From: Siphonodentalium dalli
Lineage: Eukaryota > Mollusca > Scaphopoda > Gadilida > Siphonodentaliidae
DNA length: 64,000 bases
NCBI GenBank assembly: GCA_032622095.1
Contig: CP136069.1
Coordinates: forward strand, 162,057,043 to 162,121,042
Direction: 5' to 3'
Below, one piece after another: positions 1 to 64,000 of the stretch. The translations under genes were made by a program, and so were the position numbers. Each line of letters opens with the position of its first letter. Positions within the stretch are counted from its first letter, which is position 1. The notes under the pieces are model-generated. The model worked only from the letters and a program-made list of their open reading frames with translations. It had not been told where the DNA came from and ran no database searches.

Positions 1-436
1 TGGAGAACTGTTTCTCATGTGGATATTTTGGGTCACCACTAGATGGGAGCCATATTTTTTTCTCAAAATTTCCTTGTGAAAACATCACTGCCAGCGGTGA
101 TCTTGAGTTTTACTATTTTTATGGATGAATAATTTGGTTGATCCTACAGACGACATACATTGTCCGACCGCCAACAGATTCCACAATGATCTTCTGGATA
201 ACCAGGATGAGAGTGATCTATTTTTTCTCCGAATTTCGTTAAAAACATGACCACAGACAGCAATTTTGTATCTTACTCTTTGTATGACTGAATTCTTTTC
301 TTTAGCACCTCTACAGACCACATCCCTCATCTGATAGTCACCAAACTTCATATTGATCTTCGGGGTGACCACTAGATGGGGGGCTATCGAATGATTTGAA
401 TTTTTTTGGAAAACATGGTCGCCAGCAGCCATCTTC
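1..436. repeat. Degenerate tandem repeat, about 165-bp unit
   Basis: About three diverged units can be aligned. The landmark 'aaaacat...c...cagc' followed by 'atctt' or similar recurs near 78, 240 and 410, and CACCACTAGATGGG near 32 recurs as GACCACTAGATGGG near 364. Reading frames through it do not resemble a protein. The array runs off the left edge, so its full length is unknown. Confidence 0.55.
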
Positions 437-764
437 TATTTTGCTTTTTATATACATGTATATCACTTCGTGCGGATAGCCAGTATTACTTGGGTAGTTC
501 AACTTTCCACATTCCTGTCATCATTTGAAATATAAAAATTTACCTTATACATGTAGTCCAATCAAAATTAACAAGCGTCCATGAATTAAATTTACCTATG
601 ATCCTATTATTCCTCACAATCACATGCACCCTTCAAAATTTTGTTTCGTCGTATCTAATTTTTAATGACCCTTATGGTAATATTGATATAGATACATTTG
701 TCAAACATTTCTTTGTACAATATACAGGTATAAAGTTAGGAACTAAATCTAGAAATAGATAATA
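437..764. other. AT-rich stretch, nothing recognised
   Basis: No convincing reading frame, hairpin or repeat seen. It lies between the tandem repeat and a Helitron-like 3' end. Confidence 0.4.
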
Positions 765-1689
765 CTAGCAGGTTAGCCCGCCATTGGCGGCGTTCGTCAG
801 AAACATTACAATTATTAAATTTTCAATTATATTTTTTAGTTAATTTTTATAATTAATTTTTTAATTTAATTTTTTGTTTTTCAATGAGTTAATATTAATT
901 TTTTGTTTATAACATGAGTTAATTGTGCATTTTCCCGATTTTGACATTGAATTGATAATTTTCAAGGTCAAGGTAAGGTCGGAGTCACACTTTAACCCGT
1001 CCATGACACTTCCCGTAGGTAGCAAGTTTGAGCTCAATCGGTTCGAGTCTATAAAGGACACACACATATATATAATTTGTGGGTACCCGTTTCAATGTGA
1101 AGAAGACATAAGAATCACACAACACGCAGTACCCGTCCCTAAAAGAGGTATGATTTAAAGTACATCGGGCGGAAAAACTGACCAGATGAAAATTTACCCC
1201 GTTCCTAGGAACGACAGACATAAGAATCACACAACACGCATTTTTGTTCACACAACACGCAGTACCCGTTCCTAAAAGATGTATGATTGAAATCACACAA
1301 CACGCAAGTTTTGTTTTCCGATGAGTCAATTCTGCCTTTTTAATCAAGATAAATGCATTTCGCATTTTCGTCCGTAGTTTCGTAGGCACATGCGAGCGTT
1401 TAGCAACGCCGATGACAATAAAGAGCGTTAGTCGGTTAACAACACCAAACATGGTCAATATAAAGATCGTGCCCGCCTTAACACCCGATGTGCCGTTTGC
1501 TGTGATTTTGATGATTGGGAGTGGAGAATGAGTGCTCATAGCTTGTCCAAAACGCGACGTTGACCATTCCCATGGGATTGTACCCGTAGATAGGAAATTT
1601 GAGCTCGATCCGACCAGCCGTTTTCGATTCTATGAAGTACCCCCCCCCCCCCCCCACCACACACACACACATATATATATACGGAGTTC
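765..1689 (-). mobile_element. Helitron-like non-autonomous element(s), minus strand
   Basis: Read on the minus strand, the 3' end shows a classic Helitron terminus: a GC-rich hairpin (CCGCC-ATT-GGCGG at 778-790), a short spacer, then CTAG at 768-765 followed by T. The 5' side shows the usual Helitron start style, TATATATATGTGTGTG followed by a segment resembling '...CGAxCCGATxGAGCTCAAA'. That start motif occurs twice, near 1689 and near 1076, so two copies may be nested or joined. The expected TC at the 5' tip is not clear, so the right boundary is approximate. The short repeats TCACACAACACGC at 1110-1310 lie inside. No Rep/helicase is encoded. Confidence 0.45.
1639..1682. repeat. Poly-C, (AC)n and (AT)n low-complexity tract
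   Basis: A run of about 16 C passes into AC and then AT dinucleotides. On the opposite strand it forms the simple-sequence head of a Helitron-like element. Confidence 0.85.
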
Positions 1690-1706
1690 TCAAATTATAT
1701 AGTAGA

Positions 1707-2060
1707 CTAGCTGATGTACTCGACTTCGTTCGGGCTATTTAGGGATTTCTTTGTGATCGCCTTCATCTGGGCAGTACCCGGTATATACAGCATCTGGACA
1801 AACTATTTTTCAATTTGTCCAGAAACATACCTATATCAGCACGTTCGATGACATGGTCGCACGTGAAATTGGACCCGTCCATATTGCTCCCGGGATCGAA
1901 GTAGTCCTACACACAAATTTTAGTCGTATCGGTCAAGGTCCAGAAACATGCATATGCGCGAGGTCAGGTTGACACGTTAAATACCAAATCCGAGTCGGAC
2001 CGGTCGAGCAGTGTGCGAGTCTATAACACACATACATAAATGCATTCATACACAAATATA
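1707..2060 (-). mobile_element. Second Helitron-like fragment, minus strand
   Basis: CTAG at 1707-1710, read on the minus strand, follows a degenerate short stem with the style of invertebrate Helitron 3' ends ('...GTACATCAGCTAG'). A Helitron-type 5' head (TATGTATGTGTGTTATAGAC, then '...CGACCGGTCCGACTCGG') lies near 2040. Both ends are eroded and the upstream limit is a guess. Confidence 0.35.
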
Positions 2061-2313
2061 TACAGACAGATATTCCAAAATGTATAATCGATAGCTACAA
2101 GAATTCTATGATAAATAGTTCACGGGCGATCTGATGCATGCATCTTAGTTTTTATTATTATTATTATTACAATTATGGACGGATGACGGTCGAATAGTGA
2201 TGGGTTTAGTTTCCACACATACGTTTTGAGGCTGATATAGATGAAGTGTCCATTTTATTATTGTTACCATGTGAAGTGGGCTAGTTCATACTCGTAGTAT
2301 CAGTTTCACAGAG

Positions 2314-4098
2314 TCGTTATTTCGCAAAAAATCCGGATTCAGAATCCGAAGCCGATTACGGGGGCGGGGCTAATTCCCGATTCAGGGTCAGATTTTGAAA
2401 TCCACGTGGTCTCCGAAACTATGTTTAATGTTCTCCCAGCGTCAAACATGGCTCATGTATTTGACACACGTATCATTTGTATCTTATATTTATAAAGTTC
2501 ATGTTTGTTGTGAAAGTCATGCTTTTCTTCTATGTGTATATACACGGCACATAATTTGCTGCCAATCCGACTTAATCGCATATTTTTTCAAGTTAAAGTG
2601 TGTTTATTGATGAGGGCAAGCATTTCTAACAGCTCTAGGCCTCCTGAATCAAATTCCGAAGATGTTGTGAAGAACACACGAAACTTGTCAGTTGAACAGG
2701 GACGTGCCGACAGGGGTTGTTGGGTGTCTCGATCCCCACCGCGAACTTTGGTACAATTTGCTTAGCTGTGCAGTCATTCATACGTGAGGAAAATCAGGAT
2801 TATTTTTCACTAACTTTTCCAAATAATGATACGTACAAGCCAGCAAACGCAACAAACAAACCCGATTTTAAATAAATACATATACAAACTTATGACTAAC
2901 TCGGGAGAGGGGGTGTCCAGTGATCTGTATATATGTTCAACTTGTTTTGGTAGTCATGTTGCTTTGCCATTACTAATTATTTATTTTTTCAGTGTAATAA
3001 CATATGGGAGAGGGGGTACCCTTAAGTGGGTCAGCACTTGTCCCCCAATTCCTTTGTATGTATAAACAAATGTATGTGTGATATATCATGTGTTATCTAA
3101 ATTTGACATATATTTGAAATAAATATATCTAAACTAAACTTTGGTGCATTCCAGCAGTCGGAAATTTCATGCATGACACAACATTAGTTGGACATTAATT
3201 TGACACCAAATATAGGTTGGCATTGTTCTCATTGTAAAAGTAAAAGTTGGTAATTTTCCTATCTTAGTGTTTGTCAGGTTGAATATATCCAGTGGGGCAA
3301 ATTGAATTCTGCGAACCTGTAAGGAAACTTCTAGCCACGTCACTAGAACATGTGTCTGTTGTCTATACAGAGACTATTGTGCAAAACGACTGCATTTAAC
3401 GAAACAAAACATTTTAAACATGAAATTTCTATAAGACTAGATGATAGTACATACGTTTATCTGATAATCCATCGATACCATATAATCCTACTATTTCTTG
3501 AATAAAAAGAAACATTATAATAACGAACACAGCAGAAGACATATCCATGCAGGTTCATATGAATTCGGTCAATGGTGACGTATCCGTCGAATTCGAAATC
3601 GACATGCGTTCGGGCGGTATTTTATGGATGGAATTATGAAATGGACATATGAAAGTGACAATCAACAATGATTTGCAATTGCTTCGCCATCAACCGAAGT
3701 GCTCCCCCAGCGTTACTATCAATAGCGTTATTATTTGGCTAATTTCAGTAATATTCTCCCAGTTTACATTCAATAAAACAAATTTGTCTCCGCATTTAAA
3801 ATTCTTTGATATAGATCGTTTATATTCTGCAATAATTTGTACACAAGAGACGGATTCTTATGTTTTATTGTGTTTTTAAACTCCGAGGTGGCGAAATCTC
3901 GGTTTGTTTACATTACGAACATTTGAGTCCGTCATCGGAATCCGAATCCAGATTCGGATTACCACGAAATTGAGATTACGGTCTGTTCGTTTACTGATTC
4001 TGCCAATTTCTGGTCTGTTCTTTTGCCGAACCAAGTCGTACGGGGACCAATCTGTAATCTGAATCCAGATTCTGAATCAGGATTTTAGCGAAATAACG
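2314..4098. mobile_element. 1.8-kb element with imperfect terminal inverted repeats
   Basis: CGTTATTTCGCAAAAAATCC at the left end is matched in inverted orientation at the right (GGATTTTAGCGAAATAACG), continuing through GATTCAGAATC for about 45 bp in total. Subterminal GATTC/GAATC motifs recur at both ends. Small frames inside (for example 2532-2765 and 2826-3065) resemble nothing I recognise. An A+T-rich tail with AATAAATATATC near 3120 could be a relic polyadenylation region. The superfamily is unknown and the target-site duplication was not resolved. Confidence 0.5.
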
Positions 4099-4272
4099 CC
4101 TCTGGCCAGTGTCACTTAGAAACAATCTTACGGATCATTGTGACATACAAGGAAAGTCTATAATATGAGTAATATTTTCGCGGGGTTTCAAGTTTTAAAG
4201 TGGCATATATATATAATAGGTGTGGCTTCACATCAGTAAAGGTGTCACAAGGAACGGTGTCAGACCGGTTTT

Positions 4273-4575
4273 CCGAAGACCTATTACTAGGAAGGCCCAC
4301 AACTCCGAAGACCCGATTCTCCAACGGCCCACAACTCCGAAGACCCGATTCTCCGACGGCCCATAACTCCGAAGACCCGATTCTCCGACGGCCCATAACT
4401 CCGAAGATCCGAAAGCCCATAACTCCGAAGGGCCGATTCTCCGAAGACCTATAACTCCGAAGACCTATAACTCCGAAGGGCCGATTTTCCGAAGACCTAT
4501 AACTCCGAAGGCCCGATTCTCCAACGGCCCATAACTCCGAAGGTCCGATTCTCCGAAGGTCCGATTCTCCGAAGA
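4273..4575. repeat. Left arm: tandem CCGAAG short repeats
   Basis: About 16-17-bp modules alternate between 'CCCATAACTCCGAAGA'-like and 'CCCGATTCTCCGAAGG'-like forms. The same modules appear inverted in the right arm. The peptide frames through them are low complexity and not considered genes. Confidence 0.8.
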
Positions 4576-4620
4576 TTTTGTTTTATCGGGATATTATCGT
4601 TTACTAAATAGTGTACAGTC

Positions 4621-4812
4621 CAGTGGCGAAGCCAAGGGGTCCCAAAATTCCCGCTGCCCCCATTAAACCTCTACTTGCTATTTCAGACAATATGGGCCCC
4701 TACCAAAACATGTCCAATGTCATGTAAACGCCCGGAAATCGTTCATGGGGCATCAAAATATTTAAACTTTTCCTACTGCCCCCACCTAAATGGGAATCCT
4801 GGCCCGCCACTG
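4621..4812. mobile_element. hAT-like MITE, copy 1
   Basis: Starts CAGTGGCGAAGCCAAGGG and ends GGCCCGCCACTG. CAGTGGCG termini are typical of hAT-type elements in animals. It is related in inverted orientation to the copy at 4964-5232 (shared TTCCCATTTAGG and GTTTACATGACATT). A clear 8-bp target duplication is not visible. Confidence 0.5.
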
Positions 4813-4963
4813 ACTATACACCAGATACTATAACGTTACGTTGGCCCATGAGATGCCAGAGTAAAATGTACAGGGGTGAACGGGGAAGAACTTGTCGCCC
4901 CTGTGCATGTTAGGCTACTCTGACATTCTTGCAGCGTTTCGTTATAATATACCCGGTGCACAC

Positions 4964-5232
4964 CAGTGGCGGAGCCAGGGTTCCCATTTAGGAGTGCACA
5001 TTAATTAGCATATGTGGGGGATATATGGGGGATATATCATGCATATGATATGCCGAAAGCATAACACGAAGGCCTGATTTGGGGAGCGCATACATGGGAA
5101 GGGTCGCCCCCAATCGTTGGCAGGAACACTGTGAATATTTGAATGCCTGGGAGGGATTTCCTGACGTTTACATGACATTTGACATGTTTTTTGGTGGCGG
5201 TCTTCCCTAGGGCCCCATTGACCCCGCCACTG
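4964..5232. mobile_element. hAT-like MITE, copy 2
   Basis: Starts CAGTGGCGGAGCCAGGG and ends CCCCGCCACTG. It is the inverted partner of 4621-4812, longer by an insertion with TATATGGGGGATATAT near the left side. It sits inside the larger foldback. Confidence 0.5.
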
Positions 5233-5274
5233 GACTGTACACTATTTAATAAGCGATAAAACATTATTATCAGC

Positions 5275-5480
5275 CCTTCGGAGTTATAGACCTTCGGAGT
5301 TATGGGCGTTCGGAGTTATAGGCCTTCGGAGTTATGGGCTTTCGGAGTTATGGGTCTTCGGAGTTATGGGATTTCGGAGAATCGGGACTTCGGAGTTATG
5401 GGCTTTCGGAGAATCGGGGCGTCGGAGAATCTGACCTTCGGAGAATCGGACCTTCGGAGTTATGGGTCTTCGGAAAACGC
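5275..5480. repeat. Right arm: inverted CTTCGG short repeats
   Basis: Repeats of CCTTCGGAGTTATGGG and TTCGGAGAATCGG, the reverse complement of the modules at 4273-4575. This arm is shorter than the left arm. Confidence 0.8.
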
Positions 5481-6370
5481 TACGTAACCCAAGGAACATG
5501 CACACCATGGAATGAGGAAATATTAATAATCAAGGATGTACTCCCAATACAGGGGGGGGGGTAATTTAATGTGTTACAGTCAATGGAGCGATTTGGAATG
5601 AATAAATTTTGGAAAACAAGATGTGAAGAGGCATATGTGACATCTGTTGAGCGTGTTAACGGATTTAGTCCTAGAAAGAGTAATATCCAAGATGGATGCC
5701 TCGTTAAAATTCTATAGAGCCCATATTAACAGGGATTTTTTTCAGAAACATGGAGATGAAAGTGGATATTCGAAGATTATGAGGGATTAGAAGCTGTAAG
5801 AAAAAGAAGAGCGAAGGAAAAGAAAGAAAACATGAGGTGGTAGATAAAAAGGAGGATAAAAAAAGATAACAAAGCAAAATTATGAATATAATGTGTTCTT
5901 GTTATGATTTTATATTCACATACAGATATTTGTAGAAATGATGCGTGAGAAAATTGAGTACTATGGTACATGGTCAACAGAAACGATATTCCTTTTTTGG
6001 ATTTTCGTGTAGGTGTTTGAAGTACATAGGCGGAGTGAATAGACAATTTCCACAGGGTTTGTAATACATATGAAGTGTAAAACACTAAGACAAGTATCTG
6101 GTCGAAACACAGATATATTTAGAGTGATACAGTACAAACATTTGAAAACACATGGACACATTACTCCAAACATATATCAAGCGATGGTTTGTTTATCAAC
6201 GCAAATTTTGTTGTTTAGAATAGTTTAGGATGGTTGAAATATAATTGTTATATATATATATATAATTTTGTGAAAATAATTCCAATATAAACCACGATAT
6301 GATGAAATAATAAGCATGTCATACAACGCTTAGCCAATGGGCGGGGAGTCAGCCGGTAGGTTTCACCGAG
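5481..6370. other. No gene recognised; poly-G and (TA)n tracts
   Basis: Contains a poly-G run near 5551-5560 and a (TA)n tract near 6249-6264. The minus-strand frames at 5777-6173 are unremarkable and AT-biased. No RNA gene or transposon ends recognised. Confidence 0.4.
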
Positions 6371-6494
6371 GGATTGCGTCAGATTCCAATGACTCAGGAG
6401 TTGCGCCGGAAGTAGGGATTGCGCCTGATTCGAATGACTCAGGCGTTGCGCCAGAAGTAGGGATTGCGTCAGATTCGAATGACTCAGGAGTTGC
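6371..6494. repeat. 45-bp minisatellite, about 2.75 copies
   Basis: The unit starts GGATTGCGTCAGATTC and includes AATGACTCAGGAGTTGCG. Because 45 is divisible by three, an 83-codon frame passes through it, but this is expected by chance and no protein family is apparent. Confidence 0.85.
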
Positions 6495-6599
6495 AGGAGG
6501 CAGAGTTTCTTATGGGCTGGATCTCATTCGTTTAGGAGACGTGGGTAGACCACTCAATATCCCCTCAGGCGTAGTGTGGAACCCTTAGAAGTGGGAGGG

Positions 6600-6810
6600 G
6601 TTAGAGATATTAAAAAACAGTTAATTTTAATTTAATTTAAAATTATTTTTCAATTTTAGAAAAAGTCTTTAAAGTTTTTTATTTATTTTTAATTTAGGAA
6701 TTGTTTTTAAGTTTTTCATTTTTTGTTTTTTTTTTGAAAAATTTCAAATTTTTTTTTTTTTAAGTTTTAATATTTTTTATCTTATTTTTGAAAAAATAAA
6801 GTTTTCACTG
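6600..6810. repeat. A/T low-complexity tract
   Basis: Runs of T, TTTAATTT and A-rich blocks with almost no G or C. No genes. Confidence 0.8.
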
Positions 6811-7002
6811 CGAGTGTCACTTTAACATTCATCCACAGTGTGTGCCGTATGTCACTTTAACATTCAAGGCTGAAGCTACCCCACCGTTCAGCGAGATCAT
6901 CACGTGATATACATGTAGATAATACACCGTTCATAGGGAGTGACCTAAAATTATGCTAATTGGCCCAACCGTTATACAAATAGACCATGACGCAACAATA
7001 TG

Positions 7003-7090
7003 TCTGGACTGCCACCAACTGGTGGTACTGCAGAGAAAGTAGGTCATGTACTTCCGTGACGTCACAAACTGTCTAGACTGCCACCAACTG
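7003..7090. repeat. Short direct repeat beside LINE relic
   Basis: CTGCCACCAACTGG occurs twice, 68 bp apart (near 7009 and 7077), each after a similar TGACGxxACAA segment. It may be a local duplication at the LINE insertion edge. Confidence 0.6.
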
Positions 7091-7091
7091 G

Positions 7092-8055
7092 GGGGCTTAT
7101 CATCAATAGAGGAAGGCGAAAAACAAACAAAATATTTTCTAAATTTAGATAAGCGTAATTACATCTCCAAAACTCTGACCAGCCTGAAAGTTGCGAATGG
7201 TAGCACTATCACAAAACAAACCGATATCATGAAAGAAGCCCGAAATTTGTATGTTAATTTATACTCCTGTATCCAATGGATGCTCTCGATTTAACTCCCC
7301 CTGTTAAAGATGGAACATTTCCCAAACTATGCACCATCCAGGCATCAAGTATTGAAGGACCTCTAACCTTGCAAGTATGAACAAACGCGCTTAAGAGCAC
7401 CAACCGAAACAATAAGAAAATGAAAGTCCGGGCCATCCGGATACACATATGAATTTTATTTTATAAAATTGTCTGACATTGGCCCCCTTTTAACTGAGTC
7501 GCTCAATGAATAATTTTCAATGGGAGAGCTATCAAGCAGGGTACAATAACTTTCATTCAAACAAACAAAAGGATTAAAATAGGCAGATGCTAAAAACTGG
7601 CGTCTCAACTGCCTTTTGAATACATCTTACAAACTAGCCTGGTCATGCATAGCGGACAGAATAAAACGTGTGCTCCCATCTATAATCAACCCAGATCAAA
7701 CCGTTTTTTTTTTCGCGCGTAGATGTATAGGTGACAACGCCCGACTAATCTATTACATAATTCATAGGACATAACACGAAAATATATCTGGCCTACTACT
7801 CCATATCGATTTTGAAAAAGCGTTTGATACTGTTTCCTGGTCATTTATAAGAAAATGTCTTGACCTTTTTAATTTTGAAGATGCCATAACATGCTTCATG
7901 TTAGGGAGAGGCTGCCGCCAGGGTGACCCAATATCCCCGTATATCTTCCTCCTCTGTGCCGAAGTTTTGGAGCTAATGATACGCCAAAACAATACAATTA
8001 AATGGATATTCCTCGGCGGTTCAGAATACAAAATAACACAATATGCGGACAAATA
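7092..8055 (+). pseudogene. L1/Tx1-like LINE reverse transcriptase, degraded
   Basis: A non-LTR retrotransposon polymerase in decay. In order along the plus strand: an EEGEKQTKYFLNL linker block (about 7110-7150), SIEGPLTL...TNALKS (about 7350-7400), NWRLNCLLNTSYK in place of the usual NWRPISLLN (7590 on), RIKRVLPSIINPDQT (about 7660-7710), IDFEKAFDTVSW carrying the first catalytic Asp (about 7800-7840), and QGDPISPYIFLLCAEVLE (about 7918-7970). The catalytic YADD box is broken: QYAD is followed by Lys and a stop near 8055. Stops and small indels interrupt the frame repeatedly. The endonuclease and 3' part are absent. The order and motif spelling point to the L1/Tx1 group rather than Jockey/CR1. 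Confidence 0.85.
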
Positions 8056-8056
8056 A

Positions 8057-8495
8057 GAAAACGCCACGGAATTTCGTTTCCTAAAGGATGTTTTTTATGA
8101 CCAGCGCGATAGCAGGATAATTATTGAGGAATAAATCAGCTTTGTAATCGACAGTATGTGCAAATAAAAGTAAAATTTCCGGTTTTTGGGGGGTACTTTA
8201 AAAAAACCACTTCTGAAATGGAACGTTCCATAAATTGTGTATTATTGATTAGTGATGACCATAGCACTATTAGTACTCAGTAGAAAGTGCAACTGGAACT
8301 AATTTTTGGGGGGTTTGGGGGTACTTTCAAAAACCCCCATCTGAAATGAAAACGCCAGGAAATTTCGTTTAAGAAATTGTGTATTGTTGATCAGTGATTG
8401 CTGGAACACTATTGATATAAAAATCAGCTTCGTACTCTAAGGTCATTTTGGGTGGGGGTGTTTGGGTCTCAGGACCCTAAACGCCAGGAATGCGG
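8057..8495. repeat. Degenerate repeat with GAAAACGCCA motif
   Basis: GAAAACGCCACGGAATTTCG (8057), a weaker form near 8219, GAAAACGCCAGGAAATTTCG (8347) and AACGCCAGGAATGCGG (8478) mark related units of about 130-165 bp, with shared ATTGTGTATTRTTGATYAGTGAT. It starts exactly where the LINE homology ends. No protein. Confidence 0.5.
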
Positions 8496-8934
8496 AACTT
8501 AAGATATCGGATTTCTTTAAACGTTCCCGGTTGTAACAAAACTGGGGCATCAAACCCTTCCTATTCGATTGTGCAAATATGGGGTCTTCCCGTTCACCCG
8601 GCAGCTATTGTTTCTGGCCAAGGTGTCATAATCGGGCACATCATAGAGATGCCGACTATAGTTTATATCTTAGTTCGGTGGAGAATTCCCTGTCACCCGA
8701 CAAAATTGTAGCCGACACGATCATTTCAATTTCACAGAGCAACATGACGTAACTTGTTTCACAAAACATACACAACATAATAAATCATCATAGGTATATT
8801 AGTCAGGTTCGAAAATCTAAAAATGCCTCTAGTAACGAAGGTGCGGGCATTTTTCTTTCAGAAGCTTTTGAGAATTGTTTATAAAGGTAATTTTTATGCT
8901 GATTTCAAAAACCAACGTTGGCAAGTTGACAAAT

Positions 8935-9600
8935 TATTATTTCTGGTCAAAAATGGCAATTCAAAATGGCCGCCATCAAAACAAAGTCTAACTTTAAGTT
9001 TGTTGTTATGTGTTGCTCTAAGACGTTCGAATATTGAGTATTTCCATACTTTCGAACGAATTGGAACAAGAAAAAGTATACAAATGACAGAAAGTTAAAT
9101 ATGCTGGAAACCTTCAAATGGTATAGACAGTTGTGTCTAAATGTAATTTGTAATCTGATTCCAAAAAACAATGTTGGCAACTCGACAAATAATTATTTCT
9201 TACCTAAAATGACAATTCAAAATGGCCACCATCAGAACAAAGTCTAGATTTTTGTTTACTGTTATATGTTGTTCTATGACGTTTGGATATTATGCATTTC
9301 CGTACTTTCGAACGAATTGTGACAAGAGACATTATACACAGAACATGTGTGATAATTTAAAGTGAACATGTTTGACATTTAACCCCATTTATGCCCAAAA
9401 AATGACAAAAAACGTAAATTTTATAAATTATTGCTGTCTTAAATGGCAGAAAGTGAAGTATGCCGTAAATATATCCTTAAAATGTTTTAGACAGATGTGA
9501 CTAAATGCAATTTGTAATCTGATTCCTAAAAACAATCTCCCCGTGCATGTATTGTCATTGACGGTCTGTTCCTTGTTAAATTGGGGCCCTAGGTAAACTG
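8935..9600. repeat. Left inverted subterminal repeats
   Basis: Two units in inverted orientation relative to 10870-12060, marked by AAAATGGCCGCCATC near 8964 and AAAATGGCCACCATC near 9219. Units are shorter here (about 255 bp apart), indicating a deletion. Segments such as TTTCGAACGAATTG and AGTGAAGTATGCCGTAAATA match the right-hand array in reverse complement. Confidence 0.8.
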
Positions 9601-10764
9601 GAAAAGGTAAATACATTTGGAGATTTGGCCGATGTATTCACAGTGTGCGTGTTGAAGAAGGGCGAATGGTATGTCAGGATTGATGTAGTGGTCGACAGAT
9701 ACTCAGATAAATCTACAAAGACTGCAACCAGATCGAGAAGTCGCAATGTACCATTGATCCGAAGGACAACAACAAATCGTCATGTTCCCATCCCACAAAA
9801 TTGGAAAATTTTCATTTTTTTTTCTGACAACAATTCCGATTTGAATGGTTTCTTGTCTCGAGACGTGTTATCAAAGCGAAAACAGAAGTTGCTACCGTTG
9901 TTGCTGCAGGGGGCTCCCAGAATACTGTAGAGTAGATTGTTCGGTAGATGGAACAGACTTGAACGGGTTAGAGTCTAATCATGAAGAGGCTGACATTAGA
10001 CTTATCCTTCATTCACTTGATGCCAGCATGGGGTACAATCTGAAACAAGTCATTGTGGTAAGCAGGGACGTCGATGTTCTGGTGTTATTGCTTGGTTACC
10101 TAGACAAATTTCCTGCAGATTGTGATGTGTTCATGATGGCTGTAACTTCCAAATGCCATAAAATTATATCCATCAGTGATTTTGCCACCCAAATACCAAG
10201 CGAAGCTCTGAACTATATTATTGCGTTTCATGCTTTAACGGGCGTGTGATTCAACTTCCTTCATATATGGGGTGTCTAAACGACCCGCATGGAAGATTTA
10301 CCAGGAATGTTGTGAACTCTTTAAAGTGTATAGGTAATATTGCAATATCAACTGAAACAATTGAAAGCGCTGAACATTTTGTATGCATCTTGCATGGAGT
10401 TTCCTATGCAAAACTAAACAATGCAGGATTCAGGATGTTCCCTCGGACCGAATCTCTTGAAAAGCTCCACCGACCAATGACTCATTTCATTATCACCTTT
10501 TGGGAACAAAGTACCAGGTTATAGTTTGGAAACAAGCAACCATTCCTGTGCAAACATTATCGGATCCTTCGGCAGTGGGATGGAAAGAAGAAATGGGCGA
10601 TTAGATCAAACCTTGACGTCACTAGAACCCATTCCAAAATCATGTCTCGAAATAATAAAATGTGGGCGCAAGAATGGGTGTGTAACCTCAAGGTGTGCAT
10701 GCATAACATCAGAGTTACCCTGCACACCTCTCTGCAAATGTAGAACTGACTACAATAATAAATA
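9593..10764 (+). pseudogene. Transposon protein with XPG/PIN-like and CXC-like motifs
   Basis: Four frame-shifted segments belong to one ancestral protein. Segment 1 (about 9609-9850) reads ...IDVVVDRY..., PIRR-like LIRRTTTNRHVPIP and ...FSDNNSDLNGFLS. A short stretch in a third frame (about 9880-9930) reads EVATVVAAGGSQNT. Segment 2 (about 9935-10244) reads ESNHEEADIRLILH and then VVSRDVDVLVLLL, acidic motifs in the order seen in XPG/FEN1-like PIN nucleases, ending FHALTG. After one extra base near 10244 the frame resumes as CDSTSFIYG and then stops near 10340. Segment 4 (about 10330-10764) ends with CGRKNGCVTSRCACI...CTPLCKC, a tesmin/CXC-like cysteine cluster. These features recur in uncharacterised transposon-borne proteins of marine invertebrates. 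The product cannot be functional as it stands. Confidence 0.7.
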
Positions 10765-10869
10765 AGGTTTTTTGAGACATAATTTTGGTTATATGATGGA
10801 AAATTGTGTCGCATTGGGTGTTGATGAACCAGTTTCATAATATTACTGATGATTTTCTAATTTTTAACT

Positions 10870-12060
10870 CATTATTATATCGGCCATTTTGAATTGTCAT
10901 TTTAAGTCAGAAATAATTATTTGTCGAGTTGCCAACATTGTTTTTTTTTAAATCAGATTACAAATTAAATTTAGACACAACTGTCTAAACCATTTGAAGA
11001 ATATATTCCCGGCATACTTCACTTTCTGCCATTTAAGACCGTAATAATTTATAAAATTTGCGTTTTTTGTCATTGTTTGGGCATAAATGGGATTATATGT
11101 CAAACATGTTCACTTTAAATTACCACATATGTTCTGTGTATAGTGTCTCTTGTCACAATTCGTTCGAAAGTACGGAAATGCATAATATTCAAACGTCTTA
11201 GAACAACATATAACAGTAAAAGAAAATCTAGACTTTGTTCTGTCGGCGGCCATTTTGAATTGTCATTTTAGGTCAGAAATAATTATTTGTTGAGTTGCCA
11301 GCATTGTTTTTTTGGAATCAGATTACAAATTACATTTAGACACAACTGTCTAAACCATTTGAAGGATATATTTACGGCATACTTCACTTTCTGCCATTTA
11401 AGACCGCAATAATTTTTAATATTTGCGTTTTTTTTATCATTTTTGGGCATAAATGGGGTTAAATGTCAAACATTTTCACTTTAAATTATGTTCTGTGAAT
11501 AGTGTCTCTTGTCACAATTCGTTCGAAAGTACGGAAATACATAATATTCAAACGTCTTAGAACAACATATAACAGTAAACGAAAATCCAGACTTTGTTCT
11601 GATGGCGGCCATTTTGAATTGTCATTTTAGGTCAAAATATTTTTTTGTCGAGTTGCCAACATTGTTTTTTGGAATCAGATTACAAATTAAATTTAGACAC
11701 AACTGTCTAAACCATTTGAAGGATATATTTACGGCATACTTCACTTTCTGCCATTTAAGACCGCAATAATTTATAAAATTTGCGTTTTTTTAATCATTTT
11801 TGGGCATAAATGGGGTTAAATGTCAAACATGTTAACTTTAAATTACCACATATGTTCTCTGTATAGTGTATCCTGTCACAATTCGTTCGAAAGTACGGAA
11901 ATGCATAATATTCAAACGTCTTAGAACAACATATAACAGTAAAAGAAAATCTAGACTTTGTTCTGATGGCGGCCATTTTGAATTGTCATTTTGGGTCAGA
12001 AATAATCATTTGTCGACTTGCCAACATTGGTTTTTGAAATCAGCATAACAAAATACCATT
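10870..12060. repeat. Right subterminal tandem array, about 363-bp unit
   Basis: GGCCATTTTGAATTG recurs at 10882, 11248, 11607 and 11971 (366, 359 and 364 bp apart). Each unit holds AGTTGCCARCATTG, AACTGTCTAAACCATTTGA, GGCATACTTCACTTTCTGCC and CAATTCGTTCGAAAGTACGG. It is the inverted counterpart of the left end of the same element. Confidence 0.9.
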
Positions 12061-12133
12061 AGAAACAATACTCAAAAGCTTCTGAAAGAAAAATGCCCGC
12101 ACCTTTTACTTTTATTCCATTTCGAACCTGACT

Positions 12134-13015
12134 ATATATATAGCTCACATTGTTGGGGTGATTGCCATTTTGTTTATTGTCCACCAATAAAGAAGTATTT
12201 ATTTATTTACTACTGCGCGTTCATCAGATTGTAATCATGTTTTAAATCATGCAGTTTTTGTGGTTGGTATTGACGTTTGTTTGTTTTTTCTTTATTTTTT
12301 ACTTTTTTATTATGATCAAAACATGAACATCATAAACACATTATTTCGCAAAAATAAAAGACGAGATTACATAGAGATGTATAAAACGACCTAGTGGATT
12401 ATAGACTAAGATTTTGAGGACATCTGGTTATCATATATCCATGGAGATACAGCAGTTGTTTTAAAGCAATGTCCAGGTGCTTTTCTGTTCTTGGTGGTCT
12501 TATTGATAATTATTATCAGTTTAAAAGAAGTTACAGGGCTAATAGGTACCACATACTGTTAAAATCCTCGTTACTGTATGTTCCGTGTTAATTAGTGGAT
12601 AGGCTGTTTCTGACAACAATGGTGTTCTACGACGAACACAGAATGTAAGGCGTTGTCATCGATATCAGAAGCGCGGTTGCAGTTTGCCAGCATGATTATT
12701 GAATCGCTATTGTTTAAACTCCTGTTAAAATTAAGAAACCAACATAGGTCCTATCCATAGATCGCACTCATTTATCTTATGAGTTGGATCGATAGCTGTC
12801 AAACGTTTGATATTTTAAATATATTTACAACTGAGTGTAGTTCAGTCCTTTTTTAAATGGAAATGTCCCAGTGAATTGTCGATTTTACTGTACTTCTTTC
12901 TTCGCGCCATAAGTCACGTCCAGCATGTGATCATCTAGTCAGTAAACGTTTATATATTGTCACTAACTGGGGCATCGTCTAGAGTGATGAGCATCTTGTC
13001 TTCGACGAAAGCATG
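12134..13015. other. No feature recognised
   Basis: AT-rich sequence just right of the 3.3-kb transposon. No long frame, hairpin or shared repeat was seen. Confidence 0.4.
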
Positions 13016-13018
13016 TAT

Positions 13019-13090
13019 GGTATATGTATGTATGTATGTATGTATGTGTGTATGTGTGTATGTATGTATGCATGCATGGATGTATGTAAT
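13019..13090. repeat. (TATG)n microsatellite
   Basis: Imperfect TATG/TGTG tetranucleotide tract. The minus-strand frame rich in His-Thr through it is a by-product. Confidence 0.95.
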
Positions 13091-13133
13091 ATGGAAGTAA
13101 ATGCGCATTAGCCATGATGAAATAGTAGAGTGA

Positions 13134-13215
13134 GTGGTTTGGGTGGCTAGCCCGGGATTCTCGAAAGGGCCGAGAGGCACCTCTCCTTAATCCCTCATGT
13201 TTTTGCCTTTATTAG
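13134..13215 (-). mobile_element. 3' fragment of the retroelement found at 53.3-54.4 kb
   Basis: Read on the minus strand, ATAAAGGCAAAAACATGAGG, GGATTAAGGAGAGG, a CTCGGCC segment and ATCCCGGGCTAGCC match 54325-54405 in order. It ends beside poly-A-like sequence at 13226-13240. This identifies a dispersed family with a conserved 3' end; only the end is present here. Confidence 0.7.
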
Positions 13216-13259
13216 AGAACACACACAAAAAAAAAAAAGGAGCATTTTTAGAAGTTTTT

Positions 13260-13667
13260 TGTCTAACGTTTCGGCCAGAGTTGCCATGATGAAATAAAGA
13301 ATATTTCGTCTTATATATCAGTGGTAAGTGACCACAGTTCATAGTGAACAAACTGAGTGATAACATATCAATGTTGAGTCATGAGTTTGTATATATAACC
13401 GCGATAGGGGAGAGGTTGCGATTGAAACAACAACAACCTCGCGACGGTACTCAACACTGCCGGGCAAGTGGGAACGAAACATACTCTTAAGTTGATATGG
13501 ACTATAACTGCGGCTCCTTAATTGTGTAACTGCTCGCTGCCGGATGAACGGGAATAACCCGCAAATATAACCCACCAGGCTCCCTGATTAATACACATTA
13601 AAAGTAAACAGCGGAGTATTTGAATTCACGGAACAAATCAAAAATCATAATTATGGCACAAACAAAA
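13260..13667. other. No feature recognised
   Basis: Contains GTTTGTATATATAACCGCGATAG and other unique sequence. The 78-codon minus-strand frame at 13339-13575 is not recognisable. Confidence 0.35.
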
Positions 13668-13804
13668 TATACTCATAGTAACAGAGAGTGCCACATTTTC
13701 ACCACTCGTATTCTGGTTTTGACCACTCACAAAAAGGCTCGTGGTTAAAACCACAATTCCACTCGTGGTGAACATTTTATACTCGCGGCTAATATGGGTG
13801 TATT
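13668..13804. mobile_element. Short foldback MITE (ACCACGAGTGG family), copy 1
   Basis: Ends are inverted (ATACTCATAGTA...TAATATGGGTGTAT). Internal TTCACCACTCG and CGAGTGGTGAA arms, with GGTTTTAACCAC-type palindromes, give a hairpin of about 137 bp. A less diverged copy is at 30075-30214. Confidence 0.75.
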
Positions 13805-13830
13805 CTATATGTTATCGATACAAGGCTGAC

Positions 13831-14280
13831 TATTAGCCTAACATATTTATGCTTGAAACATATACTATATCGATGGATCTGGTGGGGCGGCATATATTCA
13901 TGACGGTCTAATGTGCTATACGTATACGTTCGTTTACTTAAAGAACCACCATGTTTCTCCGTGATTGTATATTATATATGTGACATTCTTTTAGCGGTAT
14001 TTCGTGTCGAGAGTACGAACTGTCCGCGATAAAAATCAACAAACCTGACAAGGAATATTAGCCTAACAGATTTACGTTTGAAACATATACTATGTGGATG
14101 GATCTGGTGGGGCGGCATATATATGCAATGCGGTCTGATGTGCTACATGTACGTGCCTTTTCTAAATGAACCACCAGGTTTCGCCATGCGTGTGTGTATA
14201 TATATTATGTGACATTCTCTTATCGGTGTTTCGTGTCGAGAGTATGAACTGTCCTTGATAAAAAGCGGTCAAACTCTGAT
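13831..14280. repeat. 225-bp tandem duplication
   Basis: TATTAGCCTAACA starts at 13831 and again at 14056. Both copies share GAAACATATACTAT, GGATCTGGTGGGGCGGCATA, GAACCACCA and TTTCGTGTCGAGAGTA. Divergence is roughly a fifth, so the duplication is old. Confidence 0.85.
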
Positions 14281-14925
14281 CATCATGTAAACCAATGGTC
14301 ACAAGCCTTTGGCAAACACGGATAACTCCTTTGTGTAATTTGCTTCCAAATTTGGTTATCATAAAATCCCGCTGAGACTCTCAATAATGCTCGCGTATAT
14401 TTGACAACTATGCGGCGACTAGCGCGCGATCTGATGGGAATTAAAGAGGCATTAAATCGCCATCATAATTCATCGATAACTGGTTAGGCGTCGGCCTGTT
14501 GCATTGTGGGATAGCTACGGTTTCCGGTCTTGACAATTAATACGTCTGGTGTAAGCTTTGTCCAAACAGATTCCATAGTTGTGGGTTATTGTGTGTGACC
14601 TGTGTAAATTCGAAGAGTGGGCAGCATTACGAAGGTTCGCATAAGTCACATTCGCGCGGCAATTTGATGTTGTTGAACACTGATTGAATTCTGACAGTCT
14701 TTGATACAAATGCCTGTATTTGCTTTGTCTTTGCTACAAAAAGCATGTATGTGCTTGACACATAATTACACAACCAAAAAAAGAACGTTTGATTGGCTGG
14801 TTAGTTGGATCGTTTTGGTCTTTCGTGTCGTATGCCGCCAGGCTATATATATACATGACATAGTCAGCCTATTGGTGGCGAAAATACCGAGGATATATAC
14901 ACTCTTAACATTATTTATTCCTGAC
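14281..14925. other. No feature recognised
   Basis: Unique sequence with several short frames. The 75-codon frame at 14701-14928 contains a hydrophobic stretch but no recognisable family or splice structure. Confidence 0.35.
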
Positions 14926-14929
14926 TGAA

Positions 14930-15065
14930 TTTGATCAAAACCCAATGAATCTGATCAAAACCCATTGATTTTGGCTAATTGTTCTGGTTTTGATCAATAC
15001 CAATTGGTTTTGAGCCAATCGTTCTGGTTTTGATCAAGTTCATCTTGGTTTTGAATCGGCGTTAT
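14930..15065. repeat. Imperfect TTTTGATCAAAACC repeats
   Basis: GATCAAAACCCA, TTCTGGTTTTGATCAA and related forms alternate in both orientations. A similar cluster lies at 19955-20110, so the two could be remnants of one family or of one element's ends. Confidence 0.5.
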
Positions 15066-15484
15066 TTGCGTTTGAATGTACCCTTCTCGGTTTGAAGAAA
15101 TCATTTGGTATTTCTACACGAAGAGCTTGAACATTCATATCCCGATTAGTTTACATATGCAAAGACCTATACAGAAAAGCTTTTATTGAAAAGAAGCCGA
15201 AACAACCAGGCAAGTTAAAACAATTACTTCTAAAATGAACGATATATACAGGCATTACGAACCTGATGTATTATATTCATTTTATGTATATTGAATTAAT
15301 TCTATTGTATCAGAACTTATATTATCATCCTTTTCAGATGCGTGCATGGTTCAGAGATGCCATCAGCTACATCTACGTATTTGACAACCTGACTGATGCG
15401 CGGATATTTCATTCGTGCAAGTGTATAATATAATCCGTCAGATACACGGAGCTGGAAATAGGACAGTTTAACCAAAGAAACAAA

Positions 15485-15610
15485 GCTACGCATATTTCAT
15501 GTTGTCCGTACGGGTGGATACACACATACATGTAATTTTTGTATGTAAAATCCATGTATTTTACATGGTCACACCAATCATTGATAGCATTAGTCGCCTG
15601 CGCGCGATCG
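15485..15610 (-). repeat. Dispersed repeat shared with 24.25 kb
   Basis: Read on the minus strand, GATTGGTGTGACCATG, ATGGATTTTACATAC and GTGTATCCACC match 24267-24330 in the same order. A weaker relative (TGCATGCGTGTATCCACCC) is near 17020. The family is unnamed and its ends are not seen. Confidence 0.5.
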
Positions 15611-15649
15611 GACAATTTTAACAGGCGAGACAAGTGAGCAGTTATAAGC

Positions 15650-17169
15650 CAGTATCAAACTAACTGCTATCAAGAAGTTTCAGGCCGGTCATAAATTATA
15701 TCATAGATGCCGAAATGAATAAATCCTGTCTGATATCTGTTGCTGTTTTTCTCGAGTTTTAATTCATTTCGAAAAGTGGATTTGAGTCCGTCGATTTTAT
15801 ACTTGATTTGTTTCTCGTCATTTCATGCTCATCCAAAATAAAAATAAAATGTGCAGAATTTTAAGCTCTTTTGGGGCGATTGTGATACACGAGTGTTTAA
15901 TGTCCCATTAACAATCCGATATGGTGCACTCGTGCCTTGAATAACAAGCATTGGAAAATTAAGACAGACAATACCGGTTCGTTGAGATTCCTCGGATAGT
16001 TTCAGAGCGAGCTCGTGTGATAATTGGGATTACCATGCAAACATCCATTACAGCGCCAAAAATTAATGCAGGTACAGCGTTGAAAGTAAAAAGAGTGACA
16101 CCCCCCCCCCCCCCCATTTTCACCCAGAATTTACATAAATGTATATGTTTCTCAAAAGGTTGAACAATTTCCTAACTGTCACAATTTTAGCTTGTACACG
16201 TTTGAATTATAACATTTTGGACCATAATCCATGATTGGGGGAGGGGCTGGTTCTCGAAAGCTTCGAATAACTAAGGGATTTAGTTGAATGTATCAGCCTG
16301 GATTATCTGGGCATGAATGTACAATATGTTTAACTTAAATATTCCATAGTTGTGAATTTTGCGTATACATATATAACACAAGAGAGGAAATGTGATGTAG
16401 TTGGGAACACGTAGGGCTGGACAACCCTTTTCTCCGAATGAAGACACACAGCAACATCACCTTCTGCACTCTCAAATTTAAAACTGTAACACTATGTTCA
16501 TAATTATATGAATAGCATAAATTGCTGAATATTATATCCATCACTCGTAGCAAACAGACACGACATAAATGACTGTCAACTAGAATATGTGTAAGTCAGG
16601 AGTGGCTTCGTGGCTTCATGGGTGGGGCGGGTGAGGACTCAGGGTGCTGCACGCCCCCACCCCACCCGTCGAGGAAATATGCAATGGTCAGTCCGGTAGC
16701 TTCCTGGATAATATACCCCCATGGTGGGGATCATAGCACCTGCGTTGGGGAAATCCTGCATGGGGCCATCACCTGTATACAAATCAAGAGAAGACTCACA
16801 GTGATTTAAACAGAAAGTCCAACATTTGGGTTATCGCGCGAATAATTATTTTAAGCGGCCTGACGACTTCGTTCAGTCAACGGCTCTCTGCACGTTCAGA
16901 GCTTGGCTCACTGTGGTCAAACATAGCCGCAATTATTGGGTTGTCAGCGGACACATATTACATGGTCTGTACGATCCATGTAAAACGCCAAATACACGAT
17001 AATTACAGAGATTACATGCATGCGTGTATCCACCCTTACTGTATGTAAGTAAGCATATTCTTCGAATTACATGGGCGTTAAAAGCTACAGAGAAAGAACG
17101 AGGGTGCCAAAATGCAAGGATGACGCTGAGATCACACCGGAGATGTTATAAGAAACAAACAGATCACGC
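15650..17169. other. Mostly unique sequence; poly-C tract at 16101-16115
   Basis: No gene or mobile-element ends found. Frames such as 16335-16553 (minus) and 16618-16809 (plus) are short and unrecognised. Confidence 0.35.
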
Positions 17170-19136
17170 TACACTGTTAGAAATTACTGTCGGTTCGACG
17201 GTTTCGGGCCGTCATAATCGACGGTCCCATACCGTTTCATCAGTTTGACAGTGTTTTACCGTTATTTTATGTGCCCATGAAAATTGTCTAAATAAAATAT
17301 GTTCGTGTACTGTATGCACCAGTGTAATTCACAAGAGCTACAGAGTCAACAACAACACCGTAAACAATGAACTGACGCCACGCAGTGACGGATGATCATA
17401 TATCCACAATTCCAACTTTACAATTACACTGACCAATTCATCCTGTGTTCATCAATTTCCATTGAAACGTGTGGATATGAGACATTGTCATCATTCGCCA
17501 TGTTATCGTCAAGTTATTACGACAATTTACCTGGATTACACTATTCGTTGGATATTCTTATCAAACTATCTTTGGCTGACTCACTGATATTGATACCAAG
17601 TGGTTGTGATACCAGTATACAGTTTGATGCATCATGCTTTCAAATTTCATGGAAAATGTGCGATTACAGGAGAACATTATCGCCAAGTCATTGCGCACAG
17701 TTATTATGGGATCTGCTGTTGTCTTGAACGTTCCATTTCCAACTGGCTGTTATTGATATACAGTACCAGTCAAAAGAAGTGGTATATTAAGCGCGCTATT
17801 TTCGCGCCCAATATCGCAATAATATTGCAAGTGGAAACTCTTATAAGCATGTCGCTTGTGATATTATTGCAATATTTTGCGCTTAATATCTCAATATTTT
17901 GCGCTTAATATTGCGTCATCTTGCGCTAAAAATTGTGACATTTAAATCAAATTATTGCTTCTTCTCTATTGTTTATTGTATAAATAGAGACAATGTTTTA
18001 GATATGTATATAATTATAGTTGTAAATGCTATATGTACACTATATGTACACTATATGCACAGTATTTATCTAATATAAATATAACACCATCGGGTCTGTA
18101 TGAAATTTAGCGCGCTTAGTATCGCAATAGTTTGCGTTCATAGTGCAATAATAAGCGCGACAGATTTTTGGAAGTGTGCTATAATCACGCCTTTTCTAAA
18201 TTAAGCTCGCTCGATATCGCAATAAAGGTGCGCCTAAAAATACCACTTCTTCTGACTGGTACTGTATTGTCATGATGTACGGATTCACCTGTTAAAACAA
18301 GAACTGTGTTTATAAGTGACTGGACAATTTCACGCCTTACATGTTACCAAAAAGTATGCCATTAAGATATTTTACTTTTACATGTACATACATTTGAGTT
18401 TTAACTGTGAAACATGTAGCTTTGTTCTTTTTATGGCTTAAAAGGGCATGCCGATTCATGTTTTAGAATGGTCGAAATTAGTATTACTCATAACTGAACA
18501 GTGATGGGTTGGCTTATCAGCTATTACTAGTATCGTTTTTTTATTTACACCCATATTTATACAGTAGTTACTAGTTAGTGAAAGGCGAACACATTACGCG
18601 TGCGCAGCCTTTTCCGGATTAAATTCTACGAGGCAGATAACAAGCTTGATCCTCTGCAAACTGCAAAGTTTCATAAGTATTGTCAATCACTTTAGGCATT
18701 GAGGATTTACATTTCATCAAAACTATGATCGTAACATATGAACTAAGATGTATTTTTCAGTTACGAATAATATTAGTTTCGACCATTCAAAAACATATGA
18801 ATCGTAATGCCTACCGGGAAATCATATTGTGACCATGGGAACCTGGCTAATTCTATGGTAAATTAGCAAATTAAGAGCAAAAAATTCGTGTTGACCCATG
18901 ACAAATACAATTGTTCTGACCTTTAATAGTTACGCTCTTGATATTAATTAAACGGTGCTGAACCGTAAAAAAATACATCGGTCTCACAGTTATTGGTTAC
19001 GGTCTGCCAGTTACTTAAACGGTTTTATACCGTGGAACATGATACGGTCTGACCGTATGTTTAACGGTCAAATGTTTGCAGCGATGTTGCGCGGTCTCAG
19101 ACCGTTAAAACGACGGTATTTTTTCTAACAGTGTAT
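17170..19136. mobile_element. TA-flanked element with CACTGTTAGAAA ends
   Basis: Left end TA-CACTGTTAGAAATTAC and right end TTTTTTCTAACAGTG-TA are inverted repeats with a TA on each outer side, compatible with a TA target duplication as in Tc1/mariner-type elements. Subterminal regions at both ends are dense in ACGGT/ACCGT motifs (17195-17260 and 18955-19110). The 111-codon frame at 17392-17727 is unrecognised, so no transposase is evident. A second MITE is inserted inside. Confidence 0.65.
17759..18266. mobile_element. Mariner-like MITE nested in larger element
   Basis: TA-CAGTACCAGTCAAAAGAAG at the left and CTTCTTCTGACTGGTACTG-TA at the right form inverted ends flanked by TA. The interior holds alternating GCGC, ATATTGCAATAA and ATATCGCAATA repeats. 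About 508 bp, non-coding. Confidence 0.8.
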
Positions 19137-19235
19137 TTAGCATTGTCTAATAATAATAAATAAAAATAATGACCAGTTTTATATAGCGATTAACCAATTA
19201 CTTGCTCTAACACGCTTGGTACAATATTACCCCAG

Positions 19236-19595
19236 TCATTTGTACAAGCCAACCAATGAACCGGCTGCAGCCATTGCAGGCGCTGCTCTAGTTTTATCAG
19301 AACATGCTCTGATACCCATCAGTATGACAAGCTGACTGGTACTCTTACAACGCATGAGTGATGCGAAGCCGACACAGTACGAGCGACTTTTCTCAAGGGT
19401 CACAACTTGGCGCGGTTTTTGAAACAGCGAGCAATCCGACAATTGCACGTCGAACAAAGCGGCCAAGCCACTGCTATGTGGAGACTCGATGACCGGCGAC
19501 GTGGTGTGAACCCATATCGACGTGTTTACAGCGAATACAAGTCTGACTGGACCACGCAGCTCCACTCAACTTGTGTGTTCGATGTTCATTTATAG
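19236..19595. other. Unassigned GC-richer block, possible gene or element relic
   Basis: This block has visibly higher GC than its surroundings and overlapping frames on both strands (109 codons minus at 19236-19565; 62 codons plus at 19407-19595). Neither translation has motifs I recognise, and all three plus frames carry stops when read through the block. It could be a decayed exon or transposon fragment. The compositional contrast is the only support. Confidence 0.25.
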
Positions 19596-19954
19596 GACAC
19601 GACAATTGTTCCGGGTTGGATAATTCTACATGTATAAAAGAGGCAATAGCACGATATTCACCATGAATGCCAAAACGGCACTTCTTGTTACTACGCTACA
19701 GAATTATAGATGCCGACTATCACGGGAAATTAATATGGACATCTATATTTTGGCGCTCGAATTTCATGTATTGAGTTATATATGATGTTAGCACGCGTCT
19801 GTTATTTTCCTTTCCTTGTTGGCATTTTTCAAGACAAATAAAATAAAAATGTATGCTGCTATATTCGCTTAGTATTGTTCATTTTGATATATGTAACTTT
19901 GAAACGAATATACTGGACAGGAAAGTGCGCTCAAGAAATCACTGGTCATCAAAA

Positions 19955-20110
19955 CTAAATTTGGGTTTGAGCATTTTGTCCCAGATATGGACAATTGGTT
20001 TTGATCAAAACCATATCATAAAAACCATTTTTTTTTTTTTTTTTTTTTAGTATTTCCAGATATGGAAACCATTTGCTTTTGGTTTGACGATTAGTTTTGA
20101 GTCGCCATCT
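19955..20110. repeat. TTTTGATCAAAACC repeats with poly-T
   Basis: GGTTTTGATCAAAACCAT, then a run of about 19 T ending near 20048, then related TTTGGTTTGACGATTAG. Similar in composition to 14930-15065. Confidence 0.5.
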
Positions 20111-20650
20111 CCTCTTTATGTCACAAGGTTTAAAGATATTATGGACTTGATCGTGTGCGTGAATCCTATATGTTAGTATTCAGGCGTTATGCCAACCTTG
20201 GTAATGTAGCATTCTTTTTAATGAATGAATGTTTATTGGATAATGTATATACACTGGACAAACATAAAAAATATAGTGCGATGTACATACAAAATCCGGG
20301 CGATGACGTGACCTAACTGGCCGTCTTCCCGTCGCCGCCCAGGCATCAATAGTAAGGCAAGTTGACTACACTGCTACTCCTAACGGGCTTAACGATGCAT
20401 CTTCACTTCTCTTAACGTGTGTGGGTGATTTAAGATGATTATTTACTACAGAATACTAGTATATAGTTATATACGATTGTTTGATTGAGTTGAGGAGTCG
20501 ACATGGTAAAACAATTCTTAATTGAATAATTCTTAACTGAACAAAGCCCATGGTTTAGACCCCGGAAGCTCCTGGCACGACAGTAACCCAGAGCGGCCGT
20601 CCCAGGGAAACATCGCGACCTGAACCTCCAGGAGTCCACCTGAGCGTCAT
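20111..20650. other. Unassigned sequence downstream of LINE tail
   Basis: Holds an ATTCATTCATTAAA-like tail on the minus strand near 20225, reminiscent of simple-repeat ends of CR1/L2-type LINEs, and a GC-rich segment at 20545-20645 with inverted CTCCTGG/CCAGGAG. Neither can be assigned with confidence. Confidence 0.3.
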
Positions 20651-20686
20651 GCATACACATATACATACATATACATATACATACAC

Positions 20687-20719
<33 letters not shown>

Positions 20720-20792
20720 TACATATACATATACATATACACATACGCGCACACACATGCATATACATATACAAACAGTCACACATATATGA
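20651..20792. repeat. CATATA/ACACAT microsatellite
   Basis: Imperfect (CATA)n, (TA)n and (AC)n tracts. It lies immediately past the 3' end of the minus-strand LINE and may be its simple-repeat tail. Overlapping minus-strand frames rich in Cys, Met and Tyr are artefacts. Confidence 0.9.
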
Positions 20793-22436
20793 GATTAATT
20801 CTTAAATTAATAATTAAAATTACCATCGGTCAATGTGTAATTAAACAATATATTAATAATGTTCGTTGCATGTTAATAAAGACTAAGATTGTTTACAGTC
20901 TGGACAATACAGGTTGCAACAGCGAACAGATGCAGCATATTCATCTAATAGGGTATACTTTATGAGCTTCTTAAATGTTAACCTCGGAGTGCAAGCCTTA
21001 ATAGGTGTAGATAGTTTATTCCATAGTGTAGGAAATTGGTGAAGTGGTAACTTGGCACTGAAGTTTGTTCTAGGAGTATGATGTTCAATATCACGAGTTT
21101 GTCTCGTTAGGGCATGTTTTTTCCGTCTAGGTTTTCGCAAAAAATCTGATAGTGACTTCGGTAAGACTTCATATTTCCAATCATAGACAAAAATCAAGGA
21201 TTTAATAGTATATAGATCTTGAACTTTTGGGATATCTGATCGTTTGAAAAGGGGGTCAGTATGTGAGTTATACTTGGCATTACAAATCATGCGGATAGCT
21301 TTCTTTTGTAGTTTAAAGATCTTTCCTATGTGGGACGAGTTGCCCCATATTTCTATTCCATAAGAAATGTGACTGTGAATCAGGGCGTAATATAGTGTTT
21401 TTAATATTTGGATTGGTAGGAACTTTTTGGCTCTACATAAGGCATGTATAACTTTGTTAACTTTTTTACAAATGTAATTAATGTGATAATCAAAGTTTAA
21501 ATTTTCATCTACATATATTCCTAAAAATTTAATGGCTGGTTCGTTATTTAGTGATGGTGTTGGAAAAATAATTTCATTGTTGATGGATAATCGTTTATTA
21601 CCGAAAGCTTGTCTGTTAGTGGCATTAAAAAGCATATATTTAGTTTTAGAGGCATTAATAACGAGTTTATTTGCCGTGCACCAGTTAAAGACTTTATCAA
21701 GCTCAATATTTGCATCATCAATCAGTTTATCTACTTTATTGTTAGAGGAGTATAACGTTGTGTCATCAGCAAATGATAGTAAATTAAAGTTTGTTGATTT
21801 CGGAATGTCATTTACATATAACAAAAAAAGGACAGGGCCGAGTATAGATCCTTGGGGGACACCGGTTTTTACATTTGCGAAATCTGATCTAACACCAGAG
21901 TGTTCAACAAACTGTTTCCGATTTGTTAAGTAGCTTTTGAAGAAATCATTGGCCAGGCCTCTAATTCCATAGTGGTTTAATTTTTTCAGAAGTATGTCAT
22001 GATCTAGAGTGTCAAAGGCTTTGGATAAATCTATAAATATAGCCAGTGTTGTGTCTTTTGTTTTTTTGTCGTTCATTTCCCCAATATAATTAAGGAGTTT
22101 TAACACAGGGTGGGACGTCGAATGATTTTTTCTAAAGCCAAACTGATGTCTGTTTAGTATCTCCTTTTTATCTAAGTAATCAGATAATCTTCTACATGTG
22201 ACTTTTTCAAGGAGTTTAGAAAACACGGGTAGAAGGGAGATTGGTCTGTAATTTTCCACAATTTTTTTGTCTCCTGATTTATGAATAGGAAATATTCTTG
22301 CAATTTTCATCAAGTCGGGCACTTTACCTTTACTAAATGACAAATTTATAATATGTGACATTGGTTCAGATATAAGAGGGCATATTATTTTAAGTAATTT
22401 CAAAGAATACCCTTCGTGGTCCAAACTAGTTTTATT
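20793..22436 (-). mobile_element. 5'-truncated Jockey/CR1-like LINE
   Basis: A minus-strand non-LTR element retaining the reverse transcriptase and 3' region only. Its 5' limit at about 22436 falls inside the reverse transcriptase, just before the NKTSLDHEGYSLKLLK block, and abuts a dispersed repeat. The AT-rich 3' part (20793-20882) runs into the adjacent microsatellite. Abrupt 5' truncation is the normal product of incomplete target-primed reverse transcription. Confidence 0.85.
20883..22424 (-). CDS. LINE reverse transcriptase, N-terminally truncated
   Basis: The longest frame in the window (513 residues) is RNA-directed DNA polymerase of a non-LTR retrotransposon, which copies element RNA at a nicked chromosomal site. 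Motifs in order: IFPIHKSGD and NYRPISLLPVFSKLLEK (about 43-75), RHQFGFRKNHSTSH (about 92-105), FIDLSKAFDTLDHDILL with the first catalytic Asp (about 130-147), GVPQGSILGPVLFLLYVND (about 187-206), SFADDTTLYSS with the FADD catalytic pair (about 217-227), NKLVINASKTK (about 253-263), then a thumb/C-terminal region with KFLGIYVDENLNF and WGNSSHIGKI. No stop or frameshift is seen, so the copy is young or was recently active elsewhere. The apurinic endonuclease and ORF1 are missing. The first Met is only the first in the open frame; the true start was upstream and is lost. Clade assignment beyond the Jockey/CR1 group is not secure. Confidence 0.9.
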   Translation of the reverse strand: MDHEGYSLKLLKIICPLISEPMSHIINLSFSKGKVPDLMKIARIFPIHKSGDKKIVENYRPISLLPVFSKLLEKVTCRRLSDYLDKKEILNRHQFGFRKNHSTSHPVLKLLNYIGEMNDKKTKDTTLAIFIDLSKAFDTLDHDILLKKLNHYGIRGLANDFFKSYLTNRKQFVEHSGVRSDFANVKTGVPQGSILGPVLFLLYVNDIPKSTNFNLLSFADDTTLYSSNNKVDKLIDDANIELDKVFNWCTANKLVINASKTKYMLFNATNRQAFGNKRLSINNEIIFPTPSLNNEPAIKFLGIYVDENLNFDYHINYICKKVNKVIHALCRAKKFLPIQILKTLYYALIHSHISYGIEIWGNSSHIGKIFKLQKKAIRMICNAKYNSHTDPLFKRSDIPKVQDLYTIKSLIFVYDWKYEVLPKSLSDFLRKPRRKKHALTRQTRDIEHHTPRTNFSAKLPLHQFPTLWNKLSTPIKACTPRLTFKKLIKYTLLDEYAASVRCCNLYCPDCKQS

Positions 22437-22606
22437 ATTCTACCAACATCGCCGAAAACTTCGAAGAAATCGACCATATCAGTCCACAGAAAACATCGCC
22501 TGAACTACGCTCAATTGTAAATATTTACTTCTCGATTCGGCGAAAAACTGAAGCAAATTATTTCGCCATCGAGAGTCATTACATTTAATTAAGATATGAG
22601 AATGAC
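22437..22606 (+). repeat. Dispersed repeat R, copy 1
   Basis: Begins ATTCTACCAACATCGCCG and includes GAACTACGCTCAATTG, TATTTACTTCTCGATTCG and ATTATTTCGCCATC. Two other copies are at 28231-28417 (minus) and 59018-59206 (plus). No coding frame or transposon ends seen, so it may be a SINE-like or MITE-like family. Confidence 0.75.
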
Positions 22607-22676
22607 GGGTAACTGCTTTGAGCAAAATTATTTTCCATTTCTATTTGATCACCCTACGGGAGGGTTTCACACCACT

Positions 22677-22981
22677 TTAACCCTTTCACGGCGGAAGCTG
22701 CGCTGGTGAAGCATCAATGACTGGGACAAAATTGCCGATGTATTTTCTGTTGGCCACGTTTCTTGCCATATATGATTCTAGCTCTTATATATATATACGA
22801 GTCTCCCATAGGGAGCCTCGTATATATAAGAGAATGCACTGGCTTACAATGTAGATCTTGTTAGGCCAATGTATTCTTTTATATATGCGAGGCTCCATTT
22901 GAGAGACTCGCATATATAAGAGAACGCATTGGCACAGGGTTTTCAAAAAGATTCAGGAAGCTCCAGTCATGGAAGGATTAA
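22677..22981. mobile_element. TTAA-flanked hairpin MITE, CCTTTCA subfamily
   Basis: Lies between TTAA at 22677 and TTAA at 22978. Ends are TTAACCCTTTCACGG and GTCATGGAAGGATTAA, weakly inverted. Inside are two palindromes with ACGAGTCTCCCATAGGGAGC and GCGAGGCTCCATTTGAGAGA loops on CTCTTATATAT stems. TTAA targets and CCC...GGG-like tips fit piggyBac-type non-autonomous elements. Confidence 0.65.
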
Positions 22982-23161
22982 ACCTCGTGTTGAAGTAATA
23001 TATCAGCATGACCGCGTGACACATCGTAGACTGTTGATATTCTTACCATAAATGCGCTTTCCAATGTATCTGAACATTTAGTGCATTCATATTAGGCGCC
23101 AAGACCGTACACAATATTAAAGGTGCACGATCCGATTCGATGGTTCCCATATCATTAAATT

Positions 23162-23184
23162 CCAGCAACAACAACAACAACAAC
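23162..23184. repeat. (CAA)n microsatellite
   Basis: Short run of CAA/AAC triplets. Confidence 0.9.
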
Positions 23185-23443
23185 ATTTCCTGAAATACCG
23201 CTTCAGTTTTCAGAATAGATTAATTGCCGAAAAATAATACTAACCACTGTGAACTATAGTATAAAATTGCCTAAAAAGTGTTATTTATCAACATTTTGTT
23301 CAACGCAATTTGGTATCGAGAGTATGTCTGTCGGAATTCGTTGAATGTTTACCAGCCGCCAAATATTCGAGGTGGTGAAAATAACAAATTTCAAATCAAT
23401 AACTCGAAATCTGATAACTCTTGGCGTTAATCTGGGATTAGGA

Positions 23444-23962
23444 TAGATCATGCCATGAATCTCTACTCTGGCTGACGCCCGTAGATATCATATTCCACCA
23501 GTACAAAACATGGGAACTTTTTGAAGTTTTGACAGGGAACCTTATAAAGTCGAAAAAATAACGCAGGGAATATATTTCTTAGTGATTATCTCTTCCGTAA
23601 TAGTGTACTTCACTATATGTGAAGATCCCAACTCGAAATTACATGTTTTTCTGTGACTTTTGTGAGCCGATATCGCGATAAACATTGAATTAATTACCCA
23701 GCAAAAGTTCCATAATTGTAAGAAACGTAAAGCAAAATCGCTCACAAAGTCACTTAAATCGTGAAATTTCGAGGTGGGACCTTCACCTACAGTGAAGTAC
23801 ATTATTAAGAAAGAGATATTAACAAAGAAATATATTGCCTTTATTATTTTTTCGATTATATAAGTTTCCCTGTCAAAACTTTCAAAAAGTTCCCATATTT
23901 TGTACTGGTGGAATATGATCTCTAAGGGTGGTAGCCATAGTAGAGATTCATGGCATGATCTA
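23444..23962. mobile_element. Foldback MITE with TAGATCATGCC ends, copy 1
   Basis: Starts TAGATCATGCCATGAATCTC and ends GATTCATGGCATGATCTA. Inverted arms of about 140 bp share ATCATATTCCACCAGTACAA, GGGAACTTTTTGAA and GACAGGGAA. A second copy spans 31031-32829, split by another insertion. The minus-strand frame at 23542-23802 is incidental. Confidence 0.85.
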
Positions 23963-25132
23963 GGATTAAGACATTATTTTTAATATAATATGAAATAATT
24001 TGAAAAGAATGAAGTATGCATATCCTCGTCTGTTTCGAGTTTCCACCACCACCCAGTGCCGCCCATGGTCTCTTACCCACCACTGCCTGCTCCAATGACG
24101 CTTCTTATTTTCACGCATCAACAAACTGATAGATATCAGACATACTTTATTTATTCATTTAGGTATCCATGAGAGACGGCATTTTTATGACTGGTCTAAC
24201 AGCTTGAAAGTCAATTATCACTACTCTGTTGATGAACCTCTCACGTTCAGGTGATTAATTATATCAACGATTGGTGTGACATGGATTTTACATACATATA
24301 TTACAAACAAATGTGTATCCACCAAAGCAGAAAACATGAATACCAAAGACGCCAGTCAATTGGTTTGACTTGGGTTGCAGTGACAGATGCATCCTGTTTA
24401 AATGATATGTATACCTTTAGAGATAACCAATGACAGACTTGTATATTACCAATACGTATTGTCACTCCAATGTGCATGGTTATCCAATATCACCGTGCAT
24501 ATCCCACTACACATCATTATGGTGACGATTGTGTCATGTTGTTGGTTTTCAGCTCATTGGAACACAATGTGTATTCCAATTAAATGGTGACTTATTTTTT
24601 CGCTTTAAAATCACATCATAGGGGGCTTTCTATCCGAAATTTAGTTGGAATGAAACATTTGAAGGGTCTCTGTGAAATTGATCACAGATTATCCTATATA
24701 GTTGGCGACTGAAATGAGCATTAATTATTACAGAACTACCATATAACTGATGTTCGAAGTCAGTCTTATTTTAGACCTAGTCTGACTGCATACAACGGAA
24801 CAACTGGTTAGTAGCCGCATGCCAACAATGGTTTTATATATGCAAAATAAACTGTGATGCGGACTATTTGAAGTGGGGTCTTGGTGTCCTTATAAATGAA
24901 TAGACAGAGTAAGCTTTAACATCTGCATTACATCTCGACGAAAATAGCAAGACATCATATTTTAAACACTAGACTCCTAATAAGAAGTAAATTAGTTTTC
25001 ATAAATATTGTCCCGGAGACCTGAATAACGTAATCTTTAACAAAATTGCAAAAAGTGACTTATCTTCAATAATACAAACATGTGCAATCATGCTTCGAAG
25101 CTTTAGCTTGAGTAGTTTATACATTTGAACAT
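23963..25132. other. Mostly unique sequence with one dispersed repeat
   Basis: The segment 24250-24365 is related in inverted orientation to 15485-15610. The rest shows no gene, RNA or transposon ends. Confidence 0.35.
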
Positions 25133-25532
25133 TTAACCCTTTACCCAACAAACCGGCCAAAACCGGCCAAATAAAGCTTCAACAGCCTAAAATATCTTCG
25201 GTCTGTCTCAATAGAACCATACACATATGGATATCATTGGAACCGGCTCCTTGACCACATTGTGATAGTTACAGTTATGCCCTGTGCCAATGCATTCTCT
25301 TATATATGCGAGTCGACCATAGGTCGCCTCGCATATATAAGAGAATGCATTGGCCTAACAAAAATCTTTTTTTAACACTTTTTACAATTTTTTCTTACAT
25401 TCTTTAACAATTTTATAATTTTTAATGTGTTAAGCCAATGCATTCTCTTATATATGCGAGGCGACCTATGGTCGACTCGCATATATAAGAGAATGCATTG
25501 GCACAGGGCCCTTCTGTTGGGTAAAGGGTTAA
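25133..25532. mobile_element. piggyBac-like MITE with paired hairpins, copy 1
   Basis: Bounded by TTAACCCTTTACCCAACA and its exact reverse complement TGTTGGGTAAAGGGTTAA, giving an 18-bp terminal repeat that includes a TTAA target site as in piggyBac insertions. Inside are two 67-nt near-perfect palindromes (25287-25353 and 25435-25501), inverted relative to each other and separated by an AT-rich spacer. The longer left shoulder contains AACCGGCCAAA repeats. Non-coding. Confidence 0.9.
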
Positions 25533-26198
25533 AGTGGGAATCATACACAGTTCGGGTTGATTCGCCAATACATAAGTAGAACCACAACACTTCCCTCGTC
25601 AGAATAGACTAATAGACTGATACCATGGCATAATGGACATTAATTCGTTATATTCGACAACGGCGTATCGCATAACACGCACTATCAGACATACATGGAT
25701 GTATGCATGTCGGACAGTCAGTCCATTTTTGCAAACGTTCTTGTGCACCTTGAGGCTAAATTTCCATTTATATTGTTTATCGCATCGGTCGCACGTTAAC
25801 GCGATTATCTGTGCATTCCTTGTGTATGTTCCGTCAAATGGTTATTTTACTACGAAAAGAAAGACCTTCCGCATGTTTCACACGTAATGTCATTTTGCCT
25901 ATCGAGCACTGAATGCCACGTGACTCTTCTTCAAGTTCGATCCCGCAGATTTAAAAGTTGCACGACAACCATGTAGAGTTTTCGCACGTCTCGTTGTGCA
26001 GCGCTAAATACATGTATAGTTCCACGTGAGACAGTAAATATATTGTGATACGCAATTTGCGGTACACTAGCATCTAACCGGTTAAGACTGATTGTGTGTG
26101 GATACGCTGAAATTTACCCTATAGATTCTCACACTTTCTTCGTTGGTATATTCTCTCTAGGAACACATTGATCACTCAAGAAAATTGAAGAGGATGTA
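25533..26198. other. No feature recognised
   Basis: Unique sequence between two copies of the same MITE. The 84-codon frame at 25633-25887 is not recognisable. Confidence 0.4.
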
Positions 26199-26578
26199 TT
26201 AACCCTTTACCCAACAAACCGGCCAAAAACGCCCAAATAAAGCTTCAACAGTCTAAATTATCTTTAAAATATGGATATCATTGGAACCGGCTCATTGACC
26301 ACATTGTGATGGTTACAGTTATGCCCTGTGCCAATGCATTCTCTTATATATGCGAGTCGACCATAGGTCGCCTCGCATATATATAAGAGAATGCATTGGC
26401 CTAAATAAAATCTTTTTTTAACACTTTTTACCATTTTTTCTTACATTCTTTAACAATTTTATAATTTTTAATGTGTTAAGCCAATGCATTCTCTTATATA
26501 TGCGAGGCGACCTATGGTCGACTCGCATATATAAGAGAATGCATTGGCACAGGGCCGTTCTGTTGGGTAAAGGGTTAA
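26199..26578. mobile_element. piggyBac-like MITE with paired hairpins, copy 2
   Basis: Same ends and internal plan as copy 1, with TTAA at both edges. The left shoulder is shorter (the TCGGTCTGTCTC segment is missing) and the first hairpin has an extra AT pair in its stem. Confidence 0.9.
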
Positions 26579-28230
26579 GTAAGATGCGTCTTAGATCTCA
26601 CGATTTATATTTTCCCTTGCAGGAACGCCCTATATCATTAGTCATTACTCCTTGTGCGTTGAACTGTTCAAATCATCGTTGATAAGCCATCAAAGCCCAT
26701 GTATAGCGAACGTATTTAGTGATGGACTTGGTCAAAAATATGACACTTTATAAATGAAATTGATGAAATTCCAACGGTGGTGTACTGTCAAGAGGACAAA
26801 ATTGGTAAATTTCCTGCACAATTTCCGGTGTCGGATATACACGGTTAATATGTTGTTTTCGTGCTGTTGTGGCCATTTGCCTGCCATTTCATGGCCGCGA
26901 TTTTATTTTTTTCTGTCCGTATTTGTTCGAAGGTTCAGGGAGCTCTCTATTCAGGAGATATATCTTAATTTTGCGGTCGCTGTATGCTCGATTAATGTTC
27001 AAAATAGCTATACGTTGGCGGACGGTTAAGTTTTGGACGCGAGTACGGTGTTAATTTTTCTTGTTCAATAATTTGATGGAGTGTCGGCTGTAGTATCTAA
27101 TACTTCCAAACTGGTGGCCATATCTATTGCAAAAATAATGTGGATGCTGAAAGGAGACAATTTGAATCGATGAATAATTTGATGATGCCTCTCAATTCTT
27201 ATCGTCGTAACGTCATGAATTTATCGAATCTGGCGACAAATGAATGTGTGATAGTGTGACCATTGGCCAAATGGAAGAATATCAAATTTGCCTTTTTGTA
27301 TGAACTTGTTCTGTTTTCTACATTGAATAGGAAATGGTGTGGTGTCGTCTAAAAATGCAAAATTGACGGGATACCATTGGAAAAGTCAAACTAATTTTAT
27401 TTGTGCGCCCAGTTAGGGGTCGGCAACATCGGATTCTCATATTGGAATAGTTCAGCATCAAGGAAAGTTTGGTCCCACCTCCTGGTGTCCATGACTTACG
27501 AACGCGCGCACTCGCAGCCGTCCTCTGTTCAAAAGTACTTTAATGCTTCGGGAATTGTCACTTGCCATTTTGACATCCATTCTCTAGGTCAGACGACTTG
27601 CATTAATGTCTCGCGCGCATCCATTATTGCGAATTGTGAGGCTTCCCGAATTCGAATCTTAGTCGTCTTAACAAACAACCTCTTGGCTCTTTGATCAGGA
27701 TCTAATGTGCGTCTCCTTTGATAGCCATACCTCTATGGCGCAACTGTCCATCAACATTGCCACAATTCGAGCTCAAATTGGTTTCTGCGAGTCGGTTAAA
27801 ATCCCAGCCCATTGACCAACGGACGGTAATCTGTCAGATTAACGGCTCTAACATTCCTTTTTAAAGCAAACAGGCGGTGTGTAACCCAAAAAAGACGAAT
27901 TGAAGTAATGAAGAAAAAAACAACTATAAACACGTGTTTGGGTCTCAAACAAAAACAGTCATTGATGTTAGCACGACCAGGAACAGAAAAGAGCGTTCGG
28001 TGTTAGTCTATTCCTGATATAGTAGAAATAAAGAGTGTTTGTCTGGCTTCTGGCAAAAACATTAAAACGGCTGGATATTGGCTGCCGCCATTTGGAGGTT
28101 CGAATGAGCCATGTCCGTTTAAAGTGATGTGAAACATTCCGGCAGAGTCAACAAATATAAATGGATAATAATCTTGCTCAAAGTAGTTGTTTTTTTGCAA
28201 ATATTATATCCAAATTGAGAACACACATCG
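26579..28230. other. No gene recognised over 1.6 kb
   Basis: The longest frames (26754-27029 and 27401-27694, plus) encode 91 and 97 residues with no motifs I know. The sequence is less repetitive than its surroundings. It may be unique intergenic or intronic DNA. Confidence 0.35.
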
Positions 28231-28417
28231 TCATTCTTATATATTAATTAAATGCAGTGACTTTAGGTGGCGAAGTCGTTTTCGTTAGTTTATCGCCGAT
28301 AGGTGCGTCCCGAATCGAGAGGTAATTAACTACTTACAATTGCGCGTAGTTCAGACGATGTTTTCTATGGAGTGTTACAGTCTATTTGCTTAAGATTTTC
28401 GGCGATGTTCGTAGAAT
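28231..28417 (-). repeat. Dispersed repeat R, copy 2
   Basis: Reverse complement of the family at 22437 and 59018: CATTCTACGAACATCGCCG, AACATCGTCTGAACTACGCG and CTCGATTCGGGACGC are recognisable on the minus strand. Confidence 0.75.
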
Positions 28418-28714
28418 GCTATAAGTTTCACACACCCGAACAAGTCCATAATATGTCTTTAAAATCCACGTCAAGCAGGGTGTGTGATATCCAGAGGTGA
28501 CACCACATGCGCGGATCACGTGCAATAGATTGATTGATAGAGAAAAAAATCCGAAAATAAATCAGTTGGAATTCGAAATCTGTCAACAAAGGTATATTTG
28601 ATGTGGTTTGACCATTACCTGGAGACATTATCTGGAGACATTGGTAAACGGTTATGTCATTCTTATTACTGCGACATGCTTCCGAATATCTTTATATTGA
28701 CGTGTGTGCTCTGG

Positions 28715-30070
28715 TTTAACCCTATCTATACTGAAGCATCATTGATGAGTAGTTATCCCATAGGAAATGTTCAGATAATAAGTTTAACCCTATCTATACT
28801 GAAGCATAATTAATGAGCAGTTATCCCATAGGAAGTGGTCAGATAATAAGTTTAACCCTATCTATACTGAAGCATAATTGATGAGTAGTTATCACATAGG
28901 AAGTGGTCAGATAATAAGTTTAACCCTATCTATACTAAAGCATAATTGATGAGTAGTTATCCCATAGGAAATGGTCAGATAATAAGTTTAACACTATCTA
29001 CACTAAAACATCATTGATGAGTAGTTATCCCATAGGAAATGGTCAGATATTAGTTTAACCCTATCTATACTGAAGCATAATTGATGAGTAGTTATCCCAT
29101 AGGAAATGGTCAGATAATACGTTTAACCCTATCTATACTAAAGCATCATTGATGAGCAGTTATCCCATAGGAAATGGTCAGATAAAAAGTTTAACCCTAT
29201 CTATACTGAAACATCATTGATGTGTATTTATCCCATAGGAAATGGTCAGATAATAAGTTTAACCCTATCTATACTGGAGCATAATTGATGAGTAGTTATC
29301 CCATAGGAAATGGTCAGATAATACGTTTAACCCTATCTATACTAAAGCATCATTGATGAGCAGTTATCCCATAAGAAATGGTCAGATAATAAGTTTAACA
29401 CTATCTACACTAAAACATCATTGATGGGTATTTATCACATAGGAAATGTTCAGATAATAAGTTTAACCCTACCTATAATAAATCATCATTGATGAGTAGT
29501 TATCCCATAGGAAATGGTCAGATAATAAGATTGACCCTTTCTATAATAAAGCATAATTGGTGTGTATTTATCCAACAGGAAATGGTCAGATAATAAGTTT
29601 AACCCTATCTATACTATAACATCATTGATGAGTATTTATCACATAGGAAATGTTCAGATAATAAGTTTAACCCTACCTATACTAAATCATCATAGATGAG
29701 TATTTATCACATAGGAAATGTTCAGATAATAAGTTTAACCCTACCTATTCTAAATCATCATTGATGAGTAGTTATCCCATAGGAAATGGTCAGATAATAA
29801 ATTTAACCCTTTCTATTCTAAACCACAATTGGTGAGTATTTATCCAACATGAAATGGTCAGATAATAAGTTTAACCCTATCTATACTGAAACATCATTGA
29901 TGTGTATTTATCAAATAGGAAATGTTCAGATAATAAGTTTAACCCTACCTATTCTAAATCGTCATTGGTGAGTAGTTATCCCATAGGAAATGGTCAGATA
30001 ATAAGTGTAACACTATATATACTAAAGCATCATTAATGAGTAGTTAATCCATAGGAAATGGTCAGATATA
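28715..30070. repeat. 68-bp satellite array, about 20 units
   Basis: TTTAACCCTATCTATACT starts at 28715, 28783 and 28851 and continues with little length change to 30070. The unit also has CATCATTGATGAGTAGTTAT and CCCATAGGAAATGGTCAGAT. Variants such as TATTTATCACAT and GTTCAGAT alternate in the right half, suggesting a higher-order mixture of unit types. Smaller clusters of the same unit lie near 42.8 kb, with diverged relics near 50 kb. Confidence 0.95.
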
Positions 30071-30074
30071 TAGA

Positions 30075-30214
30075 ATACACCCATAGTAGCCGAGAATAAC
30101 AAATTTTCACCACGAGTGGTATTGTGGTTTTAACCACGAGCCTTTGGCGAGTGGTTAAAACCACAATTCCACGAGTGGTGAAATTTTTTTATTCTCGGCT
30201 ACTATGGGTGTATT
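30075..30214. mobile_element. Short foldback MITE (ACCACGAGTGG family), copy 2
   Basis: ATACACCCATAGTAGCCGAG at the left is inverted at the right (CTCGGCTACTATGGGTGTAT). Internal arms TTTTCACCACGAGTGG and CCACGAGTGGTGAAA form nearly complete pairing. It sits directly at the right edge of the 68-bp satellite. Confidence 0.85.
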
Positions 30215-31030
30215 TTGTTTATACCATAATTATTATTCTTCGTTCGCTTCGTAAATGTATTTCTACTCTGTTGACCAGTGACTGTTAAAGTGACACAACA
30301 ATCTTCACCAATATACCCCCATTGACTGAAGCAATAATATATATATATATACGGCGGAATCCCGCAGATAACTATTTTTAGCCACAATTCCAATCCGCGC
30401 GATCCGATTGGTCGACGACCTTTCGTCACCAATTTGATACGATTGTTTTTACTTCTTGGGAATAATAAATCCACTCTCATTCTCAAGACGAAGTAAATTA
30501 ATTAAAACCTAGTTAGAACGTATATTTGAATTAGATTATCGGAGTTTTAACTCGGTGTATTGTGCGTTGAATGGGAATGTTGGGTCGTCACATATGAATT
30601 CAACGATTATTGCCTGGAAAACTGGTCAAAACTCGTTTCGAATAAGTTCGTGTGTTGTTGACATTGTAATTGAATATTGTCAACAGCGGCAATTCTCAGC
30701 CTGATGACCAAGCAGCCGAGTGACTCGGGTCTCAATGGGATCTGTTGGAGAACCAATCGTTCAAACACGCATATTTAAAAAAAACAGTGTGGGTCGATAT
30801 AGCGTCAGACAAATGTACATGTAGCAAGTGCAATTTTACACTGAAATGTACTAAGCTATATATGCATGTATGGCTTTGGATTGTACTGGCTGCATTAGGC
30901 CTACACTGACTACATACAGGCCCTGCAGATTCAAATTCAACAAGTCTCAACAGTGACCCTATAGTATTAAAATGACTAATTTCAAAATGTGTGGCCCAAT
31001 ATTAGATATATTTTTTTGTTGGGGAAAGTG
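30215..31030. other. No feature recognised
   Basis: Contains a short (TA)n run near 30338-30351. Other sequence appears unique and non-coding. Confidence 0.35.
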
Positions 31031-32829
31031 TAGATCATGCCATGAATGATCTCTACTCTGGGTAATATGATTATGAGAGGCCACATTCACATTTATATTG
31101 AATTGCGCTTAAGTGCAATTGAATGCGCTTAAGCAAAATTTATTGCACTTAAGGGCAAACGATTGTGCATAAGTGCAATAAAATATTGTGCTTAAGTACA
31201 AATAGGGCATTCATGCTTAAGCATTATGAGTTGCACTTAAGCATGATTAATTGCGCTCAAGTGCAATTAATTGTAACTACTATCTAACCTACCCATAAAA
31301 TATTAATTGTCATAACCTGGAGTATCGCCTAGCATCACAAGAAGAGCATGTGCTAATTTTAACATTTTTAAATAAGCCTAGTACAGTTACCTCTAACTGT
31401 ATGTGTGCAACAATCAAAGATAATCCATAATGTCATATAATTATCAGCATCCCTTATATCAAAAAAATGGATGTCTCCTCTAGTATGTTTTAATATAATT
31501 TTTTAAAAGAATTTTTGCACAGATTTGGGCCATAGCTATGGTCATATAGTAATAATGTGGTGTCATTATATGAGGGTTTGCTCACTTCATATGGTGTACT
31601 TATTGACTTAAATCGGGTGAAAAACCCTAAATATTGTCATATTATCAGCATCCCTGTCCCAAAAATATGTGTTTCATTCCGGGAGCTTTGGTGTCTCACT
31701 CCTCGAGCTCTGGTAGTTTTATTAAATCAGCGTCTCTTGCACAGATCTATAGTATGTCCATGTCATAAACTGTAGCGCGAATATGGTGTCACTGAGGACC
31801 TGCTTCCCTCATATGGTGCACATGTATACCGGTATATACTCGAAAATCAAAGTTGCACCAACTAATACAGAAGTCAATGCTATCACGAATTGCCTGAACT
31901 AAAACAGAAGGTAATGCTATCGCGAGTCTACCATATCAATAAAGAACTTAGACTTGCTCCCTACCCATCCAAACTAATGAAAACAAGAGGTGATATGTCA
32001 GTAAGAACTAAGGTTGAGTTATGGATAAACCTATTTATTCACCAGGGGTGTTTTATATAATAGTTACATATAACCATGAAATGCGCTTAAGATTAGCCAA
32101 TTGATTGCGCACAGCAAGATTGATTGCGCTTAAGCACAAATAATTATGTTTTCAAGAACAAATTACTATGCTTAAGCGCAATCGACTGCACTTAAGATCA
32201 ATGATTGCGCTTAAGAACAATGATAAGTTCAAGTAATTCTGCTTAAGTGTAATTATTTGTGCTTAAGTGCAATTAATTGCGCTCAAGTGCAATTAATTGC
32301 GCTTAAGCGCACTTCATTACTAAATGGCAATTTGGCCTCCCAGAGGCTAATGCCTGTAGATATCATATTGTACCAGTGAAAAACCTGGGAACTTATTGAG
32401 GTTTTGATAGGGAACCTTATAAAGCTGAAAAAATAACACGGGAATATATTTCTTTGTTAATACCTGTCGCTTAACAGTTTATTCATAAGGCGAAAGTGCC
32501 AGCTCGAGATGACATTATTTAACAGACTTGATGGGTGAGTTTGCTATGCTCACTTACAATCATGGAATTTCCCCACGGTAATTAATTCAGTGTTTTTGTG
32601 ATATCAGCTCACTAAAGCCACAAAAAGCATGCATTTTCGAGCTGGGACCAACCCATACTTTGAAGTTGATTATCGAGGAACAATTATAAACAAAGAAATA
32701 TGTTCCCTGTCTTGTTTGTTCAATGTTATAAAGTTCCCTATCAAAACATAAAAAAGTTCCCAAGTTTTGTACTGATGGAATAAGATCTCTACAGGCGCTA
32801 AGCAGAGTAAAGATTCATGGCATGATCTA
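31031..32829. mobile_element. Foldback MITE with TAGATCATGCC ends, copy 2 (split)
   Basis: The left tip TAGATCATGCCATGAATGAT is at 31031 and the right tip TTCATGGCATGATCTA ends at about 32829. The body resumes at about 32344 with TGCCTGTAGATATCATATTG and matches copy 1 to the end. Removing the inserted CTTAAG-rich element leaves about 530 bp, close to the 519 bp of copy 1. Confidence 0.8.
31074..32343. mobile_element. CTTAAG-rich element inserted in a foldback MITE, copy 1
   Basis: Ends GAGAGGCCACATTCACATTT and its diverged inverse near 32320-32343. Both termini are built of TGCGCTTAAGTGCAATTAAT-like palindromic units (31105-31275 and 32080-32315). The middle (31280-32050) is unique and non-coding. 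It interrupts the TAGATCATGCC MITE, so it is the younger insertion. Confidence 0.7.
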
Positions 32830-33451
32830 GGGGAGGGGGTTTCTTCAATTTCAACTAGATAGCTCCAGGCTGTTGACCCAACATTCAACAATAATTTAAA
32901 CAAGGACTAAATCATGCCAGAAGCTGGGGTTTGTCCCACAAAAATATTCATGATTGCCAATTACTCAATTAATAAATTCAATTGCAAGTCTATCACAGCT
33001 AGTGACAGTCAATTGTGATATTCAGTTATTAACAGACTTTTTAATTATATTAAATTTAATTCATTAATAAATCATTTAAAATAAGTCTTCTTAAATATAT
33101 CTCTTCATGATATTGATGATGTCCCTCCCTCCCATGGCGGACCCCAGACTCCTATTCTGAATACTAATAACAAATAGGTGATTTTTCTGTGTACCAGCAG
33201 GTACCAGATTATTTTTTTGTCTAAATGACATATTTTGATATAATTCAGTCTCATACTTCTTGATGAGCTGGAGTTATGGACAATACTTCAGCAGCAAAAA
33301 TGTAATTATTTTCATATTTATAATAGTGTGAAATAACCATGGCTTCTATCCTATATTTTTTGTATCCGGTACTCATGATTCACCTCTGTTATTCATGATT
33401 TATGGCAGGTGCTAGTACATGTATACCATCAGTAGTCAGAGTAATCAAAGC
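32830..33451. other. No feature recognised
   Basis: AT-rich, no frames of interest, no shared repeats detected. Confidence 0.35.
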
Positions 33452-33560
33452 TACAGTAATGCCCTAATTAGTCGACTCCATAACCACAGCAGAATTATGT
33501 ATAACTTTCCAGGATTTAGTCGGAAATATGGCTTGTTGCCATTCATCGGAAATCTCTCCC
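33452..33560. mobile_element. Half copy of TACAGTAATGCCC foldback MITE
   Basis: TACAGTAATGCCCTAATTAG through GGATTTAGTCGGAAATATGG to CATTCATCGGAAATCTCTC is the left arm of the family. The inverted right arm is absent. Confidence 0.75.
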
Positions 33561-33647
33561 ATATAATAATGAATTGGCAGTGTCTCAGAAACAGAACATT
33601 AATTTGATTTGGCCTTACTAAACTCAGCAGAACCACCACCATCATAG

Positions 33648-33829
33648 TACAGTAATGCCCTAAATAATTGACTCCTTAACCACAGCAGAATTATGGGTAA
33701 CTTTTCAGCATTTAGTCGAAAATATGGCTTTCCGATGAATGGCAACAAGCCATATTTCCAACTAAATCCTGAAAAGTTACCCATAATTCTGCTGTGGTTA
33801 AGCAGTCGATTAATTAGGGCATTACTGTA
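33648..33829. mobile_element. Mariner-like foldback MITE (TACAGTAATGCCC), full copy
   Basis: TA-CAGTAATGCCCTAAATAAT at the left and ATTAGGGCATTACTG-TA at the right. Arms are complementary nearly to the centre (GGCTTTCCGATGAATGGC). TA flanks and a CAGT tip fit Tc1/mariner-mobilised MITEs. Confidence 0.85.
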
Positions 33830-33919
33830 TGTGGTTCATTTATGAGACAAAATACCAAACCTGGAGGGTCGGAACTAAAACTAATTACAACAAAAAATGT
33901 CTATTTGGAATAAAATCAA

Positions 33920-34195
33920 TTAACCCTTTCATTATGGGAGCAGCATTCACCCTTCCATGATTGGAGCATTGGAAATATTGCAAAAAAACCATGTGCTAAT
34001 GCATTCTCTTATATATGGTCGTTTCCAGTAGGGATCCTAGAATATGTAAGAGAATACATTACATTGGCCTAACAATATTTACCTTGACCTTGTAAGCCAG
34101 TGCATTCTCTTATATATGTGAGGCTACCTAGTATGGTATCTGCAAAAAAAAGGGAATGCACTGGCACATGATTCATTGCTCCACCAGCGCAGTTC
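33920..34195. mobile_element. TTAA hairpin MITE, CCTTTCA subfamily, diverged
   Basis: Starts TTAACCCTTTCATTATGGG. Contains degraded CAATGCATTCTCTTATATAT stems at 34005, 34060 and 34100. The right end near TTGCTCCACCAGCGCAG lacks a clear TTAA, so the limit is approximate. Confidence 0.55.
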
Positions 34196-34327
34196 CCATC
34201 AAGAAATGGTTATATTATATATTCGAGTCTCCCAAGTCCTTCCAACTGCATGTTTTGTAGATTTTATTTTCCTGCTTTACCTGGCTTTACAGAAGAAATT
34301 TAATCATTTACAAATTTCCGGATTCAC

Positions 34328-34559
34328 TAAAGATGGATTATCTCTTCCTCTAACATGTGTTGTATAGTTTACTGGTTATAAAACAATAAAAATAAGCCGG
34401 AGATACCATTAAAATACTGGAAATTGATTGTATACTATTATAATTCTAATTGATAGAAGTGTTTCCAGGCAAGGGTCTTCGATTCATATTTATTATGTTA
34501 TACACAGGAAACTATAAAATAACTGTTACAGAAAGAGATAATTATTAATCCATCTGTAA
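34328..34559. mobile_element. Foldback MITE with AAAGATGG ends, copy 1
   Basis: TAAAGATGGATTATCTCTT at the left is inverted as AGAGATAATTATTAATCCAT at the right. Inner arms (ATAGTTTACTGGTTATAAAA and GTTATACACAGGAAACTATA) pair. Related to 36247-36598. Confidence 0.65.
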
Positions 34560-34872
34560 GAGTAAGGATTTTTCAAGTTGTGTGTTTTCAAGAATGGGAG
34601 TGTATCACACTGAGCCAAATTCAATATATGATGGTCAGATATTTCAAAAACTAGAAAAAAAATTAACAGCCTTTTCATTGTTTTAGTAACTTTCTGACTA
34701 CAATGTAGATTGTGTACAAAACATGATTTCTTTATTAGTCTATGATGAAGACAAAACTATTTTTGAACAAATTGTGTGTTAGACTTACAAACTGAAGGGA
34801 TTTCCAAACACCTTGCGATGCTATCTTTTAACAATTTAAAGTGTTCTAAGAGGAAAGTTAAAATAATTTTGC

Positions 34873-35200
34873 ACATTTCATGACTGGAGCTTCCTGAAAT
34901 TTTGCAAAAACACTATACCAATGCATTCTCTTATATATGCCAGTCTCCCATAGGCAGACCTAAAAACATTTATCTTGACTATGCAAGCCAGTGCATTCTT
35001 TTATATATACAAGGTGCCATATGGGAGACCATTATTTATGATTAATCCTTCCATAACTGGAGCTTCATGAATTTTTTTGAAAACCTGTGCCAATGCATTC
35101 TCTTATATATGCGAGTCTCCCATAGGATGCCTTGCATATATAAGAGAATGCATTAAGCTAACAATACTTGTATTGAACTTCTAAGCCAGTGAACTCTCTG
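34873..35200. mobile_element. Two adjoining diverged TTAA-type hairpin MITE fragments
   Basis: CATGACTGGAGCTTCCTGAA at about 34879 and CATAACTGGAGCTTCATGAA at about 35050 mark two starts in tandem, the second after ATTAATCCTTC. Each leads into CAATGCATTCTCTTATATAT with loops GTCTCCCATAGG. Right arms are partly missing. Confidence 0.55.
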
Positions 35201-35324
35201 CTGATTGTTTTTTTTCTATTTATGCCCCAACATTAATCTCAGTCATAAGTTAATTTTATTCACCAAAACACCAAAAAAAGCCATGAGAAAAGCAGGGTAT
35301 ATGGATTTAAATTATTTCAATTTG

Positions 35325-35510
35325 CTCTGGAGGGGGGGGGTGTTAATATATATTCAGACACGTATGTTACTTTTTTACCTTTGACCATTTCTGCAATTCA
35401 CCCAGCCCCGCAACCAATTTCTTTCCCTCTTTACAACTGTTTCCCCCCCCCCCCCCCAAGCATTTTTCAACACCCCTCCCCATCTGTCTGAATATATATG
35501 TGGAGATTCT
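35325..35510. repeat. Inverted repeat with G-run and C-run
   Basis: GGGGTGTTAATATATATTCA near 35338 is inverted as TGAATATATATGTGG near 35490, with a nine-G run at the left and a 15-C run at 35444-35458. It might be a small MITE but has no clean ends. Confidence 0.4.
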
Positions 35511-35762
35511 ATGAGGAAAAAAACTATTTTTTTCCTCACAGAAACCCCACTGTGAAAATATTTCAGTGAATTTTGTGTTAACTAAAGCTATTGTTCTTGT
35601 TTAATATTACAGTTTTCACCACTTTTACCAGCTTTTTACATGAAATATTAAAGGGACCAATGCACTCGCAGTGCGGCAGTGGGTAAAATGTGCAAATATA
35701 TTCCATAAAAACATCACCTATTAGAAGAACATGGAGAAATAGATCAACTTTGCTCGATTGGC

Positions 35763-36250
35763 TTAAAGGTACTCAATCCGAACAGAGGGTCCCCATCTCA
35801 ACAGATTCCAACAACAACAATCCGATCAGAGGGTCCTATATTACTATTTCAATGGCTTCGGGGGTCAAAAATATTTGATTCGAGTCGAGGAACCCATCAA
35901 ACAAAGCTCAGAGTTATTAGATGTTGATTTTTGAAATTTGTTATTTACTCTAGATGAGTACTAATAATTGCCTTCAACTGCCGTAATCTGCTTGGGATGT
36001 GTACACCAAAATCTATTCAAACAGACAAGGATGGATAACTCTAAAATCAAGTGGTAATAATAACGCAATTTTGACTGAGTTCTGGGCCAGAAAGTATTCC
36101 CGATAATGAAAAATAATAGATTTCTAAAATTGATATCTAACAAATCTGAGCTTTGATGGGTGACTTCCTCGACTCGAATCAAATATTTTTGACCCCCGAA
36201 GCCATTGAAATAGTAATTGAGAGGAGTTTTATCGGATTGAGTACCTTTAA
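35763..36250. mobile_element. MITE with AAAGGTACTCAATCC ends
   Basis: TTAAAGGTACTCAATCCGA at the left is inverted as TCGGATTGAGTACCTTTAA at the right. Inner arms share TTCAATGGCTTCGGGGGTCA, AAATATTTGATTCGAGTCGA and CATCAAA. About 488 bp, non-coding. Confidence 0.85.
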
Positions 36251-36598
36251 AGATGGATCATCTGTTCTTAAATTGTTTTCTATAATTTCTAGGGTATAAA
36301 ATAATAATGATAAGTCAAGTTGTCAAAGACACCAGTCCAGAAACGCTTCTATCCTTTAATATTACAACTGATTGATAATCAGTTGGGACAATCTTTTTTT
36401 TACTATTTTCCTGCTTGCTATGCTCCGAACGTTTCCTCAAGCAGTAAAATGTCTCAAATTATTTGTAGGTATACTAGTATATATACCAGAAAATTCAAAA
36501 TAGAATGAACAGTAATTGATAGAAGCATTTCCGGACATTATTTTATACCCAGGAAAATATATAAAACTTGTAATAAGAATATATAGACCATCTTTAAA
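36247..36598. mobile_element. Foldback MITE with AAAGATGG ends, copy 2
   Basis: TTTAAAGATGGATCATCTGT at the left is inverted as ATATAGACCATCTTTAAA at the right, with inner pairs AGGGTATAAAATAATAATG and ACATTATTTTATACCCAGG. It overlaps the tip of the preceding MITE by the shared TTTAA. Confidence 0.7.
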
Positions 36599-37292
36599 CT
36601 GTAATCAAAATATGAAACAGAGATTATTCCTTAAGAAATAATTTCAAGAGAGGGCACTGATTTTCTAACCTTTCAACTCAATCAACCTATATAATTAGGA
36701 GGCACAAGTTTGAAGTCAGAATCACTGAGTGCATTCTATTTACAACCGAAGGGGTTCAGAAACTTTTTTTTTAAACTCAATATACATGTGATTGGTATAT
36801 ACATGTACACATGTATGTACCAATAACCTATTTTAGTATGAAATTTTCTCCAGTCTTCATATACGCTATTACCATACGCTTGTGTATATATGCATTTTGT
36901 TATGAGAGGCCAAAAGTAACAATTATCAGTGAATCACTCATCCATAGAGAAACCAGGTTCATTTTAACTTCAGACTGTCAGGGAGGTGGCGACGATGTCA
37001 CAGTGGGGTTGTCTCCACCCCCCCCCCCCCATAAATGTTTCCTTCCAAGTGGCCAGTTTCATACCGGTATAATCTGGATGAATCATTGAATCGTATCATT
37101 TAGTATAAGGTATATTGCAGTCTGATAGATATCCAGACTCGTAAGAAAGAAATGAAACATGGTCTAATTTTATTTAGACTGGGTCTATTGATATGTTTTT
37201 TTTTAAATAACGTTAACTTTGTTGTCACAATTTGGGATTTAAAAAAATAAATAAAATGTGTCCAATTGGCGCGTTGTCATCAGATAACTTAA
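36599..37292. other. No gene recognised; poly-C at 37018-37030
   Basis: Includes a CATGTAC-rich palindromic patch near 36783-36822. The 92-codon frame at 36811-37089 runs through poly-C and is not believable. Confidence 0.4.
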
Positions 37293-37508
37293 TACAGTAA
37301 TGCCCAAAGTAATTGACACTTAACCACAGCAGAATTATGGGTAATTTTTCAGGATTTAGTTGGAAATATGGCTTGTTGCCATTCATCGGAAAGCTCTCGA
37401 CGAGAGCTTTCCAACGAATAGCAACAAGCCATATTTCCAACTAAATCCTGAATTATTTTCCATAATCCTGGTGTGGTTAAGGGGTCAATTACTTTGGGTA
37501 TTACTGTA
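37293..37508. mobile_element. Mariner-like foldback MITE (TACAGTAATGCCC), copy 3
   Basis: TA-CAGTAATGCCCAAAGTAAT to TACTTTGGGTATTACTG-TA, with the hairpin centre GGAAAGCTCTCGACGAGAGC. The subterminal AAAGTAATTGACxxxTTAACC matches copy 5 (56698), defining a subfamily. Confidence 0.85.
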
Positions 37509-37650
37509 TGTTCTTTTTCAAAGTATTTTTTCAAAAGCAACGCATGACAGTTGTGGGAAACGACAAAACACGTGGTGAGAAATGGCCAAATATATGGTGC
37601 GAAACAACCAAACACGTGGGGCAAAGTGTACGAAACAACAATAGTACACA

Positions 37651-38071
37651 TATGGGAGGCAAAATTCACATTTAATTACTAATCACGCTTAAGTGTAATT
37701 CATTATGCTTAAGCATAAATTTAAGCTTAATGCGCAATGCCTAAGTGTAATTTAGATTTCCATTATACCATACTTAAGCGTATTACATTATGCTTATGCG
37801 TAATTCATTTACGATCACACATAATGCATTTACGTTAAAGTAAAGCGTAATAGAATTGAAAAAACTCCCCTGAAGCTGAAATTGATGCAGTCAATTACGA
37901 TGCTAGTAATCTTACCATCCGCCCAGAACATTAAACCTTACTAAGTTAGATACATGGAGGCCTACCATTACATATAACGTTGCAAGGCAATACAAACCAA
38001 TTATGCTTAAGCGTAATGGAGTTACGTTTAAGCGTAATCAGCCATTAAATGTTAGATTAATCTCCCATATA
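37651..38071. mobile_element. CTTAAG-rich element, copy 2
   Basis: TATGGGAGGCAAAATTCACA at the left is inverted near 38045-38068 (TAGATTAATCTCCCATA). Inside, ACGCTTAAGTGTAATTCATT and TACGTTTAAGCGTAAT units occur in both orientations near both ends. Much shorter than copy 1 (421 bp against 1.27 kb). Confidence 0.7.
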
Positions 38072-38219
38072 GTACTTAATATATGCAATGATAATGTTGT
38101 TGTTTGAGCCATCCAAAATTATTTTGGAGTATAAATATAAGCAGCAAGCGAAATAATTGAAAAATAATTTATTATATATGATAAACAAGCATAATTTTTA
38201 AATATTTAAGCAATAGCTC

Positions 38220-38680
38220 CTTGTTAGCATTGTTGAAAACACTCCATACTGTTGTTCCCCTCGCAGAGCAGATAGAAAACCGTCAATATCACCGACATCA
38301 ACAACCGACTGTTCCAGGTAGTTCAATTCCACAGTTGTTTTAACAAAGAAGGAGTGTTCGTATATATATAATTGTGAGTTGCTGGTACGCAGAAGTTGGA
38401 ACGATTCTGTGTTGTTACACACCTCCTTCTCCGCCGGATTTTGACTGACACAGTCCTAAAATTTTGTTGGCTGTATTTCCCTTGTGTCTTTCTTCTCGTG
38501 TTCTGATAAATCAGGCTTTAGGCAGGGCTGAAACCAACCCCTTGACTATTTTGTGGTATTGAACCAGTCACTGTTCTTTCCTTCATTCTTCGAGTGGTGG
38601 TAGCTTTACCTCAAACAGCATGCTTGTGACTGATCCATCATCTCGTCTGTATTTGTTCTTTAAGTCAACATGACCGCTTT
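38220..38680 (-). pseudogene. LINE reverse transcriptase C-terminal relic
   Basis: Minus-strand frames spell the C-terminal tail common in Jockey/CR1-type polymerases: RRDDGSVTSML, then LPPLEE-stop-RKEQ-stop-LVQYHKIVKGLVSALP, then after a one-base shift near 38420 SQLYIYEHSFFVKTTVELNY and SVVDVGDIDGF. Two in-frame stops, a third after LPKA and the shift show long decay. No catalytic palm remains. Not from the same copy as the LINE at 20.8 kb, whose tail differs. Confidence 0.6.
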
Positions 38681-38740
38681 CGCAGATTCCTGCTTCCAGC
38701 AAGGAAGGATACGCACTACGTACATGACTGAACTAGAGTT

Positions 38741-39035
38741 GCGCATACTTCTGAGTGTGACTTGATGTGGTATTGAAAACAACAGGTATTTATCTGGCAG
38801 GTCCGATTGGAACTTGTATAGATGTTGGTGTATTTATTTTTGAATTTTATATTCAATATTGATATTTCAAATCTGACAAATTAATATGTAGGTCAAGTGA
38901 TGTAATTCCAGAAAAAATTTATCAAAAAGATATTTATTGCAAAATTTTATAATTTACAAAGCGGACCCACCAGATAAATACCTGCTGTTTCTTATAGTAC
39001 CACATCAAGCCACACTCGAAGACTGAGAAGTATGC
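38741..39035. mobile_element. Foldback MITE beside the LINE relic
   Basis: GCATACTTCTGAGTGTGACT at the left is inverted at the right (CGAAGACTGAGAAGTATGC). The arms continue through TTGATGTGGTA and CAGGTATTTATCTGG for about 75 bp each around an AT-rich centre. Target duplication not resolved. Confidence 0.75.
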
Positions 39036-39608
39036 ATGTATGTGCAAAGTTCTCCGTAACTTTCAGAATTTTGCTCCGCAGATTTGCATGGAAATCCACT
39101 GTGAGTGTGACAACTGACATTCACATCCCAACATCCATTGCGGATTTTTCGGCATCTTCGCGCTAACGAAAACGTCTTATTTGATCGCATTTTGCCAATT
39201 TAAGCTCAATATATATCGTCTTTTTCTAACGATATCTTGAAACCATGCTTGCTGTCACTGACAATGAGGTATACCCCCAATCTATTTATAGCAATCAGGG
39301 GAGATAAACCATGCATGCAGTTTACAGAAGCGTTAGGAACAGGCAGTGAATAGCTGATTTCAACAACAACAACATGGTGGCGATGATTTTTGGGTCCCTT
39401 TAACATGTATGTGCACCGAGTGACCCAAATATGTTAAGCTATCATGAATGTGGGTCACGCGTAGTAATACATATTTCTAGGAAATTCGGTGATCCGCCAC
39501 TTTCTTGGGTAACAGTCAGCTGATGTGAACACACATTCAGATTTCCCACATTGCAGATACCATTAACAATCTATACGTTGTTGTCAAAATGTAAGCCGTC
39601 GTTCGCTT
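39036..39608. other. No feature recognised
   Basis: Unique sequence left of the MITE-bracketed duplication. Minus frames at 39005-39406 carry no known motif. Confidence 0.35.
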
Positions 39609-39611
39609 TAA

Positions 39612-40062
39612 GGTTACACTGGTGTAAATAAGGTTCCGAGTGACATCTAGCGGATGCGGGAGGAATATATAGGAGAGAATAAAATAGACACTGGGCCCTG
39701 ATTGGTCAATAGCCTTGTGTGCTTTTCACATAAAAAAATCATCACACCTCTTCCCTATGATTTCCCATAGGTAAAATAACCATTGGCACAGGAATTAACC
39801 CTTTGTAGTGAAGTTTGAATTTTTTGGTGTGGTCTAAAATATGACTGTATTTTTTTATGCGGTTCTGACACTAGTTACGAAAACATAAGATTTAAAGGCG
39901 AATTCCCTGCTAGACAGACATGATTTTTTTGTGTAAAAAGTTTCCCAAAATGTCAATTTTTCAGATTTAAAGAAAATTTTGGACCCAACATTTATATTGC
40001 CAACACTATACGCTAAAACGTTAGCACTGAGGCCTATGGAAAACATTTACACCAGTGTAACC
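39612..40062. mobile_element. 451-bp MITE with GGTTACACTGG ends, copy 1
   Basis: Perfect inverted tips GGTTACACTGGTGTAAAT and ATTTACACCAGTGTAACC, flanked by TAA on both sides, compatible with a 3-bp TWA target duplication as in PIF/Harbinger elements. Non-coding. Almost identical to 41865-42315, in the same orientation. Confidence 0.9.
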
Positions 40063-41862
40063 TAAAGGGAAAAAATAGCTTTTTATCATTTTTGATTCCT
40101 GGGAGTCACTTTAAAGCATTTTAATGCATTTTACAGAGCCTGGTCTTTCAGTCCAATGAATATCTCATGCTTGATGTGGCTATTCTTGCTGCTGATGTCT
40201 TCTTTCACTTACATCAGCCAAAAAAATAGTAAGATTTTTCATAAAAAATGCCAATTTTTCAAGGTATTTTCAAATTTTTTCAAGGTGGTAATAGTCACAT
40301 GATAATGCAAATGACCCATAACATGGGCATGTCAACGACACATATATTAATTGTTATAAGAACCTAATTTAACAAGTATTTTGGATTTTATAGCCAGTGA
40401 TATACAGATATATATCATAAAAGTGTGTCATTTCCACTGGTGGGTATGGTCATTTGAAGGTTAATAGCACTAAAACTTGGACACATTTAAGAAAATGCTT
40501 CAGCAATTCAAAGAGAGCATATCTTTATTCAACTAATTCAATATACACCCACATCCAGTTATCTTGGATCACCCTTGCAGACCTGAAAATGTCATATTTT
40601 ATTCTTCAATGTGCTGATAAAGTCATGCGTTTGATGCTCAGCTGATCAGATCTGGACTCAATGACCTCACATCACCAGAAGTTCTCTCATGGAAAGAATA
40701 TTGGACAGTCTTCCATAGCTGATCCAAGTTTGCAACACCAGACCCCTAAAACTGAGTGAAAATGGGGCCTGAACATGACTGGTGGTGGAAAATTGTGCTT
40801 TTTTGATGAATAATTTGTTAAAGGGGGTGGGGTTAAATTGTGTGTGATAAATAAAGAACCACAGAAGTGATATTGTTTTTGAACACATTTTTTCCATTGA
40901 TGGGCAATTCTGAAGAAATGTAGGGAGTTACAATTATTCCGCGAAAAAGCGGGCTATCGCTTTAAAGGGAAAAAATAGCTTTTTATCATTTTTGATTCCT
41001 GGGAGTCACTTTAAAGCATTTTAATGCATTTTACAGAGCCTGGTCTTTCAGTCCAATGAATATCTCATGCTTGATGTGGCTATTCTTGCTGCTGATGTCT
41101 TCTTTCACTTACATCAGCCAAAAAAATAGTAAGATTTTTCATAAAAAATGCCAATTTTTCAAGGTATTTTCAAATTTTTTCAAGGTGGTAATAGTCACAT
41201 GATAATGCAAATGACCCATAACATGGGCATGTCAACGACACATATATTAATTGTTATAAGAACCTAATTTAACAAGTATTTTGGATTTTATAGCCAGTGA
41301 TATACAGATATATATCATAAAAGTGTGTCATTTCCACTGGTGGGTATGGTCATTTGAAGGTTAATAGCACTAAAACTTGGACACATTTAAGAAAATGCTT
41401 CAGCAAGTCAAAGAGAGCATATCTTTATTCAACTAATTCAATATACACCCACATCCAGTTATCTTGGATCACCCTTGCAGACCTGAAAATGTCATATTTT
41501 ATTCTTCAATGTGCTGATAAAGTCATGCGTTTGATGCTCAGCTGATCAGATCTGGACTCAATGACCTCACATCACCAGAAGTTCTCTCATGGAAAGAATA
41601 TTGGACAGTCTTCCATAGGTGATCCAAGTTTGCAACACCAGACCCCTAAAACTGAGTGAAAATGGGGCCTGAACATGACTGGTGGTGGAAAATTGTGCTT
41701 TTTTGATGAATAATTTGTTAAAGGGGGTGGGGTTAAATTGTGTGTGATAAATAAAGAACCACAGAAGTGATATTGTTTTTTAACACATTTTTTCCATTGA
41801 TGGGCAATTCTGAAGAAATGTAGGGAGTTACAATTATTCCGCGAAAAAGCGGGCTATCGCTT
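40063..41862. repeat. Exact-length tandem duplication of a 900-bp unit
   Basis: TAAAGGGAAAAAATAGC starts at 40063 and at 40963. The two 900-bp copies are the same length and differ at only a few visible bases (for example CAATTC/CAAGTC and CATAGCT/CATAGGT). The only frame (63 codons) is duplicated with one substitution and has no known motif. An AATAAAG-like 3' end motif is near 40848 and 41748. The pair lies precisely between two 451-bp MITEs. Confidence 0.95.
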
Positions 41863-41864
41863 TA

Positions 41865-42315
41865 GGTTACACTGGTGTAAATAAGGTTCCGAGTGACATC
41901 TAGCGGATGCGGGAGGAATATATAGGAGAGAATAAAATAGACACTGGGCCCTGATTGGTCAATAGCCTTGTGTGCTTTTCACATAAAAAAATCATCACAC
42001 CTCTTCCCTATGATTTCCCATAGGTAAAATAACCATTGGCACAGGAATTAACCCTTTGTAGTGAAGTTTGAATTTTTTGGTGTGGTCTAAAATATGACTG
42101 TATTTTTTTATGCGGTTCTGACACTAGTTACGAAAACATAAGATTTAAAGGCGAATTCCCTGCTAGACAGACATGATTTTTTTGTGTAAAAAGTTTCCCT
42201 AAATGTCAATTTTTCAGATTTAAAGAAAATTTTGGACCCAACATTTATATTGCCAACACTATACGCTAAAACGTTAGCACTGAAGCCTATGGAAAACATT
42301 TACACCAGTGTAACC
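41865..42315. mobile_element. 451-bp MITE with GGTTACACTGG ends, copy 2
   Basis: Same orientation, length and ends as copy 1, flanked by TTA on both sides. The visible differences from copy 1 are few (CCCAAAATG/CCCTAAATG and GAGGCC/GAAGCC). The different target triplet suggests a separate insertion event rather than simple duplication of one insertion. Confidence 0.9.
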
Positions 42316-42318
42316 TTA

Positions 42319-42796
42319 AACGCGGAAAGGCAGACGAACACGTGCGTTTTGTTTACATTTTCAACAGCTATCGCCGACCTGTATAAAACGTGTACTTTGT
42401 CGGTGCATGCACCTAGAATAAACATCTTTAAATTAACTTTAATGTGTCATTTTTTGACAAGTAAACCCAGTAAATGGAATTGGATAGTATATATCTCAGT
42501 GTTTAGACCACTTATCGCATTTCAGTGTGCTTTGAGTCGGAAAAATTGTGTATTTACTTCGCGAAGCGGGCGTGACGAAACATTGGGCTAAATTTCGACA
42601 GCGAGGTCACCAGAGGTCAAATGACGGGTCGTTCTACTATGGGTATAAACTTTTAACACATAAAGTGCCGTTGAAACATTTACACAACAGTATAAATTTA
42701 TACCAATAGTAGGAATCGTTATACCCACAGTAGGGTGTAAAGATGAAATTTACAAAACAGGTGTTATACACACAGTAGCATAGCCAATTATGGTAT
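42319..42796. other. Unassigned; TATACCCACAGTAG patch
   Basis: The 119-codon frame at 42232-42591 begins inside the MITE and is not recognised. CTACTATGGGTATAAAC near 42636 and TTATACCCACAGTAGGG near 42719 are loosely inverted and recall the tips of the 30-kb MITE, but pairing is poor. Confidence 0.3.
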
Positions 42797-43083
42797 AAAA
42801 TAAGTTTAACCCTATCTATACTAAAAATAATTGCTGAGTATTTATCACATAGGAAATGTTCAGATAATACGTTTAACCCTACCTATACTAATGCATCATT
42901 GGTGAGTAGTTATCCCATATGAAATGGTCATATAATAAGTTTAACCATATCTATACTAAAGTATCGTTGATGAGTAGTTATTCCATAGGAAATGGTCAGA
43001 TAATAAGTTTAACCCTATCTATACTAAATCATCATTGATGAGCAGTTATCCCATAGGAAATGATCAGATAATAAGTTCAACAA
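42797..43083. repeat. 68-bp satellite, second cluster, about 4 units
   Basis: AAGTTTAACCCTATCTATAC with CATAGGAAATGTTCAGATAA repeats match the array at 28.7 kb. Ends abruptly at AATAAGTTCAACAAACGAC, the same junction sequence seen beside the relic at 50.0 kb. Confidence 0.9.
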
Positions 43084-43329
43084 ACGACTATATGGTTATC
43101 GTAGTCCATTGGTCTAGTAGTTACATACAAAATACTTAACAGTCTACTAAATTTCACGTTTTTGCTATATACTAGCTGTTCAGTAACTATATATAGCGGA
43201 CATGACGTCTTTAGAAATTCACAGGATATTAGGTGTTAAACGGACATGACATTTGGTAAGAGGTATCTAAAAACATACCTACGCGACTATTTTGGTTTCT
43301 GTGTAATTCAGGCATCCAGCTGTTGAGTA

Positions 43330-43820
43330 ATGCCAAATTTGCCAGTGGCAAAAATAATTCACATTTGGCAAAAAATATTTTTCATTTGGCAAAAGTTTTG
43401 GCAAGTCACTTTTTAATTCCTCAAGAAAGTTGAAAAATATTGATCAATCAATACCATTCATTTCAGGAAACTCTCACAATATAATTATATTAGTGGTGAT
43501 TTATAAGGTCTAGGAAAAGTTAACACCTTTATTAAGATGCAGTTAATCTGACAGCATTAGTATTGATGGGTGAGGCATTACCCGCATTTAGTGTGGTGGT
43601 GGTGTTTACATATAGCTAATCCTCTTGTAATGTGCCCTTCTGGTGAATCAACCCTTCTACAATTTTATTGTTCGTCGATTGGTTTATTGTTGTGTGATAA
43701 ACCAGAAAATAAGACTCGATGTTGCGGAAAATGATACTATCAGGGATAGCATTTGGGAAATTCTAAAAGAATTTGGCAAAAAATATTTTCATTTCGCAAA
43801 TTATTTGGCAAAAGTTAATT
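43330..43820. repeat. Paired TTTGGCAAAA motif clusters
   Basis: ATTTGGCAAAAAATATTTTT and ATTTGGCAAAAGTT at 43366-43397 recur at 43771-43817, about 400 bp apart in the same orientation. Sequence between is unique. Confidence 0.5.
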
Positions 43821-43975
43821 TTGGTCCAGCGCGGACCCTGCTTACATAACAACCAGGTCCCTATTTCTCGTCTACATGTACAACGAAGCAAGCACAGTAC
43901 ACGTGATCTTGCGCAAGGATCTGGCGCGATATTTGAACAGCATGCGGCTCTACAACACACATGTATCTGGAACAC

Positions 43976-44042
43976 AATGACCCCACACTCCCAAACGTAT
44001 ACAACAGAGAGTTATACTTGTGGGAGTGGGGTCATTTTGTTC
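43976..44042. repeat. Hairpin with 18-bp arms
   Basis: AATGACCCCACACTCCCA and TGGGAGTGGGGTCATT pair around a loop of about 30 nt. It could be a rho-independent-like fold in RNA, but in this genome it is more likely a foldback remnant. Confidence 0.75.
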
Positions 44043-44114
44043 AAGGAACCTGTGCTACAACACACGCATCCCCTAATCCGACAAAGCCATTGTTGTGGAG
44101 ACGATAGTCAACAG

Positions 44115-44198
44115 GCTGATACGAAATAATGTCGGTGCGTTACAATTACAAGTCCGACACACTAACCACTGAGCAAAACCGAACTCCACCAATGAAAT
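44115..44198 (-). repeat. tRNA-like segment (decayed tRNA or SINE head)
   Basis: On the minus strand, GCTCAGTGGTTAGTGTGTCG resembles a tRNA D-arm/A box and GACTTGTAATTGTAACG resembles an anticodon arm with TGT (threonine-like). The T-arm/B box and acceptor pairing are absent, so this is not a functional tRNA gene. Confidence 0.45.
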
Positions 44199-44399
44199 AA
44201 CGTTAAAAGGTTGAAATTCGATGGGTGACCACGTGACCACCACAATTGCAACATATGACTCTAATGGTTCGTTCACAAACTGGCAACGTTATCTGGCGAT
44301 TTAGCAGGCAATTCTTCGCAGTCGAATGGTTGATTTATTGATTGGGGTATAATGTCGTTTTCAGAAACTAAGGCCATATCACGAAATTGCCAGTTTTAA

Positions 44400-44640
44400 T
44401 GATGGAGGAAATCCGCACACTTACAGCTAATCTAACAGTGATTTCAATGGCAGATACACTCGTCGACCATGTGCGGCAAACCACCGACATCGGCGAGTAA
44501 CTGGCAAATCCACCAGATAACGATTTCGAGTTACAAAGTCTACGATGGAAACATGTGGATTTGAACCCTCAGCGCTGGATGGCAAAACGGCTTGGAGTTG
44601 TACCCCTAACCGATTGAACCACCGAGGGCCCCTCGCAGAG
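44400..44640 (-). mobile_element. tRNA-derived SINE
   Basis: The minus strand shows a tRNA-like head with an A box (TGGTTCAATCGGTTAG, near 44606-44621) and a B box (GGTTCAAATCC, 44557-44567), the internal RNA polymerase III promoter. Spacing is that of a tRNA, but the acceptor stem does not pair. The body continues TTGCCAGTTACTCGCCGATG and TCGGTGGTTTGCCGCAC, which resembles the start of a central domain seen in bivalve and other metazoan SINEs. The 3' tail is truncated or unclear near 44400. Confidence 0.75.
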
Positions 44641-44829
44641 GAATTGTGCATGTTTGCTGGGACGTAAACGAAAAACTACCACCGTGTATTGCATGTACAT
44701 GTACATGCACAGTGAGGTCAATGTGACTATTTGGAATTATCATTCAACTGACACACACTCCGAACATATCCCACAGAAACCGACAGATCTACAACTCGTG
44801 GCAATACATCAGATAACACAACGCGCATC

Positions 44830-45229
44830 TTAACCCTTTACCCAACAAACCGGCAAAAAACGGCCAAATAAAGCTGCAATAGCCTAAATTATCTTGGGTC
44901 TGTCTCAATAAAACCATACAAATATGGATATCATTGGAACCGGCTCATTGACCACATTGTGATGGTTACAGCTATGCCCTGTTCCAATGCATTCTCTTAT
45001 ATATGCGAGTCGACCATAGGTCGCCTCGCATATATAAGAGAATGCATTGGCCTAAACAAAATCTTTTTTTAACACTTTTTACCCTTTTTTCTTACATTCT
45101 TTAACAATTTTATAATTTGTAATGTGTTAAGCCAATGCATTCTCTTATATATGCGAGGCGACCTATGGTCGACTCGCATATATAAGATAATGCATTGGCA
45201 CAGGGCCGTTCTGTTGGGTAAAGGGTTAA
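44830..45229. mobile_element. piggyBac-like MITE with paired hairpins, copy 3
   Basis: TTAACCCTTTACCCAACA to TGTTGGGTAAAGGGTTAA, same plan as 25133 and 26199. Right hairpin carries a G-to-T change (ATAAGATAATGC). Its right edge directly abuts a different foldback. Confidence 0.9.
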
Positions 45230-45230
45230 T

Positions 45231-45350
45231 CGAGACTATTTTATCGAATGAGTTGCGGATGGTGCAAGGATATATTTCGCGAGAGCGTAGCTCGAGCGAA
45301 ATATAACTTTGCGCCGTCCGCAACGAGTTCGATAAAAGATTCGAGATTAT
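45231..45350. repeat. Foldback centred on CGAGAGCGTAGCTCGAGCG
   Basis: TCGAGACTATTTTATCGAAT at the left pairs with TCGATAAAAGATTCGAGA at the right. Inner pairs are GAGTTGCGGATGGTGCAAGG/GCGCCGTCCGCAAC and ATATTTCGCGA/TCGAGCGAAATAT. About 120 bp. Confidence 0.8.
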
Positions 45351-45539
45351 GATGCAAGTTGTGTTCTGTATGTATTCTGCACAGTTCAGTCAGATAAGTT
45401 CAATCCATGAATGTCATTGTTACTATAGCTAGCTTTATTGTGATTTAAGTCTGACAAAAACCAGTAATTATGGAGGGATCACCGGAAGTAGACTCGTCCC
45501 TGGCTCATATGTGAAACACTACGGCGCTATCGCTCTGTG

Positions 45540-45695
45540 ACGTGCCCTCCCATAATAACGACGTCCAAAGCAGAGCGATGGCTGGACTAGATACTGGCTC
45601 TATGACGCTCCGACGCTCTGCTTTGTTCGCCGTCATGGCGTGCATAGTGTAACGACGTAGCCTCATAGAGCCAGCGTCTAGTCCAAGCGATGGCA
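45540..45695. repeat. GC-richer foldback
   Basis: CTGGACTAGATACTGGCTCT (45580) pairs with AGAGCCAGCGTCTAGTCCA (45667), and GCAGAGCGATGG has an inverted partner in GACGCTCTGC. Higher GC than its surroundings. Frames at 45505-45817 are by-products. Confidence 0.65.
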
Positions 45696-45829
45696 ATGTT
45701 TATAGTCCGGGGAGCAGTCAACACCGGAAGCGGATGATCGACGTAGTGTACGTCATCTTTCTTGGCGACAACGTCAACACGAATAGTTCCGACTTGTATT
45801 CCACTAGAGGTATACACTAATATGTATTC

Positions 45830-46722
45830 AATGGCTAGGATTTCGTTGAATACATGTGACTCACGTCAATGGGTGTGGAATAAGCGATATTAAACAATCG
45901 AAGACACGTTTATATGCTGTAATTAACATTTTTATAACCACAGTTGTGCAATATTTGGGCATCTATGAAGAATTTCATTACCATTTGCCAGTTGTGTGAA
46001 CGTATATAGTCTAAACCGGCGTACGTGACCAATTACCAAATAATCAGCATTATGCAATGCATGTTTTTAAAATATGTGGAATCGGTCTATTTTGAGCAGC
46101 ATAAAAATAATTTGGAGCGTTTCCGGTTCTCGGAGTTGTTGTTGACACAGGCTCTACAATAAGAATTGAATCACTTTCGATTGAATAGCACGGCCTGAGT
46201 TTCAGCAACACAAACCTGACGACTCGCATGCAATTACACGCCTGACCTACTCAAAGGAATAGGTGCCTTTACCGTCGCGATTAGGTTAGGGGAATTCGTG
46301 AGCCAGCGGAACAACTCCAATAGTTCGATTAACTCCATCTTTGTTGTGACTATGCACATTGCGCCGGAAGTCAAGCAACGCAGTTATTCCATAATTCGAC
46401 ATATTGCCTTTATTCGAGCCAATTAACTCCTTCATGAGCATATGTCCATGGTGGCAAGTATGACGCCTACGGGAACATGACAACATGCGGGTTGTGATAG
46501 CTGACTGTGTCATCCCGAGTTCATCGCGATCTATCGACTCCTATTGTCTGCAGAGGTACTTGCACGTTTAACAGAATGCCGACATCGCTAGTACAGTATT
46601 GCATTCGATTATACCCCCCCCCCCGACTATGTACTAAATTGCATGGATAGATTCCAGTGTTAGCTAGGACAGAATTACTAACAGAGCGGTGTGATAATCA
46701 CGACATCGCTACCCATGTGAAA
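45830..46722. other. No gene confirmed; one unusual minus frame
   Basis: The minus frame at 46286-46513 (75 codons) has a Cys/His-containing start (HTCHHGHMLMKELIG) and balanced composition, but no family is recognised and it ends in unstructured sequence. Poly-C at 46615-46624. Confidence 0.3.
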
Positions 46723-47019
46723 TACAGTAATGCCCTAAATAATCGACTCCTTAACCAGAGCAGAATTATGGGTAACTTTTCAGGATTTAGTCGGAAATAT
46801 GGCTTGTTGCCATTAATCGGAAAGCTCTCACTGAGAGCTTTCCGATGAATGGCAACTTTTCAGGATTTAGTCGGAAATATGGCTTGTTGCCATTCATCGG
46901 AAAGCTCTCACTGAGAGCTTTCCGATTAATGGCGACAAGCCATATTTCCGACAAAATCCGGAAAAGTTACCCATAATTCTGATGTGGTTAAGGAGTCGAT
47001 TATTTAGGGCATTACTGCA
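46723..47019. mobile_element. Mariner-like foldback MITE (TACAGTAATGCCC), copy 4
   Basis: TA-CAGTAATGCCCTAAATAAT to ATTTAGGGCATTACTG. The centre is duplicated: GGAAAGCTCTCACTGAGAGC occurs twice with an arm segment repeated between, so the element carries an internal foldback duplication absent from copies 2, 3 and 5. Confidence 0.85.
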
Positions 47020-47225
47020 TATTAATCTCGGAGTGTTCCCCGGTGCAGTTGTAATACCCAACGTTTAACGTATACTAGAATTACACTGGTTACGATATAT
47101 TACTAAATTCTGACAACTAGACACTATAACAAACGTTATGTGATCATTGTATGACGATTTCAAATCTAGAAACAACTCGCCGGTCTTTGCATATATGGCA
47201 GATTCTGGTGCAGAAAAAAAATACG

Positions 47226-47262
47226 ACGCATTTGTAACCAGTTACTGGGTTACAAATGCGCC
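47226..47262. repeat. Perfect short hairpin
   Basis: GCATTTGTAACC and GGTTACAAATGC pair around AGTTACTG. Isolated, function unknown. Confidence 0.8.
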
Positions 47263-47733
47263 CTATTTGTTATGGCATTTGGAGTCTCACGAGTGAAATC
47301 CTAGTCTACCATGCACACACGATGTGTCAAAATACCTTAGTTCGAACATTTGCCGCATATAGCATATTCTTCATTTCTGTTTGGGGTTTTAATGATTTGT
47401 CAGATTTGGAAACTTCAGTTTTGAAACATTTGGCTCTGATGCTGATGTGAGGAAAGATTCGGTATCTAATTCATAAATGTTTTATTTGCAACACAAACTT
47501 ATAAAATATATGTACAATGAGATAACATCAACAAATATGTGACCATAGTTGAACGTACAATTGCACTCAGAGGCAAACTAATCGAACAATAAAATCTATA
47601 AGTATTCTAAAAGGCCGATCTGGTTTTCGCAGAATACCCTCTTGAAGTGTCGAAGAGATGTGTTGACCGCCAAAAACTGTCTTCTCTGAGGTTGTCATCG
47701 CCACTAAGTTGTAGTATTGCCACTTATATATAT
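47263..47733. other. No feature recognised
   Basis: Unique sequence. No gene, repeat or RNA signal found. Confidence 0.35.
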
Positions 47734-48199
47734 GTGACCCGCCATATCAAATCCAGTCGGAAGTCGGGATTTTTTTTTTACCCTGTGCCAATGCATTCTC
47801 TTATATATGCGACTCTACCATAGGCCGCCTCGGATATATAAGAGAATGCATTGGCCTAACAATTTTTTATCATTTTTTTTAAATAAATCTTTCTTACAAT
47901 TTTTAGGACATAAAATAAAAAAAACACCCATTACCCTGCAGGGAGCCCCACACATATATAGAAGCATATAGAAGGGTGTCGTCTGCTCATGTTTGTCTGG
48001 GGCTCTGTATGGGTGAAATTATAAAATTGTTAAAGAATACAAGAAAATATTATTAAAATTGTAAAAAATTATTAGGCCAATGCATTCTCTTATAAATGCG
48101 AGGCGACCTATGGTCGACTCGCATATATAAGAGAATGCATTGGCACAGGCAGGGTAAAAAAAATCCCGACTTACGACTGGATTTGATATGGCGGGTCAC
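47734..48199. mobile_element. Paired-hairpin element with GTGACCCGCC ends
   Basis: GTGACCCGCCATATCAAATC at the left is inverted as GATTTGATATGGCGGGTCAC at the right, followed by CGGGATTTTTTTT and AAAAAAAATCCCG. Flanks are TATATA on both sides, so a TA or TATA target is likely. The interior has the same two palindromes (stem CCAATGCATTCTCTTATA...) as the TTAA-flanked MITEs, separated by a different spacer with inverted CAGGGAGCCCCAC/GGGGCTCTG. Confidence 0.85.
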
Positions 48200-49948
48200 A
48201 TATATACGTATGCTCTTTCTTTTTGGGTATACAAATGGCGGACGGAATTAACACTCCACGGTATAAGTACTGAGTTCTGTACAACTTTATTGTGCAAATA
48301 CCCATCAGAAGACCCACCAGAGAAAAGGAGGAGCCTTGAGATAAATAATAAAATGGCAGGATTTGATAACTTTCCATTAGACGACTCGAGTTCTACGTGA
48401 GGCTTTCCCAACTGATCCAATTTGTCTATTGTCGACGTTTAGCAAATTGCGATTGCGCTCACACTATTTGGATTCTCAATAAAGTCGCTAAACGGAGCTA
48501 AAATATAAATTTGCTAGTCGAGACTGCATGGTCCAAGATAATAAAAATATGCATTTGTTGGCAAGTTAATGCTAATAGTTTATTTTAGACCTAGTTAGAT
48601 GTTAAAGGTAACGCTTGAATTGCATGTAACGCTCACGTCACGTTCCACAGATATTCATGTTTTCAACAACATCCCAAATTTTGTCCAGGTATAACGGAGA
48701 TCTATCCTTACATCGTAAGGGTCTCGTATTGCTAAATAGCTGTACGGTGCCAAGTTTAAACACAATTGACTGGACAATAACGGAATATAGACATTCTGGG
48801 GCGAAGTTCTGTCCATGCACAGACGGACGGATGGTCACACAAGCTTATTCCAGTATACTTCGTTACGGGAGTGTATATATACAACAGAAACTATGAGAAC
48901 TTGAATCAATGTACATGTATACGCGTCCGTTTGTTCGCCTCCGGGTAATAGGTCACGTGGCACGAAACGACTGTGACTACATGTATATGCATTTTGTTTC
49001 ACTGGATTTGAGGGCCAATCCGACAAACGGCTGTCGGCATCTTTACAAATACAGTAGAAGTATAGAACATAGGATTATTCGATAATGTGTTTACATGAGC
49101 AACATAACTGGCTTCCGGATTGGTAATTACTCATCAATAGCCGACAAGAGGGTAAATCAAATGGCCATTACCGGCTAATTCACCCCATATAGCGTGACAA
49201 TAAACACCCGATCGATATGTCGAGACCTTTGTTACCTTCCCTTATCAACCTCCCGGGTATAATTCCGAAAAATGCAGCTGCGTGGGTTATTGGCAAATAT
49301 GTGTCTTCTTCGTATCATTTGCGGGCTCTACCCCGGCCGCATATAGAAGGAGTTCAACGGCTCATTATTTGGCTAAAAAAATAACCTTTCACCGATAGAC
49401 TGGTTATTCAAAAACATATGCCGCTTAAAGATACGGCCGGCGTTGGCGCTGGGTATGCTGTTAAAATATTCACCTCCGTCAAAAACAGCCATAAACAGAA
49501 GGAATAGTAAGATATAAACATACGTTGTTCTTATGCCAATCAGAAATATGGCATAAACAGTATGTTATTGTCAATTTGTTCCCCTTTGTTATGTAAACAA
49601 AAGCAAAAAACGTTACTTTTCCTGGCTTTTGTTTAGATCCGGATATGGTAAACATAAAGAGCGTTATTTGTTACTGTTTTCCTGATATGGAAATAATAAA
49701 GAGCGTTTATATCATTTGTGTGTGATTAACCAACAGAATTGCGCTGTGTTATGTAAACAGAAGCACAATTTTGTAACACGAGCAGTATCTTGTTTACGTA
49801 CACCATCGTACGTCTTGACGACAATATACTATTTACGCGCAGATTATGTTTGGCATATGAGCGAAACTGTATATATTTTGTTGTTCCTTCTGTTGATGGC
49901 GATTTGAACAAATATAAATATTTCTGCAACGAACGCCGCCCGTGCCTT
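48200..49948. other. No gene confirmed; AATAAAGAGCGTT motifs
   Basis: ATAAAGAGCGTTA near 49657 and ATAAAGAGCGTTT near 49691 are copies of a motif also seen near 1415, 59520, 63178 and 63222. Frames at 48638-48896 are unremarkable. Otherwise unique. Confidence 0.35.
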
Positions 49949-50062
49949 TAACCCTTTCTATACTATATAATATCCTCATTGACTAGTAGTTCCCTTAGGA
50001 AATGTTCAAACAATAAGTTCAACAAACAACCATTGTTGAACTTATTTTCTGAACATTCCCAC
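49949..50062. repeat. Relic 68-bp satellite unit in an inverted pair
   Basis: TTTAACCCTTTCTATACTAT through GGAAATGTTCAAACAATAAG matches the satellite unit. GTTCAACAAACAACCATTGT then leads into the inverse TGAACTTATTTTCTGAACAT, forming a hairpin of satellite tails. Confidence 0.65.
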
Positions 50063-50344
50063 CAATGATCATGACGGCTACTGAATCTTTTCGTCATACT
50101 GTTGTCAGCTCGTTGTTTACCGAAGACCCAGACAATTGCAATATGCACTGTTATAACTGGGTGTGCATGATAATCCATGCATTTAGTACATGTATATAAA
50201 GTGTTAATAGTTTCTATACTAAATGGATTATACCACTCTGTTTTAAAAGTATACACTGGAATGGTCTATTATTCATCCGGGGGGGGGGGGTCATGGAAAT
50301 AAGCAGACGATATATAATATAAGTACAGAAGGAGTTATTATATG

Positions 50345-50478
50345 CGCGCTCCGGGTGTATACTAATCTAGAGATTCCTGTTTCACCTGGGCGCATGGGTG
50401 TATAAAATGGGAATTTATGGGAAAATTAAAAGTCGAACTGCGACCGGAGGCCGAGTCCGGTAAAAGGTGTAGTTTATT
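50345..50478 (+). repeat. Dispersed repeat S, copy 1
   Basis: CTCCGGGTGTATACT, GCGCATGGGTGT, AAATGGGAATTTATGGG and GCCGAGTCCGGTAAAAGGTG recur in inverted orientation at 54893-55040. No coding frame. Confidence 0.65.
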
Positions 50479-50799
50479 GTCGTCAACATTATGTCAATAA
50501 TGTTGATTTTTGGTTTGTGATAAGCTATGCCAATTACAATCAAAAAGATAAGTTGTAAGTCTTATATTTCAACTTTTATATATTGACATTTTTCGTTCTG
50601 CAGCCCACTGTGGGTTGTGGTCGGTGACGGCCGAGTTGGCCGCCTGTTCGTTAATTAGGTGCTGGTTGTTATTGTTATTTTAACGGAATTCTGAGATGGT
50701 CATTCGCGAAACCAATATTTTTTATATTCTATAATTACAATCATGGGTATATAATATATTATCTTGAGCGCGTTACCATTTCTGACATTGGTTTTCTTG

Positions 50800-50872
50800 T
50801 ATTTATTGGAGGGAAATGTTCAGATATATGATCGCTGTTGAACTTATTATCTGAACATTTCCTGTAGGAGCT
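50800..50872. repeat. Second inverted pair of satellite tails
   Basis: GGAAATGTTCAGATATATGA and TATTATCTGAACATTTCC pair around GTTGAACT. Same junction type as 49949-50062. Confidence 0.6.
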
Positions 50873-51182
50873 TGATATTACAACATATATAGTAGATCGC
50901 GACACTTTTCTGCGTATAATGCAAGAGGTCACAGTTATAAAGTGACGATAAGTCATACTACAAATATACATATATGTTACTGTCCGCTATCCAATCAACA
51001 GCGACGAATTTATGACGCCACGTGCACTTGATCAATCGATAATTCAATGTTTGATCGAAAACGTACGTGTTAATTTCTACTTTATATTAGTCATAGAATC
51101 GTTCCTGTTTGTAAACACTGACACGCGCTCTTTAATTAAGTAGAGTTAATAATTTAATAAAGTAAGAGTTAATTTATCAACA

Positions 51183-51378
51183 TTGAGCATAAATAAGGCG
51201 CATATAATAAAGAGAATACCTACAGTTTATGTTTGAATACTGAAATATCTCATTCGTGTCTGGAAAGAAATATCGAATATTTACGAGCGGCTGCATATTT
51301 CTTTCCAGACACGAATGAGATATTGAAACAAAAACTGTAGGTTCTCTTTGTATTACATACGCCTTATTCATGCTCACA
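51183..51378. mobile_element. 195-bp foldback MITE
   Basis: TTGAGCATAAATAAGGCGCA at the left pairs with GCCTTATTCATGCTCA at the right. Inner arms GATATCTCATTCGTGTC-like and TTTCTTTCCAGACACGAATG pair perfectly over about 30 bp around ATCGAATATTTACGAGCGGC. Target duplication not resolved. Confidence 0.85.
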
Positions 51379-51814
51379 GTTGGTTAATTATGCGACATTT
51401 CTCACGTCGATGATGTTTACTATCTACTTAAAGCGATGCGAAACGCTTCGCTGGGGTATTCCGAACGGAACAGCAAATAATCATGCCAAAATAAGTTATT
51501 TTCATAAATTGGATATCCAAATAGTCAGAAAACATCATCATTGTTATAAACGAATTAAACTCAGTGACTATAATTATTGGCTAACTAACAAAATGATAGG
51601 AAAAATGTCACAATTAAACCAACGAATATTGTAAGATCAATGTGCTACCTTATAATGAATAACTGTGATTTTATCAGATTTATTTGGATTCCGTAAAGTA
51701 ACAGCATAACTGGCGCATCCGAATACAGGTTTATCATTGGTGTGTATATGTTACAGCCAGAGTGTGAATTCAATGTTTCAATTTCGTGAAAATTAATGAT
51801 TAAATCTTTCGGTC

Positions 51815-52500
51815 ATTTCATGAAATGACTGTGGGGGTCAGTAATTTCATGAAAAGACAAAAGCGGCCAGGCATGTCATGAAATGACAATAATATTGTAA
51901 TATATGTTACACTGTCTGTTTGATAGTGTAGTCAACTTGTGAAATTAATGAAATGGCTAGATTATTATTATATTTTTACACTATCTGACTAATATCGTGT
52001 AGTCAACTTGTGTAATTAAAGCATGTTGAAGTATAACTGTGAATACAAAGAGTAGTAGCATTAAAGGCAGCTACTCAAGAATCCAGTTCGACGTTTGCCC
52101 TGATCGACATTTGATTGAGTTAGACATTGATCGAGATAACGATCTTTCCACCAAAGACGCGGTTGTTAAGTCATAAAGTTGTGGTGAACAAGGCTTCATC
52201 AAATGTTCGTACAGTGGTCCAAAGAAATGTAAGACGAACAGATGCAAGTGATTTCAGTAACATCTATTCTGCAATAGCCGCTGTCATACGGTAGTTTGAC
52301 CTGTTCAAATATAAATAAGACTATATATATGTGTATGCGATATCAGTTTCCTGCATGAATATTGTTGTGTGTACATTTATATCATGTTCATTGTCATTTT
52401 CATGAATGAAATATTGATACTAAAAAATACTTTCCATGAACATGTCATGAAATGATTGGAATATTTAGTCATTTCACGAAATGACTGATTTCACAACCAG
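51815..52500. repeat. Clusters of GTCATTTCATGAAATGAC palindrome
   Basis: GGTCATTTCATGAAATGACT, AATTTCATGAAAAGAC and GTCATGAAATGAC at 51815-51895 are echoed by CATGTCATGAAATGATT and AGTCATTTCACGAAATGACT at 52440-52487. They may be subterminal motifs of a 0.7-kb element, but outer ends are unclear. Confidence 0.45.
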
Positions 52501-52588
52501 GATGTACACAACGAAGCCGAAACCGCATTGGAATGGCTTATTTATGAAATCGATGTATAGCACTATAACGATCTATAACGGTCATGAT

Positions 52589-52810
52589 TAGGTGCGTTCG
52601 CGATCCCATTAATATGTATAGGTTATAGAATTGTTATTAGGGTGTATGAGAAATATCACGAGCCGATATTAGATGCGTTCACCGATCCCATTAATAAGTG
52701 CAGGTTATAGAATTGTTATTAGGGTGTGTGAGAAATATCTCGAGCCGATAATAGACGGGAGCATATTTCTAGTAAACCCTAATAACAATTATGTAACCTG
52801 CTTATAGCAC
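52589..52810. repeat. Tandem duplication followed by an inverted copy
   Basis: GGTGCGTTCGCGATCCCATT and GATGCGTTCACCGATCCCAT begin two units of about 88 bp, each with GGTTATAGAATTGTTATTAG. A third, inverted part (CTAATAACAATTATGTAACC) follows at about 52778. Confidence 0.75.
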
Positions 52811-53249
52811 AAAATAAAACAATAACGACTTCATCAATTGATACGTGATTCACCATGACTCGTCTTGATTAAATAATTGTGAATAGTGTGTTAATTATAT
52901 ATATAGGTAGTGTTATATCTAATGAACAAAACTGACAGGCTGCCAATTAGATCAAATTATCTACAGTCCATTCATTTCATATACACGCGTACACAAGTCA
53001 TAACAAGAAAGCGATAGTCAGAAATGGTAACGCCCTCAAGATCAAGATCATATTATTAGCCATATATACAATATAACAACTTTAATGTGGGGATTGTGAA
53101 AAATCTGTATATAAGTAACGCCTATGTAGTTGATTATATGTGATTTGTTTTCTAATTTCATTTGAAATAGTGGTCTGAATAGCGCATAAAATAGCATGCA
53201 GAATAATAATCGGGCAAACATTTGCGGTCTTCGTAACATGGTTCAAGTA

Positions 53250-54465
53250 CGCAAACACCGAGCACGTTTCTAATCCTCTGGCAGGAGAGTGTAGCGAAAC
53301 GGTCGTGATTGCTTCGATCCTTATTAGTTCCTCTTCTGTCGGAGCGTTGAGCACGGGTGAGTCGTGTGGTCGCGCCTCCGGGTGCAGCTGCCCCCGTGCT
53401 TAACGCCAGTGAGACGGTTTTGGATTAGGCTTATGGATTTAATCCCAGAAGCCGTGTTGGCCGCAGTGCAAAGGTGTCGGGTATTGGACATTGCTAACTG
53501 GAGTCTCCAGTCTAGCAGGGGATACCTGACCCTTTGCCTGGAGTTCCGGACCGAAGATGCTGGCATCCAGAAATCACAGACCCGGGACACCAACTCCAAG
53601 ACTGCCTCCTGTCACCTGAGTGGGAAGAAGAAGGGGCCGCCCAAGAAAAAGACGCCTGCGAGGAAAAGAATGGACGCCGCCAGACGAGCCAAATGGAAGA
53701 AGAGGGGGGTGACTGTTCATCTGCCAGTCACCCCTCCCCTTGTTGTTCAGCCGACGTCCAATGTCACAGCCGGCAGGTCGGGGTTGTCTGAGAGACGCCC
53801 AGACGACACGACCTGCATTGAGACAGGCGACATCGCACCAGCTAGCAGGGACTCCGTTGATCTTCCGGAGATCCCTGCTGTCGTCGTCGAGGCAAGCGGA
53901 ACAAGGGAGCAGGAAACCACCCCTGCTGTTCCTGCCGCCTGCTTCGAGGTGGAACTGGACAGCTTGCCACCACGGACACCGGATTACCAGAACATCCCGG
54001 TGTCCCCCAGCTCCACCACCAGCAACAACAACAGCACTCGGTCTGTTCAGTCTGTAGAAGAAACCATCCGCTTGCAGATAACGCCATCGCTAATGCTGAT
54101 AGACACAGCAAAGAACAATCAGAAAACTTCCAACGCTACTTAAAAGAGCAAGAAGCGAAGCAAGAAGCGGAACTACAGCGTATCATCCAACAGTACCATC
54201 AGAGACATCCTTCACCTCAGTCATCAACCGAAAAACCAAATGCAAAGAAGAAAAAAAAAAAAATAATAATCACCATCACAAAATGCTTACCATTTTTTTT
54301 TTTTTTTTTTGTATGATCACAAATAAAGGCAACAACATGAGGGATTAAGGGGAGGACCACTCGGTCCTTCCGACAATCCCGGGCTAGGCCCCCCGAACCA
54401 CTCATTCTCTCTCGTTTCTAATCACATTTAGTATCCAATTACGCAAACACCGAGTATGTTTTAAT
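53250..54465 (+). mobile_element. Retroelement between imperfect direct repeats
   Basis: TACGCAAACACCGAGCACGT near 53250 recurs as TACGCAAACACCGAGTATGT near 54441, consistent with an old, long target duplication. Between lie a GC-richer leader, an ORF1-like gene, A-rich and poly-T tracts (54245-54310) and a conserved 3' end that also occurs alone at 13134-13215. No reverse transcriptase is present, so this is a non-autonomous derivative that would depend on an enzyme made elsewhere. Confidence 0.6.
53364..54245 (+). pseudogene. ORF1-like retroelement protein, frameshifted
   Basis: The main frame (259 codons, 53364-54143) contains LIPEAVLAAVQRCRVLD near residue 26, a strongly basic block KKKGPPKKKTPARKRMDAAR (about 87-107) typical of nucleic-acid-binding retroelement proteins, then a Pro/Thr/Ser-rich low-complexity region. 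Near 54065 the coding signal moves to another frame that reads ADNAIANADRHSKEQSENFQ and then EQEAKQEAELQRIIQQYHQR, a plausible coiled coil, ending in a Lys-rich tail at about 54245. I infer one ancestral protein broken by a frameshift. The initiator is uncertain because GC-rich leader sequence precedes it. A host origin is not excluded, but the linked dispersed 3' end argues for a mobile element. Confidence 0.5.
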
Positions 54466-54589
54466 CACATTTAGACCACCACCTCCTGCGACAGGGTCAG
54501 ATATACTTGCCAATATACATCCTAGGATGGCGGATCTAAGAATGGACTCAGGTAATGCACTCCTGATATTACCTCTCATAGGGATTAAT

Positions 54590-54785
54590 TAAAATACATG
54601 TATGGTTCCATGAGGGTAAATTAAAATATGGTCACACCCAGAGAGGGTTAATTGAAATATGGTCCGATGAGGGTAAATTAAAATATGGTCACATCACGGT
54701 TAAATAAAATATGGTCCCATGAGGGTTATTTAATATATGGTCCAATGAGGGTTAATAAAAAATATGGTCCCATGATGGTTAATCA
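54590..54785. repeat. Imperfect minisatellite, about 30-bp unit
   Basis: GGGTAAATTAAAATATGGTC and CATGAGGGTTAATA forms recur six to seven times with varied spacing. No coding potential. Confidence 0.85.
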
Positions 54786-54892
54786 GCTCGCACTTCTTGG
54801 CATGCGAATAACAAACCATGGATCCACCAAGCATGTCTCGAGAGACGCCCGCTGCTTGAAATAATAATGTAAACGACAATAAACGAAATTGA

Positions 54893-55040
54893 AATTCCCA
54901 ACTACACCTTTTACCGGACTCGGCTCGGGGTCGCACTACAACTTTTGATGTGTCCCAAAAATCCCCATTTCTATAAATAACAAATCCATGCGTCCATTGA
55001 ATACCAAGAAACAGTAGCTGAGTATACACCCGGAGTGCGA
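54893..55040 (-). repeat. Dispersed repeat S, copy 2
   Basis: Minus-strand match to 50345-50478: CTCCGGGTGTATACTCAG, GACGCATGGATTTG, AATGGGGATTTTTGGG, GCGACCCCGAGCC and GTCCGGTAAAAGGTGTAG in order. Confidence 0.65.
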
Positions 55041-56139
55041 AATAATCGTTTGGATTTTGAGTATTGGCTATTTGTTATGCTAATTGGGATTTCTCATATA
55101 AAGCCTTTGCTAAATATACTTATTCCAACGATTATGATATATTAATTACATATTTATGTTACATTAATCACATAGAGGCCTTAGTGGAGTTGGTATTGAC
55201 CCCAATCAGCTCGCATATGGAACCATAAGGTATAATAACCTATATACACTGATATATGTATATATACCATTCCGAGATACACCGCGAATGGTACATGTAC
55301 CTGACCTCAAAGGGGCCCAATGCCATCGAAGTCGGGTTTATTCAAAATAACATAAATTGTATAAAAGTCTGTGAATCAACTACCATCATCAAATACATGT
55401 AAACATAAATAGACTTTGTTCTTGTTTTCATTATTAAAACTCTAAGATAACGATATTTTTGAATATCGAAACCATTGTTTTTTACAGTTACAGTGGAATT
55501 ATCAATCGAAGTCCGATTAGTCCAATAAGACAACAATGTTTAATCAAAGCCTGGCATTTAAAATTGGAAAATGTCAAAGCATTAAAAAATATTTTGAAAT
55601 TCATATTTAGACGAAATTATTTTAACTTGCATGTGCTACACGATTAACGGTGTTTGTTGACAAATCACTGTAACCGTTTTGTTATTGGAGAGCAAGTCAA
55701 GAATATCGATGAATCATCGTTGATTTATTCGGGAAATCATCATTAGATAATACTGCTGAACAGCCTCTCGGTTTGTAGCGATTACAGTTGGTAGAACTCC
55801 CAGTTTTTGAAAGCAGCTATACCCGATTGTAGGGGAGACTTGTTCCTTATACGAATTAGGTTTACGCCCACCTAAGATATATATAGTTTAATAAGATTTT
55901 GACATTTTTGCCCAACTCTCGTCTGAATTGTTGATAGCATCTGTAGGTTAATTTGTGTCTCGCTTCCGAAGCTGCCAGTTTGAATTAGTCCACGGAAGCA
56001 CCCTGCTTGTGTAGCAATTATTCACACAAATCTAATAAAAATCCAATAGTCGAGTAATATTTACCTTTCTGAACTCTTTGGATCCATCTTTGCTTGGACA
56101 CTGGTGCTAAAATATCTGAGATATGTATCTTTGGAGATT
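55041..56139. other. No feature recognised
   Basis: AT-rich unique sequence. Short frames have no known motif. Confidence 0.35.
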
Positions 56140-56226
56140 TTGGGTTTGATTCGGAGAATCAGGGTTTCATTAGGAGAATCAGGGTTTGGTCATCGGAAAA
56201 TCCATGGTTTATTCGGATAATCAGAT
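56140..56226. repeat. Short tandem repeat with GGAGAATCAGGGTTT
   Basis: Three to four imperfect copies of about 28 bp (TTCGGAGAATCAGGGTTTCA, then diverged forms). It resembles, but does not match, the CCGAAG modules at 4.3 kb. Confidence 0.6.
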
Positions 56227-56379
56227 AAACGATTATACAGTGTGATAATATACGTCATATATATTCGATCCCATCACTTTGGTACCCGCCCGTGTAATAG
56301 CCTAATTCATAAGCAAAATTTTCACCAGATCGTCCAAATTTGCAGATCCTGGAGCCGAATATATGATATTGTATACCTG

Positions 56380-56695
56380 AGGCCTGCAGTGTTACGTGTC
56401 TCTTTCCCAATGCGGAATATACTGAAATCACTGCAGGAGAGACGAGAAATAAAGAGGCTCCACAAGTTCCACAAAATCGGACACGCGCGGGGAATTGCAG
56501 TTAAACTTCCAACATATGTGCAACACCAGACCCGGGAAACCAAACAATACCATCCACCAAAATATATCCCACTTCAGCCTGATTCTGATACATAAAACAG
56601 TTACCTCTGTCGTACTATCAACGACTGGAACAAGTTGTAGTGGTTGAATATATTTGACATAGATCAATATGCATCGTTCAAGGAGAACCTTCTTA
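56380..56695 (+). pseudogene. LINE reverse transcriptase C-terminal relic
   Basis: Plus-strand frame reads MRNILKSLQERREIKRLHKF (about 56412-56470), GIAVKLPTYVQHQTRETKQY and YIPLQPDSD, then past a stop LCRTINDWNKL-stop-W and FDIDQYASFKENL. This order is the thumb/C-terminal tail common to Jockey/CR1-group polymerases in marine invertebrates. The palm with catalytic residues is missing. A mariner-like MITE has inserted at its right edge. Distinct in sequence from the 38.2-kb relic. Confidence 0.7.
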
Positions 56696-56697
56696 TA

Positions 56698-56860
56698 TAC
56701 AGTAATGTCCAAAGTAATTGACCACTTAACCACATCAGAATTATGGGTAATAATAGAGCTTTCCGATGAATGGCAACAAGCCATATTTCCGACTAAATCC
56801 TGAAAAATTACCCATAATTCTGCTGTGGTTAAGTGGTCAATTACTTTGGGTATTACTGTA
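56698..56860. mobile_element. Mariner-like foldback MITE (TACAGTAATGCCC), copy 5
   Basis: TA-CAGTAATGTCCAAAGTAAT to ACTTTGGGTATTACTG-TA. One arm is shortened (GGGTAATAATAGAGCTTTCC), so it is not fully symmetrical. It lies just downstream of the LINE relic. Confidence 0.85.
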
Positions 56861-56980
56861 CTACAAATTTAGATATCCTTAGATTAATTAACTGTTATTA
56901 TGCTGTTCTCATACAACAGCAAACTCATGTGATGTGCCTCAATGACCTCTTATGAGTTTCCGTAAATGTAAAAAAAACAA

Positions 56981-57310
56981 TGCCTTGACCGGTTCGGCTG
57001 TTCTCTAAATGCCATAACCGGTTCTGCTGTTCTCTGTGCATTGACCGGTTCGCTTGTTCTCTGTGCCTTGACCGGTTCGGCTGTTCTCTGTGTCTTGACC
57101 GGTTCGGCTGTTCTCTGAATGCCTTGACCGGTTCGGTTGTTCCCTGTGCCTTGATCGGTTCGGCTGTTCTCTGTGCCTTGACCGGTTCGGCTGTTCTCTG
57201 TGCCTTGACCGGTTCGTCTGTTCTCTGTGCCTTGATCGGTTCGGCTGTTCTCTGTGCCTTTACCGGTTCGGCTGTTCTATGTGCCTTGACCGGTTCGGCT
57301 GTTCTCTGTG
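56981..57310. repeat. 27-bp minisatellite, about 12 units
   Basis: TTGACCGGTTCGGCTGTTCT plus CTGTGCC recurs about twelve times with point variants (CTTGTTC, GATCGGTT, AATGCC). As 27 is a multiple of three, a 150-codon minus-strand frame (56925-57377) reads through as repeats of AEPVKAQRT before slipping frame. There is no support that it is translated. Confidence 0.95.
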
Positions 57311-57783
57311 CACAATAGTCTTTCGTGTACCGTCGATCGTGGTATACCCATCGTGTTTTTTGTTCCGCTTCTAACATGGGTAAATCTCCATTGATTATCG
57401 AGAGTTTTGTGGATTTTTTTTTACATGGCTACCTTATATCTGGAACTGCGTGGTTTATCATTTTTGTAGAAAAATTACTTATTGCTATAACATATAACCA
57501 TACAATTTACAGTTAAAATGTCTTGGGCTTGAAATGCATGTCCCTTGTCAAATGCATTGCACTTAAATTGGTACTGTACACTAAATCGTTTGTGGGAACA
57601 TATCCTTTTATACTCAACAGAATATATGCAACAACTGAATACATTTGAGCCATATATATATAAAAAATACACTCATGTGCTCTATGGGTGAGTTGAGAAT
57701 ACAGAACACGTTCTCGTTCGATTTTATCTCGTTATATTGAACGCTGTTATTGTCACCAATGGTTGCGGTGACAGGTGTCACAT

Positions 57784-58392
57784 TAGCGATGGCATAATAG
57801 GTGTGACAATTTATTATGGTGGAGTTTGGTGACAATTGGTCGTAATAATTATGTGCCGTAGCTAGCCATGTTGCCCGCTGAGTTTCCGCACAATGAGTCG
57901 ACTGGACCAATTAACCCATTGGGTTTCATCAAGGTTGATCTCTACTCATTAAGTTATGCTACATTGTATTCTCTACGATATATATATAATTGCACGATCG
58001 ATCGTCCAGAATTGTGTTTGACCGTGGCAATCCCTCATTCACTCACATATCATGCACGGAGTACATTTTATTAATATGATCTCAATGCATGTTTATCTAC
58101 TTATATTAATTCCATGCGTATTAAGACAGTTCCCCGATTGCGTTTTTTATTTTTGTGACGTTTATTTCTACGCATAATTCCGCTAACATTATAATATGGG
58201 CCGATGAATCTGTTTCGGAACTGTTGGGGGAAATACAAAAACAAGAACAATTCTGATTATAACGAACTTTGGAAGTCTCATTGTGCGAATATGCAGTGGG
58301 CGACATGGCTAGCTATGGCATATTAATTATGACGACCAATTGTCATCAAACTCCACCATAATAAATTGTCACACCTACCGTGCCATCGCTAC
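57784..58392. mobile_element. Inverted-arm element with about 120-bp arms
   Basis: TAGCGATGGCATAATAGGTG, TTATTATGGTGGAGTTTGG and GTAGCTAGCCATGTTGCCC at 57784-57900 are inverted at 58272-58392. The centre of about 370 bp is unique and non-coding. Target duplication not determined. Confidence 0.85.
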
Positions 58393-58568
58393 CGTGGTAC
58401 GTGTGTCTGCAGCCAATAAGTTTTAACCAGAATATATCATCGCCGCGTAAACAGTAGATAGTGTGTTTTCTAAGTTCTACATTTGATGTCATGTAAACTT
58501 TCACGATGATTGTGGTGGCGATGCTCAAATACATATTATGGACTTCAGCATAAGTTATATCCCATCGT

Positions 58569-58958
58569 CAGGGGAATTTTTTTTACCCTGTGCCAAAGCA
58601 TTCTCTTATATATGCGAGTCGACCATAGGTCGCCTCGCATATATAAGAGAATGCATTGGCCTAACAATTTTTTATCATGTTTTTTAAATAAATGTTTCTT
58701 ACAATTTTTAGGACATTAAATAAAAAACATCCATTACCCTGCAGGGAGCCCCACACATATATAGAAGCATATAGAAGAGTGTCGTCTGCTCATGTTTGTC
58801 TGGGGCTCTGTATGGGTGAAATTATAAAATTGTTAAAGAATACAAGAAAAAAATAATAAAATTGTAAAAAATTGTTAGGCCAATGGATTCTCTTATATAT
58901 GCGAGTCGACCTATGGTCGACTCGCATATATAAGATAATGCATTGGCACAGGGTAAAA
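58569..58958. mobile_element. Paired-hairpin element, eroded ends
   Basis: Same interior as 47734-48199, including the CAGGGAGCCCCAC spacer. The left shoulder CAGGGGAATTTTTTTTACCC resembles the inner part of the GTGACCCGCC ends, but the outer tips are not found. The right hairpin has matching GTCGAC on both sides, losing the usual asymmetry. Confidence 0.8.
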
Positions 58959-59017
58959 CAATAAAATAAAACTGATAAGTTAGTATTCGGGCGGTATGCC
59001 AACTGTTGGAATGTATC

Positions 59018-59206
59018 ATTCTACTAACATCGCCGAAAATCTCAAGCAAATCGGCAATAGCACTCCATAGAAAACATCGTCTGAACTACGCTCAATTGAA
59101 AATATTTACATCTCGATTCGAGACGCGACTATCGGCGATAGGCTAGCCTAACGAAAATTATTTCGCCATCAACATTCATTGCATTTAATTAATATATAGG
59201 AATGAA
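59018..59206 (+). repeat. Dispersed repeat R, copy 3
   Basis: ATTCTACTAACATCGCCG, AACATCGTCTGAACTACGCT, CATCTCGATTCGAGACGCG and TTATTTCGCCATC match copies at 22437 and 28231. As at 22.4 kb, it lies near a paired-hairpin MITE. Confidence 0.75.
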
Positions 59207-60010
59207 AGTGTATGTTGGGAAAAGATATCGAACTATGCCTGTATCTTCAGAGAGGTGTTTCGTGCATGCTTTTACAAACACTGGCGATGTTCGGCAATAC
59301 ACTTAATTATAACACTACCTCGGTACAATTTTTCGCATAATGTTTGGCAAAATGTTCAGGCCTAAAATGAGATCAATATATTTATTGAAATTATCACGTT
59401 AATCCAGAGGATAAAACAGTTCACGGGTGTGTAAACGCACATATCAATGAAGGCTACATCATCTGGCAATACCTACTGAAATCATAGAAATGTATTATCA
59501 TGAAGAAACTAACAGGTAACGCTCTTTATTTTCACGAGGTGGAGAATACGAGACTCTTCTTTCTAATAATAATCTAATAATTTCTATCAATTGGAATTTA
59601 AAAAAAAAATATCCATAAAATAAATAAATCTAAAATCGTTGTGATATTGCATAGAAGCTGAAATTAAGATAAACGCAACACAATCAAACCAAAGAACAAA
59701 GTTGCAAATCGAAATGGTTATGATGTAGCTATGTGTGTGGAATCATATAATAACGTAAACATACATAATTCCTGTTATTTAGAAAACCATTCTGTAAATT
59801 TTCCCATTCAGCGGCACTGAAGAGCGGTCTTGACTGACTCTATACACGCTTCTTTCAATTTCTGATAATTTGTGGTTCGTCGACTACATGGCCAAGTCGG
59901 AATATCAGTCGATTGGCTCTATATGTAATTTCTGTGCCATCATATTCCGATATCCATAATTTGGATATATGTATTCCCTCCCCCATCTGATATACTTGAA
60001 TTACATTGAG
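59207..60010. other. No feature recognised
   Basis: Unique AT-rich sequence with one GTAACGCTCTTTATTTTCAC motif near 59516. No gene. Confidence 0.35.
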
Positions 60011-60012
60011 GC

Positions 60013-60880
60013 TTCAGTAGACTAACAAAAGTGTTAAGGCATAATGCTAGATAATGGGCTGGTTGACAGACTAATCGGGAAATGGTTAGAAATTGTGGAA
60101 TTGTGTGTATCATGTATAGTGACCTAAGTTTGCATATATAAGTAAACTTGTCCTGATTCAACTATTGCCTAGATCATTGTGCGCATGGAAAAAGAGCGAG
60201 CAACTGTCTCAAACATTAATGTGACTATCAATGGGTAGAAAATATCTGTCATCAGTGCATCAAGCCATTCAGTGAATTATTTGCATGTCCTTCAACTCAG
60301 ATGATCTCTCGCAAGACCGAAAGTATCCAAGTCTGGTATAGTGCTGTGGCTGCTTGTCATCTATATATATAAACGAGTAGGATCTGTCGGGATTTTTCTC
60401 TCAAACCCCTGGACCGAGTTCAACCAAATTTGGTGTGGTGAATCGGGGTACCCTGGCGGATGTTATAATGGTATTAGTTTTTCAAAATTGTTAATTAAAA
60501 TAAAATTGGTTCTGTTAAATTGAGCAAGGAATTCAATCTAAAAAAAATATATATTAAAACAATATATATAAATCAAAATGTTTCAATGACCAATTGTGCG
60601 TGAAGCGAACAAATGGGCCGCCGCTAAGTGAAGGCTCCGTCGAAGTACAACATGCGTGCGAAGTCCAGCAAAGGTATCTCCGATGCTGAATATAGGCTCT
60701 CAAAAGGAAGCCTGTTTCAGCTAGTTTAGTATAATAGAAGTAAGTTGCTCCAGTAGACTAACATAAGTGGTATGGAATATGTTAGATAATGGGCTGGTTG
60801 ACAGACTAATCAGGAAATAGTTAGAAATTATGAAAATTTGTGTATTCTGCACAATGACCTCGGTTTACAGATGATCAGCA
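60013..60880. repeat. About 130-bp direct repeats flanking a Helitron
   Basis: CAGTAGACTAACA, GATAATGGGCTGGTTGACAG and AATGGTTAGAAATT at 60013-60145 recur at 60749-60880 in the same orientation, about 736 bp apart. The Helitron lies between them, outside both copies. Confidence 0.8.
60360..60724 (+). mobile_element. Compact non-autonomous Helitron
   Basis: Begins TCTATATATATAAACGAG after an A and ends CAGCTAG before a T, the A/T insertion signature of Helitrons. The head continues CCCTGGACCGAGTTCAACCA, a pattern common in animal Helitrons. A short stem AGGCT/AGCCT (60694-60713) lies 7 nt before the CTAG. At 365 bp it encodes no Rep or helicase and would need an autonomous partner. Confidence 0.65.
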
Positions 60881-62284
60881 ATTTATAAAACATTATGTTT
60901 TTAAATTAAAATAGCTTCTGAGACAGGTTGAATTGTTATTTGAACTAATTGAGATCATTCCCAGTCATAAGAGTGATATCAGTAGAGTTTTATGAGATTT
61001 AGACCAATTTTAGTGAAATTTGGGGGGGTGGGTGTCAGTAGAAAGTAGAAAAATAGTAGTAGAAAAATATTTTGTTTGCAGGTTTAGGGGTGGTGGGTCC
61101 CCGAAAATGCCAGATGCAAAAAAACGGCATACCTTCCTGCAAATTTGTTTTACTACCTCCCCCTGCTAACAGTGTGTTTTCTGCGGTGCATTTTGTCATC
61201 AGAATCAGTCAAGTTGAAAGTGTTTGTCGGAATGATGCAGTTTGAATAGTGGTAACGTACTTTTATTATTTATGATTTAGCCCGTGAATTCTTTTGGTAG
61301 ACTGGTATAGAAATGTCTATCTAGCTCATACACGCATAATACAAAATTGAAAATCAATTATAAATAGCTAGATTCTGCAAGATTTTGAGAAAAAAAAGCT
61401 GTTAAAATAATCACAAGCAAAAATATTGTTATCTATGCTGGATTAATTAATAACAAGAAGCAACATTTCACCATTTATAATCAGACTTAATGGTATACTA
61501 TTCTCTTAATTATATGCTTGACTTGAGTTATTAACTGGTATAATATTGATGAAACTTTCTTTCCTATAAAAGTAAATTCCCGATTGTTAAGCAACACTAC
61601 ATATATAGACACTTAGTTCAACTGGGTCTTGTGCAGTAAGTATAAAGCCGGGTTTGTCGGATGTTCCATAATTGTATATATACTCATGCGAACTTTGAAA
61701 ATCAAATTATGCCAATGATCGTGTGACGTCATGCACATAATTATACCAAACAGAGGACAGGCTGAGATTATGTGTGGTATTCGTATAGTTGTTCAAACGA
61801 AATGCCATGGAAAATAACTGACTTTCAATCGGAAAAGTACGCATGTACTGCTGTATAAAGTCATCACATTGAACCATCGCGGACAATACATATATCTTTA
61901 ATCACACGCATTGTGTGAGAATACAAATGTTTGTGTGAGATATAGTTTCATTGGTTGACAGTATACGATTCATTTCACAGAGTCGCTGCTAGGCTAAACA
62001 ATGTTTTTCTCAGTTCAATGCAAAAGTCAAAAGTTTATTCTAAAAAAATCAATGATGGTATACAGAGCAAACAAAGACATTTACCACCATTGTCCAGTTG
62101 AAGCTTTAGATAAATTAAAGTCGCCAGAAAATTATTCGAAATAAAAAGTCGAAGTTGGACAATACTGAATTTCTTTATTCCATATTGATTTGTGAGGATG
62201 AATATTTCCGCCTTCAAAATGCAAAGGCGTGCTTACAAATCATAATTCAAAGGACGCTTTCACGCCGTATACAATAACATGGTC
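60881..62284. other. No feature recognised
   Basis: AT-rich with G-rich patches near 61020-61100. No frames or repeats of note. Minus frame 62035-62217 not recognised. Confidence 0.35.
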
Positions 62285-62296
62285 GGTGTACTGATA

Positions 62297-62362
62297 GGAT
62301 ACTTCCGGGTTCAATGTATAACACATTAAATGTGTTGTACATTAAACCCGGAAGTATACCAA
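62297..62362. repeat. Long palindrome with CTTCCGGGTT arms
   Basis: ATACTTCCGGGTTCAATGTA and TACATTAAACCCGGAAGTAT pair, with TAACACATTAAATGTGTTG at the tip, so the stem is nearly continuous over about 30 bp. Confidence 0.9.
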
Positions 62363-62639
62363 ATTTTGGTATCAATATGCTTCAATATTTCCAAAATAAT
62401 CGGACATTATAAACTGATATTTAAGGACGCGATCTATGTCTATCGAACAACACAACACTGAAGTGTTGAGAATGCCATACATTTTGGGTATAGACCATTG
62501 CTAACTTAGATACTATCGATGTTTATATTGGCACATTAGTAACACTAACGTCAGTTTCTGACAATTATTACCACATTTTGCGGTTAATTCACACGTATAC
62601 CTATCGGGGCAGAAAATTACCTACGCACGATGGTCTAGT

Positions 62640-62975
62640 TTATGTTTATGGTTATGTCGCGAAAATTTGACCAGATTTGTGCGTCTGATATTTGTGATGC
62701 AATTTGTTAAAAATGTCACCGCAGTTACACCAATATTGCAGAACATGTTATTTGCGATTGTTCCGTCTGAGAGGAGCATAGGAATGCATTTTGGTTTACT
62801 TGCTTAGATCGCTTTGGCGTCAACACGTTTCTTGCACAAGAGAGCTTATCCAAAAATGACAAAATCACTCTTTTATTGGGAAAGATTCCGGACGTCATCA
62901 GAAATAAAATTGATACATTTTCGTTAGTCATACTGGCCATCTTTGGAATATTTGATTATCTGATAGTTTAGACTA
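62640..62975 (+). pseudogene. Possible LINE C-terminal CCHC-like relic
   Basis: A plus-strand frame near 62690 reads CDAIC-stop-KCHRSYTNIAEHVICDCSV, the Cys/His arrangement of the zinc-knuckle at the end of many LINE polymerases, followed after a stop by RNAFWFTCLDRFGVNTFLAQ and KITLLLGKIPDVIRNKID, similar in style to the helical tail after that knuckle. No polymerase motifs remain upstream. The call rests on motif style only and the boundaries are approximate. Confidence 0.5.
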
Positions 62976-64000
62976 GATAATACGTAACCAATACGATTAT
63001 AATCCAACAAATTTGTAACAGTGTTCCCCCTTTATGTACCGGACGACAGGCCATCTCTTGTTTCAACGGGTTCGATTATAGAACTAATATTTGTCATCGG
63101 GAAACAGGCAACCAAAAAACTATACGCCCAACACACAGGCAAGACAATAGGGTCATGTGCCCTGAAGAATGTGACAACAAAGAGCGTTTGTTGCTGAATT
63201 GTCCCGAGATGGCGTAAAATAAAGAACGTTTGTCTGGAGAGTTAAACCAATAATACATTACAGTGTCAGTCCGCATATAATAAAACATAACTTTAGTACT
63301 ATATTATATTCATGTCATGCGTGTACATGCGTGTATGCCACACCATCAGGACAACTTCGGTTTCTGGTCGCTCCCATTAGGAGGGGGAGAATGTGTCTAT
63401 TTCTCAAACAAAGTGGTCTTGATTGATCTGCAGGGCCGTTTTCATATACATTAAGGGAATTCAAATAACGCTTAAGTACTTCATGTCCAATTATTAATAA
63501 ACACAAACAATGGTATCCCGTGTTGATTACCTGGATTACCTGAACTGTGATTTTGATGACATTATTTGGTTTGGCGTTGGCCACATTGTAGAGGTTCAAA
63601 TAAGTCAATATACTACGGTGGTAAAATCGTAACAAGAGCTGTAACTCTACATATACTCATCTTCTTGTGCATTTAGCTCTCGGGTGAGTTTGCGATCCTG
63701 TTCATTTCCACCCCGTCACAAGGACACGCTGCAACATCAGCCTGCAATGCAGAGTTCAGTCCCATACACAAAGATGGCGCCTTGAACAACAACTCGATTT
63801 TGGTGGGAGCTTGAAATTAGTTTTTACGGCGATCAACAACTCTTATTGTGCACAAATCATTTCTAAGGTACTACCATATACATCGAACTATCAACATATA
63901 TGGTTTGTGTAAATTTCTGAAGCTGATTTTCAGTAAAACAAATGAAATTACTGCAGTGAAATTAAATTTCTCAAATTCGTTGTATTGACCTTTGAAAACA
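62976..64000. other. No feature recognised
   Basis: AAAGAGCGTTTG and AAAGAACGTTTG near 63180 and 63225 copy a dispersed motif. The 106-codon minus frame at 63315-63635 has no known domain. Nothing else seen to the right edge. Confidence 0.35.

Follow-up and report, generated by a model that had tools for sequence, protein, structure and literature searches.

Related hairpin modules within abundant MITE families of different ends in Siphonodentalium dalli

Hairpin elements of the window

The window, the whole 64-kb stretch of DNA that was analysed, contains full and partial copies of short elements whose interior carries 67-nt palindromes (hairpins). The copies fall into families denoted A, B and C; a fourth, D, was found in the genome.

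22677..22981, + strand: C element with CTCCCATAGG-type hairpins
25133..25532, + strand: A element (TTAA...TTAA), 400 bp, two hairpins, with TIR and TTAA at both ends
25287..25353, + strand: hairpin 1 of the first A element
25435..25501, - strand: hairpin 2 of the first A element, the reverse complement of hairpin 1
26199..26578, + strand: A element, 380 bp, two hairpins
33920..34213, + strand: diverged C element with a decayed right end (end coordinate approximate)
34878..35030, + strand: partial C element (coordinates approximate)
35042..35200, + strand: partial C element with an intact first hairpin, 35090-35156 (end approximate)
44830..45229, + strand: A element, 400 bp, two hairpins
47733..48200, + strand: B element (TGTGACCCGCC...GGCGGGTCACA) with flanking TA on both sides, hairpins 47788-47854 and 48077-48143
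58585..58954, + strand: B-type core without B ends, between a T-run (ACCCTGTG) and an A-run (CACAGGGT), hairpins 58593-58659 and 58880-58946

The same hairpin pair is present in the three A elements (25.1, 26.2 and 44.8 kb), which have the 18-bp TIR TTAACCCTTTACCCAACA, and the CTCCCATAGG variant accompanies TTAACCCTTTCA-type ends at 22.7, 33.9, 34.9 and 35.1 kb, the last two being partial copies; both points agree with the original prediction. The hairpins that it placed in the 47.7-kb element are likewise there, but the ends it assigned to that element are not borne out, other copies indicating TGTGACCCGCC and a TA target duplication. The copy at 58.6 kb had been taken for an eroded relative of the 47.7-kb element. 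Its kinship to B is clear (over its 369 nt the core matches the B consensus at 97.6% identity), but simple erosion does not describe it. The core of the first A element (25133..25532) was found at 100% rounded identity in at least 40 genomic places (40 of the 1362 candidates were scored).

Structure and abundance of the module

The palindrome is bordered by CCCTGTG on its outer side and by CCTAACAA on its inner side, where the flank is AT-rich. The two hairpins of an element are mutual reverse complements, i.e. they are the inner portions of long inverted repeats. In the A-type 67-mer a 26-bp stem is followed by a single T.C mismatch and then by a further 5 bp of stem closed by an ATA loop; its stability as RNA, -50.9 kcal/mol, was equalled in 0 of 200 shuffles. 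In the window the loop core CGACCATAGGTCG (≤2 mismatches) has 10 matches against 0.60 expected (0 of 100 shuffles reach 10), and the arm CCAATGCATTCTCTTATATATGCGAG (≤3 mismatches) has 27 matches against 0.00 expected. A chance origin of the palindromes is ruled out by the shuffle counts for loop core and fold and by the arm matches. A scan of the window against Rfam gave no family at gathering score, and the exact pieces that were searched had no match, one of 26 nt in viral_contigs and one of 27 nt in prokaryote genome_contigs.

Genome-wide, the palindrome is present in four high-copy families (A, B, C and D) of short non-coding elements, mostly about 230-460 bp in length. Counting an exact 18-nt piece of the module border, a one-base filter being applied, gave 114,632 occurrences across the 2.23 Gb of the genome, against 0 for the reversed-pattern control. 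A random 50-kb sample contained a single hairpin element, of C type.

Ends and target duplications

Exact counts of ends in the genome were 91,612 for A, 19,653 for B and 14,969 for D, with reversed-pattern controls at 0. Families A, C and D have TTAACCCTTT with TTAA at both ends; all three start with CCCTT after the TTAA, matching the CC[C/T]T that is stated as the piggyBac-type terminal motif (PMC2872659). Family B has TGTGACCCGCC, with TIRs identical in consensus, and a 2-bp TA duplication. The TTAA duplication is observed directly at one A locus, where the copy (L002) interrupts another repeat at TTAA, the uninterrupted copy of that repeat in the window having one TTAA; C and D copies have TTAA at both ends. 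Of the 23 B copies shown, 20 have TA/TA target sites (two of them, L009 and L010, represent duplicate loci), one has TT/TT and two have unequal sites.

Since the ends differ, the mobilising enzymes probably differ too: A, C and D were presumably moved by piggyBac-like transposases and B by a Tc1/mariner-like or other TA-specific enzyme. The piggyBac domain PF13843 has 128 matches in the genome, many in open frames of >500 aa; at the eight of these loci that were examined for an autonomous partner, no matching TTAA ends lay within 1.5 kb.

Hairpin form and end type group the families differently

The hairpins of A, B and D are alike in consensus. Those of C differ from them by two compensated base pairs, double changes at stem pairs 29-39 and 30-38, and often by a third (4-64 in some C hairpins). 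The GA/TC form was observed in 28 A, 5 D and 45 B hairpins and the TC/GA form in 21 C hairpins, one B hairpin having neither. Hairpin form thus follows an end-type rule in 99 of the 100 hairpins with assigned ends, the exception being in B; 16 of 116 hairpins were without an end assignment. The spacers of A, B and D can also be aligned with each other, and C has a short spacer of its own type.

The two groupings conflict: by hairpin form, A, B and D go together and C stands apart, whereas by ends and target duplication it is B that stands apart from A, C and D. Agreement of hairpin and end groupings was the check proposed with the original prediction, and their disagreement favours capture of the module. 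These sequence comparisons support at least one transfer of the hairpin module between element classes. No uncoupling of hairpin form from ends is seen inside the families, so the transfers look few and old. The TTAACCCTTT common to A, C and D may be a feature of a superfamily and not a sign of shared descent of their ends, in which case the conflict rests on B (TA) having the A/D form and C (TTAA) having the other.

Vertical inheritance of the hairpins from a single ancestral element, with only the ends diverging, would account for the common TTAACCCTTT start of A, C and D, and coral CMITEs are described as combining a conserved interior with varied piggyBac-like ends (PMC2872659). It does not sit well with B, which differs in both end sequence and target duplication and yet has the hairpin form of A and D, unlike C. 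Such descent is disfavoured, and we consider it very unlikely.

Cores without B ends

Cores with T-run-A before CCCTGTG and B ends on neither side were found at 58.6 kb in the window and at two other loci (L077 and L034). A B end could not be detected to the right of the 58.6-kb core, as 829 of 1000 shuffles align equally well; the left side weakly resembles a B end, a match that 0 of 1000 shuffles equalled but that includes an 8-T run. TA stands directly before CCCTGTG in B, D, the 58.6-kb core, L077, L014, L020 and L082. The cores that have T-run/TA flanks but lack B ends point to a core that once was, or still is, an independent element: CCCTGTG...CACAGGG would be a transposable element with a TA duplication and long inverted repeats holding the hairpins, which inserted alone and also in the middle of B, D and others, A and C being older or rearranged nestings. 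Judged from the consensus, what remained of B after excision of its core at one TA would be a palindrome of ~92 bp. We rate this explanation as possible but doubtful. The borders in A and C have no TA, except in single A copies with TTATACCC; D holds half a core; and L034, in which the core is ~1 kb longer, has TG on its right side. Some of the end-less cores are damaged B copies, as L014 and L020 stop short of the second hairpin, part of a B end survives on the right of L078/L079 and the right end of L080/L081 is aberrant. No filled/empty pair was found; the 58.6-kb locus has a duplicate 978 kb away, and the core is there too.

Simple nesting of one intact element, which the original prediction had set against capture, fails for D, whose share of the B core is ~150 nt and includes a single hairpin, and for A and C, where the module borders lack a target duplication; it may hold for B and the end-less cores. 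Empty sites of the module were found in none of A, B, C or D; the single search for them, with the joined B ends, gave 0 candidates and missed even the B arms.

Is the hairpin under selection?

The hairpin might aid movement or escape from silencing, so that its carriers win whatever their ends. The compensated differences in form between C and A/B/D are compatible with such selection, as is the presence of the module in 34/34 A-ended and 17/20 D-ended pairs and in the bystander elements (A 8/8, C 3/3). Presence of the module would, however, also follow from amplification of a captured master copy, and compensation could equally come from arm-to-arm copying before amplification; within single B copies there was no sign of arm-to-arm conversion among 29 copies. 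The B hairpins are slightly less diverged than the rest of the element (40/3886 versus 134/8454, p = 0.017), but this sample consists of the best-scoring copies of 4046 candidates, and none of the 40 hairpin substitutions in the 29 B copies is a double hit on a stem pair. Copies lacking full hairpins also exist: one D copy has no hairpin, a B copy has one and a half and an A copy (L018) has one. We therefore regard selection on the hairpin as unlikely. The original prediction had offered capture or selection of the module; capture is supported, the hairpin and end groupings being in disagreement, and selection finds no support in the B copies, which mutate without compensation. A wider proposal, that the hairpin is a portable cis-acting part from which every MITE taking it up gains mobility or replication under any class of transposase, the successive waves of otherwise unrelated MITEs in this genome being those that acquired the same hairpin and compensated changes keeping its stem, seems quite improbable.

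Proposed history of the module

The reading that we prefer, and think probable, is that related modules were passed in few old events between MITE families with different ends, TTAA-type and TA-type. In several families of non-autonomous DNA transposons (MITEs) the hairpin, its CCCTGTG border and the AT-rich inner flank would together make up an interior module. Such modules would share descent, a few old events having moved one between the TTAA-type (A, C and D) and the TA-type (B) families. After each transfer the chimeric element, module included, would have multiplied until its copies numbered in the thousands or tens of thousands. As to direction and mechanism, we infer two likely routes: a TA-type core element may have inserted itself into another MITE, or the template may have been switched in gap repair after excision of an element; the latter would also account for the partial module of D. 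With such a history the hairpin would be mostly a passenger.

Comparison with known systems

Two basic questions are concerned, the causes of MITE success and the source of MITE interiors. Here the same interior module recurs within one genome in at least four families, all of them abundant, which between them show two kinds of target duplication, and the copy numbers are big enough for ordering the transfers and for testing an effect of the hairpin. If selected, the hairpin would be a cis element working with different transposases; if unselected, the families would be a clear natural record of interior exchange among MITEs.

A search of the literature on composite MITEs and MITEs with shared interiors, judged from titles and the starts of abstracts, yielded no recognised case beyond CMITEs and MER6, and searches with sequence words of the hairpin and ends returned nothing relevant. 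A, C and D resemble piggyBac-type (TTAA) MITEs in their TTAA duplication, CCCT termini, non-coding nature and high copy number, but differ from them in that the interior is common to a TA-type family too. MER6 is a mariner-derived MITE carrying a SINE V domain (PMC6887750), and so is similar in that a conserved module was taken up and then spread by a DNA transposon; it is a case of one module in one MITE, and its abstract mentions no hairpin exchange among several MITE families. The closest precedent appears to be the CMITE families of Acropora coral, which are described as having different CCCTTT-type TIRs, TTAA duplications and a shared interior, of reportedly unknown origin, that is better conserved than the ends (PMC2872659). 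The likeness lies in architecture, an interior conserved across families with different TIRs; of CMITE sequence, the text of that paper gives the TIRs only. CMITEs measure ~100 bp, of which the interior takes up 75 nt, and are without exception TTAA-type (PMC2872659), whereas the present elements are mostly longer, have a 67-nt hairpin module as interior and include a TA-type family, B. The module families thus seem to work like the CMITE group, and we do not class them as members of it.

The hairpin module and its families

The genome comprises 2.23 Gb in nine contigs and the window lies at G000:C9:162057043-162121042; it contains coding sequence for a LINE-type reverse transcriptase. The 67-nt palindrome folds into a near-perfect stem and, with its arms, occurs in the window far above chance. 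In complete two-hairpin elements hairpin 1 is the reverse complement of hairpin 2, thus the hairpins are the inner parts of long inverted repeats; in the B consensus the two arms match exactly over ~138 nt, from the terminus to the far side of the hairpin. The original prediction that the same hairpin sits in elements with different ends is borne out, the module (palindrome, CCCTGTG outer border and AT-rich inner flank) spanning at least four abundant families with two types of target duplication.

Features of the window and of the module-bearing families
Window 20883-22424, (-) strand: reverse transcriptase RVT_1, LINE-like, open over 513 aa, E = 3e-38
Family A (TTAA-type), 25.1, 26.2 and 44.8 kb: ends TTAACCCTTTACCCAACA; usually two hairpins
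Family B (TA-type), 47.7 kb: ends TGTGACCCGCC; consensus 461 bp
Family C (TTAA-type), 22.7, 33.9, 34.9 and 35.1 kb: left end TTAACCCTTTCATGACGGGAGC, right end TTAACCCTTCCATGACTGGAGC, loops CTCCCATAGGGAG
Family D (TTAA-type), outside the window (L062-L066, L070-L076): ends TTAACCCTTTGAGTGCCAGG; mostly ~240 bp

A elements are most often near 400 bp long (range 233-470 bp, 34 end pairs). At locus L002 one splits another repeat at TTAA, and the uninterrupted window copy of that repeat has a single TTAA at that point. For C, scoring covered 40 of 2886 similarity candidates: the window copy itself and 39 others with 86-90% identity over ~185-200 of 307 query bases. B is flanked by TA/TA in 20 of the 23 copies shown (the loci L009 and L010 being duplicates), the exceptions being TT/TT in L027 and unequal flanks in L021 and L034; mean divergence from the 461-bp consensus is 1.45% (29 of 30 copies, window copy L009 excluded). 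The D copies read carry one hairpin each, and ~150 nt (CCCTGTG to TTCTTTAACA) resemble the right half of the B core, the extent being judged by eye; no D element occurs in the window. At L058 (~1700) a C and an A element lie end to end with a single TTAA common to both; such pairs could act as composite elements.

Counted as exact matches over the whole genome, forward and reverse, the module border occurs 114,632 times (those with a non-G 15 positions upstream), A ends 91,612, B ends 19,653, D ends 14,969 and, when three upstream positions are required to be non-T, TACCCTGTGCCAATGCATTCTC 14,585 times; reversed-pattern controls for all five gave 0. The places listed are the first 100 per pattern, all on contig C1, so presence and spacing are described for that stretch. 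There, an exact module border lies inside all 34 exact A end pairs <1 kb apart (in the part covered by both lists). Another 32 exact A ends have no exact partner, and for 19 of these no exact module border lies within 600 bp; 12 of the 19 belong to repeats with regular spacing at 0.74-0.92 Mb and four fall past the end of the module-border list. These 19 ends may include A-ended pieces that lack the module. Among the listed matches for D, the exact module lies inside 17/20 end pairs and within 600 bp of 55/73 exact ends; L086, one of the three pairs without it, has no hairpin and retains CCCTGT and the spacer. B has an exact match in six of ten end pairs in the covered part of C1, the other four comprising two of normal length and two of ~1.4 kb; the border pattern misses T-runs of seven, where G falls on the filtered position. 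In L085, a 284-bp B copy, an internal deletion has left one complete hairpin and half of the other. Bystander elements flanking other loci have hairpin arms in 8/8 A and 3/3 C cases.

Some of the 100 listed module-border contexts fit none of A-D, and seven such places were read:
L078/L079 and L080/L081: two pairs of duplicate loci outside A-D
L077: core (CCCTGTG...CACAGGG) without B ends
L082/L083 (pair E): judged by eye, resembles an older B core that has a single hairpin

Hairpin form and element ends

We compared 116 distinct hairpins, including the window itself and excluding window copies or duplicates (L001, L009, L010, L052, L084); the set required the T.C mismatch and at most 12 substitutions. 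GA/TC form is found in 87, TC/GA in 28 and neither in one. Pair 29-39 is G-C in 85/87 GA/TC hairpins vs T-A in 26/28 TC/GA, and pair 30-38 is A-T in 86/87 vs C-G in 25/28. Pair 4-64 is A-T in 85/87 GA/TC hairpins; among the 28 TC/GA hairpins it is A-T in 11, G-C in eight, G-T in six and other in three. Standard pairs fill 2230/2262 of the outer 26 positions in GA/TC and 677/728 in TC/GA.

Ends could be assigned for 100 hairpins: those of A (28), B (45) and D (5) are all GA/TC and those of C (21) all TC/GA, one further B hairpin having neither form. The other 16 have different flanks (nine GA/TC, seven TC/GA). Hairpin form therefore unites A, B and D, whereas end type and target duplication unite A, C and D. 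This conflict supports the predicted capture of the module, and is most simply explained if the module crossed at least once between an element of the TTAA type and one of the TA type. Rare mixtures of form and end could be missed, since the copies come mostly from score-ranked searches and the start of C1.

The main rival explanation treats the core without B ends as an element in its own right with a TA duplication. In the 58.6-kb window copy and in L077 one side reads T-run-A-CCCTGTG and the opposite side CACAGGG-T-A-run, with no B end recognisable at either, and the TA at both sides fits such a duplication; however, no empty site was found and some of these cores are damaged B copies. L014 and L020 share the T-run-A-CCCTGTG left border and are cut off ahead of the second hairpin. 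L034 (~2300-3300) is an end-less B-type core with ~1 kb of extra sequence inside and TG, not TA, on the right; it may represent a larger form related to the core. Under module transfer, the end-less core could be the donor.

Maintenance of the palindrome

The original prediction also offered selection on the hairpin itself as a possibility. The compensated nature of the differences between forms shows that lineages which amplified retained the palindrome, via selection or arm-to-arm copying before amplification. Among 40 hairpin substitutions in 29 B copies there are no double hits on a stem pair and no sites common to both hairpins, so nothing shows upkeep after insertion. B hairpins show slightly lower divergence than TIR plus spacer (40/3886 vs 134/8454, p = 0.017), but in 29 of the best-scoring copies from 4046 candidates, and we do not take it to prove a function.

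Neighbouring repeats and duplications

The D elements of L070-L076 (C1:0.82-0.92 Mb) are spaced ~11,175 bp apart and thus belong to a long tandem repeat, where exact A ends show the same spacing. L036 has 3-4 tandem hairpin-plus-spacer units inside A-type elements, and in L065 and L066 C-form hairpins stand in a row adjoining D elements.

Window 46231-49710 and 58062-59462 have near-identical copies (99.4% and 99.8%) ~978 kb farther along the contig, a segmental or assembly duplication. At 40063-41262 a 300-nt stretch recurs 900 bp on with 100% identity, a recent tandem duplication. A further long-palindrome family (33452-33829, 37319-37481, 46722-47020, 56698-56860) has ends TACAGTAATGCCC with TA at the ends, and A elements are inserted into its copies (L002). 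The unit of a 68-bp tandem repeat at 28714-30068 and 42799-43081 includes TCCCATAGG and TTTAACCCTATC, whose short likeness to the C loop and TTAA ends is possibly chance. In CCATTGGCACAGGAATTAACCCTTTG (39779-39804 and 42032-42057) the hairpin border word adjoins a TTAACCC end without a hairpin.

Comparison with known elements

The phenomenon is ordinary in kind, these being MITEs; what is unusual is that a single hairpin module spans two target-duplication types and four or more abundant families. Searches of the open-licence literature yielded no description of a hairpin module shared by MITEs of the TTAA type and the TA type. MER6 (PMC6887750) is an earlier case of a module carried by a DNA transposon, and the nearest precedent is the coral CMITE group (PMC2872659).
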